DNA of 36,673 bases, taken from the IMG/VR virus record IMGVR_UViG_3300009152_000102, positions 1 to 36,673 of that record; one strand, 5' to 3'. The notes beneath the pieces are model-generated. The model saw nothing but the letters and a program-made list of their open reading frames with translations, made no database searches and was not told the DNA's origin. Source of the DNA: a virus. Positions 1 through 36,673 of the stretch are shown here, one piece after another. The position numbers and the translations under genes were made by a program. The number at the start of each line of letters is the position of its first letter. The stretch's first letter is position 1.

Positions 1-921
1 CTCCTTACCCTTGTAGCCCACCAAACCGTCTCCAAGAGCCACGAAGGGCATCGTATAGCCCACCGGGGGAGTGCCGTAAGACTTCAAGCTGAAGTCCCAG
101 ACATAGTTATCCACCTTGGCCACCGAGTATTGGTATAGGGCAAAGTTCGTATCCGTCTCAAGCGCCTCAATGCTAAAGCGCCCAGAGAAGCTCTCCGTCC
201 ACCAAACAGGGTCTTCAACGCCTCCGGCCGCACGAGCTTTTGTCTCGATGTCTCCTGTCCCTGTGAGCGACCAAGTGCCCGCCTTGGGCTCCGGGCTGAT
301 GGAGATACGCTTTGCCTGGTTCGCCGTAAGTTCTGTGACAGTAAGCACCGGGTCATCTAGGTCATTCCAAACATTCTGGAAGACCACAGGGGATTGCTTC
401 AGCTTGATGAGGAATGAGCCGCTTACGCTGGCTGAACCAGTCTTGAGGATGACCACCCGTGAGGCTGTCGGTGGGGATAACAGGTTTCCGTTCACGGAGA
501 GCGAAAGGTTGGTTCCTATGCTATTGAAGTCTATCTTGACGAGGGCGTTTGAGCTCTTGCTAACCAGGACTCCCCCCGCAGCCGAAATGTCCGGCATAGC
601 GTTCATCGCCGTTTGGATTTGTGCCGCCGTCGCAGCATAGGATACCGTTATCGTCGTAGAACCATACGTTAAAGCGTATGTCCCCGAAGTTGGAGCGGCG
701 CTCACCTTGCCGATGGCAAGCCTGACTGTGCATCCGGTCGGGAAAGCCACCTCCTCCATTAGGCGTGTCAGCCCGGCGGACAATCGAACCAAGTGCAGCT
801 CCAAGTTGAGCGAGTCTCCCTGAAGGAATACGATGGGTTGCGCGGGCGTATTCGAGCCAAAGCTCTCATACAGGTTGCCGGACTCGGCATCAATCCACAG
901 TTTTACTCTTGTTTTAGACAT
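1..921 (-). CDS. Tail fibre or adhesin-like protein, 3' end beyond window
   Basis: The frame is open for 307 codons from the ATG at 921 to the window edge, so the C-terminus is missing. The N-terminus (MSKTRVKLWIDAES) and the segment around LTYGSTTITVSYAATA match the same parts of the next gene upstream (921-2768), so the two are paralogues. The pattern of a short beta segment, then NAxAAxxQxAL, then a Gly-rich turn resembles a repeat common in phage and bacterial surface proteins. The start overlaps the stop of the upstream gene as TAATG, implying translational coupling. A role at the tail tip or in fibres is inferred from position after the tape measure and from this paralogy; no enzymatic motif is visible. 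Confidence 0.75.
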   Translation of the reverse strand, partial: MSKTRVKLWIDAESGNLYESFGSNTPAQPIVFLQGDSLNLELHLVRLSAGLTRLMEEVAFPTGCTVRLAIGKVSAAPTSGTYALTYGSTTITVSYAATAAQIQTAMNAMPDISAAGGVLVSKSSNALVKIDFNSIGTNLSLSVNGNLLSPPTASRVVILKTGSASVSGSFLIKLKQSPVVFQNVWNDLDDPVLTVTELTANQAKRISISPEPKAGTWSLTGTGDIETKARAAGGVEDPVWWTESFSGRFSIEALETDTNFALYQYSVAKVDNYVWDFSLKSYGTPPVGYTMPFVALGDGLVGYKGKE

Positions 922-2768
922 TATACGGGAGGACTAGGGTCGGAGCCCAGCCAACGAGCTGGCACATTGTAAATCTGCCCGCCAATTCGGAGCGAAAGCT
1001 CCAAGGGGTGAGTCGTCGTTGTGTAGTTGCCCGAAATGCCTGGAGCACCTTGAGTGCGGAAGGTGACGCTTTCGTAGTGATTATAATAATAGGCTCTAGT
1101 TATAAAGGGGTTGGTGGCAAGGGCGGCGGCCTCCGGCGTGTTATTCAAGGCATCCTTAATGTCGTCTGACACTAGCCCCGTGTGCGTGTGACCGACAAGA
1201 GCGTAGCCCGACAAGTCTCCCACTTCTGCCTTGGTTGCCAACTGTGCCGTTAAGCCAACAATTTCTGCTATCGTGTGGGTATGAACAAGGTCTGCCTTAT
1301 TGGCGATGTTGTCGATGTAGCCCTGCAACCCGCTCACATCGGCTATTAGGTGTGTATGCACAAAGTCTGCCTTCGCAGAAAGGGCCGTGGCCAGGCCAGT
1401 CACGTCTGTGATGGCGTGAGTGTGGATGGCTGGAGCGGCTCCTGTGAGCGCGGCGGCGGTCAGGAAGACATTGGTGGACGAGGGAGCGTCTGCACCCGCT
1501 ATGGCATCCAAAGCGTCCGCAGAGGGCATGTCACCCTCAAGGGTGGTGATGCGGGACTCGAGCTCGACGTCCTTGTTCGTAAAGGGAACGAAGTTGGGTA
1601 GACCAACGGCACCTATGTTAGTTCGGACCTGAAGCTGCTCGTTGCTGGTTAGCGTTTGGGCGGTGTCGTAGCGAACCACGCTATCTGCCGGGATAACATC
1701 TCCCCATTCCACGAGCGTGTAAGAGTCCGTGTCAATTAGGTCGTTAAAAACCGTTGCCGTGTTCTGCACGAGGGTCTGCCTCTTGCCGTTCAGTTCGACC
1801 TCAATCTCCGCAAAGGCAGAAGCCGACGCACCGCCGGCGAGCATAAGCTCAACATCGAGCGCGTTCATCGAGAGTTCGCCGAACTTCGAGGAGTAGGCTA
1901 TCAGCCCTCCGTAGTCCGCTGCCATGACTGTCGCATTGACGAGTGTGTCGTATTGGATTTGCGACTGGCTGATTTCAAACTCGAAGTCGTCCACCGCTTC
2001 CACGGTCATCCCAATGGCTACCGAAATCGTCGCAGCTGAAAGCCCCTCCACATTGATAGGCGGCGAATAGTATTCCTGTCCATTGATGGTCTTGGACAAG
2101 CGGAATGTCCCCGCCCTTGGCGAGGGCGAAATCAGCACCCGCCACACCCGATAGTCACCGCTGTATCCCGGAGCGTGCGTCTCCGTCACCGTGATAATAG
2201 GCGCATCTTGGGTTACCCAGCTTGTGCATACGGCAACCGGTGCCTGCTTGATGTGTATCTGCGTGATTTGAGCTGCGGTCAGCGAACCAGGACGCGCCGT
2301 CCCAATCCCAATCGACGATGTAGGCGTCAAGTCATTCTCGTAGACCGTAATGGCGTAAGCTGGGACACTCGGCGTGTTCCAAGTCACCCGGAAGGTGGTG
2401 GCGTTCTTGATGGCGGTCACGCCACCCTCGGAAATAATGCCAGGAAGTAGGTTAAGAGCAGCCTGAAGGACAACTGCCGTGGCATTGTAAGCTATCTCCC
2501 CTGTCTGATGGGGGCCGTATGAAAGCCTGAACAGTCCCGCTGTGGGCTGGGTATCAATTCTCCCCACCGCAAGGGTGATGTTGGCGGCAGGAGGCCACAC
2601 GACCTCTCTCATCAACTGACCGCTGCCCTGCTCAACCCAATGCAGCTCGATGCCTATGGTGTCGCCTTGTCGGAGCTTCAGCGGACCCAAGACCGAGTTG
2701 ACTTGCCAGCCAGAGATGAACTCCCCCTTGTTGGAGTCGGCCCATAATGTCAGAGCTGGTAGTGGCAT
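921..2768 (-). CDS. Tail fibre protein with HxH repeats
   Basis: This is a 615-residue protein. Residues 1-250 share the beta-rich domain of the downstream partial gene. The C-terminal third holds repeats of the type HTHAITDVTGLATALSAKA, four times with HTH or HTH-like triplets, spaced about 20-25 residues. His-x-His repeats of this kind are known from phage fibre shafts, where trimers bind metal ions along the axis, so a trimeric fibre is likely. The gene is not coupled to its upstream neighbour. Its ATG lies exactly 16 nt after a TTGACA box (2785-2790) that also contains the TGA stop of the upstream gene. The receptor-binding tip cannot be assigned. Confidence 0.8.
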   Translation of the reverse strand: MPLPALTLWADSNKGEFISGWQVNSVLGPLKLRQGDTIGIELHWVEQGSGQLMREVVWPPAANITLAVGRIDTQPTAGLFRLSYGPHQTGEIAYNATAVVLQAALNLLPGIISEGGVTAIKNATTFRVTWNTPSVPAYAITVYENDLTPTSSIGIGTARPGSLTAAQITQIHIKQAPVAVCTSWVTQDAPIITVTETHAPGYSGDYRVWRVLISPSPRAGTFRLSKTINGQEYYSPPINVEGLSAATISVAIGMTVEAVDDFEFEISQSQIQYDTLVNATVMAADYGGLIAYSSKFGELSMNALDVELMLAGGASASAFAEIEVELNGKRQTLVQNTATVFNDLIDTDSYTLVEWGDVIPADSVVRYDTAQTLTSNEQLQVRTNIGAVGLPNFVPFTNKDVELESRITTLEGDMPSADALDAIAGADAPSSTNVFLTAAALTGAAPAIHTHAITDVTGLATALSAKADFVHTHLIADVSGLQGYIDNIANKADLVHTHTIAEIVGLTAQLATKAEVGDLSGYALVGHTHTGLVSDDIKDALNNTPEAAALATNPFITRAYYYNHYESVTFRTQGAPGISGNYTTTTHPLELSLRIGGQIYNVPARWLGSDPSPPV

Positions 2769-2790
2769 TGTAAGAGTGGCCTAGTGTCAA
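2769..2790 (-). promoter_or_regulatory. Start-associated bipartite motif, perfect copy
   Basis: On the minus strand this reads TTGACA, 5 nt, CCA, 8 nt, then the ATG of the fibre gene at 2768. There is no Shine-Dalgarno sequence. The box overlaps the stop codon of the upstream gene. Confidence 0.6.
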
Positions 2791-4340
2791 TCGGCGACAT
2801 ATTGAGCGCCGGAGCCATAAAGGTTTTTAGTGGTGCTTTGCGAGGAGTGTTGTTCGCCGCTGTATGTGGTGCTATATGTGAATGTGCCGACCTTGTTGGC
2901 GTCAACGGAGGTGTAGAGTCCGCCGTTTTTATCTGCTTGGGTTATAAAGTAGACGAGTTGATTGTAGCTTGGCGTGAACTCCTTCTTGTCGTAGGAAATC
3001 TTATCGGTGCGAGACGTCTCTCGCCATCCATACGCCGGCGGGTCGCTGCCTGGGAAGAGAACCTTGGTTTCTGTCCTTGAGTTCACTTCGGTATACTCAT
3101 ACCAAAAAAACTTGCGCGTAAAAACCACAGGGTGACGAGACGCGGCGAAAAGCTTGTATTTTCGCGAGAAGTTAGAGTTATTGCCCGTCGGCGCGCCGTC
3201 TTGGACAACTTCTAGGTAGTTAAAGATTTGACCATACAGGAAAAAATCTGGTGCAAATCCTGGACCGGGGTTTGAGCATACTATCATAGTTTTGTCTTCC
3301 GGCATCAGGTCGTCAGAGGCAGTTTGTTCGTATTTGACTTTGTATCTTGTGCTCGTGCCTCCGAGGCCATCAGGTTCGGTTTTCTTAACGCGCGATGTTT
3401 TAACGATAATTTTCTGCTGCCACAGATTTATGCTGATGCCCCGTTGGTAATAAGCCGTAAAGCCACCAAGGCTTGAGGACATTAGGTCATAACCAGAGGT
3501 AGCCATGATGTCCAAGGTAGCCATCTTCCCGGTCATAAAGTCCCAAGCTCGTGGCTCGTCGTTAGAAGACTGTCCATTGACAGTCTTTTCGTTGAACCGC
3601 TTCAAAAAAGTTGATGGTTCATAAAATTGTGCCGCGTTAGGCGTGGCATAAGTAGCTGCACGTTCAGGGTCGTTGACCCACTTGACTGTGTCGGTCAACT
3701 TGGGGTAGTATTCTTCTGTGTAGTTTCCATACCAATCGCCACCATGTTGCTTGGGGTCTTCTACCCGCTCCTCAAAAGAAATTGGAATATGCTGCCGCTT
3801 CACCTCCCCAGAGATAGGGTCTGGGTTGTTGAAATCCAAGGCGTTGTTCCAGCCGTTATCCTCCTCAAGTGTGCCCAGCGATAACCACGCCCTGATGGAG
3901 TGACTTTGATTGCGACACACCTCTGTCTTTTTGTCGTCGGAGTATGTTTGAAAATCAATATGAAGCCGGTCGCCGATGGCAGCTTCCGCAGTCGATGGGG
4001 TTTGGCCAGTGTGCGAGCTGGTCAGCCAACAGGACGGCGTGTAGTAGAAGCCGTTGTGCCTAACCTTCCAGTCCACCCACGGCCTTGAAGCTTTTAACGA
4101 GTAGTCGATGGTCTTGACCCACTCCGGGTAGTAGTGGTCGGACTGCGAATAGATATCTGGCGTGGAAAGAATAGTGACCGTGGCGCCGCTAGTATCCGTG
4201 GTCGTGTAGGACACACAAGTCCATGTGTTGGCCTTGATAATAGCGTATGGGTAATCCCAGCTTGCCGTCTTCCCAAGACCGACCTTGGCGTTCTTGAGGT
4301 ATGTGCCGGCGGCGAGAGCGGGTGGAGGGGGAAGGCTCAT
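2787..4340 (-). CDS. Unknown tail-region protein, 517 aa
   Basis: I do not recognise this protein. It is rich in Tyr, Trp, Thr and Ser, with few hydrophobic helices, as in secreted or virion beta proteins. The ATG at 4340 (MSLPPPPALAAG) is preferred over an upstream TTG because it overlaps the preceding stop as ATGA and has GGAG 9 nt upstream. It lies between the tape measure and the fibre genes, so a tail-tip or baseplate role is a positional inference. It could also be an accessory virion protein. No signal peptide or catalytic motif is seen. Confidence 0.7.
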   Translation of the reverse strand: MSLPPPPALAAGTYLKNAKVGLGKTASWDYPYAIIKANTWTCVSYTTTDTSGATVTILSTPDIYSQSDHYYPEWVKTIDYSLKASRPWVDWKVRHNGFYYTPSCWLTSSHTGQTPSTAEAAIGDRLHIDFQTYSDDKKTEVCRNQSHSIRAWLSLGTLEEDNGWNNALDFNNPDPISGEVKRQHIPISFEERVEDPKQHGGDWYGNYTEEYYPKLTDTVKWVNDPERAATYATPNAAQFYEPSTFLKRFNEKTVNGQSSNDEPRAWDFMTGKMATLDIMATSGYDLMSSSLGGFTAYYQRGISINLWQQKIIVKTSRVKKTEPDGLGGTSTRYKVKYEQTASDDLMPEDKTMIVCSNPGPGFAPDFFLYGQIFNYLEVVQDGAPTGNNSNFSRKYKLFAASRHPVVFTRKFFWYEYTEVNSRTETKVLFPGSDPPAYGWRETSRTDKISYDKKEFTPSYNQLVYFITQADKNGGLYTSVDANKVGTFTYSTTYSGEQHSSQSTTKNLYGSGAQYVAD

Positions 4341-5539
4341 GCGCCCCAACTCCAATAAGCCCCTGCGGCACCCATCTTGAACCTATTGACTAGCTTGTTG
4401 CCGGTCGAAAGCTGCGTCACAATGTAGCTTGCGCCCACCACGGCCACAGAGGCGATTTGATAGTAGCCAACCGTTTCGGTGTCCTCCGGGACGGCATTTC
4501 CAGCGATGAAAACCACCTCAATGTTGCGCGGAAACCACTTTTTGGCTTCGTGCGTCGCTTTAAGGTAAATGCGACCCTGACCGGTTATGGTCAAAAGCGG
4601 AGTCGGCAGCTCGTCGATATATTTCGATTCAATTTTTGGAACGATTAGGTTCACCGTCCCTGGGTGAATGGCGACTTTCCAAACCGAGCCAACTTTTGTA
4701 ACCGAAACGTCAAAAGGTTTCAATGGCGGTGACACATGGAAGATGTCCGAGCTGACGCCTTGGAAGAGCTGGTAATTCTTCGTCACCGTCGCAATAGGAT
4801 ACACAAACTGCTTTATGTCATACATCCCTGGGTATTCCACTCCGTTAATCGTCGCTTTCAGAGGCGGGGCGTGCTTGAAGATTGGCACTATCCTGCCCTT
4901 CATCGTCAGGCTGTATGCGTTCCATTGGGTCGCTGCGGCGTTAGCGGCGGCAAGCTGAACAGAACCGCCCGTTTGAGGATAGGGAGGCTGCATCTGGCGT
5001 CCATTCCAAGCTGCCAACTCGATGTAAAACAGACCCTTCTTACGCTTGGTTCGCAGTCCATCCGTGGACACATAGAGCTGCTTGTTCGAGATGACGTTGC
5101 AGTCTGGGTCCTCGAATAAGATTTCGCACCCACCCATGTAGAATAGGTCTTTTATATTTGCTGACTGGAACGTGGGACCTCCGGGTTCATAAGTTTGGAA
5201 GAGCCAAGCGTTGCGGCTACCGTTAAGGTAATCATCTGCGCCTGAAACAATATTCACGCCACCGCCGCCAACCCTATTGGCAAAGAACTGACCAACGTCT
5301 ATGTAGATTTGCGTCCCATTGAAGGACATCTTCCAAGGATGACCAGGGATTGGGCGCTTTGAAGAAACCTGAAACGTGCCGGTCGGGGTGTTCTGAACAT
5401 TCGAGCCAGCTCCAATCGAGGGGCTGAGCTTATTCACCCTGTCCGAAAGCTTGTTGATAACCGACGGCGTCAGGGCATCGCCTGGACCCACCTTTGGTAG
5501 GCCAAGATTATTATTACCGGGCGAGCGGGCGTTTGACAT
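4337..5539 (-). CDS. Unknown tail-tip region protein, 400 aa
   Basis: The N-terminal 45 residues are polar and contain a short amphipathic stretch (SVINKLSDRVNKLSP) that could act as a trimerisation or attachment segment. The rest looks beta-rich, with many Gly, Val and aromatic residues. The ATG at 5539 directly abuts the stop of the upstream gene (5540-5542), and its own stop overlaps the next start as ATGA, so it belongs to a coupled tail gene string. Family membership is not recognised; a structural role at the tail tip is inferred from position only. Confidence 0.7.
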   Translation of the reverse strand: MSNARSPGNNNLGLPKVGPGDALTPSVINKLSDRVNKLSPSIGAGSNVQNTPTGTFQVSSKRPIPGHPWKMSFNGTQIYIDVGQFFANRVGGGGVNIVSGADDYLNGSRNAWLFQTYEPGGPTFQSANIKDLFYMGGCEILFEDPDCNVISNKQLYVSTDGLRTKRKKGLFYIELAAWNGRQMQPPYPQTGGSVQLAAANAAATQWNAYSLTMKGRIVPIFKHAPPLKATINGVEYPGMYDIKQFVYPIATVTKNYQLFQGVSSDIFHVSPPLKPFDVSVTKVGSVWKVAIHPGTVNLIVPKIESKYIDELPTPLLTITGQGRIYLKATHEAKKWFPRNIEVVFIAGNAVPEDTETVGYYQIASVAVVGASYIVTQLSTGNKLVNRFKMGAAGAYWSWGA

Positions 5540-6376
5540 TTAGAACGTCCAAGTTGCGTTAATTTTGTAGTCGCCGCCAATAGAATATGTCGGGACTTTT
5601 TTGCCACCCGAACCAAAGGCGCGGTAAAGATAAGGTGTCCACTTGTGACCCTGCTCCGACATCATCCATTCCGAGGAAATCTTGTAAATAGTGCCGTAAG
5701 TCGTAACCGAAGCTGACGTCAGTAGGAAGTTCCCCCCGGTCGGCATGGGTCCGTTGGCCAAGTATGGCTTGTCGTCGATAGTCCCAATGTTGGTCAGCAT
5801 CTTCTGTGCCGTAGCCGCCGAGGCTGTGTAGAAGCTCACACGAATGGTTGCCCTTGGGGCATAGTAGGACTCCACCCCTCGCAGACCTTCAGGGGCCTTG
5901 ACCGCATCGAAGCGCTCAAAGTTGATGCCGTCTTCGTTCTGCGTTCGGACGAAGGGGTAGTATTGGAAGTTCTCGCCCTGAGCGTCAGGCTTCACCGCCA
6001 TAGCGAGGACTTGGAAGTTTGGGTGCAGGGGGATTGGGTTGCCAGAGGTCGTTCCCGACGTCTCCGTCTCTGCGTAGGTCGGGTCTTGGGTCAATCCGAT
6101 GTAAGAGGCTTGGACGACCACAGAACCCGCTGAAGACATCGTGGAGCTCGATTTGTAGCACTTCAGCCGGCTATCAAAGGGATGCCCCTGACCTCGGTTC
6201 GGAAAGCCTGGGGGCTTTGGGAAATCGGGGTTGGATGTGTATTGTATGCTTAGGTCCCCCTCAAGTAGCCCTCTGCCATCTTCCGTTACCTGCCAACCAG
6301 GCTTGATGACATTGTGAACCTGACCAATAAGGTGCAGGCCGAGTTCGCCTCCGGGTGATGCAGCAGGATTACTCAT
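5540..6376 (-). CDS. Unknown minor tail protein candidate, 278 aa
   Basis: This is the first gene after the tape measure, the place where siphoviruses usually encode distal tail or minor tail proteins. The sequence is mixed polar and beta-prone, with no transmembrane segment and no recognisable motif. The start at 6376 is preceded by a variant of the start-associated motif: TGGACA, 5 nt, CCA, 9 nt, ATG. A distal tail function is therefore only a positional inference. It could equally be a hub or chaperone-like protein. Confidence 0.65.
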   Translation of the reverse strand: MSNPAASPGGELGLHLIGQVHNVIKPGWQVTEDGRGLLEGDLSIQYTSNPDFPKPPGFPNRGQGHPFDSRLKCYKSSSTMSSAGSVVVQASYIGLTQDPTYAETETSGTTSGNPIPLHPNFQVLAMAVKPDAQGENFQYYPFVRTQNEDGINFERFDAVKAPEGLRGVESYYAPRATIRVSFYTASAATAQKMLTNIGTIDDKPYLANGPMPTGGNFLLTSASVTTYGTIYKISSEWMMSEQGHKWTPYLYRAFGSGGKKVPTYSIGGDYKINATWTF

Positions 6377-6399
6377 GTGTGCTTATGGTTCTCTGTCCA
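6377..6399 (-). promoter_or_regulatory. Start-associated motif, variant (TGGACA)
   Basis: TGGACA, 5 nt, CCA, 9 nt, ATG (6376) on the minus strand. It differs from the perfect copies by one base in the first box and one base in the second spacer. Confidence 0.4.
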
Positions 6400-6405
6400 C
6401 ACGCT

Positions 6406-9105
6406 TTAGTTAGGCTTATCTTCGCCGAACAGACCCTTGGAGTCAACTATGGCACCCTTGGCGTTAAAGGACTGCACAGTCTTGATAGTAGCCGTGGAGG
6501 TGTTCTTTGCGATGGCACTCAAGAAGGTGTTGGACTTGCGGATTTCATCCACAGGATTGTTGCCGAACTGGATGGCTGCGCCACCACCCATCTTCCCCAA
6601 TTCGCTAACCACGGCATGTGGTTTGACAGAGTCGAAATCGTAGACAGCCTTTTCTAGGTCTTGACGACCCTTGTCCTTCTTCTCACGAGCACCCTTCAAG
6701 GCGGCCGTTTCTTCATCCGTGGCTTCACCCGCCTTGTAAGCATCTGTATCACCATTTTGGAAGGCAGCTTCCACTCGCGCGGCCTGCTTGGCTGCGATTT
6801 CCTTCTCAAGAGCATCTTTTTCTTTGGATGCCTCGCCGTATTGCTTGAGTTCATAGTTGTATTTTTCCTTCAGGATGGCGAGCTGCGACTTCCCGGCGTT
6901 CTTCATATTCTTGTATTTCAACTCCTGCATCTCTCGCTCATAGGCCTTATTGTCGTCGTGAAGGTCTTTAGCCAAGCCACGCTGTTTAGCCCAAGCCGCT
7001 TCTTCTGCCTTGGCAACGGCGTCAATAGCCGCTCGCTCCTGTGCCCTGAGGCCATTGAGCTTGGTTTGAAGCTCTATGCGCTCGCCTTCCGTTTTGGCTA
7101 AAAGCTTTTCGTCACCCTTGATAGCACCATTAAGCTGGGCAATTTTCTCCAACTCGGCTGCCGAAAGCTTATACTTGTCCAAGACCGCCTGCTCTTCATC
7201 TGCTGTCAGGGTGTATTGGTCTTCGGGAGCAGCCAACTTATTGGCTTCGGCGATGTTTTCCTTCAACTTTGCGACGGCTTCTTTACCAGCCGCATTGGCG
7301 GCTTCGTTCTTCCTGTCCAAAGTAACCAATTTAGATTGGTTGCTTGAAATACGTTCAGCCGTTTCCTTTTCTTCGCCACGCTTTTCATTTATGTCTTCGG
7401 CAACTGGCTCTATGTCACCACGGACATCCACTAATCCTGCTTCTGCTTTCTCGACCGGAGACATGCCTGTATCATTTAAGTGGCGTTCAGATTTTTCAAG
7501 CGCGCGGGATTGTGATTTCTTCTTCTTCGCCTCGGCGGCGGCCGCTTTAGACTCAACAAATGTTCCCGCGCCGTTGGCAGCGTCATGCGCACGCTGACGC
7601 ATAAGTTTGGCGTATTCTTCGTGCGTGTATTCTTTTCCGGTCTGTTTGTCGTATTCCTTACCGCCCATTCTTGCTAGGGCCTGCTTAGCTCCCAATGCGG
7701 CAGCCTCTGCCCCAGCTCTTGCACGGTCCGTGATGCCTTGGCCGCCCTCTAAAGTCTCCTTTGCCAATTCGGCAAGCGGGTTTTTGTAGTTAAAACCTCC
7801 GTCGTCTTCGTCGACCGTTAGGCCATGTGTTTCAACAAGGCCGTTTCCCGTCTTCGACAACGCGGCAGTAATGGCGAGTTGTCGTCTCATCTTCTTCAGT
7901 CCTTCAGGTGAAAGTTTTCCGGCGCCGTCCATGACGCCGATAGACGACATAAACTTGGGGTCAATCTTCTTGGAATTAGCCTCTCCCTCGGCAGAACGAG
8001 GGTAAAAAGTAGGAGGTACGTCACCACCAGTTGTGGCCGTGTCGGTCCGGACGGACTCGGCGTTTCTATCGTCTTTGCCAATAGCCTCAACCAACTTCAA
8101 CTGTTGCGACACGTATTTCTCAACGCCGCCCGCGGCGTAAACCTTGTCAAACTCGTCGCGCTCTTCTGGGGTGATGCCGACCTGTTCGTCACTCAAGTTT
8201 CCGTCGATGCCTTTCTTGGCTTTGTCCGAGGTTAGCTTGGTTCTTATAGCCAAACCTGACTGATAGTTTGCCACACCATACATCGCCTGACCTTCTTCAG
8301 TCTTCTGCTTGCCCTCCTTGAGCTTGTCTTGGTTCGCAATTAATTCAAGCTGAACGGCCAAGGCTTGTGAAAGGTAGGACACAAAGTTCATCACCCAGTT
8401 CAAAGGCCTTGCGGACGACGCCATAAATCTGTCCCAACCTTCAGACATTTCTGATTGGATGCGGGCGGCCTCCTTGTTCAAGGCAATTTGGTCATTGGTC
8501 ATCGCATTGTTGTTCGACAAGAACTTGCCACGCGCTTCTTCATCGCTTCCCAGCTTCTCAAGTAGGGGTGAAATCTGTTGATACTGACGACCAAAAAGGA
8601 ACGCACCAGCCGCAGCTCGCTCGTTTTCATCGGCGATGCCCGCTAAAGCGACGGCGGCTTCCGGCAGGAACTTCATAGGCTTTGACTGCATCTCGGCTAA
8701 CTTCTCCGCACTGATGCCAAGCTGCTTCATGTTTTTAGCCGCATCCTTGTTGGACAGCGACTCCCCAGCGACCTTACCAAACTGCTTGGAGGCCATCATA
8801 AGCGACCGGATGGACACGCCTGCGTCGTCTGCCGCAATCTTCATCGAGTGAACCTGGGATGGGTCTACGTTGAACTTAATGGCTAGGGACGATACTTGCT
8901 TGGCCGTAGCCATGTTCTTGGAGATGGACTGCTCCATCTTGCTGAACGCAAGGGTGCCGATAGCCACCGCACCAAACATCTTGCCCAACTTAGAGGTCAG
9001 GTCTTCGCTGAACTGCGCCCCGGCGCGGCCCAAGACATTCATCTGTCGGGCGACGTTCTCTGTTCCGAAGAACTCGGCGGTTACTGTTGTGGTTGCTCCA
9101 GCCAT
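6406..9105 (-). CDS. Tail tape measure protein
   Basis: At 899 residues this is the longest gene of the window and sits in the tape-measure position, between a putative assembly chaperone and tail-tip genes. The N-terminal half is helical, with hydrophobic patches such as MFGAVAIGTLAF near residue 45. Residues from about 530 to 830 are rich in Ala, Lys and Glu with long heptad-like stretches, typical of the extended coiled coil that sets tail length. By the usual relation of roughly 0.15 nm per residue the tail would be near 130 nm. The ATG at 9105 overlaps the upstream stop as TAATG and has AGGAG 11 nt upstream, one of the few good Shine-Dalgarno sites here. No lysozyme or peptidase motif was noticed. 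Confidence 0.9.
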   Translation of the reverse strand: MAGATTTVTAEFFGTENVARQMNVLGRAGAQFSEDLTSKLGKMFGAVAIGTLAFSKMEQSISKNMATAKQVSSLAIKFNVDPSQVHSMKIAADDAGVSIRSLMMASKQFGKVAGESLSNKDAAKNMKQLGISAEKLAEMQSKPMKFLPEAAVALAGIADENERAAAGAFLFGRQYQQISPLLEKLGSDEEARGKFLSNNNAMTNDQIALNKEAARIQSEMSEGWDRFMASSARPLNWVMNFVSYLSQALAVQLELIANQDKLKEGKQKTEEGQAMYGVANYQSGLAIRTKLTSDKAKKGIDGNLSDEQVGITPEERDEFDKVYAAGGVEKYVSQQLKLVEAIGKDDRNAESVRTDTATTGGDVPPTFYPRSAEGEANSKKIDPKFMSSIGVMDGAGKLSPEGLKKMRRQLAITAALSKTGNGLVETHGLTVDEDDGGFNYKNPLAELAKETLEGGQGITDRARAGAEAAALGAKQALARMGGKEYDKQTGKEYTHEEYAKLMRQRAHDAANGAGTFVESKAAAAEAKKKKSQSRALEKSERHLNDTGMSPVEKAEAGLVDVRGDIEPVAEDINEKRGEEKETAERISSNQSKLVTLDRKNEAANAAGKEAVAKLKENIAEANKLAAPEDQYTLTADEEQAVLDKYKLSAAELEKIAQLNGAIKGDEKLLAKTEGERIELQTKLNGLRAQERAAIDAVAKAEEAAWAKQRGLAKDLHDDNKAYEREMQELKYKNMKNAGKSQLAILKEKYNYELKQYGEASKEKDALEKEIAAKQAARVEAAFQNGDTDAYKAGEATDEETAALKGAREKKDKGRQDLEKAVYDFDSVKPHAVVSELGKMGGGAAIQFGNNPVDEIRKSNTFLSAIAKNTSTATIKTVQSFNAKGAIVDSKGLFGEDKPN

Positions 9106-9713
9106 TAGTTTTTAACTCCTTTAAGTTTTGCGCGGGACTCCGCTTGCATCTTAACGAGCAGAGCTTTTTCGCTGTCCATTTTCTCTTCGTCTTGGGTGCT
9201 AAGTATCTTCACTTCTGCCCCCTCCCCGATTGAGTAGGCCGTCAAATACCACACCGCCTGACCGGCTGTGCAATCCCACGCCTCGTCCGTAGACATGTTC
9301 ATCTTGGACATTAAAGAGGTCACCAAGCCCAAGAATATAGGCACGTTATCCTTTTTCTTTTCGGTTTCGTCCGGCTTCTTGTAAGTGCTTGGCATCGTGT
9401 TACACGCTTTCATGTATTCGTTGATGTCCATCAGCTGGTCAAAGTAGTAGGATGTATCCCTTTCCATGCGGGCTTGGTTCCACCTGTCCATAAGAGAGGG
9501 CTTCTTGAGTGCCACAAAGGCGTTCCTGGACGAACAGACCCGCAGGAAGATAATGATGTCCTCCGGCGTGACCATTGACGCCTCCCCCGTGACAATAGGC
9601 GACTCCAGCGCCGTGAGAGTCATGGTGTGCCTCAAGCTGAAAGGCTTGAGTTCGTAGCCCATAATCTCCCACTTTTCGGGCAGGATAAAGGCCGTTAGAA
9701 AACGACCATCCAT
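9105..9713 (-). CDS. Putative tail assembly chaperone
   Basis: This 202-residue protein lies immediately upstream of the tape measure, where lambda-like phages encode the gpG/gpGT chaperones. It is mostly helical and charged, with a Lys-rich segment (ETEKKKDN) near residue 130. The family itself is not recognised, so the call rests on position. In most relatives a programmed -1 frameshift makes a longer second product. Here the gene ends in TAATG with the tape measure, and no complete XXXYYYZ slippery heptamer is seen at its 3' end, so a single product seems likely. Confidence 0.5.
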   Translation of the reverse strand: MDGRFLTAFILPEKWEIMGYELKPFSLRHTMTLTALESPIVTGEASMVTPEDIIIFLRVCSSRNAFVALKKPSLMDRWNQARMERDTSYYFDQLMDINEYMKACNTMPSTYKKPDETEKKKDNVPIFLGLVTSLMSKMNMSTDEAWDCTAGQAVWYLTAYSIGEGAEVKILSTQDEEKMDSEKALLVKMQAESRAKLKGVKN

Positions 9714-9719
9714 GTCCGG

Positions 9720-10151
9720 TTACACCGTTGCGGGAATGGTGACGCCCTTGGGGGCAAGAGCAGCGATGCCAGAGTAAGCGGTGCCAGAAATCGACAGGGA
9801 GTGAAAACCCTTGGCCGCGCCAGAGTAGGAGCAGCTGTTGATGACAATCTTATCGCCGTTGATGGTAAGGACATCGCCCGCCTTGACCGTGTAAGTCACA
9901 GCCACTCCAGCCGCATCCTCTTCAATCACTCGGCCATCCACAGAGACATTAACTCGGAAGTCCGTCATGCGGACGCCAACCGTAATCCCCGCTTGGTTCT
10001 GCACTTCCTGCGTGTCAGCATACTGCTGGTCGCGCTTGTAAGAGTCGATGATGATGCCCGTCACCGCAAGGTCCGGCAAGCCGTAGTGGACAATCGTTCC
10101 GTATGTAATCGGGGATGCCGTCGGGTCGAGGGGAAGAGGAGGATTTGCCAT
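9720..10151 (-). CDS. Putative major tail tube protein
   Basis: This protein of 143 residues is beta-rich (VTYTVKAGDVLTINGDKIVI) with a proline-rich N-terminus. It occupies the slot between the putative tail terminator and the assembly chaperone, which is where the tail tube gene is expected. The length is at the small end for tube proteins, which share a beta-sandwich fold. The gene is uncoupled and starts 16 nt after a TTGACA box, consistent with independent and strong expression of an abundant virion protein. Sequence identity to a named family is not claimed. Confidence 0.5.
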   Translation of the reverse strand: MANPPLPLDPTASPITYGTIVHYGLPDLAVTGIIIDSYKRDQQYADTQEVQNQAGITVGVRMTDFRVNVSVDGRVIEEDAAGVAVTYTVKAGDVLTINGDKIVINSCSYSGAAKGFHSLSISGTAYSGIAALAPKGVTIPATV

Positions 10152-10173
10152 GATGAATGTGGACGATTGTCAA
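10152..10173 (-). promoter_or_regulatory. Start-associated bipartite motif, perfect copy
   Basis: TTGACA, ATCGT, CCA, 8 nt, ATG on the minus strand. The two boxes form an imperfect dyad, TTGAC against GTCCA. No Shine-Dalgarno sequence is present. Confidence 0.6.
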
Positions 10174-10179
10174 CCGAGC

Positions 10180-10623
10180 TTAAATAGGCGTCTCTGGCAC
10201 ATAGTTTACTATGGCCTCATAGTTCAGGACAGTCACCATGCGGCGACCCTGGTTCTCCTGACCCACATTGGTGGGGATGATGTTGTAGAAGCGCAGACCC
10301 TGTATCTTGGAGTTCTTGCGGGAGGCGGGGGATTGGAGGATGCGACCTACTTGGTGGGCGAGCTCGGAGTGCTTATCGACTGTCGTATCGTCGATGGAGG
10401 ACATCACCGCTACCGTTATGGGCAGGGTGTAGTTCCCCATAGAGTCGGGAAGGTCATTGAAGGCGGGTGAGGCTACGCCTGCCATGATAACCACCCCTGG
10501 CATTGGGCGGTCAGCTATCCGGAGGGACTCGACGACTACATGGGTCCAGGCGTTCGGAATTGACGGGACATAGGGGTCAAGCACGAGTTTGACGTGTGCT
10601 TCAATTGCTCTACGGATGCTCAT
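10180..10623 (-). CDS. Putative tail terminator or completion protein
   Basis: This is a 147-residue protein with an N-terminal helix (SIRRAIEAHVKLVLDP) followed by alternating beta segments and the helix HSELAHQVGRILQS. This size and helix/strand order fit small tail terminator proteins of the lambda gpU type, and the position before the putative tube gene agrees. The call is inferred rather than recognised. Its start overlaps the stop of the upstream gene as ATGA, so the two are translated together. Confidence 0.45.
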   Translation of the reverse strand: MSIRRAIEAHVKLVLDPYVPSIPNAWTHVVVESLRIADRPMPGVVIMAGVASPAFNDLPDSMGNYTLPITVAVMSSIDDTTVDKHSELAHQVGRILQSPASRKNSKIQGLRFYNIIPTNVGQENQGRRMVTVLNYEAIVNYVPETPI

Positions 10624-11540
10624 GGTCTTGGTCTGCCTCGGTTACGCTTGTTGGGTGGGGGCTTCACCTTTGCCACCATGTCCACCAGCTCTTTGGTTTT
10701 CCGGATAAAGGTGGAGTTGGTTTCTTGGATGACCTTGTCGATGGCCTCGTCTGCCATTCCATTAGGGTTCCCATAAGCGTTGGTCAGGACATACCTTATG
10801 CCATCGGCATCCCGCTTGATGTCTACCGTCCCCAAACCCTTTCCTGGCATCAGGGCACTGATTTGGCCGCCGAGCTTCTTGATACAGTCTACCCAGCCGT
10901 TGGCACTGCGACCTATGTCCTTCATTTTCTTGGCCAAGTAAGCTTGGATAGCTGCTCGATTACGAACAGCGGTCTTGGTCTTGCCGTCCCACCGGCCGTT
11001 TCGCATCGACGATTGGTGGACCTCTTCGTTCGGCGTTTCGATGTAGTTCACCGTGTCTGCCGCCACTTCGTTAAAGTTGGTCTTCTCAAGGTTCAGGTAG
11101 TCCGACTCGCCGGAGTCGGTTCCCAGCGATTGGAACGCCATGAATAGGATGTCCATGTCTTGAGCTTGCCAAGCTCTTTCGAGGTCTGGGTCTTGCCACT
11201 GTATCGGGTTGTCGATTTGGAAGACGGCGCGGTTACGCATCCCCACGAGGTCCCTGACCGAATGGTTGCCGATGGGGTAGAACATCGAGTTGATGTCCTT
11301 GGTCAGGTTGTATTGCCCCTGCTCATAGGCCGCAGGCGTGCCTGAGTCCCCTTTGAGGGGGTCGTTGCCCGGAGCAGGGAAAGAGTGCCTGTAAAGCGAC
11401 GTAGCCTGCTCTAACGCCACCTCTGCCATCATCTTCTCATAGCCAGCCTTCCAAGCTGCAGCCTGCAACTTGCATAGGTAATGGACCTGCATGCCGTCCC
11501 CACGCAGCGTGACGCCCAAACCTGGCTGATTTGTGCTCAT
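10620..11540 (-). CDS. Unknown neck or minor tail protein, 306 aa
   Basis: A mixed alpha/beta protein of 306 residues with a strongly basic, proline-containing C-terminus (KPPPNKRNRGRPRP), which suggests contact with nucleic acid or with an acidic partner. It is flanked by ATGA overlaps on both sides, inside the string running from head completion to tail terminator. That position corresponds to neck or minor tail genes in lambda-like phages. I do not recognise the family, and no catalytic motif is visible. Confidence 0.6.
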   Translation of the reverse strand: MSTNQPGLGVTLRGDGMQVHYLCKLQAAAWKAGYEKMMAEVALEQATSLYRHSFPAPGNDPLKGDSGTPAAYEQGQYNLTKDINSMFYPIGNHSVRDLVGMRNRAVFQIDNPIQWQDPDLERAWQAQDMDILFMAFQSLGTDSGESDYLNLEKTNFNEVAADTVNYIETPNEEVHQSSMRNGRWDGKTKTAVRNRAAIQAYLAKKMKDIGRSANGWVDCIKKLGGQISALMPGKGLGTVDIKRDADGIRYVLTNAYGNPNGMADEAIDKVIQETNSTFIRKTKELVDMVAKVKPPPNKRNRGRPRP

Positions 11541-11863
11541 ACCGAGGCGGCTGGGCTGACAAGGACATCAATCCAAGGAGAAGGCGGGCGGCTCGTCACC
11601 GTTAGGATAGTGCTCACCTTACCAAAGACGGTTACACGCTCTCCGTGGGTGGGAGGCGAGAGGGCGAGGGCAGAGCCAGCCGGGGCCAAGAAGCGTATCG
11701 TCCACGAGGCGTTGTATGTGAAGCCACCATCCGTGAGCATTTGGTCGATAGGAGCTCTGCTGACGAGCGCTGATACGGAGATGTTTCTGAACACGACCTC
11801 GCGGCCGAAAGTCTCTTGGAACTCCGGACCATCAGATGCCATCTCATCCCAAAGCGAACCCAT
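11537..11863 (-). CDS. Putative head-tail joining (head closure) protein
   Basis: This short protein (108 residues) is dominated by beta strands, with segments such as ERVTVFGKVSTILTVTSRP. Small beta-barrel proteins in this place, after the capsid accessory genes and before the tail genes, are commonly head-closure or stopper proteins. The family assignment is inferred. The start at 11863 lies 14 nt after a TTGACA box, a shortened version of the start motif, and the stop overlaps the next gene as ATGA. Confidence 0.45.
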   Translation of the reverse strand: MGSLWDEMASDGPEFQETFGREVVFRNISVSALVSRAPIDQMLTDGGFTYNASWTIRFLAPAGSALALSPPTHGERVTVFGKVSTILTVTSRPPSPWIDVLVSPAASV

Positions 11864-11883
11864 TCGCTATGGGGCGGTGTCAA
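11864..11883 (-). promoter_or_regulatory. Start-associated motif, shortened variant
   Basis: TTGACA, 5 nt, CCA, 6 nt, ATG (11863). The second spacer is 2 nt shorter than in perfect copies. Confidence 0.45.
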
Positions 11884-12336
11884 TCAATTTGGGTAGCGGA
11901 ACGTGTTGCCAGCGTTGACCCCATAAGCAACTAGGTTCATGTAGACCAAGGCGGCTTTCTTGGTGTCTTCATCAGCAAAGTTTGGGTCCATATTGCGAAC
12001 GGCGAAATAGTTGTCGTGAACGGCTAACAGGTCCCCAGGGAGGCGGTCGCTATTTAACAAGGCGATAGCGAGCTTCTTCGTGTCCGAACGCCACTCATCT
12101 GAAGGCATCATCATGTTGGGTCTTTTATTACCCTTGCCAACGACTTCGTCCATAGCCGCGTTAAGGTTGGCCGAAAACCTTTCAGCAGCCTTCGCTATGG
12201 TTTCCTTGACCGTAAAAGTCGGAACACCTCTGCTGAACATTTCTTCTGCCCTGCGGATAGACCGTCGAACAGTCACGTCGGGTGTTGAAGTTCTTTGGGG
12301 CGCTTCACTCATCGCTCTTGATTGACCTCGTGCCAT
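11884..12336 (-). CDS. Unknown head completion candidate, 150 aa
   Basis: Predicted as 150 residues from the ATG at 12336 (MARGQSRAMSEAP). An in-frame ATG at 12387 would add 17 residues, but that stretch overlaps the T-tract of an intrinsic terminator and a TTGACA box. A variant start motif lies directly before 12336, so the shorter form is chosen. The protein is helical, with basic N-terminal residues (RRSIRRAEEMF). Its position between capsid accessory genes and the putative head-closure gene suggests a connector or adaptor role, which is inference only. Confidence 0.6.
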   Translation of the reverse strand: MARGQSRAMSEAPQRTSTPDVTVRRSIRRAEEMFSRGVPTFTVKETIAKAAERFSANLNAAMDEVVGKGNKRPNMMMPSDEWRSDTKKLAIALLNSDRLPGDLLAVHDNYFAVRNMDPNFADEDTKKAALVYMNLVAYGVNAGNTFRYPN

Positions 12337-12356
12337 TTGCCCTTGGTGTATGTCCA
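12337..12356 (-). promoter_or_regulatory. Start-associated motif, variant (TGGACA)
   Basis: TGGACA, 4 nt, CCA, 7 nt, ATG (12336). A separate TTGACA lies just upstream at 12369-12374, directly after the terminator. Confidence 0.4.
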
Positions 12357-12375
12357 CCCCTACTAATTTGTCAAC

Positions 12376-12405
12376 AAAAAAGGACATCCGTTAAGATGCC
12401 CCTTT
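12376..12405 (-). terminator. Intrinsic terminator after the 71-aa gene
   Basis: On the minus strand AAAGGGGCATC (12405-12395) pairs with GATGTCCTTT after a 6-nt loop. All 11 positions pair, including two G-U pairs, and the stem runs into a T-tract. It separates the head accessory genes from the connector/tail genes. Confidence 0.75.
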
Positions 12406-12424
12406 GCGAACCAGCAGTCTCTCC

Positions 12425-12640
12425 TTACTTGGCGAGTTCCTGCGAGACGATGTAGTTGACCGCGGCCTGCTCGAACAAGAAGTCAGAGAAGGTGGTAGCG
12501 GCCATCTGCTCGGCGTGCTCCTTCAGCTCCTGGGCGTAAATCTTCTTCGCCAGGGGCAGCTCATTGGCGGCGTAGCCGGCTTTGAGGAGGTTACCGATGT
12601 CGTCACCCTCGATGGGTGCGTTGATGTCTTTCTTGGCCAT
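12425..12640 (-). CDS. Small unknown helical protein, 71 aa
   Basis: This acidic, wholly helical-looking protein of 71 residues has a short polar N-terminus and the helix AKKIYAQELKEHAEQMAATT. No family is recognised. It follows the 49-residue memb­rane peptide gene by 7 nt and is followed by a strong intrinsic terminator, so it closes a transcription unit that includes the head accessory genes. The start ATG at 12640 lacks a good Shine-Dalgarno sequence. Confidence 0.65.
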   Translation of the reverse strand: MAKKDINAPIEGDDIGNLLKAGYAANELPLAKKIYAQELKEHAEQMAATTFSDFLFEQAAVNYIVSQELAK

Positions 12641-12647
12641 AGTAGGA

Positions 12648-12797
12648 TTACTTCTTGAAGTTCTTGATGGCGAGGCCAGCAGCCTTCAGCTGAGCGTCCG
12701 TTTTGGTGACGATGGCTTCAGCTTTATTGGCGTTGTTGCGGAAGACGAGAGCACCAGCGATGAAGCCGATGACGAGTCCGATGATAATGTTAATCAT
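12648..12797 (-). CDS. Single-pass membrane peptide, 49 aa
   Basis: Reading the minus strand from the ATG at 12797 gives a 49-codon frame. It begins MINIIIGLVIGFIAGALVF, one clear transmembrane helix with small Gly/Ala residues, followed by a basic helical tail ending in NFKK. The gap between its neighbours is fully used by this frame and the upstream leader is A-rich, which supports a real gene. It could be a small membrane protein or a holin-like peptide; a single helix with a cytoplasmic basic tail does not decide between these. No lysis enzyme is adjacent. Confidence 0.6.
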   Translation of the reverse strand: MINIIIGLVIGFIAGALVFRNNANKAEAIVTKTDAQLKAAGLAIKNFKK

Positions 12798-12819
12798 TTT
12801 TTAGTTTTGTTTGGTGAGA

Positions 12820-13194
12820 TTACATGTTGACGGCCGTGGGGCCATCAGCGTCGATGTTGAGCGTGACGCCTTCAATGCTGTTGCCCTTGCGTTTCTTTGG
12901 CGCGGGGGCAGAAATAGTGTTGTTCGCCGCAAGAGACTGAAGCGGGTTATTTGGCATGTCGGGAGACTTTGCTAGGCCGTTCTCATCACGCTCGCCGCGA
13001 GTAGCCGCTACCTGTTCGGTAGACTTATTACGGCGGTCAGCAAGAGGATGCTGGAAGAAGTATGCTTCTTTTCCGGTGTCGCGCAGGCGAACAAAATGTT
13101 CACCCGCAAGGTTGGCTTCTGCTTTGATGTAAGCGGTAGCGATGGGCTTACCGTCCTTCCCAACTTCGACGACGATAGAAAACTTTTGGCTCAT
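12820..13194 (-). CDS. Head accessory protein with shared small domain (E)
   Basis: This protein has 124 residues. Residues 4-52 carry the domain that recurs in four other genes of this region: a short beta strand (KFSIVVEVGKDG), a helix with an Ala pair, and a closing strand plus Pro (AYFFQHPLADR). Residues 60-124 are low-complexity and contain a basic patch (APKKRKG). The family is not recognised. Location between the capsid gene and connector genes suggests a capsid decoration or head fibre component. The upstream leader holds a 15-nt palindrome rather than the standard start motif. Confidence 0.65.
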   Translation of the reverse strand: MSQKFSIVVEVGKDGKPIATAYIKAEANLAGEHFVRLRDTGKEAYFFQHPLADRRNKSTEQVAATRGERDENGLAKSPDMPNNPLQSLAANNTISAPAPKKRKGNSIEGVTLNIDADGPTAVNM

Positions 13195-13219
13195 AGAGCA
13201 GCGAGCGTGCGTCGGACTA

Positions 13220-13234
13220 CTGTTGAGTCAACAG
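13220..13234. repeat. Palindrome CTGTTGA-G-TCAACAG
   Basis: A perfect 7-bp dyad around a single G, located 25 nt upstream of the start of the 124-residue gene. Its arms contain the TTGA part of the start-associated box, so it may be an operator for the same protein. Confidence 0.45.
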
Positions 13235-13238
13235 GAAA

Positions 13239-13502
13239 TTAGTCGATTTCGCCACCATTCACACCACTCGTAAAAATGCGAGTGACGCCAAAGGCATCGA
13301 CATATGTTCCGCCCACCTTCGTAGGCTTTAGCTCCTTGGTCGGGATGGCTTCAAGGTAAAGGTAGCAAGGACCACCAGCACCATCCTGCTGAATGAAGTC
13401 CGCTTGGGCGGCTTCGGCAGAGGTGTAAGCGTAGACATGCTGGTCTACGGTGCCAGCGTTAGTGACCAGGAACGAAATAGAGTTGGGACCAGAGAGGCTC
13501 AT
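13239..13502 (-). CDS. Head accessory protein with shared small domain (D)
   Basis: In this 87-residue protein nearly the whole N-terminal half matches the shared domain: NSISFLVTNAGTVDQHVYAY, then a helix with AEAAQADF, then the strand CYLYLEAIPTKE. The C-terminal part has GGTYVDAFGVTRIF, a segment echoed in the neighbouring gene C (TDAYGVVRQV). Duplication of this unit is therefore older than the split of C and D. It starts 16 nt after a TTGACA box. A virion decoration role is inferred from position. Confidence 0.65.
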   Translation of the reverse strand: MSLSGPNSISFLVTNAGTVDQHVYAYTSAEAAQADFIQQDGAGGPCYLYLEAIPTKELKPTKVGGTYVDAFGVTRIFTSGVNGGEID

Positions 13503-13524
13503 TGTGCCCTTGGACGACTGTCAA
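13503..13524 (-). promoter_or_regulatory. Start-associated bipartite motif, perfect copy
   Basis: TTGACA, GTCGT, CCA, 8 nt, ATG (13502). The TAG stop of the 38-residue gene directly abuts the box. Confidence 0.6.
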
Positions 13525-13641
13525 CTACTTCCAGAAGGGCTTGTTAGGCTTCACCTCAACGTTGCCAATCTTAATGGGTGCGGACGGCTTCGGCGGGACA
13601 ACCGGAGCGGGCGGAGGCGTGGGCTGGTTCTCGTTGCTCAT
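13525..13641 (-). CDS. Proline-rich micro-protein, 38 aa
   Basis: A 38-codon frame starts at the ATG at 13641, which overlaps the stop of the upstream gene as TAATG, and ends with TAG at 13525-13527, touching the next regulatory box. The sequence begins MSNENQPTPPPAPVVPPK and ends with the basic PNKPFWK. The tight fit between coupled start and regulatory box argues for a real gene. The function is unknown. Pro-rich tails of this kind often act as flexible linkers or short binding ligands. Confidence 0.5.
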   Translation of the reverse strand: MSNENQPTPPPAPVVPPKPSAPIKIGNVEVKPNKPFWK

Positions 13642-14009
13642 TAGTCGATGATGTCGCAGTTACCAACCTGACGGACAACTCCGTAGGCATCCGTGAACCA
13701 AGTCGGGGAGGGGGTAACAAGATTACCTTCAGCATCGTGGTAAGCCTTGGTGATATTATCATAGCCGCCTTCGCCGTCAGAGACTTGGAAGGTGCCACCC
13801 ACGCTGGGTTGCTTACCATAGTCTTTATCCCAAACCGGCTGCCACATTCCTTGGAAGTGGTATCCATACTCACGGGCGGCCACGAAGTCGGCTTCGTAAA
13901 GAGCACGCTCGTCAGCTCCGTAGTAGACGGCGGTCCTCTTCAGACCATCTGCGGTAGCAAAGATGGCCACAGAGAAGGGACCTTTAAAAGAGTTATATGG
14001 CGAAGGCAT
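13641..14009 (-). CDS. Head accessory protein with shared small domain (C)
   Basis: A protein of 122 residues starting MPSPYNSFKGPF at the ATG at 14009; a TTG 15 nt upstream is rejected because it lies inside the TTGACA box. Residues 8-60 align with the shared domain (FSVAIFATADG, then a helix with ALYEADF, then QPVWD), here with a longer closing loop. The C-terminus (TDAYGVVRQV) resembles protein D. The start sits 16 nt after a perfect motif. Its stop overlaps the 38-residue gene. A decoration or fibre-associated function is an inference. Confidence 0.65.
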   Translation of the reverse strand: MPSPYNSFKGPFSVAIFATADGLKRTAVYYGADERALYEADFVAAREYGYHFQGMWQPVWDKDYGKQPSVGGTFQVSDGEGGYDNITKAYHDAEGNLVTPSPTWFTDAYGVVRQVGNCDIID

Positions 14010-14031
14010 ATCGGTTGTGGACAATTGTCAA
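14010..14031 (-). promoter_or_regulatory. Start-associated bipartite motif, perfect copy
   Basis: TTGACA, ATTGT, CCA, 8 nt, ATG (14009). TTGACAATTGTCCA is the most symmetrical copy. The box contains the TGA stop of the GNAT-like gene. Confidence 0.6.
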
Positions 14032-14399
14032 CTTGGGCGAACCAGGATGGTCGCACTCCACTTTCCGGGATGGATTGCCTGAAGTTGCCGGAAGCCAAAC
14101 TTGGCGTAGTAGGCCGTTAGCTGCTCTGTGGTCATTGGAACAGAACGCAAGGTCGTCGCATAGCCGGTCGGAACAAGGATGATGGGGAGCTTGGTCTTGT
14201 CCGACTCCTCGCAGAGCATCTTGAGGACTTCTGCCCCGCCACCTGGCGTCAGGGCTTGTAGGCTTTCCAAAAAGACCGCATCCCTGCCTTCAGGGTAGTC
14301 GATGTATGCGTTCTCCTTGATGCGATGCGGACGGAGCTTGTAAGCGCCACCACCGACCACGGAGAGGCCCCTACTCTTAACGTTGGGGTCTTCAATCAT
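14028..14399 (-). CDS. GNAT-like acetyltransferase, short
   Basis: This is a 123-residue protein starting MIEDPNVKSRG at the ATG at 14399, which overlaps the preceding stop as TAATG. The segment GGGAEVLKMLCEESDKT fits the acetyl-CoA-binding motif A, with a glycine cluster before a helix. LTAYYAKFGFRQL fits the final GNAT element, where a Tyr-containing helix precedes a Lys/Gly-Phe turn. At 123 residues it is shorter than most GNATs and has lost part of the N-terminal strands. It might modify virion proteins from neighbouring genes or a host target; neither can be shown here. Confidence 0.55.
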   Translation of the reverse strand: MIEDPNVKSRGLSVVGGGAYKLRPHRIKENAYIDYPEGRDAVFLESLQALTPGGGAEVLKMLCEESDKTKLPIILVPTGYATTLRSVPMTTEQLTAYYAKFGFRQLQAIHPGKWSATILVRPS

Positions 14400-16891
14400 T
14401 AAGCGTATGCTCCGCCCATGCCATCTGTGTAGTAATTCCAGCCGTTGCACTCACCAAGGTAGCTGCCGGAGCTGTTGTAGGACGGTGTGTCGTAGTTCTT
14501 ATACGTCCCACAGTTTCCGTCGGTGTATTCCTGCCAGTTAACAGAACCGACATACCAATCGCCACAGCCAACATTAGTGTAAATGCTGTCCATGCTGCTG
14601 TTTACAAAGTTGCCGGATTGGTCGCAGGGCGGAGGGTTGCAGCTTCCGTTGTCAGATGTGTAGGTGCCACAGCTGCCATCAGCGTAAATGTTTTGGCAAT
14701 AGTTGTTGGGGTCTACGCCGTAATCAGTTCCAGACGAGTCACAGGTCGGACCATCACACGAACCATTAGAAGAAGTGTATGTTCCGCATATGCCATCGGC
14801 ATACACGTCGTAGCAAGGGTCAGCGCTTACGCCGAGGTTAGTGCCGGAAGGCGTGCAATCCCAATATGGGTCGTAAGACCAATAGCATCCGTCATACGAC
14901 CAGCCTTGTTGACCGTTTGTGTGTAAAGCAGAGTCCTCGCAATTGGGACCATCACACGAACCGTTGGAATTAGAGTATGTGCCACACATACCATCGGCAT
15001 AAATGTTGTTACAATTGTCCATTGGGTCAACGCCAAGGTCTGTGCCTGAAGAAGGGCAGGGCGGGGGTGTGACGGGTTCAGAAGTGTAACTGCCTGCGCC
15101 ATCAGCGTAGTAATAGTAAGACGCATCAGAGCCGAGAAGTGTTCCTGAAGTAGTGTAATTCCAGGGTGTCCACTCGCCCACGCCGCCGGAGGCGTATTGC
15201 GGACGGACTCTTGTTCCGCTTAACACACTCGCTCCTGTTGGAATAGTGATGTAAGCTTCTTCACCTTCGTAGCCCGAAATAATCGGCTCGCTTGTAACAG
15301 TCCCAGAGCTGTCCACGGAATAAGTGTTACCGTTGCAGGTCCCGATGACCCCAGTATTGTAGGACGAGCCAACTGTGGTGTCGTAAAAGGAACAGTTGCC
15401 GTCAGCATAGACATTGTAAGTCAGCGTGCCAATCTCCCACTCACCGCAACCCGCATCATAAGTAATCGGCTCGGTGGCGTTCTCGTTAACCAGGGTGTCT
15501 GCCGGGTCGCAATCTGTCGGCGGGATGGCAATCGCATAGTAGCTGCCTGTTCCGTTGGTGTAATAATGGTTGTCGAAATCTGACTCAAGTAGGATGTTAG
15601 CCGCGTCGTAATCATAGACCCAAGGACTTTGATGCGTCCCGCCCGGAGGGACTCCCGTCGTATCAACGCCATTGGGGTCGCCCGCCCCGTCGCGCGAAAC
15701 CGTGCCAGCCCAGCCTTCAGGAGGTCGAGCATCCGCTGGCGTGTCCCCCGAAGGCGTAAAGTTAAAGGTCAGCGTCGTTGGGCTTGCCATTGTGACATCC
15801 CAATAACCAGTGCCAAGGCCTGCTTCTTCGTCCCAAGTAATGTTTACTGGGCCGTTCGGAGATGGCGTATTGAAGCCAGACCTGTAAATATTGGCAGTTC
15901 TGCTACCAACTAGATGGCTGTTTCCTGTCTCCGTGACCACTACGCTAACAGGTTCATTCAATGTTTCCAACAGTTCAGAATTGTCGTCATTCGTCGGTTT
16001 CAGCGGGAAGAGGACCGGAACGCCCATCGCGGCGTTGTTAAAACTAGTGTCAAAGACCGGCTCGCCGGCGACGTATTCACGGAGGGCATTTACTTCAAGC
16101 TCCACATCACTAAGGTTAATGTCTCGTGGTAAGACGCCTGCTTCTACTTTAACCACGTTCGCAACACCCCCTGCGTATTGGGCAAGCTCTCGTTCAGCTC
16201 GCATCAGGGCAAATCGGCTTATCGGCACAACCGTGGAGCCGCCGACAGTCCCAAAGATAAGCTCCCTGACATCAAGGGCGCTGAAAGAGATGTATTCCCT
16301 GAAGCCATTAGGATACTGACAGGGTGCATACCACTTTTGGAATACACCTTCAGGCGGAGTCCAAGGGTCAGTTTCTGGCGGTGCTTCAAACGTGCCACCC
16401 ATACCATCTGCAAGCTTTATCGTTGGTCGTGAACTAGGCCACAGCGTCCCATCTGTGCTTCGTTCAGTAGCGTTGTCCGGCTGGCAAACCAACACTTCTG
16501 TTCCAAACTTGGGCTTACCCGGAATAGAACACTCCCTGTGCGTAGGATGCAAGGTGCAATAACCAATCCACTGCTGGTAATCATAATAACTGTCGTCAAA
16601 AGGACTTCCCGCAGTCGTTGGACGAGGAAGCCGCGGAGTCGTTGGCCATTCAAACTCACCAACGTTTTGCTGGGGGGTAAAGACAACAGGAGTCTTTGCC
16701 GGCGCCTCAATAGGCGCTGAACCCGCACCGATGGACTTCATTGGCTGGGGGTAAAGATACACCGCCTTGCCCGTAGCGCTCTCTGCCGCGTAAGCTGCCT
16801 TGGCTTCCTGCCAAGTGTCAAACTGCTTCACGACTCCGCTGCCATCCGAGTTCAGGATGAACAGAGCATAGTGCTTTGGCTTCGTAGGCAT
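14399..16891 (-). CDS. Large Cys-rich repeat protein, likely head fibre
   Basis: This 830-residue protein has three parts. Residues 1-55 are the shared small domain (KHYALFILNSDGSG to AVYLYPQPMKS). The middle is a beta-rich region. The C-terminal 230 residues contain three near-identical units of about 37 residues with the pattern SGTDLGVDP, C, YADGxCGTY, NGSC, C, plus looser YADG or YTDG copies to the end. The regular cysteines may form disulphides or bind metal. The ATG at 16891 overlaps the upstream stop as TAATG. A capsid-anchored fibre is proposed because its N-domain is shared with small neighbours, with the repeats as the exposed stalk or tip. No enzymatic motif is visible. Confidence 0.7.
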   Translation of the reverse strand: MPTKPKHYALFILNSDGSGVVKQFDTWQEAKAAYAAESATGKAVYLYPQPMKSIGAGSAPIEAPAKTPVVFTPQQNVGEFEWPTTPRLPRPTTAGSPFDDSYYDYQQWIGYCTLHPTHRECSIPGKPKFGTEVLVCQPDNATERSTDGTLWPSSRPTIKLADGMGGTFEAPPETDPWTPPEGVFQKWYAPCQYPNGFREYISFSALDVRELIFGTVGGSTVVPISRFALMRAERELAQYAGGVANVVKVEAGVLPRDINLSDVELEVNALREYVAGEPVFDTSFNNAAMGVPVLFPLKPTNDDNSELLETLNEPVSVVVTETGNSHLVGSRTANIYRSGFNTPSPNGPVNITWDEEAGLGTGYWDVTMASPTTLTFNFTPSGDTPADARPPEGWAGTVSRDGAGDPNGVDTTGVPPGGTHQSPWVYDYDAANILLESDFDNHYYTNGTGSYYAIAIPPTDCDPADTLVNENATEPITYDAGCGEWEIGTLTYNVYADGNCSFYDTTVGSSYNTGVIGTCNGNTYSVDSSGTVTSEPIISGYEGEEAYITIPTGASVLSGTRVRPQYASGGVGEWTPWNYTTSGTLLGSDASYYYYADGAGSYTSEPVTPPPCPSSGTDLGVDPMDNCNNIYADGMCGTYSNSNGSCDGPNCEDSALHTNGQQGWSYDGCYWSYDPYWDCTPSGTNLGVSADPCYDVYADGICGTYTSSNGSCDGPTCDSSGTDYGVDPNNYCQNIYADGSCGTYTSDNGSCNPPPCDQSGNFVNSSMDSIYTNVGCGDWYVGSVNWQEYTDGNCGTYKNYDTPSYNSSGSYLGECNGWNYYTDGMGGAYA
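14637..15062 (-). repeat. Tandem YADG/Cys repeats inside the fibre-like gene
   Basis: Three in-frame coding repeats lie at about 14637-14746, 14751-14862 and 14952-15062. Each encodes the order SGT(D/N), GV, C, YADGxCGTY, NGSC. The last two are separated by an unrelated Trp/Tyr-rich insert. Confidence 0.7.
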
Positions 16892-17091
16892 TAGTCGGTA
16901 ATCTCGATGGGAGCTGGGTCTTCCAATGTGGTCTTACGCTTCATCGGCCGGGCATAAAAGTATGCCGTGTAGCCGGCGGCAAGCGCCTCCCGGTAGTCTT
17001 CCTTTGCTTGGGTAGCGTTGGCATACTGCGTGATGGTCAATTCATCGCCATCATCCACAATGACGGCAGCATATTTTGGAGCTCGAACCAT
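16891..17091 (-). CDS. Head accessory protein with shared small domain (A)
   Basis: This 66-residue protein is almost exactly one copy of the shared domain: PKYAAVIVDDGDEL, then a helix with ATQAKEDYREAL, then AYFYARPMKRK. It is the closest match to the N-terminus of the 830-residue protein it is coupled to. The ATG at 17091 is preferred to a start 30 nt upstream, because the upstream segment lies over the TTGACA box and the terminator spacer. As a free-standing copy next to the capsid gene it is a candidate decoration protein. Confidence 0.65.
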   Translation of the reverse strand: MVRAPKYAAVIVDDGDELTITQYANATQAKEDYREALAAGYTAYFYARPMKRKTTLEDPAPIEITD

Positions 17092-17111
17092 ACGCCTTGT
17101 GGCATTGTCAA
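17092..17111 (-). promoter_or_regulatory. Start-associated motif, shortened variant
   Basis: TTGACA, 3 nt, CCA, 8 nt, ATG (17091). The first spacer is 2 nt shorter than usual. It lies 9 nt after the T-tract of the capsid terminator. Confidence 0.45.
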
Positions 17112-17119
17112 CAAAGCAC

Positions 17120-17144
17120 AAAAAAGCCCCCGATTAAGGGGGCT
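17120..17144 (-). terminator. Intrinsic terminator after the major capsid gene
   Basis: On the minus strand AGCCCCC pairs with GGGGGCT over a 6-nt loop and is followed by six T. It is a strong canonical hairpin 22 nt after the capsid stop, so capsid mRNA can be made in excess of the downstream genes. Confidence 0.9.
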
Positions 17145-17166
17145 GTTTGTTCGACTACCGCTCCAA

Positions 17167-18081
17167 TTAGGAGGCGATAATCTTGGCGAGGCAGTTCGGG
17201 TTACCGATGGACACGCCGTAGAGGATGGACATCGAGAGCTTCTGCTCGCCGGTGTCGCCATCATACCACTCACGAACCTGGATGGAGAGGCCGGACTCAG
17301 CGTCGGTAGCGACAGCCACGTTACCATACCAATTGGTCGGGGTAGCAGGCAGACGAGCCGCGATGAGGATAGCTTCTGGCGAGACAGCGATACCTTTGAG
17401 GTTGGTGACCGAAGCAGGGAGAGCAGTGTACTGGTTCACCTCGAAGCCGTGGATACGGGGGAGGAGATTTTCAGTCAGAGGAGCGTTAGTGCCCGAAGCA
17501 TACTGCGCCTGGATGCTGTTATCCTTGGCGAGGGATGTGTAGAGGGAGGGACGAACGATGAGCGTGCGGCCAGCCATAGGCACGTTGGCATCGGTCAGAG
17601 CCTGCGAGATGTCGGCGACAGCGTCAGCGTCAAAAGCTGCAACAGTGCCGGTGTAGCCGGTCTGCGTGAAGGTGCCAGTGCCGGTGAGGGCAACGAGGCC
17701 GAAGACATCATCCATAACCGCTTTGACGACAGCGTGAGCAGCCGGGCGGATGAATGTGCGACGTAGGACGTCGTAGCCACCCTTGGCGACTTCGCCATCA
17801 GAGAAGCCCATCACGAAACCCTTGTGCTTGTCGAGGGTGACGGTCTTGGCGTTCGACTTGACGTCGGAGCGGACATAACCGTTCGCACCAATGTCCGTAG
17901 CAGCCATACCTTCAGCGATACGAGTCGTAACGGACTCACCGCGCTGGAGGATGTCGCCACCGAAGTCGGTAGTGAACTTGTTAACGAGAGGAAACTGCGC
18001 GAGCAGTGTGGTGAGGGAGTCTTGGGCAATAACCTGGAGGTTAATACCACCAAGATTACCAGAGGGATTACCGGTAGACAT
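17167..18081 (-). CDS. Major capsid protein, HK97-fold
   Basis: This protein of 304 residues is encoded after protease and scaffold genes and directly before a strong terminator, as expected for the most abundant virion protein. An N-terminal helical segment (IAQDSLTTLLAQFPLVNKF) is followed by beta-rich sequence, a long spine-type helix (IRPAAHAVVKAVMDDVFGL) near residues 110-130, and C-terminal strands. This agrees with HK97-type coat proteins of the shorter kind. Its leader is A-rich with no Shine-Dalgarno sequence; a TTGACA lies 45 nt upstream. N-terminal processing by the S49 protease is possible but no site can be named. Confidence 0.85.
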   Translation of the reverse strand: MSTGNPSGNLGGINLQVIAQDSLTTLLAQFPLVNKFTTDFGGDILQRGESVTTRIAEGMAATDIGANGYVRSDVKSNAKTVTLDKHKGFVMGFSDGEVAKGGYDVLRRTFIRPAAHAVVKAVMDDVFGLVALTGTGTFTQTGYTGTVAAFDADAVADISQALTDANVPMAGRTLIVRPSLYTSLAKDNSIQAQYASGTNAPLTENLLPRIHGFEVNQYTALPASVTNLKGIAVSPEAILIAARLPATPTNWYGNVAVATDAESGLSIQVREWYDGDTGEQKLSMSILYGVSIGNPNCLAKIIAS

Positions 18082-18134
18082 AATGTTTTATTTTTTGGGG
18101 GTTGAAAGGGTTCGAGTGTTGAAGTTTGTCAACT

Positions 18135-18902
18135 TTAAGCTGTTTCCTTGGGCTTGCGCTCTAGGCCAGCAGCTGTCTTTCCAGCAGCGTCATCGCCTGC
18201 GCGGTAGACTGTGCCGGTTTCAGCAAAGGCCTGATTGACGGCCTGAATGGTCGTGCGGTTGTAGCCAGCCTTCGACATATCAGCGTCAAGACGCTTGGCG
18301 AGGGGCGAACCAGCAGGAATACGGATAACGCCGTCCTTACCCATCAGACGATAGGCAGCAGCACGGATTTCCTTGTTCGGAATAGCCTTCGGGTTGATAG
18401 AGAAACCATTGAGGTTACCCTGCTTGTCGAAACGAGCACCACGGAGGGAAGGGGGAAGGGTGACGCTAACCACGCCGTCCTTTTGGTTCTTGGTCACGTC
18501 CACACGGGTGCGGGCGATGACATAGTTAATCTTGCCAACCTGGACGGACTGAACGCCGCTGGGACCGACAGTAACAGTAGCGTTCGGGGCCTGTGTCACA
18601 TCGCCGTTAGGCTTAATGACCGAGACGCCTTCACCACCAAAGCGACCATTCTGAACGAGGATAGTGCCGTCTTCAGCCTGGGCTACGCCACGAGGGGTAG
18701 TAGCAAGAGCGTCAGCGAGCTTTTCGCCCGACACCTTGATGTCACCGCCACCAGCGTTCTGCGTGCGACCAATGGCTTCTGTGACGTCGCCACCGCTTGC
18801 AACAGCGCGGTTAGCGGCATTGACTTCGGAGTCACGACGGACACCGCCTGTGCCACCGGCATAACCGGTAGCGTATGTTCCATAAGAGTTTGAGCCAGGC
18901 AT
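18135..18902 (-). CDS. Unknown head-region protein, 255 aa
   Basis: The first 60 residues are Gly/Ser/Ala-rich and probably disordered (YATGYAGGTGGVRR). The middle is beta-prone, with regular Val/Gly turns, and the C-terminal 80 residues are helical and basic. It lies between the scaffold-like gene and the capsid gene, where phages often place decoration or minor head proteins. The family is not recognised. Expression together with scaffold and capsid is suggested by short gaps and the absence of a terminator. Confidence 0.6.
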   Translation of the reverse strand: MPGSNSYGTYATGYAGGTGGVRRDSEVNAANRAVASGGDVTEAIGRTQNAGGGDIKVSGEKLADALATTPRGVAQAEDGTILVQNGRFGGEGVSVIKPNGDVTQAPNATVTVGPSGVQSVQVGKINYVIARTRVDVTKNQKDGVVSVTLPPSLRGARFDKQGNLNGFSINPKAIPNKEIRAAAYRLMGKDGVIRIPAGSPLAKRLDADMSKAGYNRTTIQAVNQAFAETGTVYRAGDDAAGKTAAGLERKPKETA

Positions 18903-18926
18903 TTTAGTATGTTATTTAGGTGTGGA

Positions 18927-20582
18927 TTAAGAGCGGCGAGCCTTCAGGTTGACCTGGGCGGCGCGAGAGATAGCAGATGCGTTAGCCTTGAAGTAGCGGT
19001 TCTGTTCACGCTTGTCGGCGATAGCCTCGAAAGCGGCGAGGATTTCGGCATCCGTCTTAGGACCGTTTTCACCCTGCATGTCAGCACCAACCGGTTCGTG
19101 GGCGGTAGCACCAACAATCTTCGCAGCCTTGGCTTCGAGAGTGTTATCGGTGGCTTCGGCCTTGGAGAGCTTGCTCATCAGGGCTTCAAACTTGGCTTGG
19201 AGCTGGGCGACAGCCGTGTAGGCTTCGTCCTTGGCTTTGGTTTCGGAGGCGAGGGTAACACCCTGCTCGGCGAGCTGGGTTTCAACGGCCTTCTTGGCCT
19301 TGGCGACAGAAGCGAGGCGTTCCACAGCGACATCCACAACGGAGTCGAGGGAGGCGGCAGCGAGAGGGGCGAGGTCACCGACCGGAGTCGTGTTGCCGGT
19401 CGTCGGGGCGCAACCTTCTTCGTGAACCTTGGTGGTTTCAGGAGACTCGGACTTCTTGCCCTTCTTGGCGTCCTTCTTTTCTAGGGTAGACTCTTCGCCG
19501 TCCTGGTCTTCGGTGCCAGTAACGTCCTTCTTGTTCATACCGGGGAGGGAGTTGGCAGCCTTCTTAGCCTTGGCAGCTTTTTCTTCGTCCACAATCTGTT
19601 GGAGGTATTCCATCAGAGCGGCAGGGATTTCTTCAGAGGTGTCGTTGCTCTTCTTGGCAGCGATGGCTTCAAGAGCGACTTCGTAAGCCTTCTTGGCACC
19701 CTTGCCAGGCTTCGATAGGGTCGTCTCGTGTTCATGTTCTTCGCCTTCGTTCTTCTGAACGTCCGGGGACTCCATGATTTCTTCAACGTCGGTTTCGCCC
19801 TTCTTAGAGGCCTTGGCGGCGAGCTTCTTGTTAAGCGTAGGATGAGTGGTGTTGTCCTCATTGACGTTGTTCTTGTTCGGGTCAAGACCCGGCTGAGGGA
19901 TGATGTCGCCGAAATCCTTCTTCTCTTCCTTGAGGGGAGACTTGAGGTTCGAGTCGGCCTTTGTCGCCTTGGCTTTGCAAGCCTGGCGGTATTCCTTGAG
20001 CATTTCGAGCTCGTCTTCGGTCAGACCTTCGGACTCTTCGTCGCAATAGGTGGCCTTGGCCGCCTTGGCCTTACCCTTGCCCTTCATCGGGCCACAGGCT
20101 TCGTCTTCGGACTCTTCGTCCTTATCTTCAATCTTGTCCTTGATGAACTGAGGCATTTCAGCCTTCTTGCCCTTCTTGCCGGCATCCTGATGCTGCTTTT
20201 CGGCAGGGGTGTCACCTTCTTCGCCGTCTTCAATCTTCTGCTTCACGTATTCGTTGAGGTCGGCCTTCTTGGCGGCTTCCTTCTCAACCTTGGTGGCATA
20301 GGCCATCGCAGCGTCGGCTTTGGCAGAAAGTTCCTTCATCGCTTTGGCGGTCAGTTCGCGCTCGGCGAGCAGTTCGCCCAGCTTGGCGATAACCAGGGGG
20401 TCAACAGCGACCGGCTCGGAAGCCTTAGGAGCAGAGAGCGAGGACTCGATTTCGGCGAGGCGCTTGGAGATGGTATCCTTCTCCAGAGCGAGGGCCGAAA
20501 CCTGTTCGGAGAGGGCGAGGGTCTGCTTAGAAGCCTCGATGGCCTCTTTGAGCTGCTGTTCAACGGACTTGGTATTGCTCAT
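18927..20582 (-). CDS. Scaffold-like protein, highly charged
   Basis: This 551-residue protein is extraordinarily rich in Lys, Glu and Ala. The N-terminal 110 residues form a predicted coiled coil. A long acidic and Lys-rich disordered middle follows, with a loose repeat (EYVKQKIEDGEEGD and QFIKDKIEDKDEESED). The C-terminal 120 residues are helical and end in basic KARRS. Position between protease and capsid, helix content and the basic C-terminal tail all match capsid scaffolding proteins. It is longer than usual, and the linker contains a few Cys (DEACGP, TYCDEE). It could be cleaved by the neighbouring S49 protease. Confidence 0.7.
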   Translation of the reverse strand: MSNTKSVEQQLKEAIEASKQTLALSEQVSALALEKDTISKRLAEIESSLSAPKASEPVAVDPLVIAKLGELLAERELTAKAMKELSAKADAAMAYATKVEKEAAKKADLNEYVKQKIEDGEEGDTPAEKQHQDAGKKGKKAEMPQFIKDKIEDKDEESEDEACGPMKGKGKAKAAKATYCDEESEGLTEDELEMLKEYRQACKAKATKADSNLKSPLKEEKKDFGDIIPQPGLDPNKNNVNEDNTTHPTLNKKLAAKASKKGETDVEEIMESPDVQKNEGEEHEHETTLSKPGKGAKKAYEVALEAIAAKKSNDTSEEIPAALMEYLQQIVDEEKAAKAKKAANSLPGMNKKDVTGTEDQDGEESTLEKKDAKKGKKSESPETTKVHEEGCAPTTGNTTPVGDLAPLAAASLDSVVDVAVERLASVAKAKKAVETQLAEQGVTLASETKAKDEAYTAVAQLQAKFEALMSKLSKAEATDNTLEAKAAKIVGATAHEPVGADMQGENGPKTDAEILAAFEAIADKREQNRYFKANASAISRAAQVNLKARRS

Positions 20583-20612
20583 AATGAGTGTGATGTTAGT
20601 GTTTTGAAATTG

Positions 20613-21614
20613 TCAACCTCCATAGGGCTGGATACCCTCGTATGAAGTGGGCTGCGTCTGATGATACATCGTGGGGAGCGTGGTTCGCTGTGCGAGCCGG
20701 CGCGTTGCCTTGATGTCATCAATAAGTGCCTCGAAATTGTCTACCACACCAGTCGTAAGACCTCGTGCGGCGGCCTTGTCGCCATAGAACGACTGACCCT
20801 GTAGGTCGTCATCGGAGGCGTAGAGACGGACGGACTTAACGTCCCGGCGGAAACGGCCATGCAGCTCGTCCACCTCGTCTTGTAGGGAGTTAATTTGGTC
20901 AGGTGTAAGGGAGGTGCCCTCCACGCCAGCCGCTTTATACTTCCCAGATTTTATGACCACGACCTCTTTACCTTCCTTCTCAAACTTCTTGCGCTCGTCG
21001 GTCATCGTGATGTAGACGCCGCAAGCTCCTACACTGGCAGAGGGGGTGCAGACAAATCGTTTGCACTGTGATGCCATCCAGTAAGCTGCGCTTCCGCAGT
21101 CGCTATCCGAGAAGGCGATGGTCGGTTTGGCGTAGTTGCGGATTTGCTTGGCGAGCTCCTCCAGGCCTGTGGTCGAGCCACCGCCGGAGTCCATACGGAG
21201 AACCACCTCAAAGACTGTGTCATTCTCGTCCCAGCTCTTTAGGGTGTTCGCAATCGTGTCGATGTCCGCACAGCCAAGCATAGCCTCTAAGGGGCTAAGG
21301 CACTTGCCGATTACCCCGCGCACAGGGATGACGCCGATGCCGTCACGAATGTAAGGTGTTGATGCTACGGCAAATCCGTTTGCGGCAGCTTCCAGGTCTA
21401 GGTCATCCTCGTCGGCCTGCTTAACAAAACGCTTAGCTCTTGGGCCAACGTCTTTATTTTCAGCCTTTGGCTTCATAAACGCCGACAACGAGTGCGAGAT
21501 GTCCGGGTTGGACAAGAGCATTTCAGCGTTCTTCAGAAACGCCTGAACCTTAATGGGGTCAATAAGGAGGGGTCGTCCAGCCTTCAAGGCGTAAGTTAGG
21601 TCGCTTCTAATCAT
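20613..21614 (-). CDS. S49 (SppA/protease C-like) head maturation protease
   Basis: In this 333-residue protein the S49 signature is visible in order. VLRMDSGGGST stands for the oxyanion DSxGG loop, CGSAAYWMAS provides the nucleophile serine, and SASVGACGVYIT is the following conserved strand. VVVIKSGKYKAAG contains the lysine cluster that includes the general base. Phage versions of this family process scaffold and portal proteins during head assembly, as lambda gpC does. The start overlaps the portal stop as ATGA. The first 80 residues before the catalytic domain are variable and may be a propeptide. The basic and polar C-terminus is not separately translated as far as can be seen. Confidence 0.88.
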   Translation of the reverse strand: MIRSDLTYALKAGRPLLIDPIKVQAFLKNAEMLLSNPDISHSLSAFMKPKAENKDVGPRAKRFVKQADEDDLDLEAAANGFAVASTPYIRDGIGVIPVRGVIGKCLSPLEAMLGCADIDTIANTLKSWDENDTVFEVVLRMDSGGGSTTGLEELAKQIRNYAKPTIAFSDSDCGSAAYWMASQCKRFVCTPSASVGACGVYITMTDERKKFEKEGKEVVVIKSGKYKAAGVEGTSLTPDQINSLQDEVDELHGRFRRDVKSVRLYASDDDLQGQSFYGDKAAARGLTTGVVDNFEALIDDIKATRRLAQRTTLPTMYHQTQPTSYEGIQPYGG

Positions 21615-23347
21615 CGAGAGAAGGGCTGGTCCCGGTTACGAGACAACCCAGGATTTTGTTTTGGCAGAGTGTCAACAGAAGTGTCCATCTGTTCGGCTGG
21701 TTCTGCTGCCGGCGTGCGAGGTGGAGGACGGAGCTCGGGTTCCGTGTTCGTCAGAGCGTCTGTCGGAACATTTGGGTCGGCGCCTGCGCCCGCTATCTGG
21801 TCAATAGGCACAATTGTCGGCTGCCCATCTGGCCCTGGCATCACCACGCCAAGCGCACCTTCAGGAATGGTCGGAGGACCGCCCGGAGCGCCTGCTCCAC
21901 CCGCACCACCCGCAGGAGACTTACGCCACAGCTTGTCTTCTGCCACGCCCGTCTCTTTCGATAGGCGACCAATAAACGAGTGGTCACGCGCAATCTTACG
22001 CATCGTCTTTTCAAAGTTGTAGCCACGAGACTGGAAGTCGTCGGAGGGCGGGATGCGACCCATGTCGAGGTCAGCTCGCTCGTTCGCACCCTCTCTGCCG
22101 GCATCGACAGTCACCGACTTGCAGCACACCCACTCGGTCTTCCACCAATTGCGAGCATTAGGTATCTCCTTGCGGTCAATCTTCAGACCACACCAGAATT
22201 GGAAGTATTCCTGGAGGAAGCGGTTGATAATAATCGTCTGGCGGTGCGTGAAAAATCTGCCCGCCTTCGCCACTACCAATCGAACTGCACTTCCGCCGGC
22301 ACGAGTCGGGTCGGCCACGAACTCATAGGGTAGTCCTCCCAACACAGAGTCACGACGAAGGTGTTCGATAAATCCGGCAAAAGCTGCCGACGGTCTGGCC
22401 GACGCATAAGAGACGAGCGACTCGTTGTTCTGTAAAACGGCGGTCACACCACCAAGCACTCGGTTGAGCGCGTCAGGCGAGGTGTTCTGGGTGGCTGAAT
22501 TGCCCTCTCCAAGGGGTTGCCCAAGACCAAGGTCACCAGAGTCCATCCGTGTGTCCTCGACCTTTAGGATGCGACTCGTGCGGGAGTTGTCCTTGACTGC
22601 GACCTTCTCCATCGAGAGCAAGTCCATCTCGTCACGCATGTGATTGATGGCATGCTGATGAGGCGGGAAAGCTCGGCTCTGCGAGGCGTATTCCGCATCA
22701 AAGATGTGCATCATCGACTCGGCCTTGACCGGCGTGTAGCGACCATCGCTCTGCTTCACAAAGTAGGTCAGCGGTCTGCCCAGCCTGTCAAAACGGATGC
22801 CGTCAAAGACGTCTGGCTGCGCCATCGCATCGGGAGCTGTCTCGACCCGGTGGGCTTCGATGATTTGAAACTTCGGGTTACCCTTTCGGTCCTTGCACTT
22901 GATTATAAAGATTTCGCCGTCTCGGTCCAGGGCCTCACACACAATGAATAGGCTCTCCAGCATCGAAAAGCGCCCAGACACTTCGGGCCTGATGCACTCC
23001 TGCTCCCATTCAGCTTCCACAGTGTTCTGCCATTCGTAGTCCCCACCCAAGCACTGAAGCCCGATGCCCTCGCCCACCGTGTAGATGGCCGTGTCCTTAA
23101 TCATCTGTTTGTATAGGCCGTTATTCTTTTCCAACCAGCGGGACAGGCGTAGCATCTCACGACGAGTCGAGCCCGTCATCTCCATCCGGAAGTCCGTCGG
23201 CTGCGGCGCGTCAATGCGCGTGCGGTGAACGGAGTAGCGTGTGGACTCGAACGCTCCCTGATAAGCTTTCGGCTTCAGGAGGTTGGACAGACCGATACGG
23301 AGCCGGTCAACAAGACCTGGCGTAGGCTTTTTTGGTTCGAGGGGCAT
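21611..23347 (-). CDS. Portal protein, lambda gpB type
   Basis: This 578-residue protein has the features of the lambda-type portal family: RREMLRLSRWLEKNNGLYK near residues 65-85, EALDRDGEIFIIK near 165, and FQIIEAHRVETAPDAM shortly after. The C-terminal 90 residues are Gly/Pro-rich and disordered. It forms the dodecameric ring at one capsid vertex through which DNA is packaged. The neighbours agree: gpW-like gene upstream and S49 protease downstream, with TAATG and ATGA overlaps respectively. A TTGACA within its 3' end (21666-21671) encodes VD and is taken as coincidence. Confidence 0.92.
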   Translation of the reverse strand: MPLEPKKPTPGLVDRLRIGLSNLLKPKAYQGAFESTRYSVHRTRIDAPQPTDFRMEMTGSTRREMLRLSRWLEKNNGLYKQMIKDTAIYTVGEGIGLQCLGGDYEWQNTVEAEWEQECIRPEVSGRFSMLESLFIVCEALDRDGEIFIIKCKDRKGNPKFQIIEAHRVETAPDAMAQPDVFDGIRFDRLGRPLTYFVKQSDGRYTPVKAESMMHIFDAEYASQSRAFPPHQHAINHMRDEMDLLSMEKVAVKDNSRTSRILKVEDTRMDSGDLGLGQPLGEGNSATQNTSPDALNRVLGGVTAVLQNNESLVSYASARPSAAFAGFIEHLRRDSVLGGLPYEFVADPTRAGGSAVRLVVAKAGRFFTHRQTIIINRFLQEYFQFWCGLKIDRKEIPNARNWWKTEWVCCKSVTVDAGREGANERADLDMGRIPPSDDFQSRGYNFEKTMRKIARDHSFIGRLSKETGVAEDKLWRKSPAGGAGGAGAPGGPPTIPEGALGVVMPGPDGQPTIVPIDQIAGAGADPNVPTDALTNTEPELRPPPRTPAAEPAEQMDTSVDTLPKQNPGLSRNRDQPFSR

Positions 23348-23592
23348 TAACGGTCAACAAGTCGGTTGTAGTTCGTGTAGAGGCCACGGACCCTCCCGTC
23401 AAGACGCAGTAACGCATAGTTTGCTTCTTGGAGCATCTGCTGCGGAGGCAGGGCGAAGCTCTTGCTGGCGTTGGTCGAGCCATCGCCGTAAGACATGATT
23501 GTCTTGCCTTCTAGGATAAGCGCCACGGCTTTATCCCGGATGGCTTCAATGGTTTCCTTGGGCAGGCCGACAAATAGTCCGTTGGCTGGCAT
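23347..23592 (-). CDS. gpW-like head-tail joining protein
   Basis: An 81-residue protein in exactly the place of lambda W, before the portal gene. The order is an N-terminal helix (ETIEAIRDKAVALILEGK), then a short strand region with ASKSFALPPQ, then a helix (MLQEANYALLRLDGRV). This agrees with the gpW alpha-beta-alpha layout, although sequence identity is low. The protein seals the portal after packaging. The start at 23592 follows a perfect start-associated motif, and the leader also forms a CGTGC-CAAAA-GCACG hairpin ending right at the ATG. No Shine-Dalgarno sequence is present. Confidence 0.7.
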   Translation of the reverse strand: MPANGLFVGLPKETIEAIRDKAVALILEGKTIMSYGDGSTNASKSFALPPQQMLQEANYALLRLDGRVRGLYTNYNRLVDR

Positions 23593-23614
23593 CGTGCTTT
23601 TGGCACGCTGTCAA
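23593..23614 (-). promoter_or_regulatory. Start-associated bipartite motif, perfect copy, with hairpin
   Basis: TTGACA, GCGTG, CCA, 8 nt, ATG (23592). The N16 segment folds into a 5-bp hairpin with loop CAAAA that abuts the start codon. Confidence 0.6.
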
Positions 23615-24089
23615 CGACATCGGGCGAACCAAAGTAAAGTCTAGCTCCAAGGCTTTTGTAGGCGGGAACCTTTCGGTCTATACCCCGACCACGCTGTCTG
23701 CCTTGGCGTCTTGGCTCGCTTGTTTCCAAAGAGGTTGCCCTCCGGTGTGGAACCACCGCCTCGCATCTCCCCAGGATTGGACCCCAGTAATTGCAGAAGC
23801 GACGTGTTAGTAGCGAGTCGCAGCAAACCCTGCTTTCGCAGGGCAAATTAAATGTTGGGGGTGGCTATCGAAGACCACCATTTCCTTGGGCGACCCCAAG
23901 GTTTGCGTTCGTTAGCCCTGCTACGAGCTGATTAGTTTATCAGCCGCCGAACGCCCAAAGGTTTTCAAAAGAACTAAAAGTGTTGTGGACTGCTGTTTGA
24001 GCTTTGTCAACATTTATTTACGCAAGCGCTTTACCCCTGCCAAATAGAGGCGGTATAAGTGGGGGTGGGGACCTGGGATGGTAGGTCAA

Positions 24090-24218
24090 GTCGCCGAGGA
24101 GGAGTCGAACCTCCGTCCACGAGTCTTTTCAGGAGACCTGGGTCTTGCGAACCAAGCCACCGCCAATCAAGGCGGCTTCCAGGGACAGCACCACGCTACG
24201 GCGTAAAGTATTCGGCAA
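24090..24218 (-). ncRNA. tRNA-like module 1 (enlarged D region)
   Basis: The acceptor TTGCCGA (24218-24212) pairs 7/7 with TCGGCGA (24097-24091), one pair being G-U. The T-arm is GGAGG-TTCGACT-CCTCC (24114-24098) with a canonical loop. A normal-size anticodon-type arm is present, GGTCT-CCTGAAA-AGACT (24138-24122), with TGA in the anticodon place but C instead of U at position 33. The D region is 73 nt instead of about 19 and contains two extra hairpins. There is no CCA at the 3' end. The total is 129 nt. It could be a decayed tRNA-Ser-like gene, but the intact stems argue against decay. Confidence 0.5.
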
Positions 24219-24394
24219 CCGACAGCACTCCCTTGTCTCCCCCGCGGCTTATTGCGGTTTCTATCCGGGAGCTCCGTGTCAGAGTTGTGGACCTTTCGGC
24301 TACCCACGCCTGTTGCCCGTCATTCCGACCGTCCCACGAAAGAGGTGGGCAATCTTCGGTGCAAGAACACTCCACCCCTTAGCGGGTGGCTCTG

Positions 24395-24482
24395 CCGTAT
24401 GATGCGGTCCGTTTCCGGGACCGGAGCTTGGTAGGGCTCCCTCGCCTTGACCCTGTTGATAGCAGGAGGCGACTACACACGG
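24395..24482 (-). ncRNA. Compact four-way junction module 2
   Basis: CCGTGTG (24482-24476) pairs 7/7 with CATACGG (24401-24395), one pair being G-U. It is followed by TA, as at positions 8-9 of a tRNA. Three arms follow: TCGCCT/AGGCGA, GGAGC/GCTCC with an 8-nt loop, and GGTCC-CGGAAAC-GGACC. The last arm lacks the T-loop consensus and is separated from the closing stem by 4 nt, so the module is only tRNA-shaped. The total is 88 nt. Confidence 0.4.
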
Positions 24483-24502
24483 TATTGCGCTGACGTTGAA
24501 AT

Positions 24503-24728
24503 TGGTGGGCATGGTGGGAATTGAACCCACAATCTTTCTGGCACCTCCCCGCTAAGGGAGTCGGCTTGTATGGGGAGCAACCCCCACCGCACCTCGCCAG
24601 ACTTCTGCATTTCCGTGTTCTGACATCCTCTTACGCTCTACATGAAGGGCGCGACCCTGCATGGATTGAAGGACTTGTCTTGCGACCGTCAGCCGCCCAA
24701 GTGATTAACAGGCGGATGCTACATCCCC
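24503..24728 (-). ncRNA. tRNA-like module 3 with giant D and anticodon loops, CCA end
   Basis: The acceptor GGGGATG (24728-24722) pairs 6/7 with CATGCCC (24513-24507), followed by discriminator A and encoded CCA (24505-24503). TA occupies positions 8-9. The D-stem GCAT/ATGC (24719-24716 with 24610-24607) encloses about 105 nt. The anticodon stem TCTGGC/GCCAGA (24601-24596 with 24542-24537) encloses 53 nt carrying two hairpins. The variable loop is 6 nt, and the T-arm is GTGGG-TTCAATT-CCCAC. All four tRNA stems are in the right order, but the total is 226 nt. This is the clearest module of the array. Confidence 0.6.
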
Positions 24729-24737
24729 ATAAAGTAG

Positions 24738-24887
24738 TGGTTGGTGATGGGATTTGCACCCACAGTCGTCGGGTATTTTAACCTTGGTGACAAAGCCAAG
24801 GCCAACCCCGATTTTGCGTTACTGGATTTAGTCGGAAGTCACTCCGACCCTCGTAGGTTATCACCCCCACAAGACGCTACACCCGCC
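24738..24887 (-). ncRNA. tRNA-like module 4 with enlarged D and anticodon loops
   Basis: The acceptor GGCGGGTG (24887-24880) pairs 6/8 with CACCAACC (24746-24739). TA follows at positions 8-9. The D-stem GCGT/ACGC (24877-24874 with 24819-24816) encloses 54 nt with the hairpin GTCGGA/TCCGAC. The anticodon stem TCGGG/CCCGA (24811-24807 with 24773-24769) encloses 33 nt with the hairpin CCTTGG/CCAAGG. The variable loop is 5 nt, and the T-arm is GTGGG-TGCAAAT-CCCAT. There is no CCA. The total is about 150 nt. Confidence 0.55.
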
Positions 24888-25005
24888 ATAAAAGGTTGGA
24901 GCTGGTTCGTTTCGGTATCTCAACCTCTCCCCCGGTGGCCATTATCGCCAAGCAGAGGAAGCATCACGCCTTGACCCGGCGTCGCTACGAACTTTGCCCC
25001 AAAAG

Positions 25006-25154
25006 TGGTGGTTGTTGTGGGGGTCGAACCCACTTGTGCTGCCCTTCCGATGCACCAGAAGTTTGCCTTGCTAGGTAATTATTCTAACGCGGCTGACAGA
25101 TTACGCTACATTGAACCTTTCCGTCGGACTCCCTTTCGGGATTAGCGAACAACC
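25006..25154 (-). ncRNA. tRNA-like module 5, perfect acceptor and CCA end
   Basis: The acceptor GGTTGTT (25154-25148) pairs 7/7 with AACAACC (25016-25010), followed by discriminator A and encoded CCA (25008-25006). The T-arm is GTGGG-TTCGACC-CCCAC (25033-25017). A D-stem CTAA/TTAG (25145-25142 with 25087-25084) would enclose 54 nt, the same as module 4, including a CCC-GAAA-GGG hairpin. The anticodon side holds the hairpin CTTCTG/CGGAAG (25061-25044), but no clear enclosing stem. The total is 149 nt. Confidence 0.55.
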
Positions 25155-25165
25155 ATAAAGTTAAT

Positions 25166-25264
25166 GAAGGTGAAGCGGGAGTCTTAGCTACCCCACTGCC
25201 AAGAGCCGCGTCAACCAATGCCTTGGCGGTCTACGGCTCAATCGCTTTTTTAATTTTCACCTTC
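25166..25264 (-). ncRNA. tRNA-like module 6, 9-bp closing stem
   Basis: GAAGGTGAA (25264-25256) pairs 9/9 with TTCACCTTC (25174-25166). A 16-nt D region without a stem follows, then GAGCCG/CGGCTC enclosing 25 nt with a small CCAA/TTGG hairpin, a 6-nt variable segment, and a 5-bp T-type stem GTGGG/CCCGC with a 12-nt loop adjoining the closing stem. The order matches a tRNA but the T-loop is not canonical. The total is 99 nt. Confidence 0.45.
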
Positions 25265-25472
25265 AAAGAGGCACGTGGGACATCCTTTCAGATGCCGGTT
25301 TGTTTGTCATAGCCGCATTTAAACATCGAGTATCCTCGACTTTGGTTCGCAGTTAAATCCCTTGCGAGATACAGTCCCCGTCAGTCGCCTCACGCCCTTG
25401 CAAGAGCAGTAAGACTTTTTTTGGAGGTCAGCGGAACCAATGCACTACACCCAAACAGCGCACGTATAAAGT

Positions 25473-25576
25473 AAAGAGGTGACGGATTTAAACCGCCTGA
25501 GTCCTTTCCCGCCGGGTAATTACTCCCTTTGGTCAGACACCTCAAAGTTAGACCGTGTAGCAAATCCACGCCTCTT
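25473..25576 (-). ncRNA. tRNA-like module 7
   Basis: AAGAGG (25576-25571) pairs with CCTCTT (25479-25474). The T-arm is GGCGG-TTTAAAT-CCGTC (25497-25481) with a T-loop-like sequence. A small arm CGTG/CACG with a 9-nt loop sits at the D position. The middle holds CTTTG/CAAAG and CCC-GGC-GGG hairpins rather than a clear anticodon arm. There is no CCA. The total is 104 nt. Confidence 0.35.
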
Positions 25577-25845
25577 TCTGGACGCTTATTCGGATGCTTG
25601 CGGGGCTTCTCAACCCCTCACGGTATTTAAAGTTAGTGGCGGTTCGTTCGTCAAGAGGCACTGTGCGTGCTTTTCGATAAAGGGGTTTATTCCAACCCCA
25701 CCCGCCAGATTTCTATCAGATGACCAAGGCTTTCAAAGATGTTCTCCTTCGACCTGCGATTTGGCTTTTCGCTCACCTGACTTCACGCCAGGTGGTTCAC
25801 TGCCCCCCGTCAATGCGGTTTCGGGACTTATGGTAGCTTTTTCTC

Positions 25846-25907
25846 GCTGGGCCTCAAAGAACAGTCAGCTATTACCCTGACTCGAACAGTCAATCAGATG
25901 CCCAAGC
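25846..25907 (-). ncRNA. Long hairpin module at the 5' end of the RNA region
   Basis: GCTTGGGC (25907-25900) pairs with GCCCAGC (25852-25846) with one bulged T. The enclosed 47 nt can form TTGAC-TGTTCGA-GTCAG or GTCAG/CTGAC, two mutually exclusive stems. It lies 97 nt after the terminase stop. Confidence 0.35.
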
Positions 25908-26004
25908 GTTTGACAAGATAAATCTGCAAATAATTAAAAATAATTCCAGGCCCCCCTTTTCATTGAGGTTTCTGGGGTATTCCGAACTACTGTGCGTCCA
26001 AGAC

Positions 26005-27846
26005 CTATGAGGCAGGAGGGGCCTCGGACGGCTGCTCCACAGGTTTTTCTTCGGGCGGGGGAGGCGGTGGCGGGGCCAGGAACCCAAACGCCAAGGCGGG
26101 CACGAACTGCATCACCTCGCAGTCCCACAAGTGATTAGCTCGCTTACCAATTCGCTTCCACTCCGGTTTGCCGGCCAGGTTCTTCGTGCGAACTTCCGAC
26201 TCCATCTGGTCCAGGTAATCCTGCAAGCAATCTACGGAGGTGCTGTGCTTGCCAACCTTACGCATGCGCGAGAGCTGGTCCTTGAGTGCTAGGTTCGAGA
26301 AGTGATGCACACGCACCGGCCCTGTCCCCACATTCACCATACGAGCTGGAGCGTAGACCTTGCCCACCGGCTTACGACCCTTCGGTGTCTCCACCATCCA
26401 AGTAAACTCGTAGCGGGCATCCCCTCGTAGGGCCGTCCACTTGTTGATACCACACTGACGGATGACGTCGTCGAACTGGTCACCACAGTCAACATATGTC
26501 AGGGCGGGGTGAACCTCCAACGCCTTGCCCATCGCTATCACATCTTCCCATGTCTGCACATAGCGCCACTTCACAAGTCGGCTGTCACCACCTTCGGCCC
26601 AGCCCCTAACAAGACAAAAGAACCCCTCGCGCTGAACGTCCACAGACATGAAGCGAGCTCGTATCTGCTTCTCTCGCTTATGGTCGGTGTGTATCTTGCG
26701 TGTGCCTGGGTCGATGCGGGCTTCCTTCTCCCACTCGTCTCCCTGCTTGTAGTCTCCGATAGTCTGAAGCGAACCAAAGTCATCCGGTGCGTCCGACCAA
26801 AAATGGGCGAGCTGCTTCTGCTTGAAAATCTGCATCGCCTTTGAGTCGCCGTTCACATCGAGCACGAGCTTCGCACGCACGAACATTTCTGCCATAGCAC
26901 CCCACGAGCGTGCAGCCAATCCCGACCAAGTGTAACCTTGGTTCGCCGGGTCCGCCGTCGGGTTCGTAGGATTATAAAACCCTGTCGCATTAAAGTCGTC
27001 TCGGTTCGAGCGCGTATCCGCAAACTGCTTCTTGCACCCCTCGCACTCATACTTGGTTTCCCGCTTGATGAGTCCGTAGTCATACTCGCCGTCTCGCTGC
27101 ATGGCGTCGGGTATCTTCACTTGGTCCCAGGAGTATGGCTGGCGATGTCCGCAGGCGGGGCAGGCAAAGGACCAGACACGCCTATCAGTCGTTAGCCACA
27201 CCGCCTCGGTGTCGTCCCCTTGAAACGAACCCTGCGACATAAAGATACGCTTACCCAACCAACCAAAGCTCGTGACACGCGCCGACGCTTCAGCCAGATG
27301 CCCTTGGGGCCAGAGCCAAGTCTCGTCACCCACGAGCCATCTGATAGACCGCCGTTGTAGGTTCTTCTCATTGAACGCCCCCAAGCACCAAAAGGTCATG
27401 TCCTCCGTTTGGACCGTTCCCGACTTCTTCCCTGTCTCGTCCTTCGACAACTTCGCCAAGACCGGCGGGACATTCTCCCAAAGCACCCGCAAGCGGGACT
27501 GCATCCAGTCAGCCGCGTTGCTATCCTGGTCGTTCAGATAGAGCGTAGGAGCCGGTTGTCTGGCTATGATGAAGCAGGACAGCATCTCGGCCATCAAAGA
27601 CTTCCCAGACTGAATGGGCGCTATCGTAACCACTAGCCTGACTTCGGGGTCGGCACACGCTCGGAGCGGCTCCGCTAACCAAGGCGTCTCTGCCACCCGA
27701 AACCCTGAAGGCATCGGCGAGAAAGGTATCTGCCTGATGTTCTCCTCCAACCAAGTAACAATGTCCCCACCCTCGTCCGGGCGGAACACCTTCCGGATAC
27801 GAGCTTCAAGCTGGTCGGCAATTGCTTCCTTTTGGGCAGGGGTCAT
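26005..27846 (-). CDS. Terminase large subunit, GpA family
   Basis: A 613-residue protein. The N-terminal ATPase has Walker A at residues 76-83 (APIQSGKS) and Walker B with catalytic Glu at 168-175 (IRWLVGDE). A zinc-finger-like insert with C229, C232, C268 and C271 (CPACGH and CEGCKK) is typical of GpA proteins. The C-terminal nuclease shows D403 (SVDVQ), D453 (YVDCGDQ) and D575 (HLWDCEV). The protein cuts concatemers and drives DNA into the prohead. A run of seven prolines lies near the C-terminus. The ATG at 27846 overlaps the small-subunit stop as ATGA. A cos-type mechanism is suggested by the GpA family but no cos site was identified. Confidence 0.95.
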   Translation of the reverse strand: MTPAQKEAIADQLEARIRKVFRPDEGGDIVTWLEENIRQIPFSPMPSGFRVAETPWLAEPLRACADPEVRLVVTIAPIQSGKSLMAEMLSCFIIARQPAPTLYLNDQDSNAADWMQSRLRVLWENVPPVLAKLSKDETGKKSGTVQTEDMTFWCLGAFNEKNLQRRSIRWLVGDETWLWPQGHLAEASARVTSFGWLGKRIFMSQGSFQGDDTEAVWLTTDRRVWSFACPACGHRQPYSWDQVKIPDAMQRDGEYDYGLIKRETKYECEGCKKQFADTRSNRDDFNATGFYNPTNPTADPANQGYTWSGLAARSWGAMAEMFVRAKLVLDVNGDSKAMQIFKQKQLAHFWSDAPDDFGSLQTIGDYKQGDEWEKEARIDPGTRKIHTDHKREKQIRARFMSVDVQREGFFCLVRGWAEGGDSRLVKWRYVQTWEDVIAMGKALEVHPALTYVDCGDQFDDVIRQCGINKWTALRGDARYEFTWMVETPKGRKPVGKVYAPARMVNVGTGPVRVHHFSNLALKDQLSRMRKVGKHSTSVDCLQDYLDQMESEVRTKNLAGKPEWKRIGKRANHLWDCEVMQFVPALAFGFLAPPPPPPPEEKPVEQPSEAPPAS

Positions 27847-28622
27847 TTTTCATCCTCCATCTCCCCAAGGGTATCGTCGGTAAATCCTTCAAGCGAACCA
27901 CCCTCCTTCGGCACGTCCTCGTCTTCTAGGTCCTTCACCGCTCCAAAGAACGCAGCGTTCCCAGGGGCCGCCAACTTAATTCCAATCTCGTCGTCCCCAA
28001 TGTTCGGACTCCTGTCCCGCACATCCGGGCTGTATTCCGAAATCTTCCGAAACAGGTCCTCCTTAAAATCTCTAAACGCCTTCAAAGCTTTTGGGGGGTT
28101 ATCAGGATTTGCCTTGGGGGCTACCGTCAACTCCGCCCTGTCTATTAGGTTTCTCAATTGACCCATCACTTTTGCAAACCGCGCCGCCGCCACATTCGCA
28201 TCAATCAGCTTACCCTCCTCCTGAATACGCAGAAACCTCTCCTTCTCCAAACGCAATAGGGTCGCCACCGCTCGGTCATAATTCGCATACAATTTCCCCT
28301 GCGCCGGGTCACCCGACTGCAACGCCTGCATAAACACCTGACGAGTCAACGAACACAACTCCGTCTGCTCGCTCACACGAGTATCCATTTCCGAGTTCCC
28401 CGTCTCCCCTGTCACCGAACGCAATATGCTATCCAAGTCTCCAAGGTTCAACGGCTGCACCGGCTGACTAATATGCCCAGCCCTCTGCATCTCCGTTTTC
28501 CTTTTATCACGCCACGCTCGTGCCTCCTCAATCGAGTCTCCAGGCATACCCTCTTTCACGAGCTGCGACACTCGCCCTTTCGTCAGCCCAAGGGCTGCTG
28601 CTATCTCATTTTGTGATGCCAT
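27843..28622 (-). CDS. Terminase small subunit, Nu1-like
   Basis: A 259-residue protein whose first 30 residues form a helix-turn-helix (IAAALGLTKGRVSQLVKEGMP) like the DNA-binding domain of lambda Nu1. The middle is helical and suited to oligomerisation, and the acidic C-terminus (DEDVPKEGG) probably contacts the large subunit. It recognises the packaging site and is coupled to the large subunit gene by ATGA. It is longer than Nu1 (181 residues). The leader has TTGATA next to the ATG but no Shine-Dalgarno sequence. Confidence 0.8.
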   Translation of the reverse strand: MASQNEIAAALGLTKGRVSQLVKEGMPGDSIEEARAWRDKRKTEMQRAGHISQPVQPLNLGDLDSILRSVTGETGNSEMDTRVSEQTELCSLTRQVFMQALQSGDPAQGKLYANYDRAVATLLRLEKERFLRIQEEGKLIDANVAAARFAKVMGQLRNLIDRAELTVAPKANPDNPPKALKAFRDFKEDLFRKISEYSPDVRDRSPNIGDDEIGIKLAAPGNAAFFGAVKDLEDEDVPKEGGSLEGFTDDTLGEMEDEK

Positions 28623-28634
28623 TGTATATCAACG

Positions 28635-28665
28635 ATTTATGCGTGTTTTTCCCAAAGTCTAAACA
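28635..28665 (-). promoter_or_regulatory. Possible promoter for the terminase operon
   Basis: TTTAGA and CATAAA are spaced 16 nt apart on the minus strand just upstream of the small terminase gene, each matching 4 of 6 sigma-70 consensus bases. Weak evidence. Confidence 0.25.
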
Positions 28666-28672
28666 TCCTGGG

Positions 28673-29440
28673 TCAGAGTGCGGTGTCACAAGACCCCGAG
28701 TCCCCCCTCTTTTTGATAATAGATTTCTTAACGGGGGGTGGGGCAAAGGGCACTTTTTGCGTCCCGGAAAGTTTATTTCGTTTAGAGGAGAGTTGAGGGC
28801 TTCCTAGTCCCATATGGACGGAAGAGTTCTGTGTATTGGTGTGTGTGGAGCTGTGGGTGGTTGTGAGACGCTTTGATGGTTTGGTGGTGCGCTTGGATGC
28901 GTTACGCTGCCAGGCGTCTGCGTAAGCCTTGCAGGCGGCTTCGCTACGCATGTATTGGGATGGTGCGAGGTTGAACAGTTGTTGGATGCGTTTGACCTTC
29001 TTGGATACGAATTGGCGTGAGCACTCCCGTTGCTTGGCTAGCTCTGTCTCGGTGGGAGGGTCACCGATGCCGAAGGCTATGAGTATGCAGCGTGCTTGGA
29101 AGAGGCAGTCCGGGCTCTCTGATAGTTGCATAGCCATGACTACGCGGCGAACCACCTCTTGAACTTCTTCATCGGTGTATGTGCGCGGGGGTGGCCCCTC
29201 CCCGTCCAGGGCCTCTGCTGCTGGCTCCTCCTCGAATGAGAAGGCTTGATGGTCTGCCTTGACCTCGAAGGTGTAGTTACCGTCCCCCTCACGTATCTCT
29301 GGGCCGAGGCCTTGGGCTATGAGGGATTGCTGTGTGTCCTTGGGTTGTTGGGCGAACCAGTAAGCATATGCGTCTATGCCCCGCTTGTTGGGCGGCAGCT
29401 CTACCTCATTGTATTGGCCATCAGGAGGTTGTGTGTCCAT
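28673..29440 (-). CDS. Putative DNA-binding protein with HTH, 255 aa
   Basis: Residues 85-165 are helical and contain TETELAKQRECSRQFVSKKV, which reads as a helix-turn-helix like those of sigma region 4 or resolvase-type regulators. The last 90 residues are Ser/Thr/Lys-rich, basic and disordered. It sits between the replication genes and the terminase genes, a good place for a switch from early to late expression. It is a candidate for the protein that binds the start-associated motif, but nothing links them directly. The start at 29440 overlaps the preceding stop as TAATG. Its C-terminal HMGLGSP is duplicated in the next gene. Confidence 0.55.
   Translation of the reverse strand: MDTQPPDGQYNEVELPPNKRGIDAYAYWFAQQPKDTQQSLIAQGLGPEIREGDGNYTFEVKADHQAFSFEEEPAAEALDGEGPPPRTYTDEEVQEVVRRVVMAMQLSESPDCLFQARCILIAFGIGDPPTETELAKQRECSRQFVSKKVKRIQQLFNLAPSQYMRSEAACKAYADAWQRNASKRTTKPSKRLTTTHSSTHTNTQNSSVHMGLGSPQLSSKRNKLSGTQKVPFAPPPVKKSIIKKRGDSGSCDTAL
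28797..28818. repeat. 22-bp direct repeat, copy 1
   Basis: This matches 29540-29561 at 20 of 22 positions, in the same orientation and reading frame. On the minus strand it forms a hairpin with loop AGGA (CT/AG and GGG/CCC). Confidence 0.7.
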
Positions 29441-29679
29441 TAGACAAGGGGTTGGGGATTGTCACCCCCACAGGGGGAGCACTGGTTAGCATAAGGCATA
29501 CTACTGGGTATTAAGGAATAGTCAAATACCGCTTGACAGGGGCTTCCTAGCCCCACATGGAGTGCAATCGAACTGCTGCCGTTCGAGTATTCGATTATCG
29601 CATCGCGCTGACGCGCTCGCTCATCACCGGTTTGAGAGTCCGACTTGAGATGCGTGAGATGTTCAAATACTGCGTCCAT
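29440..29679 (-). CDS. Small unknown protein, 79 aa
   Basis: The 79-residue frame from the ATG at 29679 is coupled to the next gene by TAATG, the main reason to accept it. It is polar with several Cys near the C-terminus (SPCQAV, NQCSPCGG). The central HVGLGSP repeats the peptide HMGLGSP near the C-terminus of the following gene, through a 22-bp DNA duplication. No family is recognised. An alternative is that the segment is a remnant or a regulatory hairpin region read through by chance. Confidence 0.45.
   Translation of the reverse strand: MDAVFEHLTHLKSDSQTGDERARQRDAIIEYSNGSSSIALHVGLGSPCQAVFDYSLIPSSMPYANQCSPCGGDNPQPLV
29540..29561. repeat. 22-bp direct repeat, copy 2, perfect hairpin
   Basis: On the minus strand GGGGCT-AGGA-AGCCCC makes a 6-bp stem with a tetraloop. 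It is the stronger of the two copies and resembles a terminator stem but has no T-tract. Confidence 0.7.
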
Positions 29680-29707
29680 TGGGATTAGGAGTCTTTAACG
29701 AGCTCGT

Positions 29708-31804
29708 TCAGAATGGGTCTGTGGAGAGCGTCGTAATAGCAGCGTCGGTCCACTTGACGCCATGCCAGACGCCCTTGCGGTGGTCCCACAGGATGACCGG
29801 GTTCGAGTTGGATAGACGGATGAGGTGATTGGCCACATCTCCTGCGGTAGCGGTTCCTACGCCCAATTTGTGAGCGATGTAGCGGACGAGGTTCGAGTGT
29901 TCGGGTTCGTTGTGATGCTCCGTCGGCGGCATATCTATCATCTTGCTCAAATCCTTCATCGAGAAATTGGTCAGGACGTTCTCGTCGTTGACCTCCCACA
30001 GGATGCGTCCCTCTGCGTGTCGGAGGTTCACGAACGCTGTGGGCTTTCCGTCCTTGTCGAGGATGCCGGCACGCTTACCACGCTTGGTGAGAACCAGCTC
30101 AAAGAAGGGTCGTATCTTATCGGTGCGTCTTAATACGGCGACTTCACGCGCCCAGTTCACGAGCTCACTGGAACCAATACCGCTGTATGCGAGGTCGGAT
30201 ACCGTCGCTGCCGAGCTCTCTTCCTTTGCTCTGGGTTTGCCAGTGTGGTGTAGGAACACCCAGACCACGTTCGTTTCCATCAGGACTGGCGTAATCCAAT
30301 TGCGGAGGAACTGCGACGCATACGCCTGGTCGCTAATCGCCCCGCCGGCGAACGCCAAGAGAGGGTCCGCAAAGAAGAAGTCGGCCTTGTTGTGGACGAT
30401 GAGCTTGCGTGCCTGCTTGACGAACTCTAGCCCGACCTTGACCGTTTCCCGGTAGAACTTCACGTTCGTGCGCAATAGGACCTTCTCCTTGTCCGTCAGG
30501 GACATGCTGCCCACGATGCCCTTGAAAGCTTCGGCCAAATCTCCAGTGTCGTTCTCGGCCTGCATCACGATGCACTTGAAGGGGCGCGTGACCTGAATGT
30601 TGAAGAAGGGTCGGCCAATGGCCAACATGATTGCCATTTGCATCAGGAAGCTGGACTTGCCTATGCCAGACTGGCCGATGACGCACAATGAGCCGCCTTG
30701 GCAGAGCCAGCGGTTGCCGAGCACTGTGGTTGGGTCGTTGTCCGTGTTGTATTCCATCAGCTGGTCGACGGTGAGCTCGTCCGGGACCTCGCTGTTCTCA
30801 AGGTATGAGAGCCAGTCGTCCCAATTGGATTGCCCGACATTGAGTGCGACGATGCGTTGCTCGTGTTCGCCACGGAAGATGCCACCGAGCCTACTCCACC
30901 TTGAAGGGTTCTTGGTCATCTCATCTGGTTCGTAGTCGGAGAGGTAGTCGAACACCTGTTTGCGACGCAGCTTCCAGTCCTCGTAGTCCTTGGCATCTAC
31001 GCGCACCCATGCGTGCAAGCTCTTGCCGCCAGAGTCAATGATGGCTGAAATAGGCAGCTGTGACTGCTTGAAGATGGCAAACTGTTCGTCCTTCGGGCGC
31101 GTGTCGAACTCGACAAGCACATGACGGAACACGCTGACGCTATCGTCACGCCCGGTGAAGTCTCCCGCCTTGATGGGATTGATGCGGCACCACGCACCCT
31201 GTTGGCGTTCACGGAACATCGCTCTGTCCGTGGGATTAGGACCAAAGAAGTTGTCGAGCCACCACTTGACGGTCTGGAACGTCCCCTTGCTCGCCGGGAA
31301 GAAGCGTCCGTCTTCGTCCTCGCCAGCTTCGTTCGTGATGCAGATGACCTCGTCGTCCTTGAAACAGTTTTCGAGGAGCTGAGCCGTCGTGAAGCGCTCT
31401 CTGTCTGGCACCTGCGATAGGCTTCCCAAGTCCACCTTGAACTTTCCAGACTGCGTGACGTTGGTGATGGGCTGATGCTTGCGCGGGTCCAGGTCGCGCG
31501 GGTTATCGGTAAGCAGCCAGCCACGAGGCTTGCTATGGTTCTTTGCCATAGCGTCCTTCATCTTGTGACGGAGGTCGCTCTCGCCCCAAGGCGGTGAGCA
31601 CTTCATATTGTATGCCTGAAGGAGCATCCAAGCTTCCTGCTCGGAAAGGTTGAAGCCGTGGTAGAGCGAGATGGCTAACGAGTATGTCTGTCCGTGTCCA
31701 TCTGCTCCAGACACAGCCGGGGGCGTGGCAGCCATGTAGCGGGCTGCACGTTCGTAAGGCGTCGTTGTTGTCATGGGCGATGATAACTTCTGACCGCTAT
31801 TCAT
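29708..31804 (-). CDS. Primase-helicase (replication protein)
   Basis: Predicted at 698 residues from the ATG at 31804; an ATG at 31774 is an alternative. In order it has a PriCT-like helical domain (about residues 17-90), then an archaeo-eukaryotic-primase-like part with HVLVEFDTRP, DSGGKSLHAWVRV and NPSRWSRLGG (about 225-310), then a RecA-type helicase. The helicase shows Walker A GQSGIGKSS near residue 380, VMQAENDTGD near 415, Walker B ADFFFADPLLAF near 478 and FLHHTGKPR near 520. It would unwind DNA and prime synthesis at the phage fork. No DNA polymerase gene is in the window. A TTGACA lies 3 nt upstream of the first ATG. Confidence 0.85.
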   Translation of the reverse strand: MNSGQKLSSPMTTTTPYERAARYMAATPPAVSGADGHGQTYSLAISLYHGFNLSEQEAWMLLQAYNMKCSPPWGESDLRHKMKDAMAKNHSKPRGWLLTDNPRDLDPRKHQPITNVTQSGKFKVDLGSLSQVPDRERFTTAQLLENCFKDDEVICITNEAGEDEDGRFFPASKGTFQTVKWWLDNFFGPNPTDRAMFRERQQGAWCRINPIKAGDFTGRDDSVSVFRHVLVEFDTRPKDEQFAIFKQSQLPISAIIDSGGKSLHAWVRVDAKDYEDWKLRRKQVFDYLSDYEPDEMTKNPSRWSRLGGIFRGEHEQRIVALNVGQSNWDDWLSYLENSEVPDELTVDQLMEYNTDNDPTTVLGNRWLCQGGSLCVIGQSGIGKSSFLMQMAIMLAIGRPFFNIQVTRPFKCIVMQAENDTGDLAEAFKGIVGSMSLTDKEKVLLRTNVKFYRETVKVGLEFVKQARKLIVHNKADFFFADPLLAFAGGAISDQAYASQFLRNWITPVLMETNVVWVFLHHTGKPRAKEESSAATVSDLAYSGIGSSELVNWAREVAVLRRTDKIRPFFELVLTKRGKRAGILDKDGKPTAFVNLRHAEGRILWEVNDENVLTNFSMKDLSKMIDMPPTEHHNEPEHSNLVRYIAHKLGVGTATAGDVANHLIRLSNSNPVILWDHRKGVWHGVKWTDAAITTLSTDPF

Positions 31805-31833
31805 CCCTGTCAACCACCATCACGAAAGTTTCT

Positions 31834-32616
31834 TCAACTTTCCATCTCGAACAGCGAACCATCCTCATCGTCTTTCTTTCGGCTCTTCTTGGCGTGCGTC
31901 TCTGCAAGACCCTTGCTCATGCCCTCACGGACGAGGAGCATCGCTTTGGCGAAGGAGGTGGCAACTGGTTCGCCCGGTATGCCTGATGCCTCTGCCATCT
32001 GTGCGTGTAGTGCCTGCTGCGCGTGTATCCAGGGATTGATGTGGTGCATCTTCACATCGGACTTGTAAGAGAAGGCCGAGCTGATGGTGGTGTATTTATC
32101 CCGCATCCGCATTTGTGCGTGGACGGTGACGAGCTTCTCGCTCGCCTTGACCACGGACTGATAGACGATGGTGACCGCTTGGTCGCCGTTGGTCGCCTCA
32201 ATAGTAAGGTTGCCGCCCTTTTGGTGCCTGGCCTCATAGACCCACCTGACGTCGGTGGTCGCAACGACCTGTTCTACCCTCTCCACCGGGGCTAGGAGCT
32301 CTCTCTTGGGCATCTTGGCTATGTGTGCCTTCATGGGCACGAGCATACGCATCAGGCAAGAGCACGCCGGCAAGCGGATGTCTTCAAGGCCGGCCTGTTC
32401 GAGCCACTCGCTTACATCCTTCTCCTTGGCGAACCACCAAGCATCTACATTGGTTCGGCTGACCAAGTCGTAGCCAATCTTGCACACGAAGTCTTTCTCC
32501 TCGATGTCCATCACGAGGCGAACCAGTGTCTCGTCTATCATCAGTCGCACATTGATGATGATGTCAGATGCTTTCTTTTTGCCACTTATGGTAGGAGCAC
32601 ACACAAACGCACACAA
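31834..32616 (-). CDS. Unknown replication-region protein, start uncertain
   Basis: About 260 residues, alpha/beta, with a basic then acidic C-terminus (KKSRKKDDEDG). No ATG exists at the 5' end. The earliest usable codons are TTG at 32616 and GTG at 32604, and the frame stays open to 32760, inside the upstream gene. The upstream in-frame sequence (DEEGEQPSATNPDG) looks like an acidic linker, and the upstream gene ends CTC-TGA-C, so production as a +1 frameshift extension of that gene is possible. The function is not recognised. Its place between a KOW-like protein and the primase-helicase suggests a role in replication or recombination. Confidence 0.5.
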   Translation of the reverse strand: MCAFVCAPTISGKKKASDIIINVRLMIDETLVRLVMDIEEKDFVCKIGYDLVSRTNVDAWWFAKEKDVSEWLEQAGLEDIRLPACSCLMRMLVPMKAHIAKMPKRELLAPVERVEQVVATTDVRWVYEARHQKGGNLTIEATNGDQAVTIVYQSVVKASEKLVTVHAQMRMRDKYTTISSAFSYKSDVKMHHINPWIHAQQALHAQMAEASGIPGEPVATSFAKAMLLVREGMSKGLAETHAKKSRKKDDEDGSLFEMES

Positions 32617-32695
32617 CTCCGTGTGAGGGAGTATGCGCGAGGGGACTATCTCCCAACCGTCTGGGTTGGTTGCGGAAGGCTGCTCGCCCTCCTCG

Positions 32696-33262
32696 TCAGA
32701 GAAACGAGTCTTCTCCGTCGGACGGAGCTTCGTTCTTTGGCTTACCCCAAGGCTTCTTCTTTACGAACGCAGAAGCGGGAGGGACTCCTGCCTGCTTGCG
32801 TGCCTTCCATTCCTGGAAGTCGGCTTCCTTGATGGCGTTGGCAGTCTCAAGGTCGTTCTCACCTTCAAAGGCAAGAAGCTCTGGAGCAACCCAAACCTTC
32901 TCTCCGGTCTTGCTAGGACCAAAGTATTCGACGGTGATGCTCTTGAGTCCAAACTTCGTGGTGATGCCAGCCTTGATGACCAAGACTTTCTTGTCGGCAA
33001 ACTTGCCGGAGGTGACTTGGCAGATGTCGCCAAGGTCGAGTTCGTGTTTTTCCATTTTGCGTGCGGTTGATTGTGATACGGTTGAGGGAAGACTGTTATG
33101 CGTTTTGAGAAGGGTCGGGTCAACACCCTTTTCGATGAGAGCCAATCTTTCTTTCTCGGCTTTGGCGCGACGTGCTACCGCCCGTTGCTCGTTGATGATG
33201 GCGAGCTTCCTTATCTCTACCATATTCCATTCGAGGCGTTCGTCCCAAGTTGCCCAACTCAT
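32696..33262 (-). CDS. KOW-like domain protein, 188 aa
   Basis: An N-terminal helical, charged segment is followed by a small beta domain at about residues 75-130. There, LDLGDICQVTSGKFADKKVLVI has the spacing of a KOW motif as found in NusG and ribosomal proteins (GD, hydrophobic, SGxF, then V). The C-terminal 50 residues are basic, then acidic (PSDGEDSFL). A role in RNA or transcription-complex binding is a family-based guess. Its start overlaps the HNH gene stop as ATGA. The 3' end shows a possible +1 shift site discussed as a finding. Confidence 0.55.
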   Translation of the reverse strand: MSWATWDERLEWNMVEIRKLAIINEQRAVARRAKAEKERLALIEKGVDPTLLKTHNSLPSTVSQSTARKMEKHELDLGDICQVTSGKFADKKVLVIKAGITTKFGLKSITVEYFGPSKTGEKVWVAPELLAFEGENDLETANAIKEADFQEWKARKQAGVPPASAFVKKKPWGKPKNEAPSDGEDSFL

Positions 33263-33618
33263 CTATGCAGGAGCAGACCTGTTGCGTATGCCCATTCGGG
33301 GTTGTGATGTATCCGGTCGTGGCAAGGCCGGCAGACGGCAAGGAAGTATGTCGCATCATAGAGGCGTGACTTCCATCTACCTCTGCGGTGATGAATGTCG
33401 CACGCAGGCGAGTCGATGCACACTTCACAGCGTGGATGCAGGATGAGATAATCTTTGCGGACCTGGGTGTAGAGTTTGTTTTCTTTCGCACGCTTTGCGC
33501 TCACCCGACGCATTGGTCTGTGCGTCTTTAGTGAGGCCGGCTTTGATTTCCAGGCGTTTTGTTTGAGCGTGCTGTTACTCTTAAAGGGACTTTTTCTTTT
33601 AAGAGGCGAGCGTTTCAT
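33259..33618 (-). CDS. HNH endonuclease
   Basis: A 119-residue protein. After a very basic N-terminus (MKRSPLKRKSPFK) comes the HNH core: CEVC, then CDIHHRRGR with the catalytic His pair, then FLAVCRPCHDRIHHNPEWA carrying the second Cys pair, Asn and final His. The two CxxC pairs would bind structural zinc. It is the first gene of the leftward block. Many phages place an HNH protein near the terminase to help DNA packaging. Here it lies before the replication genes, so a homing or nicking role is equally possible. The ATG at 33618 is preferred to an upstream TTG. Confidence 0.85.
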   Translation of the reverse strand: MKRSPLKRKSPFKSNSTLKQNAWKSKPASLKTHRPMRRVSAKRAKENKLYTQVRKDYLILHPRCEVCIDSPACDIHHRRGRWKSRLYDATYFLAVCRPCHDRIHHNPEWAYATGLLLHR

Positions 33619-33639
33619 TGAGCGTAAAGTGGGCAAATG

Positions 33640-33797
33640 ATGTGCGTCCGCAATCCCTTTATTCGCTTATCCATTAGCAAAACAGCGATTTTTATCAACA
33701 AAAAGGTGTTGGTTATCAACGACTTACAGAAACATTGTTTTTAGTGCTTGTCATCCGCTTGGGAATACTACTTACTTCCAACATCGAAATAACCCTT
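33640..33797. promoter_or_regulatory. Divergent intergenic region with a leftward promoter
   Basis: This separates the leftward and rightward blocks. On the minus strand TTGATA (33719-33714), 17 nt and GATAAA (33696-33691) form a good sigma-70-type promoter for the HNH-to-primase genes. A second TTGATA overlaps the -10 region at 33698-33693, giving two copies 21 bp apart, possibly an operator pair. On the plus strand no equally good promoter is seen. Confidence 0.5.
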
Positions 33798-34334
33798 ATG
33801 TCCTCCAACGAAACCAACGCCTCCTCCTCCCTCCCCTCTCTCACCAACACCAACATGCACACCGCTAATACCGCCAGTCCCTCCAACGTCATCAACGCCT
33901 TCTTGACCGCCGCCGGTCAGTTCGCCTCGGTGACCTTCAAGTCCAACCCCAAGCCCGCCGCCTCCTTCAAGGGCGTGGTTCTCGAAAAGGTGACCACGGG
34001 CGTCTTCCGCTCCGGAGTCAACTTCGCCAACCTGACCTCGGTCAAGGAAGGCATCGAGTCCAACGAGCGTGGTGAAGTCCAGCCCCTCGCTTGGGGTTCG
34101 TGGGAAAACTTCCCCTTCGTCATCGCCCATAAGGGTGAACGCTTCCTCCGCCTGACCACGGTCAACGGAATGAAGTCCAAGTCCACCTTCAAGGTGAACG
34201 GCGTGGAAGTCACCAAGGATGAGTTCGAGCAGTTCCTCGTCCCCTCCGCTCGCTCGGAGAACAAGACCCCCACGGAGGTCTTCAACATCAAGGAAGCCAA
34301 CTTGGTTTCCTTCAACGGCGAGGTCGCTGTGTAA
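33798..34334 (+). CDS. Unknown protein, first rightward gene, 178 aa
   Basis: A 178-residue protein starting MSSNETNASSS. The first 35 residues are Ser/Asn/Thr-rich and disordered, and the remainder is a compact mixed beta/alpha domain with GSWENFPFVIAHKGERFLRL and FKVNGVEVTKDEFEQFL. The ATG at 33798 is chosen over an upstream ATG because it marks the onset of the rightward coding pattern. A strong terminator follows, so this gene can be expressed at a higher level than those after it. A small nucleic-acid-binding protein would fit such a place, but no motif proves it. Confidence 0.65.
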   Translation: MSSNETNASSSLPSLTNTNMHTANTASPSNVINAFLTAAGQFASVTFKSNPKPAASFKGVVLEKVTTGVFRSGVNFANLTSVKEGIESNERGEVQPLAWGSWENFPFVIAHKGERFLRLTTVNGMKSKSTFKVNGVEVTKDEFEQFLVPSARSENKTPTEVFNIKEANLVSFNGEVAV

Positions 34335-34340
34335 TCAATC

Positions 34341-34376
34341 GGGTGGGGGGAGCAATCCCCCCGCCCCTTTCTTTCT
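34341..34376 (+). terminator. Intrinsic terminator after the first rightward gene
   Basis: GGGTGGGGGGA pairs with TCCCCCCGCCC over a GCAA loop, followed by CTTTCTTTC. It is a strong stem with an interrupted T-tract, so termination may be partial. Confidence 0.8.
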
Positions 34377-34385
34377 CTCACCACT

Positions 34386-34460
34386 ATGTTCAACGCCTTC
34401 CTCACCGGCTTCTTCGTCATCACGACGATTGCCCTGTGCCTTCTCATCGCCTCCCTCTAA
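34386..34460 (+). CDS. Micro membrane peptide, 24 aa
   Basis: A 24-codon frame from the ATG at 34386 encodes MFNAFLTGFFVITTIALCLL and four further residues, almost entirely a single transmembrane helix. Its TAA overlaps the next ATG as TAATG, which supports real translation. It follows the terminator directly, leaving a leader of under 15 nt. The function is unknown. Small hydrophobic peptides of this type can modulate membrane complexes or simply lead translation of the downstream gene. Confidence 0.45.
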   Translation: MFNAFLTGFFVITTIALCLLIASL

Positions 34461-34693
34461 TGAAAGCCAAGCACATCTACATCGGAGTCATCCCCGCCAT
34501 CTTCGGCTACGGCATCTCCGTTGCCTCTGACAGCAAGGAAGGCGCTATGACCGCCCTCCGCTCCGCTTACGACGGATGGAAGGAAGCCCGCCCCGACAGC
34601 GACACCAACTTCAACTCGTCCTTCGAGTCTTGGGGTGGTAGCGTCATCAAGGTTGAGCTCGGCAAAGCATACCACGACGACTTCAATTCTTAA
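34460..34693 (+). CDS. Small unknown protein, 77 aa
   Basis: This 77-residue protein starts MKAKHIYIGVIPAIFGYG. The N-terminal hydrophobic strand is followed by a polar helix (KEGAMTALRSAYDGWKEA) and a short beta end. It may be distantly related to the partial gene at the right edge, which has the same order of a basic start, a hydrophobic strand, then a helix around MLRHKMQ; this is weak. It is coupled to the micro peptide. No family is recognised. Confidence 0.6.
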   Translation: MKAKHIYIGVIPAIFGYGISVASDSKEGAMTALRSAYDGWKEARPDSDTNFNSSFESWGGSVIKVELGKAYHDDFNS

Positions 34694-34697
34694 TCCT

Positions 34698-34889
34698 ATG
34701 ACCGACATCCAAATCCAACAAGTCGCTGTTGACGCTATCGCCTGGGCCAAGGGGTCTTGGGGGCAGGGTCGCTACGACGCTCCCCGCTACGACAACGCCA
34801 CGATGGCTGCCATCTACGAACGCATCGCCACGATTGCCGCAGGCCAAGCTAAGTTCCACGCCGGCCTCCCTCCCGACCAAGTTTCTTAA
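34698..34889 (+). CDS. Small unknown protein, 63 aa
   Basis: A 63-residue, mostly helical protein starting MTDIQIQQVAVDAIAWAKG, with a Gly/Tyr-rich turn (GQGRYDAPRYDN) and a second helix (MAAIYERIATIAAGQAKF). The ATG at 34698 lies 4 nt after the previous stop and the next gene starts 5 nt after its stop, so the string is probably one transcript. No motif is recognised. Confidence 0.6.
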   Translation: MTDIQIQQVAVDAIAWAKGSWGQGRYDAPRYDNATMAAIYERIATIAAGQAKFHAGLPPDQVS

Positions 34890-34894
34890 CCACT

Positions 34895-35158
34895 ATGTCC
34901 AACACCAAACCCATCGTCCGCAATCCGGACGGCAACATCTTCTACATCCTTGGTGCCTGTAACAGGGCGCTTGCGGCCACCCCCGCATACCTCAAGGCGT
35001 TCAAGGAAGAAACCAAGGTCGCTATGACCGACGGGACCGACTACGACGGCATGCTTCGTCTCTGCATGAAGTATGTCGATTTCCAAATCGCCGACGAGGA
35101 AGAGGAAGAAGACGAGGACACCTCCACGGAGGACGATGACATTCACCTCCCCGAATAA
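34895..35158 (+). CDS. Small acidic protein, 87 aa
   Basis: This protein has 87 residues. The first 60 form a small helical domain (NIFYILGACNRALAATPAYL). The last 27 are extremely acidic, with a run of Asp and Glu (EEEEDEDTSTEDDD). Acidic tails like this can mimic DNA or regulate a basic partner, which is only a suggestion. It is the last gene before a 52-nt gap that contains a TTGACA box. Confidence 0.6.
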   Translation: MSNTKPIVRNPDGNIFYILGACNRALAATPAYLKAFKEETKVAMTDGTDYDGMLRLCMKYVDFQIADEEEEEDEDTSTEDDDIHLPE

Positions 35159-35210
35159 TTCTTGACAACCGCTTCCGTATTCACACACCACTCACCCACA
35201 CACAAAACAT
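35159..35210 (+). promoter_or_regulatory. Leader of the DUF932 gene with TTGACA
   Basis: TTGACA at 35162-35167 is followed by an unstructured A/C-rich leader of 43 nt to the ATG. No TATAAT-like box is found at 16-18 nt, so promoter activity is uncertain. Confidence 0.3.
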
Positions 35211-36083
35211 ATGATACATCCCGACACCATCACCGAAACCGCCGACGAACGCCAGGAGTCCCGCTTTGACTACAAGGTCGAACAGGTTCCCCTGCTCACG
35301 CCCGACGGTCAGCAGACCCGCTTCTTCGGCACCCGCCGACTCGACACCGGCGAGGTCTTTGCCACAGTCACAGACCGCTACGAAATCCTTCAGAACGATG
35401 TCCTCGTCTCTGCTACCGAGGGCTTGTTCAAGTCCAAGGGTATGGACGGCTGGAAGCGTAAGGAGGTCGTCACTCACGGAGGCGCTCGTATGCGTGCCAT
35501 CTATGACTTCCCGAACATCGGTGGACAGGTCGATGGACAGGACCTGACCTTCCGTCTCAAGGTGCAGAACAGTTTTGACGGCAGCCTACGAGCCTCATTT
35601 GCCGTGGGCTTGGTTCGCCTCATCTGCTCGAACGGCCTGGCCGCTCCGGTCAACACGCTCAACCTTACCAAGAAGCACACGAGCTCGCTCGAAACTTCCT
35701 TCGTGGGTGAAGCCTTGGACTCCGCTGTGATGTCCTTCCACAACGCTTTGCCGGCCTTCCGCTCGATGGCCGAGATGCCTGTCACGATGCAGGACGGCAA
35801 GCGTATCCTGCTGAACCTCTCTGACCGCAAGGTGCTGACCGAGCGCCACGCTGAAGCCATCGGCCGTATCTGGTCCGAGCCGACTTACCGAGAGGACTCC
35901 AAGCGTAACTTGTGGAACCTCTACAACGCGGCGACCCAGCACTTCACTCACGACGTCGAGGCCGGCGGCCGTGGCAAGCCCCGCTTCGAGCTCGCTGAAA
36001 AGCTTAACACGGCGGTGATGAACACCTTCGTCCGCACCGCCCGAACCGGTCGCATCGAGGACCTGCTCATCAAGCTTAACTAA
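35211..36083 (+). CDS. DUF932 family phage protein
   Basis: A 290-residue protein with the typical layout of this family, found in phages and plasmids. The N-terminal part compares inputs around TVTDRYEILQNDVLV. The central FAVGLVRLICSNGLAAP is the most conserved signature, and the C-terminal half contains NLWNLYNAATQHFTHD. Its length is close to the family norm. The biochemical role of DUF932 is not established. It is expressed rightward and followed by a strong terminator. No catalytic residues can be proposed. Confidence 0.85.
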   Translation: MIHPDTITETADERQESRFDYKVEQVPLLTPDGQQTRFFGTRRLDTGEVFATVTDRYEILQNDVLVSATEGLFKSKGMDGWKRKEVVTHGGARMRAIYDFPNIGGQVDGQDLTFRLKVQNSFDGSLRASFAVGLVRLICSNGLAAPVNTLNLTKKHTSSLETSFVGEALDSAVMSFHNALPAFRSMAEMPVTMQDGKRILLNLSDRKVLTERHAEAIGRIWSEPTYREDSKRNLWNLYNAATQHFTHDVEAGGRGKPRFELAEKLNTAVMNTFVRTARTGRIEDLLIKLN

Positions 36084-36090
36084 CCCGACG

Positions 36091-36125
36091 GGGGCGGGAG
36101 AGAAATCTCCTGCCCCTTTTCTTTT
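36091..36125 (+). terminator. Intrinsic terminator after the DUF932 gene
   Basis: GGGGCGGGAGA pairs with TCTCCTGCCCC, 11 bp including one G-U, over a GAAA loop. It is followed by TTTTCTTTTT. A strong canonical terminator. Confidence 0.92.
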
Positions 36126-36170
36126 TCCCCTTGACGAAACCCAAGCCGTCGAGCACAACACTCATCTCTC

Positions 36171-36530
36171 ATGCGATACAACGACCCGAACATCTCAAAA
36201 ATCCTCTCGCTCCTCGCCAACTCCAAGAACGCCTTGGAGAAGGTTTACGAGAAGGCCCTGGAATATGCCGACTCCGATAAGGATGTCACCCTCGCCCAAG
36301 ACATGCTTTCGAGCGACCTTGAGTATCAGCGTGACGAGCCAGAGATGGACCACGCAGAGGACATCGCCAAGTCCCGCACACGCCTTGAGCGTGAGCAGGC
36401 TGCGAACATCCTGCTTGCTGCCGAGCTCGCTACCCTGTGCAAATCGCTTGAGGACGACCTTGGCTCTGCCGGTCGGGTGAGCGACCACTTCAATAAAAAG
36501 ACTTACCCTTTTGGGATGTCTCCTCTTTAA
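36171..36530 (+). CDS. Small unknown helical protein, 119 aa
   Basis: This protein has 119 residues, mostly helical and charged, with DMLSSDLEYQ and a Lys/Arg/Glu-rich helix (AKSRTRLEREQAANILLAAE) that could form a coiled coil. It starts a new unit after the terminator; TTGACG lies 34 nt upstream of the ATG but no -10 box is convincing. No family is recognised. Confidence 0.6.
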   Translation: MRYNDPNISKILSLLANSKNALEKVYEKALEYADSDKDVTLAQDMLSSDLEYQRDEPEMDHAEDIAKSRTRLEREQAANILLAAELATLCKSLEDDLGSAGRVSDHFNKKTYPFGMSPL

Positions 36531-36550
36531 TCCTACCATAACTTACGAAA

Positions 36551-36673
36551 ATGAAGAAACCTGTCTACTACGCTGCGATGACCGTCTTGGTCGAATTGGA
36601 AATCCGCGCCGACTCGCAAGAGCACGCAACGGCTATGCTCCGACACAAGATGCAGACCCTCGCTGCGACCAAC
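36551..36673 (+). CDS. Unknown small protein, truncated by the window edge
   Basis: The frame from the ATG at 36551 is open for 41 codons to the end of the window. It begins MKKPVYYAAMTVLVELEIRA, then a helix with EHATAMLRHKMQ. The pattern of a strand followed by a helix of about 15 residues recalls small phage proteins with a beta-alpha unit, including the 77-residue protein upstream. No function can be given. Confidence 0.5.
   Translation, partial: MKKPVYYAAMTVLVELEIRADSQEHATAMLRHKMQTLAATN

Follow-up and report, generated by a model that had tools for sequence, protein, structure and literature searches.

The DNA analysed here is a window of 36,673 nt, positions 1 to 36,673 of an IMG/VR virus record (IMGVR_UViG_3300009152_000102), and the question it raises is what purpose is served by a bipartite sequence, TTGACA-N5-CCA, standing before the start codons of several of its genes. 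A preliminary description of this DNA had listed five exact copies of TTGACA-N5-CCA-N8-ATG and four variants, and had read them as an operator or as a translation-initiation signal independent of the Shine-Dalgarno (SD) sequence. All of these copies were confirmed (Table 1). The exact ones lie on the minus strand, with none on the plus strand of the whole window, and the full pattern was absent from 200 first-order Markov shuffles of the minus strand, while the reversed control pattern had 0 matches in the window. The core TTGACA-N5-CCA was observed 7 times against 0.2 expected from Markov shuffles. With up to 3 mismatches allowed, 32 matches were found against 27.8 expected, without excess, and the significance in the window taken alone is therefore limited to the strict form; Markov and letter shuffles are simple controls. 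Further copies had been overlooked before the starts at 18081, 20582 and 29440, inside the portal gene (21675) and in the terL-side leader (24010).

Among related records, the general form gGTTGACA-N5-C[CA]A, whose third element is written CMA below, emerged from de novo discovery in each of three groups of records without overlap, with log-likelihoods of 278-373 vs 44-54 in letter-shuffled controls, and held-out contigs yielded 39 new sites vs 4 for the reversed control. Absence before orthologous genes in relatives, or equal frequency inside genes, had been named beforehand as grounds for dismissing the motif; it stands before orthologous genes in relatives and is concentrated in co-directional gaps, in the sense direction. 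At a threshold of at least 11 bits, co-directional intergenic DNA held 191 sense and 10 antisense sites, and genic DNA, about 10 times more abundant, 104 sense and 23 antisense sites. The dyad TTGAC/GTCCA described earlier was not borne out, since GT precedes CMA in only 10 of 109 unique strict cores: the site is asymmetric, and the dyad form of an operator was rejected. Since the records are relatives of one another and deduplication of sites used only a short sequence key, the p values given below overstate independence; genes were called with a purpose-made caller, so start positions carry error. Neither a near DNA match for bases 1-24000 in the phage collection searched, nor an Rfam match at gathering scores, nor a description of the motif in the open-licence papers searched was found.

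Table 1. Copies of the motif and associated features in the window. On the minus strand, the higher coordinate of a copy is the first T of TTGACA; the +1 positions are predicted.
Feature	Coordinates	Strand	Predicted +1	Start codon	Orthologues with motif	Remarks
TTGACA-N5-CCA (exact, N8 to ATG)	2777..2790	-	2771	2768	7/7	tail gene
Variant TGGACA-N5-CCA	6386..6399	-	6380	6376	4/8	
TTGACA-N5-CCA (exact, N8 to ATG)	10160..10173	-	10154	10151	5/11	in orthologues at 14-19 nt
TTGACA-N5-CCA (variant, N6 to start)	11870..11883	-	11864	11863	10/14	
Variant TGGACA-N5-CAA (N6 to start)	12343..12356	-	12337	12336		
TTGACA-N5-CCA (exact, N8 to ATG)	13511..13524	-	13505	13502	5/5	
TTGACA-N5-CCA (exact, N8 to ATG)	14018..14031	-	14012	14009	1/1	
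Variant TTGACA-N5-ACA (or N3-CCA)	17098..17111	-	17092	17091	6/6	
Intrinsic terminator hairpin, then T run	17125..17144	-				directly upstream of the copy at 17111
TTGACA-N5-CAA	18119..18132	-	18113	18081	15/15	major capsid gene; 37 nt, G-poor leader to start codon
TTGACA, weak third element (AAA in register)	20603..20616	-	20597	20582	7/7	20 nt to start codon
Copy within portal gene 3' end	21662..21675	-		21614	13/15	47 nt before protease start; codons under nucleotide-level selection
TTGACA-N5-CCA (exact, N8 to ATG)	23601..23614	-	23595	23592	15/15	81-aa head gene
TTGACA-N5-CAA	23997..24010	-				terL-side leader, non-coding stretch upstream of head genes; class uncertain because CMA is not kept in relatives
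boxA-like GTTCTTTTGAAAAC	23961..23974	-				shortly after the 23997-24010 element; GTTCTTT conserved in relatives
Variant GTGACA-N5-CAA	29452..29465	-		29440	4/6	before 255-aa HTH gene
255-aa protein (p255), HTH segment	28673..29440	-				directly upstream of terS; candidate regulator
Contrast: sigma-70-like promoter TTGACG-N17-CACAAC (class I type)	36131..36159	+				before gene at 36171

Start codons follow CMA at a distance (d) with two peaks, most values falling at 5-8 nt or at 18-47 nt. In 18 records with 133 strict upstream sites, 71 sites were near ones, 64 of these having d of 5-8 nt; d reached at least 13 nt in 62 and lay at 13-17 nt in only 4. In held-out contigs it was 5-8 nt in 15 of 33. 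Neither the exact N8 spacing proposed earlier nor the short distance typical of start-associated sequences (SAS; typically 3-7 bp) is thus a rule here. The statement that translationally coupled genes lack the motif proved mostly right (at least 8 bits at 34 of 376 coupled vs 277 of 652 uncoupled starts), apart from those 34 coupled starts.

Independently of the distance to the start codon, a pyrimidine-A step follows CMA at 5 nt. Index 20 was occupied by A in 43 of 53 sites with d 7-9 and in 0.71 of the 21 sites at d 6. A share of 0.82-0.90 had a pyrimidine at index 19, apart from sites at d 6, where the step falls one base earlier; where d was at least 13, a purine occupied index 20 in 0.77 of 62 sites. 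Held-out contigs gave A at index 20 in 7 of 9 (d 7-9) and a purine in 14 of 16 (d at least 13), with a pyrimidine at index 19 in only 8 of 16 of the long class. Four-bp hairpins in the long leaders begin at index 20 in 6 of 55, where 0.25 was expected, and at none of the indices 21-30; five of these six are capsid orthologues, and few lineages stand behind this evidence. Long leaders are poor in G (9.3% vs 25.6% at the motif N positions of the same sites), and the N positions of the short class hold 24.9% G despite lying less than 20 nt from the ATG. In gaps with both a terminator and the motif, the terminator came first in 42 of 58, and the motif in 15 of 58, mostly in one homologous family; the association is modest (p = 0.09 overall; p = 0.009 for gaps of at least 35 nt; related records, independence overstated). 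Within the portal-internal copy, the codons GTT (14/14), GAC (13/13) and CCA (14/16) were kept vs mean major-codon shares of 0.51, 0.73 and 0.53, denoting selection at the nucleotide level.

What the sequences show is the conserved and oriented motif, its anchored dinucleotide, the pairing with terminators, the intragenic selection and the two promoter-like classes described below. A transcription start agrees with the data better than a dyad operator or an SD-independent translation signal does. We consider it somewhat probable that the motif is a compact late promoter, used mainly by structural genes and often yielding leaderless mRNA. TTGACA would lie at -19 to -14 and CMA at -8 to -6, and transcription would begin 19 nt after the first T, at the A (or G) of the pyrimidine-purine step that follows CMA at 5 nt; that a 5' end is made at this step, and by transcription, is what we infer. 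With a start codon 5-8 nt after CMA, the mRNA would then be practically leaderless (0 to 3 nt), and with one at 13-47 nt it would have a short, G-poor leader.

Ordinary use of sigma-70 is excluded because of the spacing. As the preliminary description had argued, the place of the -10 box falls on or inside the start codon in the near class; a -10-like match was found in 10 of 168 near sites, and a sigma-70 promoter was rejected for this class on geometry (-10 hexamer 16-18 nt after TTGACA) and on the absent -10. Sigma-70-like promoters do exist in the group (class I), have TTGAC in common with the compact motif (class II), and are distributed otherwise: class II stands to class I as 97:19 before structural genes and 50:56 elsewhere (odds ratio 5.7). 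The same dinucleotide inspection gave no clear start dinucleotide at class I promoters, and the start-step method is therefore uncalibrated there. Moreover, the leader with the boxA-like element at 23961..23974 suggests one or more additional late promoters with antitermination.

Several known systems resemble the motif in part. Cluster K mycobacteriophages have the SAS (GGGATAGGAGCCC), which contains an SD core and lies in the non-structural genome half; it is likewise repeated, asymmetric, in one orientation, few nt before starts and kept before orthologues, whereas the motif described here is without SD, belongs mainly to structural genes and also stands 13-47 nt from starts (PMC3203893). 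Stoperators and operators of cluster A are asymmetric sites of 13-14 bp in short intergenic gaps, oriented with transcription (PMC9283540; PMC6550527), and our motif is equally asymmetric, intergenic and of single orientation. Unlike the stoperator, it is linked to start codons and to a YA step resembling a start. Stoperators are bound by a phage immunity repressor, and no repressor was identified among the proteins scanned here. The late promoters of phage AR9 (AACA-N6-TA/G), read by a multisubunit phage polymerase, are also compact, the last base being the mapped start, and offer a parallel in the way of working, but their sequence is different and no multisubunit phage polymerase was found among the proteins scanned here (PMC5312081). 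Finally, the late transcriptional regulators RinA and Ltr are encoded just upstream of terS or beside the late promoter (PMC13123087); a regulator of this kind acts on a late promoter through binding to repeats. The p255 gene is also just upstream of terS, but its product matched no known family by sequence and is a candidate regulator by position and HTH segment.

With regard to the factor reading the motif, the single-subunit RNA polymerase family PF00940 was found in 0 of 14 records, a search in which the control genomes were silent too; a Pfam scan of 85 of the 119 genes called in one relative gave no polymerase or sigma family, and the called proteins held no DxDGD-type polymerase site. 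These negative results speak against the promoter reading, for promoters confined to the 20 bp or so next to the start are, to our knowledge, used by no enzymes other than phage single-chain or non-canonical RNA polymerases. The HTH segment of p255 is invariant across relatives, and p255 is only a candidate for reader or regulator. It had no sequence match in Pfam, NCBIfam, PDB or named phages, and its profile match to E. coli sigma region 4 was not significant (probability 0.2, E 0.33). Structure models (mean pLDDT 51.5 and 63.0) had no Foldseek match at E up to 0.001, the best structural match among 379 chains reaching Z 4.8, with weak, HTH-generic matches. Tentatively, the motif may represent a promoter class with both elements less than 20 bp from the start, giving leaderless late mRNAs and read by an undescribed phage polymerase or by the host RNA polymerase with a new specificity factor, for instance p255.

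From the earlier interpretation, the conserved, start-associated element of one orientation, its non-sigma-70 nature and the HTH protein as a possible partner were retained, while the dyad operator and the SD-independent signal became weaker. An asymmetric one-way site for a phage repressor or regulator (perhaps p255), which would block or slow transcription where one gene gives way to the next, in the manner of cluster A mycobacteriophages, is an unlikely function, despite the stoperator-like character of a 14-bp site with many copies in short intergenic gaps (PMC9283540; PMC6550527), the TTGAC common to both promoter-like classes and the invariant HTH segment of p255. It leaves unexplained the distance of 5-8 nt to the start, the pyrimidine-A step anchored 5 nt after CMA and leaders that are G-poor only after the motif, and the Pfam scan of the same 85 of 119 genes in one relative gave no integrase or CI-like repressor.

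A translation-initiation signal acting in mRNA could account for the SD-like position of CMA, 5-8 nt before many start codons, for the rarity of strict SD-like matches at motif starts (3% of 126 near and 3% of 143 long) and for coupled genes being mostly without the motif. We regard it as rather improbable: the motif stands 28-48 nt upstream of the capsid gene in 16 of 16 records and, in most records, 47 nt upstream of the protease gene inside the portal gene, and the conserved A tracks the motif rather than the ATG. YA steps are cleavage-prone, and a motif directing the cut of long late mRNAs at the pyrimidine-A step into leaderless messages would predict identical 5' end features, hairpin start and step included; hints of a long antiterminated transcript come from the boxA-like late leader and from a protein with a KOW motif, whose E of 0.005 missed the Pfam cut-off. 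Such processing seems very doubtful, however, with terminators directly upstream of the motif and, in one family, an inferred cut that would land inside the terminator stem.

The nearest named relative by capsid and portal is phage P8625 of a Puniceicoccales strain, and the group perhaps infects Verrucomicrobiota; a host search with the capsid protein and capsid profile against genome contigs gave no match. P8625 has 2 copies of TTGACA-N5-CCA, only one of them shortly before an annotated start. It also carries promoters of the type TTGACA-N17-TATTGG with GTATCC/GGATAC dyads. If the start is placed correctly by the compact late promoter reading, these phages would have a two-class programme, with sigma-70-like promoters away from the structural genes and the compact element before them. 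If true, messages in both classes would be leaderless, and this sizeable group of uncultured phages would seem to use a new polymerase or specificity factor.

The window, a virus record of 36,673 bases, holds a siphovirus-type structural gene set (terminase, portal, protease and capsid; PHROGs), and the five exact copies of TTGACA-N5-CCA-N8-ATG in the preliminary description were all recovered on its minus strand, with none on the plus strand or in the reversed control; none of 200 Markov shuffles produced the full pattern. With three mismatches allowed the window showed no motif excess, so that significance depends on the strict form and on the relatives. The gene starting at 12336 resembles MARG-starting, motif-bearing genes of relatives. 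After the capsid gene there is a run of small proteins apparently sharing, by eye, one repeated domain; clustering grouped the 13502 and 17091 proteins together.

Two scans of viral contigs yielded 18 and 28 loci, and the core was present in 20/20 whole records searched; in the relatives the motif was nearly confined to the coding strand (reversed control near zero). Pieces of a subset of these records were retrieved, and a purpose-made gene caller was applied to 18 records, the window among them. A mixture-model search of upstream regions confirmed the motif, ranking GTTGACA-N5-C[CA]A top in three non-overlapping record groups, with a weaker signal in the 25 upstream regions of the window alone (67.9 vs 39-48 in shuffles); by mixture weight, about 48% of 652 uncoupled starts bear it. 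The claim that coupled genes lack the motif was largely borne out: at 8 bits or above it preceded 277/652 uncoupled and 34/376 coupled starts. Absence before orthologues had been named as one finding that would count against it; instead, the motif was present upstream of orthologues, and the same genes are preceded in relatives, although the distance to the start varies. A held-out set of 19 additional loci, with sites already present in the 18 records excluded, gave 39 motif sites vs 4 in reversed controls; 33 had a start within 50 nt, 15 of them at 5-8 nt.

Motif occurrence upstream of orthologues, and coordinates of further features
Feature	Position	Orthologues with motif
81-aa head gene	start 23592	15/15
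Capsid gene		15/15
Gene 2768	start 2768	7/7
Gene 20582	start 20582	7/7
Gene 17091	start 17091	6/6
Gene 13502	start 13502	5/5
Gene 11863	start 11863	10/14
Gene 10151	start 10151	5/11
Gene 6376	start 6376	4/8
Portal gene (coupled)		0/15
MARG-starting genes with motif, relatives	L019 12277 and 12843; L014 6332	
Run of small proteins	12820-17091	
Repeated-domain candidates (by eye)	12820-13194, 13239-13502, 13641-14009, 16891-17091, N-terminus of 830-aa protein	
Mostly non-coding stretch (minus)	23592-26005	
188-aa protein	32696-33262	
P8625 dyad plus promoter examples	L052 5412-5448 and 10736-10772	

With numbering that begins at the first T of TTGACA (C[CA]A at 12-14), position 20 was A in 0.71-1.00 of the 102 unique near sites at each start distance of 6, 7, 8 and 9, and hence tracks the motif, not the start codon. 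Position 19 held a pyrimidine in a fraction of 0.82-0.90 for distances 5, 7, 8 and 9; at distance 6 the pyrimidine-A step was shifted one base earlier. For the 62 strict sites at distances of at least 13, the fraction with a purine at position 20 was 0.77 and that with a pyrimidine at position 19 was 0.61; held-out sites gave A at position 20 in 7/9 (distance 7-9) and, at distances of at least 13, a purine there in 14/16 and a pyrimidine at 19 in only 8/16. Short stems start at position 20 in 6/55 long leaders (expected 0.25) and at 21-30 in none of these; five belong to capsid orthologues, with two unlike stems, and one is a nested terminator. Long leaders contain 9.3% G vs 16.4% upstream of motif-free uncoupled genes, and the near class showed no G depletion upstream of the start codon. 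Together, the anchored A or purine, the stem starts and the G depletion would place the 5' end at position 20, by a method uncalibrated on ordinary promoters, since sigma-70-like promoters analyzed likewise gave no clear start dinucleotide.

A terminator was predicted in 119 co-directional gaps of 20-400 nt, and 58 of these contained the motif, after the terminator in 42, before it in 15 and overlapping it in 1, a modest association (p = 0.09; p = 0.009 for gaps of at least 35 nt). Most of these 15 belong to a single homologous family whose stem starts directly after C[CA]A, and a transcript from position 20 would miss part of that stem.

A purely translational signal is disfavored by the copy inside the portal gene, which lies 47 nt upstream of the overlapping protease start. 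Its codons are kept (GTT 14/14 in valine rows, GAC 13/13 in aspartate rows, CCA 14/16) against gene-wide mean main-codon shares of 0.51, 0.73 and 0.53 in valine, aspartate and proline columns, which indicates nucleotide-level selection within the gene. The motif, lacking a -10 (class II), is distinct from sigma-70-like promoters of the TTGAC[AT]-N16/17-CATAAC type (class I), whose -10 ends 6-9 nt upstream of the start codon in 32/95 cases (14/61 under a stricter definition). Structural genes prefer class II (97 vs 19), with no such preference elsewhere (50 vs 56); both classes precede 11 starts and neither 419. In phage P8625, repeated GTATCC/GGATAC-type dyads overlap TTGACA-N17-TATTGG promoters a few nt upstream of start codons.

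As to a possible reader, Pfam returned no polymerase or sigma family in 85/119 called proteins of one relative, a set leaving out most structural proteins and the smallest ones; PF00940 matched neither in 14 records nor in its control genomes. The 255-aa HTH protein adjoins terS, its HTH segment is invariant across 13 aligned sequences, and the motif precedes 4/6 orthologues; its low-confidence predicted models matched only generic HTH folds. Its gene location resembles that of RinA and Ltr regulators (PMC13123087). Another protein, of 188 aa and possibly NusG-like, gave a weak KOW match that did not reach the Pfam cut-off (E 0.005). Between terL and the head genes, about 2.4 kb of mostly non-coding sequence holds tRNA-Ser and, some 40 nt downstream of a TTGACA box, a boxA-like GTTCTTT conserved in relatives; it is perhaps an antiterminated late leader.

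The suggested mycobacteriophage parallels apply to the layout, which is similar to cluster K start-associated sequences and cluster A stoperators, but the short distance to the start of the former is not kept and, for the latter, the Pfam scan of one relative gave no repressor; AR9 late promoters are similarly compact, but no polymerase was found here. Since each likeness carries one mismatch, the motif is filed as a phage start-associated regulatory motif, for which a compact late promoter is, by a modest preference, the most likely function.

What the first reader, a model, noticed from the sequence alone, without database searches (positions are those of the whole stretch)
24090..25576. Array of tRNA-like RNAs with enlarged D and anticodon arms
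Seen: on the minus strand at least four modules (24218-24090, 24728-24503, 24887-24738, 25154-25006) have an acceptor stem and a canonical 5-7-5 T-arm directly next to it; three of them have the usual 1-nt spacing. Two end in discriminator A plus CCA. In modules 3 and 4 all four tRNA stems occur in the right order, but the D-stem encloses 105 or 54 nt and the anticodon stem 53 or 33 nt. Module 5 also gives a 54-nt D-loop. Known: tRNAs do not have such loops; tmRNA enlarges only the anticodon side; giant phage RNAs such as GOLLD and ROOL lie near tRNAs but have other architectures. Inference: a new class of tRNA-mimicking RNA, which might recruit RNase P/Z or the CCA enzyme, decoy tRNA-cutting defences, or shape virion or transcript ends.
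Basis: partly seen in the sequence, partly recalled or inferred. Interest (0 to 1): 0.9.

Follow-up and report, generated by a model that had tools for sequence, protein, structure and literature searches.

The report
Phage array of tRNA-mimicking RNAs
Between two packaging genes, this uncultivated phage carries a row of small non-coding RNAs, several of which fold like transfer RNAs but have large extra domains in place of the parts that read the genetic code; related phages shuffle, swap and re-pair them, so the RNAs are real and selected, although what they do is not yet known.

Summary
On the minus strand, between terminase and a small pre-portal ORF, lies about 2.4 kb with no recognised gene, carrying four T-arms. 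Three tRNA-like modules are as described, including the 54-nt D-loop and 33-nt anticodon loop. The fourth is real but its 5' acceptor strand was misplaced.

Relatives show this is not chance. Related phages have 1.2-6.2 kb at the same site, mosaics of modules. Strict T-arms: 38 on the array strand, 2 on the other, none in shuffles. Acceptor stems covary (177/189 pairs; permutations average 105, maximum 131). In the D-loop-insert family, D-loop position 18 and T-loop position 55 change together (11 of 11), so the tRNA elbow forms. A related RNA, a tRNA-like with enlarged anticodon arm plus a conserved 3' domain, occurs in other phage types. Rfam's tRNA model recognises several of these despite 55-76-nt insertions; no other Rfam family fits.

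Best reading: a boxA-led non-coding precursor, cut at RNase E-like ACUUU spacers, yields non-decoding tRNA mimics. The most likely role, inferred only, is as bait or competitor for proteins that act on tRNA, such as host defences. Bacterial Y RNAs are nearest in kind, but membership tests fail.

The parts
23593..26007 (-). Region between the terminase large subunit (26005-27846) and the small ORF before portal (23347-23592), carrying the RNA array
   Evidence: No protein family match to any ORF in the gap; equivalent gap of 1.2-6.2 kb in relatives, 50-233 nt in four more distant ones; homology between arrays in short exchangeable blocks
25854..25862 (-). boxA-like element (GTTCTTTGA) at the head of the array
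   Evidence: TG[CT]TCTTT[AG]A 17 times on the array strand of 39 gap regions, 1 on the other strand, 0 in shuffles, 0 elsewhere in the window
25739..25859 (-). Structured module that is not tRNA-like (core CTACCRTAAGTCC..GGCAGTGAACCAC..GTGAGCGAAAAGCC)
   Evidence: Conserved with changing outer stem in L001, L003, L005, L010, L016
25548..25632 (-). Module with terminal stem ACCGTG/CACGGT
   Evidence: Homologues in L003, L012, L075 (cluster 6)
25474..25549 (-). Short module, terminal stem GAGGTG/CACCTC and an adjacent variant T-arm with loop TTTAAAT
   Evidence: Sequence reading only; no homologue found, weak
25301..25459 (-). Module sharing with the F6 family a domain of the type CCGCTGAC..ACTGTA-hairpin-TTTAACTG
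   Evidence: Block 83-92% identical in L004, L006/L007, L009, L010, L012/L013
25006..25154 (-). tRNA-like module F3: 7-bp acceptor GGTTGTT/AACAACC, T-arm, encoded ACCA, enlarged D-side
   Evidence: 98% identical block in L004; acceptor 7/7
24736..24886 (-). tRNA-like module of family A (F2): D-stem GCGT/ACGC with two hairpins in a 54-nt D-loop, branched anticodon arm with 33 nt enclosed, T-arm with loop TGCAAAT, CACCAACCA end
   Evidence: Homologues in L006, L009, L016, L076 and others; both D-loop hairpins covary; A18-G55 concordance
24503..24728 (-). tRNA-like module of family A (F4): long structured D-loop insert, large anticodon arm, T-arm, encoded ACCA
   Evidence: Homologues in L001, L003, L005, L016 with different acceptor pairs
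24204..24373 (-). Structured module that is not tRNA-like, ending GGTTGCCGAATACTTTA
   Evidence: Conserved block in L001, L003, L004, L006, L009, followed by different modules in different phages
24090..24203 (-). tRNA-like module F1 with long variable-type arm; T-arm 24114-24098; ARAGORN's tRNA-Ser(TGA) lies inside it
   Evidence: Homologues L001, L003, L004, L006, L009, L019, L076; acceptor CGCCGT/ACGGCG in L001 and L006, AGCCGT/ACGGCT in L009; weaker in the window itself (5 of 7)
23964..23974 (-). Second boxA-like element (GTTCTTTTGAA) preceding the last, non-tRNA modules

Best explanation
The locus is a hypervariable array of structured non-coding RNAs, several of which descend from tRNAs or have converged on them. 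Shown by sequence: modular exchange, one-strand orientation, covarying acceptor, T-arm and D-side stems, D-loop/T-loop contact preserved, large structured insertions on the D side and in the anticodon arm, CCA or NCCA-like ends in several families. Inferred: the array is copied as one long untranslated precursor protected by boxA (NusB/S10) antitermination, cut in the single-stranded ACUUU spacers by RNase E or a similar enzyme and trimmed at 5' ends by RNase P. The mature RNAs do not decode but present a tRNA elbow and acceptor end to proteins that handle tRNA. The role I think most likely, inference only, is to act as bait or competitor for host proteins that attack or modify tRNA at its elbow, variable arm or acceptor/CCA end, which would explain the fast turnover.
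For: T-arms 38 on array strand, 2 on the other, 0.0 in shuffles, 0 in the rest of the window. Acceptor stems of 27 distinct RNAs: 177 of 189 positions paired; permuted mean 105, maximum 131, 0 of 20000 reach it. Family A: T-loop TGC always with D-loop AG, TTC always with GG, 5/5 and 6/6 non-redundant. Two hairpins in the D-loop insert covary. Rfam's tRNA model finds solo relatives L221, L230, L227 at 52.3, 46.3, 44.0 bits with 76, 76, 55 nt in the anticodon arm. Spacer motif CACTTTA 23 to 0 and TCACTTT 46 to 7 by strand, matching the RNase E motif RN|WUU (PMC5222698). boxA 17 to 1. Sigma70-like promoters upstream of several solo genes. Close relative G001 keeps 13 ordinary tRNA genes elsewhere behind a boxA-like element, so its decoding does not need the array. 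Precedents: YrlA's tRNA-like domain has been proposed to inhibit an anticodon nuclease competitively (PMC7790460); Septu cuts a tRNA variable loop and phage T6 escapes by amplifying its tRNA-Tyr gene (PMC13096335); toxSAS FaRel2 reads the acceptor stem and modifies the CCA end (PMC11559606, abstract).
Against: No expression, processing or binding data. No host protein identified. In F2 the acceptor has two conserved mismatches, and F1 and F6 do not end in CCA, so not all are obvious CCA substrates. A large part of the modules are not tRNA-like, so a decoy role would explain only part of the array. boxA and RNase E motifs are consensus matches in an unknown, probably Verrucomicrobiota, host.
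Confidence: 0.42

Rival explanations
1. The tRNA-like modules are processing punctuation: their acceptor and T-arm halves recruit RNase P, RNase Z or RNase E so that other structured RNAs, or the large inserts themselves, are released from a polycistronic non-coding transcript, as tRNAs do in mitochondria.
For: Modules alternate with non-tRNA structured modules; RNase E-like spacers; T-arm and acceptor are the best conserved parts.
Against: The D-loop inserts and anticodon arms are themselves conserved with covariation, and the D-loop/T-loop contact is kept, more than a cleavage signal needs; several non-tRNA modules carry their own terminal stem and spacer.
Confidence: 0.16
2. The RNAs are bacterial Y RNA-like: tRNA-mimicking non-coding RNAs that tether or regulate a nuclease or Ro60-type protein.
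For: Y RNAs carry a tRNA-like domain (PMC7790460); one record with the conserved 3' domain (G015, locus L219) encodes a TROVE/Ro60 protein on the same strand, about 2.5 kb away; the close relative G001 encodes RtcB, a neighbour of Y RNAs in Salmonella.
Against: No TROVE match in the window or in 25 other records; RF02553 (YrlA) reaches its cut-off in 0 of 12 records and rings weakly in 13 of 14 control genomes. Records may be fragments.
Confidence: 0.14
3. Structural RNAs that multimerise or are packaged, in the manner of GOLLD and ROOL, with a role in the virion or packaging given their place between terminase and portal.
For: Position next to packaging genes even in relatives with a single short RNA-like segment (L050-L052); phage origin and tRNA neighbourhood resemble GOLLD; solo relatives L216, L217, L218, L220, L225 share a hairpin with the palindromic loop TGATCA, a possible kissing loop.
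Against: No match to GOLLD, ROOL or any other large-RNA family; modules are small, turn over quickly and several are tRNA-like.
Confidence: 0.12
4. They are functional tRNA genes interrupted by introns in the D-loop and anticodon loop.
For: Insertions lie at tRNA loops; an uninterrupted tRNA-Phe-like RNA occupies the F6 position in L003 and L004 (57.7 bits); one relative encodes RtcB.
Against: Insert stems covary and extend the tRNA stems rather than sit as spliceable loops; no group I or II intron match in Rfam; position 33 is not consistently U by my reading (L227 has C, the L003 tRNA-like has G); decoding tRNAs are supplied by a separate ordinary cluster in G001.
Confidence: 0.08
5. Chance resemblance or decaying tRNA pseudogenes.
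For: Rfam and ARAGORN hardly recognise the window modules.
Against: All covariation results and the shuffles.
Confidence: 0.02

Closest known systems
Bacterial Y RNAs (YrlA, RF02553)
   Same: Small non-coding RNAs with a tRNA-like domain; from my own knowledge of Chen et al. 2014 (not held in the library), acted on by tRNA enzymes and also reported from phages
   Different: No Ro60/TROVE gene in the window or most relatives; RF02553 below cut-off; here many diverse mimics lie in an array and carry large D-loop and anticodon inserts
tRNA (RF00005) and phage tRNA clusters
   Same: 7-bp acceptor, adjacent T-arm with canonical loop, D-stem, D-loop/T-loop contact, CCA in some; array layout and boxA-like element as in G001's ordinary tRNA cluster
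   Different: No standard anticodon loop, 54-nt or longer D-loops; window modules do not reach the Rfam tRNA threshold
tmRNA (RF00023)
   Same: tRNA-like ends with the anticodon arm replaced by a large domain
   Different: D-loop enlarged too; no tmRNA reported by ARAGORN; Rfam sees only the T-arm or weak end matches (15-18 bits against 47)
GOLLD and ROOL RNAs
   Same: Phage-associated structured RNAs near tRNAs, function unknown
   Different: No Rfam match; small modular RNAs here instead of one very large RNA

Membership tests
tRNA | Acceptor stem with T-arm next to it | tested here: met
tRNA | D-loop/T-loop elbow contact | tested here: met
   Concordant 18/55 change in family A, 11 of 11
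tRNA | 5-bp anticodon stem with 7-nt loop and usable anticodon | tested here: not met
   33 nt or more in window modules 24886-24736 and 24728-24503
tRNA | Rfam RF00005 at gathering score | tested here: not met
   Window: none. Met by some relatives (L221, L227, L230, L003, L014)
tmRNA | tmRNA call with tag peptide reading frame | tested here: not met
   ARAGORN reports no tmRNA in window or relatives
tmRNA | RF00023 at gathering score | tested here: not met
   15.2 bits in the window, best 18.3 in L004, against 47
Bacterial Y RNA | tRNA-like domain | tested here: met
Bacterial Y RNA | RF02553 (YrlA) at cut-off | tested here: not met
   0 of 12 records; best 28.8 bits against 69
Bacterial Y RNA | Ro60/TROVE gene nearby | tested here: not met
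   Absent in the window; 1 of 27 records has it; records may be incomplete
Bacterial Y RNA | Binding to Ro60/Rsr | not testable with these tools
   Needs biochemistry
GOLLD / ROOL | Match to the Rfam family | tested here: not met
Group I / group II intron in tRNA | Match to intron families in Rfam | tested here: not met
   No intron match

The most novel reading that the evidence does not exclude
A previously undescribed class of virus-borne RNA island: tRNA genes recruited out of decoding and diversified, by insertion into the D-loop and anticodon arm, into a library of exchangeable RNAs that share a boxA-antiterminated, RNase E-diced biogenesis route and carry out a common RNA-based function against the host, with one branch (tRNA-like plus conserved 3' domain) spread across many phage types.
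Probability: 0.4. Interest if true: 0.9.

Novelty: new variant of a known kind. Interest (0 to 1): 0.8.

Why it matters
Phage tRNA genes are usually explained as decoding supplements or replacements for tRNAs destroyed by defences. These RNAs keep the tRNA fold while lacking a standard anticodon loop, so they separate the tRNA body from decoding. If they engage tRNA-handling proteins, they offer a natural set of tRNA mimics, a new RNA-based route of phage-host conflict, and a test of which proteins read the tRNA elbow and acceptor. They also show that structural insertions into the D-loop can be tolerated with the elbow kept, and they give several alignable RNA families absent from Rfam 15.

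Tried and rejected
Chance and pseudogenes: rejected by shuffles and permutation tests. ARAGORN's tRNA-Ser(TGA): its 5' strand is not the one favoured by the homologues. Pattern GGTGCAAATCCNNNCACC in viral contigs mostly found tmRNA-type ends and ordinary tRNAs of other viruses, not relatives. One D-loop hairpin pattern had a spacing error and returned nothing; the corrected one and an F5 pattern found only contigs of this phage group, so families A and F5 look confined to it. The 3'-domain pattern is absent from 388 genomes of the phylum of Verrucomicrobium, and no convincing match was found in cultured phages or plasmids (only tRNA fragments and a 30-nt match). RNAalifold on the MAFFT alignment of the 3' domain missed the outer stem because of length variation; a direct complement test found it (63/70 Watson-Crick, shuffled mean 47.9, maximum 58). 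A simple test of terminal stems between all CTTT sites barely exceeded its shifted control, so I do not claim that every CTTT-bounded segment is a closed module. In the clustering of segments, cluster 0 is an over-merged set joined by shared spacer and boxA-like sequence.

Full report
What was checked first. The window is a 36.7-kb virus record with a lambda-type head module on the minus strand: terminase small and large subunit, a small ORF, portal, S49 protease. Closest terminase relatives outside viral contigs lie mostly in Verrucomicrobiota genomes, so a host of that phylum is likely but not shown. The stretch 23593-26007 has no ORF with a PHROG match. ARAGORN finds one tRNA-Ser there and Rfam at gathering score finds nothing.

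The observation. The module at 24218-24090 has a real T-arm, but its 5' acceptor strand was misplaced: TTGCCGA belongs to the previous module, which in L003 is followed by a different RNA, and the homologues favour CGCCGT/ACGGCG. Shuffled sequence gives T-arm plus acceptor pairs at about 1/175 of the observed number (3 observed, mean 0.017).

Relatives. Eighteen loci were found with the terminase, and further ones with portal and terminase alignments. Nearly all with terminase identity above 65% have 1.2-6.2 kb between terminase and the small ORF, whereas L050, L051, L052 and L055 have 50-233 nt. Gaps of the more distant members partly hold ORFs, so only the closer group is discussed as RNA arrays. 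Between arrays, DNA matches in blocks of mostly about 120-330 nt that recur in other combinations. This is cassette-like mosaicism.

tRNA-like fold. Strict T-arms (5-bp stem, GTTCRANYC) number 38 on the array strand and 2 on the other, none in shuffles, none elsewhere in the window. I took the 5' acceptor from sequence landmarks, not from pairing: 27 distinct RNAs give 177 of 189 paired positions against a permuted mean of 105 and maximum of 131. The permutation does not model relatedness, but the acceptors vary at every position. In family A, which includes two window modules, the D-stem GCGT/ACGC (GCAT/ATGC in one) encloses further hairpins; in the shorter members two hairpins covary, and the T-loop variant TGC occurs only with AG, TTC only with GG, at the D-loop contact position. 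tRNA residues 18 and 55 touch in the elbow (own knowledge), so this is evidence for a tertiary tRNA fold in a molecule with a 54-nt D-loop.

A wider family. In F6 the tRNA-like part is followed by a conserved 3' domain (GTAG..CG.AAG..YGAA.AACGAGGCG..CGCCTACAA). The pattern occurs in 28 stretches of viral contigs: fewer than half are this phage group, the rest are other phages, in which the domain follows a tRNA-like RNA with T-arm and enlarged anticodon arm in most cases (L218 and L219 are less clear). Rfam's tRNA model aligns L221, L230 and L227 above its threshold with 76, 76 and 55 nt in the anticodon arm. The outer stem of the 3' domain covaries. Several solo genes have sigma70-like promoters upstream. 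In L003 and L004 the same domain follows a tRNA-Phe-like RNA of normal size. The window itself carries no copy of this pattern.

Biogenesis. Spacers between modules are rich in CACTTT (CACTTTA 23 on the array strand, 0 on the other), which fits the RNase E motif RN|WUU (PMC5222698). boxA-like elements head the arrays and recur (TG[CT]TCTTT[AG]A 17 to 1); [quoted passage not shown] Both are inferences from consensus.

Function. The close relative G001 has 13 ordinary tRNA genes elsewhere, led by a boxA-like element, so the array is not its decoding supply. Fast turnover of modules at a fixed site resembles an arms-race locus. Defences that act on tRNA outside the anticodon exist (Septu, variable loop, PMC13096335; toxSAS FaRel2, acceptor and CCA end, PMC11559606, abstract), and a tRNA-like domain has been proposed as competitive inhibitor of an anticodon nuclease (PMC7790460). 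I therefore rank a bait or competitor role first, at modest confidence. Processing punctuation, Y-RNA-like tethering and structural RNA come next.

Membership. Not tRNA in the decoding sense, not tmRNA, not YrlA, not GOLLD/ROOL, not an intron: each has at least one tested and failed feature (membership table). It works like a tRNA mimic. I rate it a new variant of the known kind 'tRNA-mimicking non-coding RNA'. No description was found in the open-licence literature searched, which is not the whole literature.

Limits. Virus records may be fragments, no expression data exist, permutation tests ignore phylogeny, and several non-tRNA modules were not analysed in depth.

Noticed in passing
L254 600-2300 (record of L001, G001:C1:9000-12000): A cluster of 13 ordinary tRNA genes in a close relative, preceded by a boxA-like GCTCTTTGACATTCC; the same record also encodes an RtcB RNA ligase (L250).
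   Followed up: partly
L244 562-2145 (record of L219): A TROVE/Ro60-type protein about 2.5 kb from an RNA with the conserved 3' domain, amid seven phage tRNA genes.
   Followed up: partly
L216, L217, L218, L220, L225, anticodon-arm insert: Hairpins with the self-complementary loop TGATCA (for example CAACcTGATCAgTTG), a possible kissing-loop dimerisation site.
   Followed up: no
window 23618-23842(-) and homologues (e.g. L003, L001): A strongly conserved non-tRNA block next to the small ORF before portal (84-90% identical); relatives have after it a module with CTGATGAAA..GGGGTCAT..CAGCGAACC of unknown nature.
   Followed up: no
L003 434-516, L001 355-437, L010 548-629 (coordinates within the terminase-small ORF gap): A 77-nt cloverleaf-like module with 7-bp terminal stem and TCCA end but no canonical T-loop (GTCGGCG/CGCCGAC, GTCGACG/CGTCGAC).
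   Followed up: partly
L014 236, L016 2757 (coordinates within the gap): Ordinary or class II tRNAs (tRNA-Glu TTC; a Leu-like RNA with long variable arm) embedded in the same arrays.
   Followed up: no
L003 606-679 and L004 613-686 (coordinates within the gap): tRNA-Phe-like RNA read as anticodon AAA by ARAGORN, whose loop TGAAAAT has G where tRNAs have U33.
   Followed up: partly
L042, L046, L056, L037 gap regions: Distant relatives have one or two structured RNA-like segments followed by a long ORF in the same gap.
   Followed up: no
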